The notes: generated from the letters alone by a model not told the origin. A DNA stretch of 23,538 nucleotides from a virus (IMGVR_UViG_3300035698_004682:1-23538), one strand, 5' to 3'; shown: positions 1 to 23,538, numbered from the stretch's first letter. A program made the numbers and translations.

Positions 1-112
1 CAGTGTTGTTGTCACCAGTGTTGCTGTGACCAGTGTTCCAGTCACCAGTGTTGCAGCCACCAGTGTTCCAGTCACCAGTGTTGCTGTGACCAGTGTTCCA
101 GTCACCAGTGTT
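1..112. repeat. 15-bp tandem repeat array inside the NTG-repeat gene
   Basis: Seven full 15-bp units (1-105) plus half of an eighth share the core CAGTGTT and differ only in the last eight bases. On the coding (minus) strand, unit GTGACTGGAACACTG occurs three times and GTCACAGCAACACTG twice, exactly. Units are a whole number of codons and there are no spacers, so this is a coding repeat and not a CRISPR array. The array continues beyond the left edge or ends there; this cannot be seen. Confidence 0.95.
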
Positions 113-130
113 TTGTTTTTTATCAGTCAT
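1..130 (-). CDS. NTG pentapeptide-repeat protein, N-terminal part (cut by window edge)
   Basis: ATG at 130-128 follows a strong ribosome binding site (AAAAGGAG). It opens a reading frame of 43 codons that leaves the window still open. After MTDKKQ the protein is only five-residue units NTGxx. The two variable residues run DW, HS, DW, GC, DW, HS, DN, so DW alternates with another pair, giving a ten-residue super-period. This resembles the NxGxx repeats of the Pentapeptide_2 (MPTR) type more than the classical A(D/N)Lxx pentapeptide, which folds as a four-sided beta-helix; a solenoid fold is therefore an inference. The start overlaps the stop of the upstream gene by 8 bases, so it is probably translated with it. 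Function unknown; similar repeats occur in phage proteins without an assigned role. Confidence 0.8.
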   Translation of the reverse strand, partial: MTDKKQNTGDWNTGHSNTGDWNTGGCNTGDWNTGHSNTGDNNT

Positions 131-308
131 AATATTCTCCTTTTGGGTTATAGCCGGGTTGCCACAGCTGCATGAAAGCGGAGTAATCACGCTCGACATA
201 AGAGAACTGAACTCTCTTGATAAGAGGCGCTATAAACTTGACCGCTTCTGCTGGCCAATATAACTCCCAATTATCCGGGACGATAGGTTTTTCTTTTCGA
301 GGTGACAT
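123..308 (-). CDS. Hypothetical protein, 61 aa
   Basis: The chosen start is ATG at 308-306, because ACGGAGCTAACA sits directly before it and matches the leader in front of several other left-arm genes (GGAGCTA). A longer frame from a TTG at 362 has no ribosome binding site. The protein begins MSPRKEKP and is rich in aromatic residues (NWELYWPAEAVKF, QFSYVERDY), with no recognisable domain or membrane segment. Its TGA overlaps the start of the NTG-repeat gene by 8 bases (ATGACTGA), which suggests coupled translation. Function unknown. Confidence 0.6.
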   Translation of the reverse strand: MSPRKEKPIVPDNWELYWPAEAVKFIAPLIKRVQFSYVERDYSAFMQLWQPGYNPKGEYYD

Positions 309-365
309 TGTTAGCTCCGTTAGTCTGAAATCCACGTTATCCGTATTCGCGAAATGCGTCAAGTT

Positions 366-584
366 TTATTTTCCGAGGACTGATTTTTGTGGTGCAATGC
401 CGCGTTGCTTTCGGTATCTGAACACTGCGCCAGAGATTACGTCTCTATTCACTTTGTCTTCTGGGTGCGCGAGATTGTGTAGTATGGCGATCTTGCCAAA
501 GGGTAATCTTTGCACTGTGTTCAGGATGAACCATTTCTCCGCTCTGGTGTCTCGGATTAGTTTTTTATCGTTGGTCATCGTCAT
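366..584 (-). CDS. Hypothetical basic protein, 72 aa, possibly DNA-binding
   Basis: The frame starts MTMTNDKK and ends in a basic tail (RYRKQRGIAPQKSVLGK). The middle, FGKIAILHNLAHPEDKVN followed by RDVISGAVFRYRKQRG, could form a small helix-turn-helix, but this is only a pattern impression. There is no good Shine-Dalgarno sequence before either ATG (584 or 578); the gene overlaps the 3' end of the 44-aa membrane protein gene by 20 bases, so translation is probably coupled to it. Function unknown. Confidence 0.62.
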   Translation of the reverse strand: MTMTNDKKLIRDTRAEKWFILNTVQRLPFGKIAILHNLAHPEDKVNRDVISGAVFRYRKQRGIAPQKSVLGK

Positions 585-699
585 TACTTTTCATTATATG
601 GTATGCGAACCAAATCACGCATAACGCCGATACGAAAACAAGTAATGTTATCGATCCGAGTAGTGCGAGTATTAATATTTGTAAAAATGCGTCAGCCAT
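565..699 (-). CDS. Small single-pass membrane protein, 44 aa
   Basis: ATG at 699-697 follows AAAAGGAGAAATAAA, one of the best ribosome binding sites in the window. The 44-residue product starts MADAFLQILILALLG and has one hydrophobic stretch of about 30 residues (roughly 5-35, ending CVIWFAYHI). It then ends in a charged tail (MKSNDDDQR). This is the layout of a small phage inner-membrane protein, with tail-side charges that could face the cytoplasm. It lies between the helix-turn-helix gene and the 72-aa gene in the same minus-strand unit. A holin-like or superinfection-type role is possible, but nothing in the sequence decides it. Confidence 0.75.
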   Translation of the reverse strand: MADAFLQILILALLGSITLLVFVSALCVIWFAYHIMKSNDDDQR

Positions 700-735
700 T
701 TTATTTCTCCTTTTTATTGTGGCATTATCGCCGTA

Positions 736-1023
736 TTAAGATAGTGGATCAATCCCATCGTCCCAAACGGCGTTCGGATCGAAGACTTGCATTTGAGTTA
801 GTGTCGCCCATAATGGGTCAGGCACTCTGCGCTCACCAACAATATACATGTTGAGTAAACGGCGTGATATGTTTAGGACTGACATTGCTAACTTTCGCGC
901 ACCCCTTTTTGTACCAAATTTTTCATCTAGCAGGAGGGCGAATTGCTCGCCTTGGTCTTCGTCGCCCCAGAAGTCGCGTGCTTTCCATTTCGAAAACACT
1001 GGTTCTTTTTTATAGCATGGCAT
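736..1023 (-). CDS. Helix-turn-helix protein, 95 aa (Cro/XRE-like)
   Basis: The start ATG at 1023 is preceded by AAGGAGCTACAAAA. Residues about 34-77 read as a Cro/XRE-type helix-turn-helix: KFGTKRGARKLAMSVLN, then ISRRLLNMYIVGERRVPDP. The GERxVPxP ending is common in phage and alphaproteobacterial XRE-like proteins. This block aligns without gaps to the regulator encoded just upstream (shared L..KFGT.RG), so the two are probably paralogues. The acidic C-terminal tail (DPNAVWDDGIDP) is outside the fold. Likely a small transcription regulator; target unknown. Confidence 0.72.
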   Translation of the reverse strand: MPCYKKEPVFSKWKARDFWGDEDQGEQFALLLDEKFGTKRGARKLAMSVLNISRRLLNMYIVGERRVPDPLWATLTQMQVFDPNAVWDDGIDPLS

Positions 1024-1049
1024 TTTTGTAGCTCCTTAAATCTTAGCGG

Positions 1050-1550
1050 TTAAGCCAAGGGATTTTTGTTATCATCGTCAGCGCGAATTTTTTCACCAAA
1101 CGTGGCAAAGTATTGAGATAGTACGCACATGCGCATTAATTTATTCATATCGTCAGGTTTAGAAATATCTAACGCTAAATTTTCTGCAATAGGAACAATC
1201 TCTTTATAGAAATGATCCCATTTAATGTCAAATGTTATGCGCTTATACATTTCATATGTGTGTCCGTCCATAAGATCAGATAATGATTTGTCTAGTTTTG
1301 GCAACTCATAATTTGGCAGTTCGTTCAGGACTTCATAATAATAGTCTGGCGTAGCTTTAGTGCCTTTCATCATAGCGGATAGGTTGCCGAAGTCGCACGA
1401 TAAATGCTCGGCGCATCGAGACTTGTTGCCTCTGACTGTTCCGAATTTAAGTTCGACCAGTTTGGTCAAAATGGCGGATCGCTCTTTGCGTCTCTCAATG
1501 ACTATTTGGCGACTGTCTCGTTCTGGCGGTATATTGATTATGTCATTCAT
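1050..1550 (-). CDS. Helix-turn-helix regulator, 166 aa
   Basis: The frame is open much further upstream, but ATG at 1550 has a proper site (TTTGGAGAAACAAAA) and lies downstream of a promoter, so I start it there. The N-terminus is charged (ERDSRQIVIERRKERS). Residues about 35-78 form the helix-turn-helix (KFGTVRGNKSRCAEHLS, then GNLSAMMKGTKATPDYYYEVL). The C-terminal 80 residues are mixed helix (MDGHTYEMYKRITFD, DDMNKLMRMCVLSQY) and may dimerise. A perfect 13-bp inverted repeat over its promoter suggests it controls itself. First gene of left-arm unit 2. Confidence 0.78.
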   Translation of the reverse strand: MNDIINIPPERDSRQIVIERRKERSAILTKLVELKFGTVRGNKSRCAEHLSCDFGNLSAMMKGTKATPDYYYEVLNELPNYELPKLDKSLSDLMDGHTYEMYKRITFDIKWDHFYKEIVPIAENLALDISKPDDMNKLMRMCVLSQYFATFGEKIRADDDNKNPLA

Positions 1551-1584
1551 TTTTGTTTCTCCAAATTCAGCTGGGAATAAGGTG

Positions 1585-1633
1585 TTGTCTTTGTGTCCTT
1601 TAAGTATATACAACATAATAGACACAAAGACAA
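1585..1633 (-). promoter_or_regulatory. Promoter inside a 13-bp perfect inverted repeat (probable operator)
   Basis: TTGTCTTTGTGTC (1585-1597) and its exact reverse complement (1621-1633) are separated by 23 bp. On the minus strand the right arm supplies a -35-like TTGTCT (1633-1628). A -10-like TATATA (1610-1605) follows after 17 bp. The first gene downstream encodes a helix-turn-helix protein, so autoregulation is the simple reading. The -10 match is modest. Confidence 0.55.
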
Positions 1634-1726
1634 GTTCTTTTTTATATATGAATTTTAAATATAATATAAATAAGTAAATACTCTTAAACGTACAGTCAGT
1701 AACGATCTCCAATGGACTATAGGAAC

Positions 1727-1771
1727 ACTCATTTATGTTCTCATAGACACAGATCACGTCTCATAAATGCT
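1727..1771. repeat. Dispersed element copy 1 (TGTTCTCATAGACACA...GTCTCATAAATGCT)
   Basis: Shares TATGTTCTCATAGACACA at its left and GTCTCATAAATGCT at its right with copy 2 near 1898-1943; the middle differs in length by 2 bp. Here the ends also form an inverted repeat, CATTTATG and CATAAATG. It contains the octamer TGTTCTCA (1736-1743) seen in nearly all gaps of this phage. Confidence 0.8.
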
Positions 1772-1821
1772 TAAAACGTCAAAACTGGACGATATTTAAT
1801 ATTCCTTGGCATATTTGAATG

Positions 1822-1841
1822 AAATTGCGCGTGTCATAAAT
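1822..1841. repeat. Partial copy of the dispersed element
   Basis: AAATTGCGCGTGTCATAAAT matches the right half of copy 2 (AAATTGCGCGTCTCATAAAT) with one mismatch; the left half (TGTTCTCATAGAC) is not preserved. Confidence 0.7.
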
Positions 1842-1844
1842 ATA

Positions 1845-1876
1845 GGGAAAAACCGTCATATCGTTAAATATGACGG
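1845..1876 (-). terminator. Intrinsic terminator of left-arm unit 1
   Basis: On the minus strand CCGTCATAT, loop TTAACG and ATATGACGG make a perfect 9-bp stem, followed by TTTTTCCC. It stands just after the last gene of unit 1 (47-aa protein) and would stop transcription before unit 2. Its loop TTAACG is the same as in the hairpins at 12187 and in the duplicated 85-bp cassette. Confidence 0.8.
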
Positions 1877-1897
1877 CTTCCGGGGATAAGCTTGTTC

Positions 1898-1943
1898 GGT
1901 ATTATGTTCTCATAGACACAAATTGCGCGTCTCATAAATGCTA
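1898..1943. repeat. Dispersed element copy 2
   Basis: Second full copy of the element at 1727-1771, again beginning with a TATTATG-TTCTCATAGACACA block and ending GTCTCATAAATGCT. It touches the stop codon of the 47-aa gene. TCTCATA occurs twice in it, 22 bp apart (20 bp apart in copy 1), close to two helical turns, as expected for tandem protein-binding sites. Confidence 0.8.
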
Positions 1944-2084
1944 AGCTTTAATGAAAAGAGGGTCTGAATTTTTCCAGAATATGTATGATAGTTTAGAGAA
2001 TATCATGCCGTTACGCCTCTCCTTCATTCTAGAAAAACTTATCGTCGCAAGGCTCTCTTTCTTTCCAAGTGAGAATATGTTCAT
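1941..2084 (-). CDS. Hypothetical small basic protein, 47 aa
   Basis: ATG at 2084-2082 sits in the same leader as two neighbouring genes (ACGGAGTTAAGACA against ACGGAGCTAAAACA), within the duplicated 85-bp cassette. That shared leader is the main reason to call it. The product begins MNIFSLGKKESLAT and is rich in Lys, Arg, Phe and Ser, with no known domain. An open frame on the + strand (1951-2139) overlaps it but has no ribosome binding site. Last gene of unit 1, followed by the terminator. It could also be a decayed gene left behind by the cassette duplication. Confidence 0.55.
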   Translation of the reverse strand: MNIFSLGKKESLATISFSRMKERRNGMIFSKLSYIFWKNSDPLFIKA

Positions 2085-2166
2085 TGTCTTAACTCCGTTT
2101 GTTACCTTGCATTATTACAAGCTAATGAAGCGGCGTTAACCGCTCCATATGTTTATAATATTACGG
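2082..2166 (-). repeat. 85-bp intergenic cassette, copy A
   Basis: Matches copy B (2526-2610) at 81 of 85 positions by eye; the 56 bases at the high-coordinate end (start of the cassette on the minus strand) are identical. On the minus strand it begins with the last codons and stop of the upstream gene (CCGTAA). It continues with the hairpin GGAGCGG-TTAACG-CCGCTTC and ends with ribosome binding site and start codon of the next gene. Confidence 0.93.
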
Positions 2167-2280
2167 CATGATTATAATTAGAATTAATGCAACCACAGCT
2201 ATTAAACCTACAATGCTTAAATCTCTTTTAAATCGTTTCTGCTCTTTTTGCTCAATATATTTATATGCTTGGTATGTCAT
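2161..2280 (-). CDS. Small membrane protein, 39 aa
   Basis: ATG at 2280-2278 overlaps the TGA of the 83-aa gene (ATGA), a classic translational-coupling arrangement. The N-terminal half is charged and probably helical (MTYQAYKYIEQKEQKRFKRD). The C-terminal half is one hydrophobic segment of about 18 residues (SIVGLIAVVALILIIIMP). This is a tail-anchored topology with the charged part likely cytoplasmic. No family recognised. Its stop codon is already inside cassette copy A. Confidence 0.7.
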   Translation of the reverse strand: MTYQAYKYIEQKEQKRFKRDLSIVGLIAVVALILIIIMP

Positions 2281-2528
2281 TTTAATTCCCTGTTTTCTAA
2301 AAATTCATGTTTATGCACGTTTATATCCCGCGCGCTTTGCTTAAAACCGTTGATAAACAAATAGTTTATTGCGTCATCTACAAGGTCAAAACTCCACAAC
2401 GTATGTTTACCTTTACTGTATTCGTCACTCACTAGAAACTGAGTTCCTGAGATATTCCACCAATAGTGTAATTCCTCGCTAGTAATACCGTGTATACCCC
2501 ATATTGTGTTTAATTTTACTGTTTTCAT
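2277..2528 (-). CDS. Hypothetical protein, 83 aa
   Basis: ATG at 2528 follows ACGGAGCTAAAACA. The product starts MKTVKLNTIWGIHGIT and carries aromatic-rich beta-like stretches (HYWWNISGTQFLVSDEY, HTLWSFDLVDDAINYLF). It ends in a charged tail and seems to be a small soluble domain. It shares its first four residues (MKTV) and its leader with the 311-aa gene upstream, which fits duplication of the intergenic segment. Function unknown. Confidence 0.75.
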   Translation of the reverse strand: MKTVKLNTIWGIHGITSEELHYWWNISGTQFLVSDEYSKGKHTLWSFDLVDDAINYLFINGFKQSARDINVHKHEFLENRELK

Positions 2529-2610
2529 TGTTTTAGCTCCGTTTATTATCTTGCATTATTACAAGCTAATGAAGCGGCGTTAACCGCTCCATATGTTTAT
2601 AATATTACGG
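2526..2610 (-). repeat. 85-bp intergenic cassette, copy B
   Basis: Second copy of the cassette at 2082-2166, lying between the 311-aa and 83-aa genes. It again runs from the stop codon of the upstream gene (CCGTAA) to the start codon of the next one. The four differences from copy A are all within the last 29 bases before the start codon. Confidence 0.93.
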
Positions 2611-3540
2611 GTATATATTCAGCTCCCTGGCGCAAGCTTCGATTTGATCCCATTCGATATAATGGCACGCCGCTTTTACATTGCCTTTTTTATCAACACT
2701 ATCAATCGTATAATGTCCTAATTTAACAATATTAGCCGCGTTCTTTTTAAACTCACATTTTGCTTCTCTCATACGTCTAATTAAAAGAAAAGCAAGCTTA
2801 GCATCTACAATAGGGAAATTTGCATTTTTTGACGTCTCAATGATGCCACGTTCTAAGTTAACACGCATTAAAGTTTTATTAAGGCCGCGGATACTCTCGC
2901 CCGGCTTTAAAGTATTCGAGCGCCATTTATCCGCGTTCTTTAAAAGTTGTTTTTGAATAGCGGCGTTTTGTCTATCATTTTTAATTTTAGCCTTGGCCAA
3001 TACGTCGCTGAAGGTTGCTAAAATGTCCGTTGCATCATTCTTTAACTCAGAAATGGCACGCTCTAATTTAACAGGTGGTTTTTTATTAAAGTGATTAAAT
3101 ATTGATCGAGCGTTTTTTAAATCCCAAATAGCAGAACCAACGTCATTATGCTTCAAATCTATTTTACGTCTTTTCGTTGCATTTTTTAAATGCTCATCGC
3201 GACTATCAAAAGCGTGTTTAATAAGTTCATCTTGAAACGATTTGTCAAACTTATTTGATATTAAAAAAACGTTTAGTAATTGAGTAGGAATGTAGAATTT
3301 TTTATAATGCAATATAGCTCCGCGTAATTCTTCTTGATGCGCGCTTGTACTCATTGAATAACTTGATGAGTTAACAAAAGCGGTGTTATCGTCGATAAAA
3401 TGGCACATGGGGAAATAATGACCATATGAATAAATAGTTTTACCATTGAAAAATACACTACCATTATTGGTGCGGCCTTGATCGTTTGATTGCTGCGCAT
3501 ATACGTGCATACACTCATTATTGTTGAATACTGTTTTCAT
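2605..3540 (-). CDS. Phage protein of unknown function, 311 aa
   Basis: Start ATG at 3540 follows ACGGAGCTAAAACA. The N-terminus (CMHVYAQQ about 10-17, IYSYGHYFPMCHF about 36-48, then YSMSTSAHQ about 61-69) fits a pattern I know from many uncharacterised phage and plasmid proteins: a WAQQ-like block, then YSYGxHFP and a YSxTTxxH block. The C-terminal 37 residues (GHYTIDSVDKKGNVKAACH, then YIEW) match the end of that family, which usually reads G(H/D)YxIDxxxxxGxxxAGCH. The middle (about 100-250) is Lys-rich and helical. Conserved His and Cys residues could bind metal, but no activity is known. First gene of left-arm unit 1. Confidence 0.85.
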   Translation of the reverse strand: MKTVFNNNECMHVYAQQSNDQGRTNNGSVFFNGKTIYSYGHYFPMCHFIDDNTAFVNSSSYSMSTSAHQEELRGAILHYKKFYIPTQLLNVFLISNKFDKSFQDELIKHAFDSRDEHLKNATKRRKIDLKHNDVGSAIWDLKNARSIFNHFNKKPPVKLERAISELKNDATDILATFSDVLAKAKIKNDRQNAAIQKQLLKNADKWRSNTLKPGESIRGLNKTLMRVNLERGIIETSKNANFPIVDAKLAFLLIRRMREAKCEFKKNAANIVKLGHYTIDSVDKKGNVKAACHYIEWDQIEACARELNIYP

Positions 3541-3682
3541 TGTTTTAGCTCCGTTTTATATAAGTTATCATGCGATATTGCATGGCTCATCCATTTAATA
3601 TACAGTAAAGTAAGAACATTACAACAATAAAAATCAGTCGAAGTGAGATTAAATAACTAATTACTACGTTTTAGGGAAAAAT
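3541..3682. promoter_or_regulatory. Divergent control region between left-arm unit 1 and small terminase
   Basis: Contains, for the minus strand, the octamer TGTTCTTA (3618-3611) in the longer string ATGTTCTTACTTTA. That string is repeated exactly before the scaffold gene (9525-9538). It also holds the near-palindrome CATGCGATATTGCATG (3569-3584) in the leader of the 311-aa gene, a plausible operator. For the + strand I see only a ribosome binding site (AGGGAAAA) before 3683 and no clear promoter. Confidence 0.5.
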
Positions 3683-4177
3683 ATGGAATTGTTCAAATCT
3701 GATATGAATAAAATTAGGGGTGCTAAAACCCAAGGCGAGATCATCCAGCGCCTATATAATAGGTATAATTTAAACGAAATATGCGCCGATTTGCGATTAA
3801 ATCCCGCCGCCGTTGCGCTTGTACGCCGCGATGACGTTGCGTTTGATAATGAGATACGCGAGGCGCAAGCGTTCTGCGTGGATATGATGACAGATAGGCT
3901 AGAACATATCGAAGATGAGGAAGAAAACCCTATCATGGCAAAGGTTATCAGTGAGAATATAAAGTGGCTAGCTTCTAAACGCTTGAAGCAGATATATGGA
4001 GATAAGGTAGAGATCAACCATAATCATACTATCAATATACAAGATGCAATGATTGAGGCGCGCAATAGAACTATGAACATTATAGACCATAAGCCATTGA
4101 AAACTATAGACGCTCCGACTGATAGCATATCAGTCGAAGTGATAGAACAAGTGGACGAGATCGACTGTTTATCCTGA
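3683..4177 (+). CDS. terS: Terminase small subunit
   Basis: 164 residues, directly before the large terminase as usual. Residues about 17-50 can form the DNA-binding helix-turn-helix (QGEIIQRLYNRYNLNEI, then CADLRLNPAAVALVRRD). The stretch about 92-109 (NIKWLASKRLKQIYGDKV) is the conserved block of Sf6-type small terminases (RKWxAxKxxPKxYGDK). The protein forms the ring that recognises packaging DNA and hands it to the large subunit. The acidic C-terminus (VEVIEQVDEIDCLS) may contact the motor. Unlike the following genes it is separated from its partner by a 317-bp gap. Start ATG is preceded by AGGGAAAA. Confidence 0.88.
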   Translation: MELFKSDMNKIRGAKTQGEIIQRLYNRYNLNEICADLRLNPAAVALVRRDDVAFDNEIREAQAFCVDMMTDRLEHIEDEEENPIMAKVISENIKWLASKRLKQIYGDKVEINHNHTINIQDAMIEARNRTMNIIDHKPLKTIDAPTDSISVEVIEQVDEIDCLS

Positions 4178-4200
4178 TATATCAATGACTTAGCGGCGAA

Positions 4201-4248
4201 GGGGTGGGGGCATACCCCCCATACCCCCAAAATCCCAGCCCACCCTCC
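4201..4248. other. G/C-rich hairpin with minus-strand G-quadruplex motif
   Basis: GGGGTGGGGG-CATA-CCCCC begins a strong hairpin. It is followed by five C-tracts at 4215-4220, 4224-4228, 4234-4236, 4239-4241 and 4243-4245. On the minus strand these read as five runs of three or more G with loops of 1, 2, 5 and 3 bases, which satisfies the usual quadruplex rule. It stands out sharply against the AT-leaning DNA around it. Confidence 0.75.
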
Positions 4249-4306
4249 AAAGTTTGCACCCCCTATACACAAATTTAATGAATTTTTTTCCGTAAGAATT
4301 TTCTTC

Positions 4307-4335
4307 TTGACACAACGCCAGCTGTCCAATACGGT
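4307..4335 (+). promoter_or_regulatory. Possible promoter with consensus -35
   Basis: A perfect TTGACA (4307-4312) is followed after 17 bp by a poor -10 (TACGGT, 4330-4335). It would start a transcript near 4342 that meets the hairpin at 4381. Weak call because of the -10. Confidence 0.3.
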
Positions 4336-4380
4336 CGAAATGCGCCTAATAGAGAAGAGTACCAATAAGTATTATTACCG

Positions 4381-4413
4381 AAAACCGCTGTGCAGAAATG
4401 TACGGCGGTTTTT
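4381..4413 (+). terminator. Probable intrinsic terminator before large terminase
   Basis: AAAACCGC (4381-4388) pairs with GCGGTTTT (4405-4412) around a 16-nt loop, and the right arm runs into TTTTTGTT. It would end transcripts from small terminase or from the possible promoter at 4307. Confidence 0.6.
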
Positions 4414-4449
4414 GTTCCTACTTGACCGATCCGACCGATCCGTGTAATT

Positions 4450-4457
4450 TGTTCTCA
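4450..4457 (+). promoter_or_regulatory. TGTTCTCA motif ahead of large terminase
   Basis: TGTTCTCA directly follows TAATT. It is one of ten intergenic occurrences of TGTTCT(C/T)A and lies about 40 bp before the start codon of the large terminase. Role not shown by sequence alone. Confidence 0.4.
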
Positions 4458-4494
4458 CTGAGAAATTTTAATTATATTTTTACAAAGGCTCGAA

Positions 4495-6039
4495 TTGGCT
4501 AAATCACCAGTATCCCCGAAACAGGATCAAGACCTCATGGCGACGCTGTGGTGCGATGATCTACGATTTTATCCTGAGAGAGCTGTCATGTACGGCTTCC
4601 CTTGGGGTAAAGTTGGATCACCACTTGAAGGAATAAAAGGCCCAAGAAAATGGCAGCTCAAAGAACTCAAAAAATACGGCGCGCATATCCGAGCAAACCA
4701 GCAACGGTTATCCCTTGGCCAAACGCTCGTAACTTATCAGTTCGCTCTATGCTCCGGGCGTGGAATTGGGAAGTCTGCTTGGTACGGTATGATTTCATGG
4801 TTTCACATGAGCTGTTGGCCGGGATCAACGACAATAGCAGCTGCTAACGGTGAGCCACAATTAGACAGTAAAACTTTTCCAGAGATCAAGAAGTGGTTTA
4901 CGCTTTCTATTAATGCGCATTGGTGGTCAATGGCAGCTCGATCTGTGCGCCCCGCCGATTGGTTCAAATCTGTTTTAGAGACACAGATCAAATTAGACTG
5001 CGGTTATTATTACGTGCAAGGACAGTTGTGGTCAGAAGAACGACCGGACGCTTTTGCGGGTGCGCATAACCCGAAAGGTATCGTCGTTTTATTTGATGAA
5101 GCGTCAGGTATCCCCGGCCCGATCTGGACTGTGGCAAAAGGGTTCTTTACGGAAGCATGTCCGACGCGTGCGCATTTTGCGTTCTCTAATGGTCGTAAAA
5201 ATACCGGGCCGTTTTATGAATGTTTTCACAAGAATAGAAATTACTGGAACAATCTTCAGATCGATAGCCGAGAAGTTGAAGGCGTCGACAGTGCAGACTT
5301 ACTTCAAATTATTGCGGAGCATGGAGAGGACAGTGACGAAGCTCGCGTCGAGGTCAAAGGAATGTTCCCGGCGAAAGGCGATCACCAATTAATTGGGCCA
5401 GACGCAGTTGAAGCAGCGATGAATAGATTAGCGTTGCGCGACGATCAAGCGCCGTTAATAATGGGTTGTGACGTTGCGCGTTTCGGAGAAGATCGATGCG
5501 TGATTGCATTCCGCCAAGGGCGAGACGCAGTATCGATAGAATGGAAAGATTATAAAAAAATTAAGACGACACAGTTTGCAAGATTTATCGCAGAGTTCAT
5601 CGACAGATTTGATCCCGATGCAGTATTCGTCGATGGCAACGGTGTTGGCGGTGGAGTGTGTGATAATTTAAGCGATTGGAAATACTCAATCCGAGAAGTT
5701 GAAACTGGCGGCGGTGCATCGGACGCAATGCAGTACGGGAATAAGCGAACCGAAATGTGGTGCAAGATGGCAGATTGGATTGAAGTTGGGTCTATACCGA
5801 GTAATCAATTTTTGAAAGATGATCTTTGCTCACCAGAGTATTTATACAAGGGCGTCGACAATGCAAAAATATTAGAGCCAAAAGATAAAACGAAAAAACG
5901 AGGTTTCGCTTCTCCCGATTTCGGCGATGCGCTAGCTTTAACTTTTGCCGAACCGATCGGCAGACGCGACAGCAGAACGCGTAAAAAACGAATGAGAAAA
6001 ACGATGGCAAAAGACGTAGATTACGACGTGTTCGCATGA
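4495..6039 (+). CDS. terL: Terminase large subunit
   Basis: 514-residue DNA-packaging motor with ATPase and nuclease domains. Walker A is SGRGIGKS (87-94) and Walker B is VVLFDEA (about 197-203) with D201/E202. The RNase H-like nuclease shows its acidic residues in CDVARFGED (D326), VFVDGNGVGGGV (D380) and SPDFGDALALTF (D475, D478). Length and motif order are normal, and all key residues are present. The start is TTG at 4495, preceded by AAAGG at good spacing; the first in-frame ATG (residue 15) has no site. The last codons overlap the next gene by 4 bases (ATGA). The C-terminal tail is very basic (RRDSRTRKKRMRK), as expected for DNA or portal contact. Confidence 0.97.
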   Translation: MAKSPVSPKQDQDLMATLWCDDLRFYPERAVMYGFPWGKVGSPLEGIKGPRKWQLKELKKYGAHIRANQQRLSLGQTLVTYQFALCSGRGIGKSAWYGMISWFHMSCWPGSTTIAAANGEPQLDSKTFPEIKKWFTLSINAHWWSMAARSVRPADWFKSVLETQIKLDCGYYYVQGQLWSEERPDAFAGAHNPKGIVVLFDEASGIPGPIWTVAKGFFTEACPTRAHFAFSNGRKNTGPFYECFHKNRNYWNNLQIDSREVEGVDSADLLQIIAEHGEDSDEARVEVKGMFPAKGDHQLIGPDAVEAAMNRLALRDDQAPLIMGCDVARFGEDRCVIAFRQGRDAVSIEWKDYKKIKTTQFARFIAEFIDRFDPDAVFVDGNGVGGGVCDNLSDWKYSIREVETGGGASDAMQYGNKRTEMWCKMADWIEVGSIPSNQFLKDDLCSPEYLYKGVDNAKILEPKDKTKKRGFASPDFGDALALTFAEPIGRRDSRTRKKRMRKTMAKDVDYDVFA

Positions 6040-6542
6040 TATATTACACCGAAAGAGTTCAAGATTTATTCAACCTCGATGCGCTAGTCGATGCCCATGA
6101 GATATTTTTTAACGAAAGTATCTACAAGGACTTAACGTGGAACAGAGAAAACGCTAGACAATCTATTGAGAACATGATCCGCTCCGACGAAGAGGAGGTC
6201 ATAGCACTGTTCGCATTAGACAATGACTGCAAGAGCGAGGTCGTCGGGTTCTTCGAATACGGCTATGACAGCGCGTGGATGGACGAAGAGGTCGCAATGT
6301 GCGTGAACTTTTACATCGTCCCTTGGCATCACAGTGGACACTGTTCTCAGAAACTGCTAGATTTAGGAACAAGTTTGTGTCAGGATAGAGGTGCAAAATT
6401 AGCTTGGCAATCAAGCACTGCCGGATTTTCCGACAACGGTGTCAATGAACGAGCGTTTAGAATGTTCTTAAAGCGTAACGGTTTCGAAGAAGTCGGCGCA
6501 CTGTTGTTAAAGAGATTTGGAGAAGATAATGAGCAAGATTAA
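6036..6542 (+). CDS. GNAT-like acetyltransferase domain protein
   Basis: 168 residues with the GNAT layout: N-terminal helix pair (about 10-50), strand ending EVVGFFEYGY (about 68-77), then a central strand VNFYIVPWHHSGHCSQKLLD (90-109). Next come a helix (GTSLCQDRGAKLAWQSS) and the terminal ERAFRMFLKRNGFEEVG. In the acetyl-CoA loop, usually (Q/R)xxGx(G/A), this protein has HHSGHC, so the last small residue is Cys and the first is His. Activity is therefore uncertain. It starts inside the terminase stop codon (ATGA) and is translated in the late module. Phages of several kinds carry a GNAT-like gene beside terminase or portal; the substrate is unknown. Confidence 0.78.
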   Translation: MIYYTERVQDLFNLDALVDAHEIFFNESIYKDLTWNRENARQSIENMIRSDEEEVIALFALDNDCKSEVVGFFEYGYDSAWMDEEVAMCVNFYIVPWHHSGHCSQKLLDLGTSLCQDRGAKLAWQSSTAGFSDNGVNERAFRMFLKRNGFEEVGALLLKRFGEDNEQD

Positions 6543-7059
6543 AAAAGCATTTAAAAGCATTAGTAAAGTCGTCAAGAAAGTTGTCGGCTCAGAGCTCGGT
6601 CAAATCGCATTAATCGCAGGGGGCGCGTTTCTCGCAGGCCCAGCTATTCTAGGTGCGATCGGAAGCGCAGGTGGCGCAGCAGCGGGAGGAGCGGCAGCAG
6701 CCTCGACAGCAACCACATTAGGAACGGCCACGTCGACACTCGGCGGAGTATCCGTAGCGACAGCAGGCGCAGCTTCAGGTACGGTAGCGACAACCGCAGC
6801 CGCTTCAGCGTCAGGTGGGTTCTTCGGATCGACAGCGTTCAAAGCGGCAACCACTGTCGCTAGTTTAGCGTCTTCAGCTTCATCCATTTTGGCCGAGCCA
6901 GCATCACCAACGTCATTTGCAGCTAACGATCTATCAGTAGGTGCAGGCGCAGAAGATGAACTTAATCTTGAGAAGAAACGTAAAGGCGCAGCCGCCAACA
7001 TCTTAACTTCACCACTAGGTATCACAAGCGGATCACGCTCCGCTGCATTGTTAGGTTAA
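6529..7059 (+). CDS. Ala/Gly-rich virion protein upstream of portal, 176 aa
   Basis: The start is ATG at 6529, because TTTGGAGAAGATA lies right before it; the gene overlaps the GNAT gene by 14 bases. The N-terminus is basic (MSKIKKAFKSISKVVKKVV). A long Ala/Gly/Thr/Ser-rich, weakly hydrophobic region (about 20-110) follows, and the C-terminus (AANILTSPLGITSGSRSAALLG) has the PLG...LLG ending found in small proteins next to portal in many podovirus-like genomes. By position and composition it is probably a minor virion or ejection protein (compare T7 gp6.7/gp7.3), but this is inference. Confidence 0.78.
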   Translation: MSKIKKAFKSISKVVKKVVGSELGQIALIAGGAFLAGPAILGAIGSAGGAAAGGAAAASTATTLGTATSTLGGVSVATAGAASGTVATTAAASASGGFFGSTAFKAATTVASLASSASSILAEPASPTSFAANDLSVGAGAEDELNLEKKRKGAAANILTSPLGITSGSRSAALLG

Positions 7060-7061
7060 TC

Positions 7062-8690
7062 ATGAGCGACGAGATTGCTGTTGAAGTTTTAGAAAGATAT
7101 TCCAAGGCGAAATCAAATCGCATGAATTGGGATAGTTATTGGCAAGAGGTATCTGAATATGTGATGCCCAACATGTCGAACACTTTCTTTGAAGAAGGTC
7201 ATTCGATGTCGAAGGCCCAGAAGAAAGATGGTAAGCGTTTTGACGGTTCGGCAGAGACAGCATTAGATCGCCACACTTCCGCAATGGAGAGTATGCTGAC
7301 GCCAAGAAATTCTCGTTGGCATGGAATTTCAACTGACAATACTGATCTGAATAAAATCCGTAGAGTTAGAGAATGGTACGATCTGGCCACGGACATTTTG
7401 TTTAAGTATCGTTATGCTTCTAAAGCAAACTTCTCTTCACAAATATATGAACACTACCAGTCATTAGGTGCGTTCGGGACAGGTGCAACTTATGTCGATA
7501 AGTTATCGCCGAAAGGTTTCCGCTATGCGCACGTTCATATTGCTCAAATCTTTTTCTACGAAAATCACCAAGGGCAAATTGACGAAGCGATCCGTGGTAA
7601 AATTAAAATCAGTGCGCGTAACGCGGTGTCTCAATTCACTGAGCCAGATGGTACAAATTCTTTACCTGAAGAAATATTAAAAGCTGCAATCGACGAACCA
7701 ACCAGACTGTTTGACTTTATCCATTGCGTTAAGCCGAACCCGAACATCGATGGCGAAGCGAGAGACTATCGCGGTATGCCGTTCTTATCTTTCTACGTTT
7801 CAGTAAAACATAGCGCGACCGTTTTGATAGAAGGTTTCAATACCTTCCCTTATATTATTTCTCGATACGTCACAGCGCCGGGCGAAGTTTACGGACGTTC
7901 ACCTGCGATGAAAGCTCTGACAAATATCAAAGTTTTAAATCAACAAAAGAAAACAATGTTGAAGCAAGGGCATCGAGCAGTTGATCCAGTTCTTCTGGCG
8001 CACGACGACGGTGTTCTGGACAGCTTCTCATTGAAGCCCGGATCGATCAACACAGGCGCGATGACAGGAGACGGAAAACGTCTCGTCGATGTTCTGCCGA
8101 CAGGTAATGTTAATGTTGGCGATGCGATGATGAACATCGAGCGTGAAGAAATTGCCGCCGCGTTCATGACGGACTTATTCCAAATCTTTATGGATCGCCC
8201 TCAAATGACAGCGACAGAAGTTACCGAACTCGCAAGAGAAAAAGGTATTCTTTTATCACCGATCATGGGTCGCCAAGAAAGCGAGTTCTTAGGGCCGATG
8301 ATTGAGCGAGAAATGGACTTGGCACAGATGCAGGGTTTGCTTCCGCCACCACCGCCAGAATTAATTGAAGCAGGCGGCGAATACCAAACGATATTTGACA
8401 ACCCTTTAGCGCGCGCGCAAAAAGCAGAACAAGCAGCTGGTCTAATGAGAACAGTTGGATGGGCGGCAGAAATTGCCGGGATCACTCAGAACCCAGAACC
8501 TCTGGATCATTTCGAGTGGGACACCATCATCCCAGAATTATCACTCATTCAAGCTGTACCTAGCAAATGGATGGTAACAGCTGAGAAGTTGAAAGGTATT
8601 CGCGCCGGTCGTGAACAAGCCGCAGCAACTCAGCAAGTAATTGAAGCTGGCCCGACAATCGCGGCCATCACTAAACAACAACAAAGCTAA
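7062..8690 (+). CDS. Portal protein (head-to-tail connector)
   Basis: 542 residues, typical for the podovirus head-tail connecting family. The N-terminus has RYSKAKSNRMNWDSYWQEV (12-30), then the GAFGTGATYVD segment. The C-terminal half contains the signature MDRPQMTATEVTELAREKG, where TATEV is diagnostic, followed by a proline stretch (LPPPPPEL). Twelve copies form the ring at one capsid vertex through which DNA enters and leaves and to which the tail is attached. It follows the previous stop by only 2 bases; the ribosome binding site is weak (TTAGG), so coupling is likely. Confidence 0.97.
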   Translation: MSDEIAVEVLERYSKAKSNRMNWDSYWQEVSEYVMPNMSNTFFEEGHSMSKAQKKDGKRFDGSAETALDRHTSAMESMLTPRNSRWHGISTDNTDLNKIRRVREWYDLATDILFKYRYASKANFSSQIYEHYQSLGAFGTGATYVDKLSPKGFRYAHVHIAQIFFYENHQGQIDEAIRGKIKISARNAVSQFTEPDGTNSLPEEILKAAIDEPTRLFDFIHCVKPNPNIDGEARDYRGMPFLSFYVSVKHSATVLIEGFNTFPYIISRYVTAPGEVYGRSPAMKALTNIKVLNQQKKTMLKQGHRAVDPVLLAHDDGVLDSFSLKPGSINTGAMTGDGKRLVDVLPTGNVNVGDAMMNIEREEIAAAFMTDLFQIFMDRPQMTATEVTELAREKGILLSPIMGRQESEFLGPMIEREMDLAQMQGLLPPPPPELIEAGGEYQTIFDNPLARAQKAEQAAGLMRTVGWAAEIAGITQNPEPLDHFEWDTIIPELSLIQAVPSKWMVTAEKLKGIRAGREQAAATQQVIEAGPTIAAITKQQQS

Positions 8691-8705
8691 TAAGGAGAAA
8701 CTAAA

Positions 8706-9182
8706 ATGCCAGTATCCCATGAAGGAATAAAACGAAACTATTCGTGCTTCGATCACTTTAAAGAAGTTGCGGTTAAAAAAGTAAATGAAACTTACGGACG
8801 CGCATTGCCGTACGACATTTTTGATTTCAGCGAGACTGAGCTTAAATATAAATGTGTCGCATTTCGTGAAGATGAAAAAGACATTCCTGAAGAGCAAGAA
8901 GAGGGCGAAGTATTGTCCCCTGAAGCTCAAGCGGCTCTTGATCTTGCTGACGAAATCGTAGCTCTTAAAGCGTTGTTCGAAGACGAAGACGCAGAAGTCA
9001 CAGAAGAGCATATTGCTCGTGGCGTAGAGCTTGAGCTGATCGAAGCTGAAGAAGCCGAAGAAGCCGAAGAAGAAGTTGTCGAAGACGAGAAAACTAAAAA
9101 AGGTTTTCTAGGATTTGGTGGAAACAAAAACGCGTCCGAAGAGGGTAACGCTAATGACACTGAAGAGAACAACGACAATTAG
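8706..9182 (+). CDS. Acidic hypothetical protein, 158 aa
   Basis: A strong ribosome binding site (ATAAGGAGAAACTAAA) precedes the ATG. The first 60 residues look like a small folded domain (CFDHFKEVAVKKVNETYGRA, LPYDIFDFSETELKYKC). The rest is extremely acidic, with repeats of EAEEAEEAEEE and an end rich in Asn (NASEEGNANDTEENNDN). It lies between portal and scaffold; acidic helical proteins there can act as assembly chaperones, but no family is recognised. Its last 29 bases overlap the next gene in another frame. Confidence 0.85.
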   Translation: MPVSHEGIKRNYSCFDHFKEVAVKKVNETYGRALPYDIFDFSETELKYKCVAFREDEKDIPEEQEEGEVLSPEAQAALDLADEIVALKALFEDEDAEVTEEHIARGVELELIEAEEAEEAEEEVVEDEKTKKGFLGFGGNKNASEEGNANDTEENNDN

Positions 9183-9450
9183 TTCCGGCTCTCCGCAAGT
9201 TCAAGCCGCGAGAGACGTAATACGTCACAGGAAACAAAGCTACCAAAATACTTTCAATCCTGATAACCAAGCTGTGAGAGAAGTCTTAACTGATCTCGCG
9301 CGGTTTTGTCGCGCCGAGAAATCGACGTTTGACCCAGACCCCCGAGTTCAAGCATTGTTAGATGGACGCCGTGAAGTTTGGCTGCGCATATTTAAACAAC
9401 TCGAATTATCTGAAAGCGAGCTGTACGATATGCTTGTTGACGGAAAATAA
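9154..9450 (+). CDS. Bbp19-like phage protein, 98 aa
   Basis: Start chosen at ATG 9154 because GAGGGTAACGCTA precedes it; an upstream start at 9115 has no site. The core FNPDNQAVREVLTDLARFC (about 33-51), followed by DPDPRVQALLDGRREVWLRI, resembles the Bbp19 family named from Bordetella phage BPP-1. That family has the pattern VLxDLxxFC...GRRxVxLxI and is found between portal and capsid genes. Function unknown, probably virion assembly. It is mostly helical with no membrane segment. Family assignment is from memory of the motif, not a search. Confidence 0.75.
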   Translation: MTLKRTTTISSGSPQVQAARDVIRHRKQSYQNTFNPDNQAVREVLTDLARFCRAEKSTFDPDPRVQALLDGRREVWLRIFKQLELSESELYDMLVDGK

Positions 9451-9454
9451 AAAA

Positions 9455-9533
9455 CCGATCTGCGGAATTAGGAACATTGGCAAGGAGAAAACCAGATTAA
9501 TGTTTCACGTCGCAGACCGGAATTATGTTCTTA
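9455..9533 (+). ncRNA. Structured RNA leader before the scaffold gene
   Basis: Two nested stems can form. The outer one is CCGATCTGCG (9455-9464) with CGCAGACCGG (9511-9520), 9 of 10 pairs. The inner one is GGAACATT (9471-9478) with AATGTTTC (9499-9506), including one G-U pair. It is followed at once by ATGTTCTTAC, also present in the capsid leader. The region (9451-9560) holds no supported gene. No U-tract follows, so it is not a terminator. Likely a cis-acting element of the scaffold mRNA. Confidence 0.45.
9526..9533 (+). promoter_or_regulatory. TGTTCTTA motif before scaffold gene
   Basis: Part of ATGTTCTTACTTTA (9525-9538), a 14-base string found identically on the minus strand ahead of left-arm unit 1 (3604-3617). 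Follows the -10-like AATTAT and lies about 30 bp before the scaffold start codon. Confidence 0.45.
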
Positions 9534-9560
9534 CTTTAACCCAATACAGGAGATTACTCA

Positions 9561-10559
9561 ATGTTTAAATTTTTACTACTCAACGGATCGAACATGTGTT
9601 TCGACGGCGCAACAGACCCAGCAGGCGCTCCCGGAGGCGGCGCTCCCGCTTCAACCCCAGCTGCACCAGCAGGCGGCGCACCAGCCGTACCAGCACCTGC
9701 GGCAGCCCCAGCCGGGGCAATTCCACCTGTCGTTCCGCCAAGCACCCCAGCAGGCGGCGCTCCGCCACAATCAGGTATCGAATATTTACCAGACGCGTCA
9801 CCTGAAGAAGTTGCTTATCTACAATCTAAAGGCTGGGATAAATCTGGCCAACCGACACGCGACATTTTGACTTCATATCGTAACTTAGAAAAACTATTCG
9901 GCGCAGATAAAGCAGGCAACACGATTCAAGTGCCTGGGGACGAAACGGACACAGCAGCTTGGGACAACGTGTATTCTAAACTTGGCCGACCTGAAGCAGC
10001 GGCAGACTACACAGCTGAAGCATTCGAAGGAATGTCGTCAGAGTTGGATCAAGGGCTTCGTGCTAAAGCGCACAGCCTCGGTGTATCCGAGAAACAACTC
10101 ATAGGGCTATCCGAGTGGAATAACGAAGCGACGCAAGGGATGCACGCTCAGTGGGAGCAAGAAGCTCAGCAAGAGTTTCAATCTCAGTCTGACGGTCTTG
10201 ATCGAGAATGGGGCGCGGCCAAAGAAGCTAATACCCAGCTGGCCAGAGAAGCTACTCAAAAGATGGGGTGGACAGAAGACCAAGTTAAGGCTATGCAAAT
10301 GGCGCTCGGTTATGACGGTGTGATGAAGCTCGCATTAAATGTGGGTAAGTCTATCAGCGAAGGTAAATTTATCGCTCCTGACGGCGGAAGAAATTCTCCT
10401 CAGCAAGGCGTTATGACACCCGCTCAAGCGAAGTCCGAGTTGTCCAATCTTACCAATGACAAAGAGTTTCAGGCAGCTTGGCTAGATAAAGCGCACCCGA
10501 AACACGATCAGATGATCGAGCGTAAATCTCAGTTGACAAGATGGGCTAACGCTACTTAA
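9561..10559 (+). CDS. Capsid scaffolding protein
   Basis: 332 residues, immediately before the capsid gene. RBS ACAGGAG. After MFKFLLLNGSNMC comes a low-complexity Pro/Ala/Gly linker to about residue 70. The conserved scaffold core follows: YLQSKGWDKSG, then SYRNLEKLFGADKAGNTIQVP (about 105-125) and AWDNVYSKLGRPEAAADY. A helical middle rich in Glu and Gln leads to the usual C-terminus (SNLTNDKEFQAAWLDKAHPKH), which in this family binds coat protein. It shapes the procapsid and is then released or degraded. The short hydrophobic start before the linker is odd; a later start such as Met12 cannot be excluded. Confidence 0.88.
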   Translation: MFKFLLLNGSNMCFDGATDPAGAPGGGAPASTPAAPAGGAPAVPAPAAAPAGAIPPVVPPSTPAGGAPPQSGIEYLPDASPEEVAYLQSKGWDKSGQPTRDILTSYRNLEKLFGADKAGNTIQVPGDETDTAAWDNVYSKLGRPEAAADYTAEAFEGMSSELDQGLRAKAHSLGVSEKQLIGLSEWNNEATQGMHAQWEQEAQQEFQSQSDGLDREWGAAKEANTQLAREATQKMGWTEDQVKAMQMALGYDGVMKLALNVGKSISEGKFIAPDGGRNSPQQGVMTPAQAKSELSNLTNDKEFQAAWLDKAHPKHDQMIERKSQLTRWANAT

Positions 10560-10634
10560 TAGGAACACGCTTGCAATGTTCTTACAATTCGGCTACGATG
10601 GGTACGTTATTTGACAACCCCTCGTGGCCGAATT
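10560..10634 (+). ncRNA. Structured RNA leader before the capsid gene
   Basis: Two adjacent hairpins. The first is TAGGAACA (10560-10567) with TGTTCTTA (10577-10584): 8 pairs, one G-U, 9-nt loop. The second is AATTCGGCTACGATGGG (10586-10602) with CCCCTCGTGGCCGAATT (10618-10634): 17 positions with one G-U and one mismatch, 15-nt loop. No U-tract follows either. The first hairpin contains the octamer TGTTCTTA. It starts one base after the scaffold stop codon and sits in a 195-bp non-coding gap before the most highly expressed gene, so a role in mRNA stability or translation is a fair guess. Confidence 0.52.
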
Positions 10635-10754
10635 TCATTTCTACATATTCATCGACCCCTTTCTAGGATAAGTCGGAAGCGCGTAACTGGCTTTCTAACA
10701 GTTGCACAACTCGTTTTCAGACAATTAACTTAGAAAAAAAGGATAAGTATTAAA
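10635..10754 (+). promoter_or_regulatory. Rest of the capsid-gene leader
   Basis: Holds a weaker hairpin, GGAAGC (10675-10680) with GCTTTC (10690-10695), and the short inverted repeat AGTTG-CA-CAACT (10700-10711). An A-rich run with ribosome binding site AAGGA follows, unusually far (about 11 nt) from the capsid ATG. No gene and no clear promoter seen. Confidence 0.35.
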
Positions 10755-11657
10755 ATGAACGATTTCATCACAACTGCATTTGTGCAGGATTACAAGACAA
10801 CTGTTATGATGTTGTCTCAACAAATGGGTTCAAAACTGCGACCACTTGTTACAATGGATACATACACTGGTAAAGCGGGTAAAGCCGTGGAGCAATTTGG
10901 TTCGACAAAAGCTGTGAAGCGGACGTCTCGCCATGCCGATACTCCTGCGCTTGACGTTCCTCAGTTCGCACGTTGGGTTTACCCGACTGATTACGAATGG
11001 GCTGCTTTGGTAGATGACCAAGACAAACTCCGTATGGCTATCGATCCTACTTCGCCAATCGCCCAAGCTGGCGCAATGGCAATGGGTCGCGCAATGGATG
11101 ACACCATTTTAGGTGCGTTCTACGGCACAGCTAAAACAGGCGAGAACGGCACAGAGAATACTGTGTTCGATACTGGTCAAGTTGTTGGAGTAAATGTTGG
11201 TGGAACAGCGTCTGGTCTGAACGTAGCAAAACTACGTGAAGCAAAACGTATCTTGATGGCGAACAATGTCGATCTCGACATGGAACCGGTTCACTGCGTT
11301 ATCACTTCTGCGGAACACGATAGCTTACTGAATGAAATCCAGATTATCAGCACGGACTTTAATGACCGTCCTGTTTTAGTCGAAGGGCGAGTAAAGTCTT
11401 TCTTAGGAATTTCTTTCACCGTCATGGAGTTCAATGACACGACAGCGTTTGACAATGCGGGAGACATGCTTAATTCTACTAACCGTCTCGTGCCTTTGTT
11501 CACTCCTAAAGCCATGCACTTAGGCTTGTGGAATGATACAGAAGCTCGCATCACAGAACGTGACGACAAAGGTTATGCGACGCAGGTTTACCTACGTAGC
11601 ACAGTCGGTTCGACGCGTGTTGACGAGAAACGCATTATTCAGATCGAATGCGCCTAA
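10755..11657 (+). CDS. Major capsid protein
   Basis: 300 residues, the expected size for an HK97-fold coat protein of podoviruses without a cleaved delta domain. The N-terminal segment (MNDFITTAFVQDYKTTVMML) is helical. Beta-rich core blocks follow: PQFARWVYPTDYEWAALVDD, a spine-helix-like MAMGRAMDDTILGAFYG, then KLREAKRILMANNVDLD. The end (KGYATQVYLRSTVGSTRVD, RIIQIECA) is typical of the family in BPP-1-like phages. Position after the scaffold gene supports the call. Flanked by a structured leader and a hairpin, so it may be a separately controlled message. Confidence 0.94.
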   Translation: MNDFITTAFVQDYKTTVMMLSQQMGSKLRPLVTMDTYTGKAGKAVEQFGSTKAVKRTSRHADTPALDVPQFARWVYPTDYEWAALVDDQDKLRMAIDPTSPIAQAGAMAMGRAMDDTILGAFYGTAKTGENGTENTVFDTGQVVGVNVGGTASGLNVAKLREAKRILMANNVDLDMEPVHCVITSAEHDSLLNEIQIISTDFNDRPVLVEGRVKSFLGISFTVMEFNDTTAFDNAGDMLNSTNRLVPLFTPKAMHLGLWNDTEARITERDDKGYATQVYLRSTVGSTRVDEKRIIQIECA

Positions 11658-11666
11658 TAAATAAAT

Positions 11667-11688
11667 AGGGGGCGTGAAAGCGCCCCTT
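11667..11688 (+). terminator. Stable hairpin after the capsid gene
   Basis: AGGGGGCG-TGAAAG-CGCCCCTT forms about 8 pairs, and the apex can close as a U-G pair over a GAAA tetraloop. Only TTAAC follows, so it is a poor U-tract; it may act as a weak terminator or protect the 3' end of the capsid message. Confidence 0.5.
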
Positions 11689-11712
11689 AACTAAAAGGGC
11701 AATGGCAATATT

Positions 11713-11720
11713 TGTTCTTA
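11713..11720 (+). promoter_or_regulatory. TGTTCTTA motif before the decoration-like gene
   Basis: TGTTCTTA after AATATT, about 28 bp before the start codon at 11748. Another member of the intergenic octamer set. Confidence 0.4.
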
Positions 11721-11747
11721 ATCAGTCATTAGAAAAGGATTAATAAG

Positions 11748-12176
11748 ATGGCGAATACATACTCTACTGAAGCTCAGCTTCAAAACAACGTACCTGTCCA
11801 GTTTCCAAATGCTGCGATTGCAGGCGGTCGTATCCGACGTTACCGGAACACGATCACTTTAGCATCTCAAGCAAGTGGTGACACAATTACGTTGACGGAA
11901 ATTCCAGCGGGATCAATTTTCGCATACGGAATTTTAACAGCGACAGCGACCCTCGGCGGCACTGCGACAGTCAAGATCGGTACACCTACCGACGATGACG
12001 CGTATCGTGCAGCTGCGGTAGCCACTGCCGTTGAAACTCCGGAACTATTCGGAACAACCGTCGCTCAAGACGACGACGTGACGACAGCGAACATGAAGCC
12101 GCTCCTTACTGTCGGAGCAGCAGCTCTTCCATCTTCAGGAACATTGATTGTTGACCTGTATTTCGCGGCAAACTAA
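11748..12176 (+). CDS. Probable capsid decoration/cement protein, 142 aa
   Basis: RBS AAAAGGA. Begins MANTYSTEAQLQNNVPVQFP, then RIRRYRNTITLASQASGDTI and a run of short beta-type segments: AGSIFAYGILTATATLGG, ATVKIGTPTDDDAYRAAA. The protein is Thr/Ala-rich with almost no long helix, consistent with a small beta-sandwich. A one-gene-after-capsid position and about 140 residues fit the cement protein of BPP-1-like phages, but I am inferring from size, position and composition; a head-tail joining role is the alternative. Flanked by the capsid hairpin and a good terminator, so it may be a separate transcript. Confidence 0.83.
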   Translation: MANTYSTEAQLQNNVPVQFPNAAIAGGRIRRYRNTITLASQASGDTITLTEIPAGSIFAYGILTATATLGGTATVKIGTPTDDDAYRAAAVATAVETPELFGTTVAQDDDVTTANMKPLLTVGAAALPSSGTLIVDLYFAAN

Positions 12177-12186
12177 AAAATAAAAT

Positions 12187-12210
12187 GAGCGGTTAACGCC
12201 GCTCGTTTTT
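12187..12210 (+). terminator. Intrinsic terminator after the decoration-like gene
   Basis: GAGCGG-TTAACG-CCGCTC followed by GTTTTTAT, a textbook rho-independent terminator. The hairpin is nearly the same as that in the duplicated left-arm cassette (GGAGCGG-TTAACG-CCGCTTC on the minus strand). Confidence 0.82.
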
Positions 12211-12238
12211 ATCTTTATTCAAATTTAAAAGAAGGAAT

Positions 12239-12246
12239 TGTTCTCA
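12239..12246 (+). promoter_or_regulatory. TGTTCTCA motif overlapping the start of the 67-aa gene
   Basis: TGTTCTCA reads into the ATG at 12246, after ribosome binding site AAGGA. It is in the set of ten intergenic octamers but may be partly explained by the start codon. Confidence 0.3.
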
Positions 12247-12449
12247 TGGCAACAGGTACAGACATTTATACAGCTGAAGCAAAGTTAAGCGCGATGAAGA
12301 GCGATGTTACTTCTGCGGCGGACACGACTGTTTTAGGAGCGGGAAATGACGTTCAAGTGATCGTGGCTAAAACGGCAACTAATAAAGCGGCGATCTTGAA
12401 TACGCTCGATGCGGTTAGACAAAAGCTCGTGGAAGAAATCGCAACTTAA
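12246..12449 (+). CDS. Small hypothetical late protein, 67 aa
   Basis: RBS GAAGGAATTGTTCTC. Sequence MATGTDIYTAEAKLSAMKSD, then an Ala/Thr/Val-rich stretch (DVQVIVAKTATNKAAILNTL) and a helical end (DAVRQKLVEEIAT). It has no Cys, Trp or membrane segment. It lies between two probable structural genes and is probably a minor virion or assembly protein; no family recognised. Confidence 0.78.
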   Translation: MATGTDIYTAEAKLSAMKSDVTSAADTTVLGAGNDVQVIVAKTATNKAAILNTLDAVRQKLVEEIAT

Positions 12450-12475
12450 TCTTTAACTGAAGAAGGAGATCGTTC

Positions 12476-12751
12476 ATGTCGATCAAAGAACTAACAGCAG
12501 AAAACACTTTTTCTGACGAGTTGAAAATTGCCGACAAAGAGTTCACTCTTTCGATCAGAGGGATCGTTGGGTCGACAGTGACGCTTCAGCGTAAACGTCA
12601 GACTGAAGCCGACAGTGAATACCGTGACGTCGTTGCGTACACCGTAGACGGCGAGTATAACGGCAACAGCGTCGGCACTTGGTTATACAGAGCTGGCCCA
12701 AAAACAGGCGAGTATGGGTCAGGGACGATCACAGTTGATTTAAGCGAGTAG
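12476..12751 (+). CDS. Small beta-rich phage structural protein, 91 aa
   Basis: RBS GAAGGAGATCGTTC. The pattern DKEFTLSIRGIVGSTVTLQR, then EYRDVVAYTVDGEYNG, WLYRAGPKTGEYGSG and TITVDLSE matches a small family common in phage structural modules (xxLSIxGxxxGTVTLQR...VxxYT...WYRxG...V.LSQ). It should be a single Ig-like or beta-sandwich domain. Such proteins are found near capsid and tail genes and are presumed decoration or joining proteins. Only 9 bases separate it from the next gene. Confidence 0.82.
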   Translation: MSIKELTAENTFSDELKIADKEFTLSIRGIVGSTVTLQRKRQTEADSEYRDVVAYTVDGEYNGNSVGTWLYRAGPKTGEYGSGTITVDLSE

Positions 12752-12760
12752 GTTTATATA

Positions 12761-13870
12761 ATGGGCAACGTAGTAAAAGACATCATGAGTTCCGTTATGT
12801 CGCCTGTTATGTACGGCGTGATAAGAGACGGCGGAAGCGCGAAGACTTATCTAAACATAGGCATGTTTGGTTCGAGCAATGTCGGCGCTTCTGCGCGGGA
12901 TGATACAACCTTATTCCCTGCTCAGTATGGCACGTTTGATGCTAATATGCTCAAGCTTGACCATACGAATGCGTTGCGCGCTTTCTCAACACCATTGAAT
13001 AATGATTATGGGGTTACAACCTACAGCCTTGTTAACGAGGAAATGTCATACGGTGTTGCTGAAAGTTTTATTACTGAACTAAGAAAACTCACTACACGTA
13101 AAATTGCCGTGTGTCCGAATTTTGATAGCGGTCAACCTGTTGGTTATGCGTTATCCGCAGGAACAAAAGGATGGGTTTATAGCCGAGATAGTGGCGACCC
13201 ATTCAATTTATTGCGTCAATATGGCCAAGTCATTACCAGGTTGCAGGCTTTGCAAACAGAGACCAGTGAGCCTCTTGATGTTATTTATATGCCTGATTGT
13301 GGAAAAGATGCTTCATACGGTGCAGCCTCTGTGCCTGTTACTGTTATAGGGGCTTATAAGGACTTGGTTGCTAATCTAAAAACAGATTTAAACCTGCCTT
13401 CCACAACAATATTTATATTGCCTAATCTTGGCCCTTCACCTTCTAATAGTGCTACATACCCAAAATGGGACGCATTAAGAACTGCTATTGATGCTGAATC
13501 TGGCTTTGGCTCTGATGTGTTTGTTATTAACCCTGTAAGTGATTTAAGCCTTACGGTTGAGGATCACGTACAGTGGGAGTATACAGTAACAAGTCGTTCT
13601 GGCACTTGGACAATAGGCGAAAATATAACAGGTGGCACGAGTGGAGAAGTAGGACGATTAGCCACGTTCTCTAATAGTGCAAATACCATTTGGATGGAAG
13701 AAAAACCAGAAACAGGCTTCACCAATGGAGAAACCCTGACAGGCGCTACATCGGGCGCAACAGCAACCGCTACAGTAAGCACAACAAATCCTGCAACGGT
13801 TCACTATAATACTAAAGGTTTAAATAGGATTGGTTTAGACGCTGCTCGGTTAACGGCGGCGGTACAGTGA
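12761..13870 (+). CDS. SGNH/GDSL-type esterase-like protein with inserted beta domain
   Basis: 369 residues. LNIGMFGSSNVGAS (31-44) fits block I of sialate-acetylesterase-type SGNH hydrolases (usually GQSN), with S39 as candidate nucleophile. PLDVIYMPDCGKDASYG (171-187) fits the WxQGExD block. The last block should contain DxxH followed by GxxRxGxxxA. Here EDHV (267-270) and VHYNTKGLNRIGLDAARL (347-364) are separated by about 76 residues that form a Gly/Thr-rich domain (WTIGENITGGTSGEVGRL, TGFTNGETLTGATSGATA). Removing the insert would restore D-H-V-H. A role in deacetylating host surface polysaccharide is likely but not certain. From about 12900 the base usage also looks different from its neighbours (fewer GTCG and GACG words), hinting at acquisition. 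RBS is weak. Confidence 0.75.
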   Translation: MGNVVKDIMSSVMSPVMYGVIRDGGSAKTYLNIGMFGSSNVGASARDDTTLFPAQYGTFDANMLKLDHTNALRAFSTPLNNDYGVTTYSLVNEEMSYGVAESFITELRKLTTRKIAVCPNFDSGQPVGYALSAGTKGWVYSRDSGDPFNLLRQYGQVITRLQALQTETSEPLDVIYMPDCGKDASYGAASVPVTVIGAYKDLVANLKTDLNLPSTTIFILPNLGPSPSNSATYPKWDALRTAIDAESGFGSDVFVINPVSDLSLTVEDHVQWEYTVTSRSGTWTIGENITGGTSGEVGRLATFSNSANTIWMEEKPETGFTNGETLTGATSGATATATVSTTNPATVHYNTKGLNRIGLDAARLTAAVQ

Positions 13871-13892
13871 CAGACATAGGTTAGGTAAAAGT

Positions 13893-14456
13893 ATGACTTC
13901 AATAACTGGAATTTGCAACAGAGGACTTCAAGGGTTAGGCGCAGCCCGTATCCTCGATATTAGTGACGACACGCGCAATGGGAGAGCTTGTAACGCGTCA
14001 TATAATTCTGTCCGCAGAGCAGAGCTGAGAAAACACACTTGGCGGTTTTCAATTACCAGAGAAGTTTTAGCTCCTTTAACAGAAACTGATCCTCACGGAG
14101 AATACGCTTATGTTTTTCAACTGCCGGCCAAATGTCTTCGTGTGATAAAACCGAAAGACCCATACTTGGATTGGCACATTGAAGGACGGAAATTATACAC
14201 CAGTTTGTCTAATGTTCTTAAACTAAAGTATATAAAAGATGAAGAAGACCCTGACCAGTTTGACGCGCTATTTGCAGAGCTATTATCCTCCGCGATGTCA
14301 CTAGAATTGTGCGAAGAAATAACAGGATCAAATTCTAAAAAAGAAATATTATTAGGAGAATATCGTCGAGCAATATCTGAAGCAAAACGGATGAACGCTT
14401 TTGAAACTATTCCCGCAGAGCCAGAAGAAGATAGCTGGCTGTTGGCGAGGTTATAA
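13893..14456 (+). CDS. Tail tubular protein A-like (tail adaptor)
   Basis: 187 residues, close to T7 gp11. The N-terminus (ICNRGLQGLGAARILDISDD) and SYNSVRRAELRKHTWRFSIT (about 37-56) match the family motif: LxxLGA-R-I, a Cys before Y...R...LR-HxWxFA. YVFQLPAKCLRVI (about 73-85) is also typical. Twelve copies attach to the portal and hold the nozzle. RBS is weak (TTAGGTAAAAG). Two bases separate it from tail tubular B, so they are probably translated together. Confidence 0.9.
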   Translation: MTSITGICNRGLQGLGAARILDISDDTRNGRACNASYNSVRRAELRKHTWRFSITREVLAPLTETDPHGEYAYVFQLPAKCLRVIKPKDPYLDWHIEGRKLYTSLSNVLKLKYIKDEEDPDQFDALFAELLSSAMSLELCEEITGSNSKKEILLGEYRRAISEAKRMNAFETIPAEPEEDSWLLARL

Positions 14457-14458
14457 CT

Positions 14459-16795
14459 ATGCCAACAATAACCCCTATCCAAAGCAGTTTTAATGCAGGA
14501 GAAATTAGCCCTCTTATTTATTCAAGAGTTGATTTCCCGAAGTATGAAAAAGCAGCAACCCTTCTCCAAAACTTTGTTGTTCAAGTCCAAGGAGGAATGA
14601 CACGTCGGACAGGATCGTACCGTAATACAAATACCCTCGGCAATAACCAAGCAAGACTTATCGAATTTGTGTTTTCGACAGGTGACACTTTTATGTTGGA
14701 ATTTTCGGACTTGAAGGTACGATTTCATCGCGATCGAGCGCCTGTTTATGAAACGGCGCAAGATATATCCGGCGTTACCAACGCTGACCCCGGCGTGGTA
14801 ACTTATGTCGGAGCAGACTACGCCGACGGAGAAGAAGTAAACTTGCGCGATATCGTCGGCATGACGCAACTTAATGATAGAAAGTTTATAGTGGCCAACG
14901 TTGATACTAGCGCGAACACTTTTGAGATTACCGACCTACAAGGCGATGACGTTGATACAACAGGGTACGACGTTTATTCAAGCGCAGGTAGCGTCGAAGC
15001 GGTTTATGAGATCGCTTCGCCATATACTTTAGCGCAGATACCTTTTCTTCGAACATTACAATCGCGCGACGTTCTATATATCGCTCACCCAGACCATCCA
15101 CCTCAAAAGTTATCGAGGTCAGCAGTTACATCTTGGGCGTTCGCGGATATAGTGTTTTCAGACGGCCCTTACCAAAAAGCGAATGACACAGACACCACTC
15201 TAACAAGTAACACTTCCACCCATGGCACAGCCACTTATACTGCGTCGTCGACAGTTGGAATAAACGGTGGACAAGGGTTTTTATCTTCAGATGTTGGTCG
15301 TAAAATTCGTCGCAGATCAGCAGTAACTACCGGGTGGCAGTTCGCCGTTATCACCACGGTTAACAGTACCACGTCGGTAGTAGTGGATATAGACACTGAC
15401 AGCCCTTCAGTTTTTGCGTCGACAGCTTCTAAAAACTGGCGTCTCGGAGAATGGGGAGAGACAAACGGGTATCCTTCCATAGTGTTCTCATTTGAAGACC
15501 GTATCGGATGGGGAGCATCCCCGGCTGAGCCAGTGGCTTTGAACTTATCAAAAACAGGTGACTACGAAAACTACGCGCCCTCTGCGCCGGAAGACGGTCT
15601 GGTGACAGCAGATAGTGCGCTTCAGCTTAAAGCAAATCAAAAAAGAAACGATCCGATAAGATGGGTATTCGATGATGAAAAAGGTCTTGTCTGTGGAACT
15701 AAAGGTGCAGAGTTCGTTGCTCGTTCAGGAACGACAGGCGCTGCCATGTCCGCTCTTAACTTTCCCGCTCTTCGTCGGTCTACTAAACGCGGTAGCTCCA
15801 CCGCCCAGCCTGTCGAAGTGGGAAAAGCAATTTTATTTATACAGTCCTCTAAAAGAAAGATAAGAGAGATTGCGTACTCCTACGATGTCGATGGGTTTCG
15901 CTCGCCTGACATTTCTGTCTTGGCCACACACGCGCTCAAACATGGCGCAGAAGAAATGGCCTTTCAGCAAGAACCCTACTCTATTGTCTGGGCAAGAACA
16001 GGAGACGGCAGTTTGTGGGCCGTTACTTACGAAAGAGAGCAAGATGTCATAGGGTGGCATCGTCACTCACTGGGCGGCGTATCGGACGTAAATGGAAACC
16101 CTCCTGTCATCGAGAGTATCGCGACCATGCCTTCCCCGGACGGAACACAAGACGATCTTTGGCTAATTGTTAAAAGATATATTAACGGCGAAGTCGTTCG
16201 GAACATTGAGTATTTAGGAGAGTTCAATGAGGATTACGATAGTGTCGCAGATTGTTATTTTGTTGACTGCGGAAAGACTATAGAAAACGTGTCGCCTTCC
16301 GACGTTGTTACGAATTTATATCACCTCGAAGGCGAAGTGCTTGACGTTTTAATAGATGGGAAACCTGAGCCAGAAGTTACTGTTGTCGACGGTCAAGTTT
16401 CCTTCACGAAGACAGGAACGAAAATTCACATCGGGTACGGATATAAATCGAGATTTAAAAGTGTCAGACCAGAAGGCGGATCGAGAAACGGAACGGCCCA
16501 AGCTAAGATAAAAAGAACGCATCGATTAGCTGGAAGATTTCACCAGACCGTCGGAGTGTGGGCAGGACGTAATTTTGAAGACGATCCGACCGATCCAGCT
16601 AAAATGGACGCTGCGGAATTTCGAGCAGGTAATCATCTTATGGGCACAGCAGTTCCGTTGTTCTCGGGAGATAAGCAGCTGGATTACGAAGGCGATTATA
16701 ATACAGACGGGTTCATTTGTTTAGAGACAAGGCAGCCACTTCCGTGTACTGTGTTAGGTTTAATGCCGCATACCGAAGTGGAGGACAGGCAATAA
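14459..16795 (+). CDS. Tail tubular protein B-like (tail nozzle)
   Basis: 778 residues, similar in size to T7 gp12. The start ITPIQSSFNAGEISPLIYSR (4-23) is the classic N-terminus (SFxxGExSPxLxGRxDxxxY). It continues KYEKAATLLQNFVVQVQGGM and TRRTGSYRNTNTL, also family signatures. Later blocks (IPFLRTLQSRDVLYIAHPDH, PPQKLSR; GYPSIVFSFEDRIGWGAS) are found in most homologues. The protein forms the hollow nozzle at the end of the short tail. Stop and next start overlap (TAATG). Confidence 0.95.
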   Translation: MPTITPIQSSFNAGEISPLIYSRVDFPKYEKAATLLQNFVVQVQGGMTRRTGSYRNTNTLGNNQARLIEFVFSTGDTFMLEFSDLKVRFHRDRAPVYETAQDISGVTNADPGVVTYVGADYADGEEVNLRDIVGMTQLNDRKFIVANVDTSANTFEITDLQGDDVDTTGYDVYSSAGSVEAVYEIASPYTLAQIPFLRTLQSRDVLYIAHPDHPPQKLSRSAVTSWAFADIVFSDGPYQKANDTDTTLTSNTSTHGTATYTASSTVGINGGQGFLSSDVGRKIRRRSAVTTGWQFAVITTVNSTTSVVVDIDTDSPSVFASTASKNWRLGEWGETNGYPSIVFSFEDRIGWGASPAEPVALNLSKTGDYENYAPSAPEDGLVTADSALQLKANQKRNDPIRWVFDDEKGLVCGTKGAEFVARSGTTGAAMSALNFPALRRSTKRGSSTAQPVEVGKAILFIQSSKRKIREIAYSYDVDGFRSPDISVLATHALKHGAEEMAFQQEPYSIVWARTGDGSLWAVTYEREQDVIGWHRHSLGGVSDVNGNPPVIESIATMPSPDGTQDDLWLIVKRYINGEVVRNIEYLGEFNEDYDSVADCYFVDCGKTIENVSPSDVVTNLYHLEGEVLDVLIDGKPEPEVTVVDGQVSFTKTGTKIHIGYGYKSRFKSVRPEGGSRNGTAQAKIKRTHRLAGRFHQTVGVWAGRNFEDDPTDPAKMDAAEFRAGNHLMGTAVPLFSGDKQLDYEGDYNTDGFICLETRQPLPCTVLGLMPHTEVEDRQ

Positions 16796-17295
16796 TGTTT
16801 TGGGATACTCTTGCGCAGTTTTTAACAGTCACGTCGAAGATCACGGCAGGCAACGCACAAGCTAACGCTTCGGCGTTCAACGCTCACATATCGCGGCATA
16901 ACGCTTCAGCTTCGTTAGAGAAAGGGCGCGTCGAAGAAGATCGCGTTCGTCGTGCAGGCAGACGTCGTGCGGGAGAAATCAGAGCCAACACTGGCGCGTC
17001 AGGTTTTTCTATCGACGGATCGGCTTCTGACGTTTTAACAGAAAGTATTTATAACGCAGAGATCGATGCGCAAGCGACGAAGCGAACTTTTGAGGCTCAA
17101 GCATTTGGCGACAATCTCCAAGCCGGCCTGTTCGACCAACAAGGCAACGACGCAAAACGTGCAGGATATATTGGCGCGGCTAGTTCGTTGTTGACGAGCA
17201 AATATTTCACTTCAAAAAGCGAACCTTTTAAACTAGGCGGAGGGTCAGGTAATCAAACAACCTTGTCCACTGGCGAAACGATAAGGTGGAATTAA
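16795..17295 (+). CDS. Internal virion protein, T7 gp14-like, 166 aa
   Basis: Start ATG at 16795 shares a base with the previous stop; GGAGGACAGG is the site. The composition fits gp14-type ejection proteins: an Ala/Asn-rich coil (GNAQANASAFNAHISRHNAS), then RVRRAGRRRAGEIRANTGAS, GFSIDGSASDVL and YNAEIDAQATKRTFEAQA. The RA..GASG...GS motif is shared by this group. In T7 such a protein forms the outer-membrane pore of the DNA-ejection channel. The first helix (MFWDTLAQFLTV) is amphipathic or hydrophobic. The next gene abuts without a gap. Confidence 0.87.
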   Translation: MFWDTLAQFLTVTSKITAGNAQANASAFNAHISRHNASASLEKGRVEEDRVRRAGRRRAGEIRANTGASGFSIDGSASDVLTESIYNAEIDAQATKRTFEAQAFGDNLQAGLFDQQGNDAKRAGYIGAASSLLTSKYFTSKSEPFKLGGGSGNQTTLSTGETIRWN

Positions 17296-19338
17296 ATGCC
17301 TATATTACAAGTTTACGATCAACAGACTTCAGGAGCTAATACTCGTCTCAACGTCCGCGCAAATGCGGATAGTTTTGGTGGACAATCTGCGCAAGCTACC
17401 GGGCAGGCAGCAGGCCAAGTTCAACAAGTGGCCAATGAAAAATCTAAGATGCGAGCTGCCAGAGCTTTAACGGAAGCTGACTTAGATTGGCGTCGTAAAT
17501 TAATCGACATGCAAAACGATCCTGAGTTCGCTGAGAAATATGGTGAAGACGGATCGGGGTTTTCTGACGCGTTCAAAGAAGAGTTCGAAGGGTTTGCCAC
17601 TGAAGCAATCGGAGGGGCTGATCCTTACGCGAGAGAATATGTTGAAAAAGGAATGTATAACCTCGGCGAAAGTTTAATGTCTGCCAGCATGGATTATCAA
17701 GCGCAGGTAGCTTCTCAATTCGCAGTCGATACAGTGACGCAGAGTGTCGACAATGCTCGTCAAGCTGCCAATATGTCACCAGGTCAGTTCACGTCCATCT
17801 ACGCTAATGCTACGGCAGTTATCGACGAAGCAGAACACCTCAACCCAACTATGCGTCGTCGACTAAAAGACGGAGCGTTAGAGAACATAGCTCTCGGCGC
17901 AGCTTCAGGAATGTTGGAACGAGGGGAAGTAGGAACAGCGCACGCTATTAAGAACAATACTTTGAAGTTGAACATCGAAGAAGATGGAAAACTGGTTTCA
18001 AAATCGATAAGGGATATTGTCGACGAAGATACTTACAGCGCCCTCTCCGGTCAAGCGGAAAGTGTGTTGGCGAAAGCTCGTGCGCGTGCAAGAGAAGCTG
18101 TGACTTTACAGATAAATAATGTTCAAACTGAGCTAGAATTAGCAGAGACACCAGAAGAGTTTATGGCGGTTCAACAAAGTATCAAAGAGCTAGCACCTGC
18201 CCTTGGCCAGAAACAAATGAATGTGATGCGCGTTAAGTATCATAAGAAAACAAAAAATGTTCGTGAAGAAATCGACAGTGTTGACAGAGGTAATGCTTTC
18301 GCCACGGGGGGAGCGTACTTAAACCCTGCCGACAACAACGACATGAAAGATTTTAATAATTACTACGACGCTAACATCGATCCCGTCCTTGGAGAAATGG
18401 ACGTCGACGAGCGTAATACGCGCCTCGCCAATATGGTGTCCGAAACAAAAGTAATTCCTGATCGATTAAAAGGTGATATTAAAATCGCAGCGCGATCTCG
18501 TGACCCTGAGACAGTCGGCGCGGCAGCAGATTTTATTTCCAGAGTTGGAGATCGCAACCCGCATGTGCTTCAGGATTTCCCTGAGAAAGATTTAGCACGT
18601 ATCCGCATGGCGAACAATTTGCTAGCGGTCGGATATAATAAACAGGAAGCTTTTGATCGAGTAGATCAGACACTCGCTCCTGATAACGCCGCTGTGTACG
18701 AACGCCGCAAAGATGATTTAGACCAGTTGGCCAGAGGTAAGATCGCAGGGTTTGGTAAAAAAGATTACGAAAGCGATGCCGTTGATAATTTCAAAGCTAG
18801 TTTTCTGAAGAAACTTTTACCGGGTGATAGCGGAGAAGTTAAAGATTTAAAATCTAACTTCGCAACACGCCAAGTCGCTGAGCTGACCGCAGATTACAAG
18901 CAAGCTTTTGACAGCCACTACTTAATAACAGGTGATCCAGAGCTGTCTGACGTTCACGCAGGCGAAGTCGTTAGAAGCCAATACGCTGTGTCCGACATTA
19001 ATGGTAAAAACCAACTAATGCGCCACGCCCCTGAAGCTTATTACAGCATAGGAGGTAGCGATGATAAATGGATGCGCGAACAAGTGTTAACTCAAGCGAA
19101 CGAGGCGCTAGCGTCTGGGCTATCTCGCCCTGAAACTTCCGCAGAGAAAGACGTTATACTTGTTCCTGACGGGAGAGTTACACCACGTACAGCCAAAGAA
19201 GGTCGCCCTCTTTATAAGATGATGATAAAAGCTGAAGATGGGATGCTGCACGATCTGCTCGGACATGGTAAATATTTTGAGTTCGATCCTGCCGCTCGTA
19301 AAAAAGAGTTGATAGATGAAGCAAGAGAGGAGGAGTAA
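17296..19338 (+). CDS. Internal virion protein, T7 gp15-like, 680 aa
   Basis: Follows the gp14-like gene with the arrangement TAAATG. The N-terminus is Gln/Ala-rich (FGGQSAQATGQAAGQVQQVA). Most of the protein is predicted helical with many EA/RA words, as in gp15. It also has DLDWRRKLIDMQNDPEF and a GSGFSDAFKEEFEGFATEAI block, typical of these proteins in phages with the same module. In T7 gp15 forms the periplasmic part of the ejection tube with gp16. Length is near T7 gp15. No enzymatic motif is seen. Confidence 0.88.
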   Translation: MPILQVYDQQTSGANTRLNVRANADSFGGQSAQATGQAAGQVQQVANEKSKMRAARALTEADLDWRRKLIDMQNDPEFAEKYGEDGSGFSDAFKEEFEGFATEAIGGADPYAREYVEKGMYNLGESLMSASMDYQAQVASQFAVDTVTQSVDNARQAANMSPGQFTSIYANATAVIDEAEHLNPTMRRRLKDGALENIALGAASGMLERGEVGTAHAIKNNTLKLNIEEDGKLVSKSIRDIVDEDTYSALSGQAESVLAKARARAREAVTLQINNVQTELELAETPEEFMAVQQSIKELAPALGQKQMNVMRVKYHKKTKNVREEIDSVDRGNAFATGGAYLNPADNNDMKDFNNYYDANIDPVLGEMDVDERNTRLANMVSETKVIPDRLKGDIKIAARSRDPETVGAAADFISRVGDRNPHVLQDFPEKDLARIRMANNLLAVGYNKQEAFDRVDQTLAPDNAAVYERRKDDLDQLARGKIAGFGKKDYESDAVDNFKASFLKKLLPGDSGEVKDLKSNFATRQVAELTADYKQAFDSHYLITGDPELSDVHAGEVVRSQYAVSDINGKNQLMRHAPEAYYSIGGSDDKWMREQVLTQANEALASGLSRPETSAEKDVILVPDGRVTPRTAKEGRPLYKMMIKAEDGMLHDLLGHGKYFEFDPAARKKELIDEAREEE

Positions 19339-22300
19339 TGCCAGTTGTTACCGTAGACGACGAAACACTCCTCGGCGAACGCACAAATTATGATCGTGAA
19401 GTAGAACGCGATCCGACGTTTAAAGAATTATCAAGCGCTTATTTTGAGAATGAAAATTTGATTGCTAATATCGGTCAGCGTTTCGCTCGAACTCAACACG
19501 AAGCTGATCCTGAATACGACGTGTGGCAAGACATGGCCGGGTACGAAGGATACGCTGATCGATTTGTCGGCGTCGAGAGTAACATGGAAGCCTATGATAC
19601 AAAGCGCCGCATCGATGAAGAGTTAGAAAATAAAGCGACGATGGCAGCAGGCGGTGTTCAAGGCGTAGCGGCAGGACTTGCTGTTGGCATGACCGATCCC
19701 ACGATGCTAATACCTATCGGCGGAACGGCATATAAAACGTACCGTACTGGTGGGAGAATATTAGAGGGCGCAGCTAAGACGGCGCTCGCCACTGGTACTG
19801 TGCAGGTCGCTTCAGAGATAGCGTTACAAAACCTTCAGGAGACGCGCACAGCGGAAGAGAGCGCATGGAACATAGCAGGCGCTACATTTATCGGTGGCGT
19901 GATCGGAGGAGCAGCAGGCGCGTTCAGTAGTAAAGCTGAGATAAAGAAACTGGCCGCTCGCGTTGAGCAAGAAGATTTGAATTTGAATTACGTTGGTGAA
20001 ATGGGCGAGGTCAATGACGTCGGAGCGGCAGTTACACCGAAGACAACGAGCGCACAAGAAACATTAAAGAGCGCGGCCAAGTTAGAAAAAGTAATGTCGT
20101 TTCAAGACCCTGTTCTGAGAACATTAAACAGTGCGTCCACCGTTACACGTCGCCTATCTGAGAAGCTGGTCGAAACACCGTTGATTAAAAATAAGAACAC
20201 TGAAGGGATTGCCAGTGAGATTTCTGTTGAGAATAAAATTAAGAGTTATAACCTTCCTAAGTATAATTATTATAGAGCGCGTGATGAAATGTTCACGCAG
20301 TATCGAGGCACGAAAGGAACTATCCGCACGAAGTATGCAGATAAAGTCCTTGGCTCAGCTCGTAAGGACGGCAAGCTAACTTACAATGAGTTTAAAGTCG
20401 AAGTCGCAAAAGCAAACCGTCGAGGTGATGTTCACGAGATACCTGAAGTCGCAGCTGCGGCAAAGTTAAAACGTAAAGAAATTCTTGATCCATTATTCGA
20501 GAAAGCGAAACGCGTCGGATTGATCGATGAAGATGTCGCTAACCCCGGCACGGCGATCAGCTATTTAAATAGGTTATACGATCACCAAATGATTAAAAAT
20601 AATCTACCAGAGTTCAGAGCGTTGAATGCTAAATGGTTAAAACAAAAACGAGATATTGCTAGCCGCGATTTAGACGCTGCGGTCTTAGCGAACAAGTTGA
20701 GCGAAACGACAGAAGAGATCGAGAAGTTACGCCGTCGAGCTGGACGAGCTGACGCTGAGATCGATGACATTTCTTACCAGCTGACGGATCGTATCTTAGG
20801 AACTCCTTCAGGGAGATTAGCTTATGACGGCATCGATCAACCAAGTCTAGGCGGAGCAGGTAAACCAGGCGCACGAGGCCCAGCTAAAGCTCGCGTGTAC
20901 GACATACCTGACGAAATGATCGAGAAGTTTTTAATCAGTGATGATGACTTTTTAACAGAAGCGTACATTCATTCCTTGGCCTCTGACGTAGAACTTAAAT
21001 CTACCTTTGGCTCATTAGACCCAGAAGATGTTCTCAAAGAAATCCAAGACGATTACTCTAATATTTCAGCTAAAGTAACTGACCCGAAACAATCGTTGAA
21101 GTTAAAGCAAGCTCAAGACAATGACCTGCGCGATTTCAAAGCTATGTGGGAAAGATTACGCGGCGTGTACGGACACAACGGCGGCGATGATTACGCCACC
21201 ACAGCGAAGAGCTTAGAGCGCACAGCGATGAACTGGAACTACCTTGCGATGTTAGGCGGGATGACACTATCTGCGTTCCCTGACATTGCTCGCCCCGTTA
21301 TGGTGAACGGTTTGAGACGAACAGTTGGTGACGGCCTAGTGTCGATGGCGACCGATTGGAAAGGTTTTAAAGCAGCAGCTGGCGAAGTGCTAGAAGCAGG
21401 AACAGCTCTTGACATGGCGCTCCATTCTCGCGCCAGAGCGATCGCAGGGTTTGACGATTTTGTGCCGTTCTCTAATCGCGTCGAGGGGGTTGTCGGAAAC
21501 TTGGCCAATGACTTTGGCGTCGTATCTTTGATGTCGCCTTGGAACGCTTCGATGAAACAATTCTCAGGTGTCATTACGCAGTCTCGTCTTCTTAAAGCCG
21601 CTAATAAGTTAGGCCAAGGGAAAAAGATTAGTGGAAAAGAAATAGAAAATTTAGCAGCTAACTTTATCGACGAAGGGATGGCTAAACGGATTGCTAAACA
21701 GTTCAGTGAGCATGGAGACGACACTGGTAAAACGCTAGTTCCTAACGCGCGCAAATGGACAGACCGTAAAGCTCAAGAAACTTTTAGAGCTGCGATCCGC
21801 CGTGAAGTAGATAAAACTATTGTGACCCCCGGACAAGACAAACCGTTATGGCTGTCGCGATCTGGGTGGCGTCTTATGGGGCAGTTCAGATCGTTCGCTT
21901 TCGGATCGATGCAGCGAACCACTTTGTCAGGGCTTCAGCAGCGAGACATGGCGGTGTTAAACGGAGTGGCTTTGGCTACGGCGCTAGGAACGATGTCATA
22001 TATCATGAAGTCGAAAGCTGCCGGATACGAACCTGATTTCGATCCAAGGAACTTATTTGCTGAAGGCATTGACCGATCTGGTTTGACGGGATGGATGATG
22101 GACGCTAACAACATCGCAGAGAAAGTATCCCGTGGCCGCGTCGGGGTTAACGCTGTTCTCGGCGGCCCTGTCATGTCGCGTTACGCTAGTCGCTCTGCGT
22201 TAGAAGCAGTGTTCGGCCCGACATACGGCCAGATGGGGAATGCGCTTCAGATCACAGGCTCTGCTTTCGCAGGTGATTGGAAAGCCACAGACACCCATAC

Positions 22301-22403
22301 CGTCCGCCGGATGATGCCTTACCAAAATTTAATATACATGCGTTCTATTTTCGACGAAGCTGAAGAGGGAATAAATTCTACCCTTGGCGTTCAAGGTCGA
22401 TGA
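19338..22403 (+). CDS. Internal virion protein, T7 gp16-like, 1021 aa
   Basis: Starts in the previous stop (TAATG) with a strong site (GAGAGGAGGAG). Hydrophobic, Gly/Ala-rich stretches at about 101-127 (AAGGVQGVAAGLAVGM) and 178-196 (NIAGATFIGGVIGGAAGAF) could enter a membrane, with TDPTMLIPIGG between them. This order is familiar from gp16-like proteins. The C-terminal third is conserved too (WLSRSGWRLMGQFRSFAFGS, then ALATALGTMSYIM). It is shorter than T7 gp16 (about 1300 aa), and I do not find an N-terminal lytic transglycosylase motif. In T7 the homologue crosses the inner membrane and pulls DNA in. Followed by a promoter and the fibre gene. Confidence 0.88.
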   Translation: MPVVTVDDETLLGERTNYDREVERDPTFKELSSAYFENENLIANIGQRFARTQHEADPEYDVWQDMAGYEGYADRFVGVESNMEAYDTKRRIDEELENKATMAAGGVQGVAAGLAVGMTDPTMLIPIGGTAYKTYRTGGRILEGAAKTALATGTVQVASEIALQNLQETRTAEESAWNIAGATFIGGVIGGAAGAFSSKAEIKKLAARVEQEDLNLNYVGEMGEVNDVGAAVTPKTTSAQETLKSAAKLEKVMSFQDPVLRTLNSASTVTRRLSEKLVETPLIKNKNTEGIASEISVENKIKSYNLPKYNYYRARDEMFTQYRGTKGTIRTKYADKVLGSARKDGKLTYNEFKVEVAKANRRGDVHEIPEVAAAAKLKRKEILDPLFEKAKRVGLIDEDVANPGTAISYLNRLYDHQMIKNNLPEFRALNAKWLKQKRDIASRDLDAAVLANKLSETTEEIEKLRRRAGRADAEIDDISYQLTDRILGTPSGRLAYDGIDQPSLGGAGKPGARGPAKARVYDIPDEMIEKFLISDDDFLTEAYIHSLASDVELKSTFGSLDPEDVLKEIQDDYSNISAKVTDPKQSLKLKQAQDNDLRDFKAMWERLRGVYGHNGGDDYATTAKSLERTAMNWNYLAMLGGMTLSAFPDIARPVMVNGLRRTVGDGLVSMATDWKGFKAAAGEVLEAGTALDMALHSRARAIAGFDDFVPFSNRVEGVVGNLANDFGVVSLMSPWNASMKQFSGVITQSRLLKAANKLGQGKKISGKEIENLAANFIDEGMAKRIAKQFSEHGDDTGKTLVPNARKWTDRKAQETFRAAIRREVDKTIVTPGQDKPLWLSRSGWRLMGQFRSFAFGSMQRTTLSGLQQRDMAVLNGVALATALGTMSYIMKSKAAGYEPDFDPRNLFAEGIDRSGLTGWMMDANNIAEKVSRGRVGVNAVLGGPVMSRYASRSALEAVFGPTYGQMGNALQITGSAFAGDWKATDTHTVRRMMPYQNLIYMRSIFDEAEEGINSTLGVQGR

Positions 22404-22432
22404 TTGCGTTTTGTATTGTTCTCATGTAATAT
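22404..22432 (+). promoter_or_regulatory. Sigma70-type promoter for the tail fibre gene
   Basis: TTGCGT (22404-22409), 17-bp spacer, TAATAT (22427-22432): good spacing and a near-consensus -10. The octamer TGTTCTCA occurs twice, in the spacer (22417-22424) and overlapping and following the -10 (22432-22439), so the second would lie at the transcription start. The -35 begins just after the stop codon of the upstream gene. Confidence 0.6.
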
Positions 22433-22454
22433 GTTCTCATAAAGGAAAACCACT

Positions 22455-23538
22455 ATGACAATTAGCGCAACAGAAAATAGACTTCAATACACAGGGAACG
22501 CTTCTACCGTAGCTTTCACGTCGCCTGCTCTTCTTGACGTCAGCCACATAGACGTCTTCCTTGACGGCGTTCTGGAAAGCGCAATTAATTATTCTGTGAC
22601 AAACGTGGGCGCAGCCAATGCGACCGTTACGTTCGCTACCGCTCCCGCTAACGCGGTCATCGTGACGTTAGTTCGGAGTGTCCCTTTCACTCAGTCCGCT
22701 GACTATGTGGACAACGATCCGTTCCCCGGTGCAACTCATGAAAAAGCTTTAGACAAATTAACGATGATTTGCCAACAGCTTCAGGACGAAGGCACGCGGT
22801 CTTTAAGGTTCGTTAGCACAGTCGCTACTAACGTAGACGGATCGATCACTGAAAATCCTATAGTTGGCCACGCTCTAATTTGGAAGACGACCACAGGAGA
22901 AGTTGAGAACAGCGATCTACCTATCGGGGACATCGCGACGTCCGCTGCGGCTTCAGCAACAACGGCCTCAGAGCAGGCAGTTCTGTCGACAGCTTCAGCA
23001 GACGCGGCAGCCGTGGCGCTCTCCCAAGTCGAAATATTATACGATAGCTTTGACGACAGATATTTGGGAGCAAAAGCTTCAGCTCCGACGGAAGACAACG
23101 ACGGCGACCCACTGATTGACGGCGCTCTTTATTTTGATACAACGGTTAATTTAATGCAGATTTATGACCTCAGCGGCACATCTTGGTCTTCTGTCACAAC
23201 AACTGTCGTAGACGGGTCTATCTCTACTGCCAAATTAGCTGACGGGGCTGTTACTCAAGTCAAAATAGCTACGAACACAATTACTTACGACAGAATTAAT
23301 GTCGGCATTTTCGCTACTGTAACAGATTTAGTTAACAGTGAACCTTCTCACATTGTTAATGCAGCAAACTTAAGAGATTATATAACGTCATGGGCGTTAT
23401 ATACACCAACATTCACAGGGTTTGGAACGGCAAGCAATATTGTTGCTAGATGGCGCAGGGTTGGTGATACACTTGAGCTTGATTTTAAATTTCAAGTTGG
23501 AACACCCACGGCGGTGGAGGCACAAATGACATTACCTA
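22455..23538 (+). CDS. Tail fibre protein, N-terminal part (cut by window edge)
   Basis: ATG at 22455 follows AAAGGAAAACCACT; 361 codons are visible. Residues about 1-118 form the T7-type tail-fibre attachment domain (FTSPALLDVSHIDVFLDGVL, then VRSVPFTQSADYVDNDPFPG, HEKALDKLTMICQQLQDE), which docks to tail tubular proteins. An Ala/Thr/Ser-rich, probably coiled-coil linker (about 160-190) leads to DSFDDRYLGAKASAPT and GALYFDTTVNLMQIYD, a common fibre shaft segment. From about residue 312 a new domain begins (YTPTFTGFGTASNIVARWRR, VGDTLEL), of a kind seen at phage fibre tips. The receptor-binding end is beyond the window. Confidence 0.95.
   Translation, partial: MTISATENRLQYTGNASTVAFTSPALLDVSHIDVFLDGVLESAINYSVTNVGAANATVTFATAPANAVIVTLVRSVPFTQSADYVDNDPFPGATHEKALDKLTMICQQLQDEGTRSLRFVSTVATNVDGSITENPIVGHALIWKTTTGEVENSDLPIGDIATSAAASATTASEQAVLSTASADAAAVALSQVEILYDSFDDRYLGAKASAPTEDNDGDPLIDGALYFDTTVNLMQIYDLSGTSWSSVTTTVVDGSISTAKLADGAVTQVKIATNTITYDRINVGIFATVTDLVNSEPSHIVNAANLRDYITSWALYTPTFTGFGTASNIVARWRRVGDTLELDFKFQVGTPTAVEAQMTLP

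What the first reader, a model, noticed from the sequence alone, without database searches (positions are those of the whole stretch)
1736..22439. Phage-wide intergenic octamer TGTTCT(C/T)A
By eye I find this octamer ten times in about 1.4 kb of intergenic DNA: 1736, 1905, 3618-3611 (minus), 4450, 9526, 10577, 11713, 12239, 22417, 22432. It occurs only about three times on the + strand of all coding DNA (6342, 14213, 21029). It usually reads toward the next gene and often follows a -10-like hexamer (TAATAT, TATTAT, TGTAAT, AATTAT). The minus-strand copy shares 14 bases (ATGTTCTTACTTTA) with the copy before the scaffold gene. This could be an initiation/discriminator signature of a phage RNA polymerase, a sigma-like factor or an anti-termination site.
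Basis: partly seen in the sequence, partly recalled or inferred. Interest (0 to 1): 0.75.

Follow-up and report, generated by a model that had tools for sequence, protein, structure and literature searches.

The report
Dispersed strict octamer in podovirus lineage
An exact eight-letter DNA word, TGTTC followed by TC, TT or CT and then A, is scattered far above chance through this virus and two close relatives, in nearly every gap between genes and also inside genes on both strands, which looks more like landing sites for one viral control protein (probably a repressor) than like start signals for a viral RNA polymerase.

Summary
All ten reported sites are real, and the octamer is far from chance: 21 copies of TGTTCTYA against 2 expected. 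The picture is wider than reported. A third form, TGTTCCTA, belongs to the set. In the window these three forms number 28: 14 in 1.8 kb of intergenic DNA and 14 in 21.7 kb of coding DNA. The coding copies are also significantly enriched (TGTTCTYA 11 against 1.8 in synonymous-codon shuffles), lie on both strands and in all three reading frames, and the enrichment recurs in the only two close relatives found. Recognition is strict: other single-base variants are at or near background. Before the capsid gene all three phages keep two facing copies. T7 promoters give 14 intergenic, 0 coding, all one strand; Chi in P1 gives 0 intergenic, 27 coding; neither matches. Best explanation: a dispersed, asymmetric binding site for a lineage-specific phage regulator, probably a repressor, working like the P1 C1 operators or L5-type stoperators. 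The protein is not identified; two paralogous HTH-like genes beside a facing pair are candidates. The initiation/discriminator reading is weakened but not excluded.

The parts
1720..1743 (.). facing pair TAGGAACA-N8-TGTTCTCA upstream of the minus-strand HTH-like gene 1050-1622; overlaps a weak sigma-70-like promoter ATGAGA-17-TATAGT (1744-1716, minus)
1905..1912 (+). TGTTCTCA; lies in a 22-nt direct repeat of the 1736 copy (TTATGTTCTCATAGACACARAT)
3611..3618 (-). TGTTCTTA in the divergent gap 3541-3682, reading toward gene 2605-3540
4413..4420 (+). TGTTCCTA, just upstream of the -35-like TTGACC of the terminase-large promoter candidate
4450..4457 (+). TGTTCTCA; its first T is the last base of -10-like TAATTT (TTGACC-17-TAATTT), before terminase large gene 4495
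9469..9476 (-). TGTTCCTA upstream of the scaffold-like gene
9526..9533 (+). TGTTCTTA before scaffold-like gene 9561
10560..10584 (.). facing pair TAGGAACA-N9-TGTTCTTA before the major capsid gene; kept in L003 and L009 as TAAGAACA-N7-TGTTCTCA with TTGCA between the arms
10586..10634 (+). conserved RNA hairpin in the capsid mRNA leader right after the facing pair
   Evidence: z = -6.1 for the leader 10578-10760; 3 of 20 pairs changed on both sides in 3 sequences, 93% of cells paired
11713..11720 (+). TGTTCTTA after a hairpin and before gene 11748
12239..12246 (+). TGTTCTCA between the Shine-Dalgarno and the ATG of gene 12246
22417..22439 (+). two tandem TGTTCTCA copies, start to start 15 bp, before the gene at 22455; one in the spacer and one on the -10/+1 of TTGCGT-17-TAATAT
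6342..6371 (.). coding pair TGTTCTCA / TAGGAACA in the acetyltransferase-like gene; the first copy is kept in L003 at 1647
17930..17956 (-). coding direct pair TGTTCTTA-N11-TGTTCCTA
8446..8453 (-). coding copy in the portal gene, kept in L009 at 1652
6167..6174 (-). coding copy TGTTCTCA
6463..6470 (+). coding copy TGTTCTTA
14213..14220 (+). coding copy TGTTCTTA
15483..15490 (+). coding copy TGTTCTCA
20116..20123 (-). coding copy TGTTCTCA inside TGTTCTCAGAACA
20192..20199 (-). coding copy TGTTCTTA
21029..21036 (+). coding copy TGTTCTCA
22904..22911 (-). coding copy TGTTCTCA
1190..1197 (-). coding copy TGTTCCTA inside the HTH-like gene
1050..1622 (-). candidate regulator, 190 aa, HTH-like segment by eye; paralogue of 736-1023
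   Evidence: 25% identity over 52 aa, E 1e-4 for the single comparison; no Pfam, PHROG or phage match; structure model unusable
736..1023 (-). second candidate regulator, 95 aa

Best explanation
TGTTC(TC/TT/CT)A is an asymmetric, strictly read binding site for one DNA-binding regulator of this podovirus lineage, most likely a lysogeny-type repressor. One protein, or two acting together on neighbouring sites with loose spacing and orientation, sits on sites in almost every transcription-unit gap and blocks initiation where a site covers promoter elements (4450, 22432, 1720/1736, the pre-capsid pair). The coding and terminator-proximal copies would act as extra binding sites or roadblocks, so that late genes stay silent in the prophage. 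Shown by computation: presence, enrichment, strictness, coding and both-strand enrichment, recurrence in two relatives, and the kept pre-capsid pair. Inferred: that a protein binds, that it is phage-encoded, that the sign is repression, and that the phage is temperate.
For: TGTTCTCA is the most over-represented 8-mer by z-score over window+L003+L009 (21 vs 1.5); TGTTCCTA has 9 vs 0.64 and TGTTCTTA 12 vs 1.85. Gap density 7.7/kb vs 0.64/kb in coding, Fisher P 4e-9; 8 of 10 gaps carry a copy. Coding enrichment survives synonymous-codon shuffling in all three contigs (11 vs 1.81, 3 vs 0.17, 5 vs 0.79; none of 300 shuffles reaches the observed count); the reversed motif is not enriched. Coding copies lie in three frames and encode different peptides, so selection is on DNA. 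Single-base variants at the six fixed positions are at or near background. The facing pair before the capsid gene is kept in all three phages. Pairs within 25 bp inside genes: 2 vs 0.21 expected. A facing pair covers the promoter candidate of an HTH-like gene. A phage with similar head and tail genes is temperate: Tr60_Ab31 has an integrase and repressors. P1 C1 operators show the same kind of signal: TGCTCTAA 6 vs 0.79 in 50 kb. Near-perfect stoperators in Trixie are mainly in gaps with some in genes.
Against: No binding protein is identified; the candidates have no database match and no usable model. No integrase is seen, but the record is a 23.5-kb fragment. Known dispersed operators are longer (13 and 17 bp) than 8 bp. 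Spacing of the facing pair varies (7-9 bp) and pair clustering in gaps alone is at chance (3 vs 2.3). Only two close relatives, both short fragments, were found; phages at 56% portal or 54% capsid identity lack the motif. Stoperators elsewhere are oriented with transcription, whereas the coding copies here are not (6 sense, 8 antisense).
Confidence: 0.58

Rival explanations
1. Initiation/discriminator element: -10-like hexamer, then GTTCTY, then A at +1, read by a modified host RNA polymerase, a phage sigma or a phage RNA polymerase.
For: The hexamer ending at the first T scores above random gap hexamers (P 0.012), with TTGACC-17-TAATTT at 4450 and TTGCGT-17-TAATAT at 22432. The eight gap copies of TGTTCTYA with a clear downstream gene all read toward it. 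A kept RNA hairpin starts right after the pre-capsid copy.
Against: Coding copies are enriched on both strands. T7 promoters behave oppositely. No single-subunit RNA polymerase in the window or related phages. The 11713 and 12239 copies lack a -10; 12239 lies between the Shine-Dalgarno and ATG. The partner TGTTCCTA copies at 9469 and 10560 face backwards.
Confidence: 0.17
2. Binding site of a late-gene activator (P2 Ogr, P1 Lpa type) next to each late promoter.
For: Copies stand before most structural transcription units; -35 elements are mostly poor.
Against: Sites overlap -10/+1 or the spacer rather than lying upstream of -35; coding copies are not explained.
Confidence: 0.1
3. Host-imposed genome word, such as a Chi-like recombination octamer or an uptake sequence.
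For: Strict asymmetric octamer, both strands, enriched in coding DNA; in P1 the top octamer is E. coli Chi.
Against: Chi in P1 is 0 in gaps and 27 in genes, unlike the 12-fold gap bias here. None of 120 Pseudomonadota genomes comes near the window's density of TGTTCTCA (at most about 45 per Mb against about 550). The true host is unknown.
Confidence: 0.09
4. RNA signal: a boxA-like antitermination element (TGTTCTTA resembles nut boxA).
For: Resemblance recalled from memory; gap copies at 11713 and 12239 follow hairpins.
Against: 13 of 28 copies are on the minus strand and 8 of 14 coding copies are antisense; no Rfam match at gathering score.
Confidence: 0.06

Closest known systems
C1 repressor operators of phage P1
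   Same: Short asymmetric site, 22 copies dispersed over a phage genome, single or paired (Oc1ab), some inside genes, overlapping sigma-70 promoters and the repressor's own promoter (PMC8546580).
   Different: 17 bp ATTGCTCTAATAAATTT versus 8 bp; no C1 homologue in the window; no prophage state of any kind shown here.
Stoperators/operators of cluster A mycobacteriophages (L5, Trixie)
   Same: More than twenty asymmetric sites in promoters and short gaps, strict core, close phages differ in site, bound by a monomer (PMC9283540, PMC6550527; control).
   Different: 13 bp; orientation follows transcription, while the coding copies here have no preferred strand; no homologue of Trixie Rep in the window.
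T7-type late promoters
   Same: Present in most gaps before structural genes of a phage with T7-like head and tail genes.
   Different: T7 core 8-mer is 14 gap, 0 coding, one strand; this motif is 14 and 14, both strands; no RNA polymerase gene found.
Chi (GCTGGTGG)
   Same: Strict asymmetric octamer, enriched in coding DNA.
   Different: Chi in P1 avoids gaps (0 of 27).

Membership tests
Dispersed asymmetric phage operators (P1 C1 / stoperator kind) | many copies of one asymmetric site over the genome, concentrated in gaps | tested here: met
Dispersed asymmetric phage operators (P1 C1 / stoperator kind) | a phage repressor binds the site | not testable with these tools
   candidate genes 1050-1622 and 736-1023 have no assignable family
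L5-type stoperators | site orientation correlates with direction of transcription | tested here: inconclusive
   gap TGTTCTYA copies follow the next gene; partner TGTTCCTA and coding copies do not
L5-type stoperators | 13-bp site and homologue of the L5/Trixie repressor | tested here: not met
   8-bp site; no Trixie Rep match in the window fragment
P1 C1 operators | C1 homologue | tested here: not met
   no significant C1 match in the window fragment
Phage single-subunit RNA polymerase promoters | sites confined to gaps and to the transcribed strand | tested here: not met
   14 gap, 14 coding; 15 plus, 13 minus
Phage single-subunit RNA polymerase promoters | RNA polymerase gene in the phage | tested here: inconclusive
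   none in the fragment or related phages, but the genome is incomplete
Chi-like octamer | coding enrichment without gap bias; host genome enriched | tested here: not met
   12-fold gap bias; no enriched genome among 120 sampled, host unknown
nut boxA | sense-strand RNA element | tested here: not met
   both strands

The most novel reading that the evidence does not exclude
A lineage-specific, exact 8-bp DNA word that a podovirus keeps both in its gaps and inside its structural genes on both strands, read by an unrecognised regulator family (the paralogous HTH-like genes at 736 and 1050) as a genome-wide silencing or marking system distinct from C1 and stoperators.
Probability: 0.25. Interest if true: 0.7.

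Novelty: new variant of a known kind. Interest (0 to 1): 0.5.

Why it matters
Dispersed asymmetric operators are documented in few systems (P1-like phages and cluster A actinobacteriophages among those checked here). A case in environmental podoviruses with an 8-bp site and enriched coding copies would show that genome-wide silencing by a short strict word arose again elsewhere. It would also make the repressor of an uncultured phage findable from its sites alone. The codon-shuffle test used here separates promoter words from dispersed binding words and can be applied to any phage contig.

Tried and rejected
Promoter-only reading: rejected as the main reading after the coding and both-strand enrichment. 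Rigid dimer operator: rejected because gaps between arms vary from 7 to 9 and tandem pairs occur. Pair clustering in gaps: at chance. Distant relatives: TGTTC-rich clusters in L091 and L092 lie beside unrelated genes and are not the same motif. Other short gap words in relatives (GTTTAAAC, CGTGTAGA, TGTTACGC) look like conserved coding or terminator sequence, local clusters or iterons. Structure prediction of the two candidate regulators without an alignment: unusable (pLDDT 36 and 51). Searches for homologues of the candidate regulators: none. Scan for the 18-mer TATGTTCTCATAGACACA: no other viral contig. Motif is absent in L109 (56% portal identity) and at background or absent in L110-L113.

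Full report
What the window is. It is a 23.5-kb virus record (G000), a fragment of a phage with T7-like head and tail genes: terminase small (3683) and large (4495), portal (7062), scaffold-like (9561), major capsid (10755), tail tubular A-like (13893) and B (14459), and large genes (17296, 19338) in the position of internal virion proteins; leftward genes occupy 1-3540. The nearest annotated relative by terminase (48%) has a XerD-like recombinase. The more distant Tr60_Ab31, with a similar head and tail gene order, is temperate, with an integrase and repressors. Only two close relatives were found: L003 (9.2 kb) and L009 (9.4 kb), with about 68% portal and 81-82% capsid identity.

Observation. 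The ten sites are present. TGTTCTYA occurs 21 times against 2 expected. The motif is better written TGTTC(TC/TT/CT)A: 28 copies in the window, 14 in gaps and 14 in genes. Across the window, L003 and L009 the three forms number 21 vs 1.5, 12 vs 1.9 and 9 vs 0.6, and TGTTCTCA is the top 8-mer by z-score in an unbiased ranking. Single-base changes at the six fixed positions give counts at or near expectation, so the word is read exactly.

Coding copies. Against shuffles that keep each protein and its codon usage, coding copies of TGTTCTYA are 11 vs 1.81 (window), 3 vs 0.17 (L003) and 5 vs 0.79 (L009); no shuffle of 300 reaches the observed count, and the reversed word is not enriched. They fall in all three frames and encode different peptides, 6 sense and 8 antisense for the three forms together. 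Selection is therefore on the DNA and not bound to one strand.

Gap copies. Gap density is 7.7 per kb, coding 0.64 per kb (Fisher P 4e-9). Eight of ten gaps carry at least one copy. One gap without a copy, 2529-2604, holds one unit of an 87-bp duplicated sequence with a sigma-70-like promoter and ribosome site, so the octamer is not a general promoter part of this phage. The -10-like trend is weak (P 0.012) and good -35 partners exist only at 4450 and 22432.

The pre-capsid block. In all three phages a facing pair (TAGGAACA/TAAGAACA ... TGTTCTYA) surrounds a kept TTGCA and is followed by an RNA hairpin with three of 20 pairs changed on both sides. The leader folds well (z = -6.1). TTGCAN-17-TACNAT could be a sigma-70 promoter with the pair around its -35, but its -10 lies inside the hairpin, so the start site is open.

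Controls. The same counting gives: T7 promoter core 14 gap, 0 coding, one strand; Chi in P1 0 gap, 27 coding; the stoperator core in Trixie 6 gap, 12 coding with a mechanical gene caller, although with the annotated genes most near-perfect 13-mers lie in gaps; P1 C1 core TGCTCTAA 6 vs 0.79. The window motif (14, 14, both strands) resembles dispersed operators more than promoters or Chi.

Mechanism. The best reading is a dispersed asymmetric operator for a lineage-specific regulator, probably a repressor. Sites cover promoter candidates at 1720/1736, 4413/4450, 10560/10577 and 22417/22432. The pair at 1720/1736 covers a weak promoter candidate of the 190-aa gene 1050-1622, which shares an HTH-like segment with its neighbour 736-1023 (BLASTP E 1e-4). 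That would fit autoregulation, but neither protein has a database match and the models are unusable. Binding, sign and temperate lifestyle are inferences.

Known systems. P1 C1 (22 dispersed asymmetric operators, PMC8546580) and cluster A stoperators (PMC9283540, PMC6550527) are the closest in kind. Membership in either is not claimed: no C1 or Trixie Rep homologue is in the fragment, the site is shorter, and coding copies show no orientation.

Limits. The genome is incomplete and the host unknown; only two short close relatives exist in the collection, and beyond them the motif vanishes. Pairing in gaps is not above chance.

Noticed in passing
2080-2166 and 2524-2610: 87-bp direct repeat (95%) holding a sigma-70-like promoter, an AGCGGCGTTAACCGCT hairpin and a ribosome site; it implies an extra small minus-strand gene at 1941-2084. 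The same hairpin core recurs inverted at the terminator near 12182.
   Followed up: partly
1757-1771, 1822-1841, 1920-1942: Three copies of a second element, ATTTATGA(G/C)ACGYG on the minus strand, upstream of the HTH-like gene 1050-1622; possibly sites of another regulator.
   Followed up: no
10586-10634: Conserved long RNA hairpin with covarying pairs in the capsid mRNA leader, present in L003 and L009; the rest of the leader is also strongly folded.
   Followed up: partly
1-199: Minus-strand reading frame of five-residue repeats (NTGDW/NTGHS), cut off by the end of the window.
   Followed up: no
L092:3995-4088 and L054:1194-1279: Tandem iteron-like arrays (CACTCACGTTAGCGAT; TGTTACGC) in these relatives, possible origins or operator clusters.
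   Followed up: no
L106 (P1, first 50 kb): E. coli Chi is the most enriched 8-mer (27 vs 2.5), all copies in genes.
   Followed up: partly
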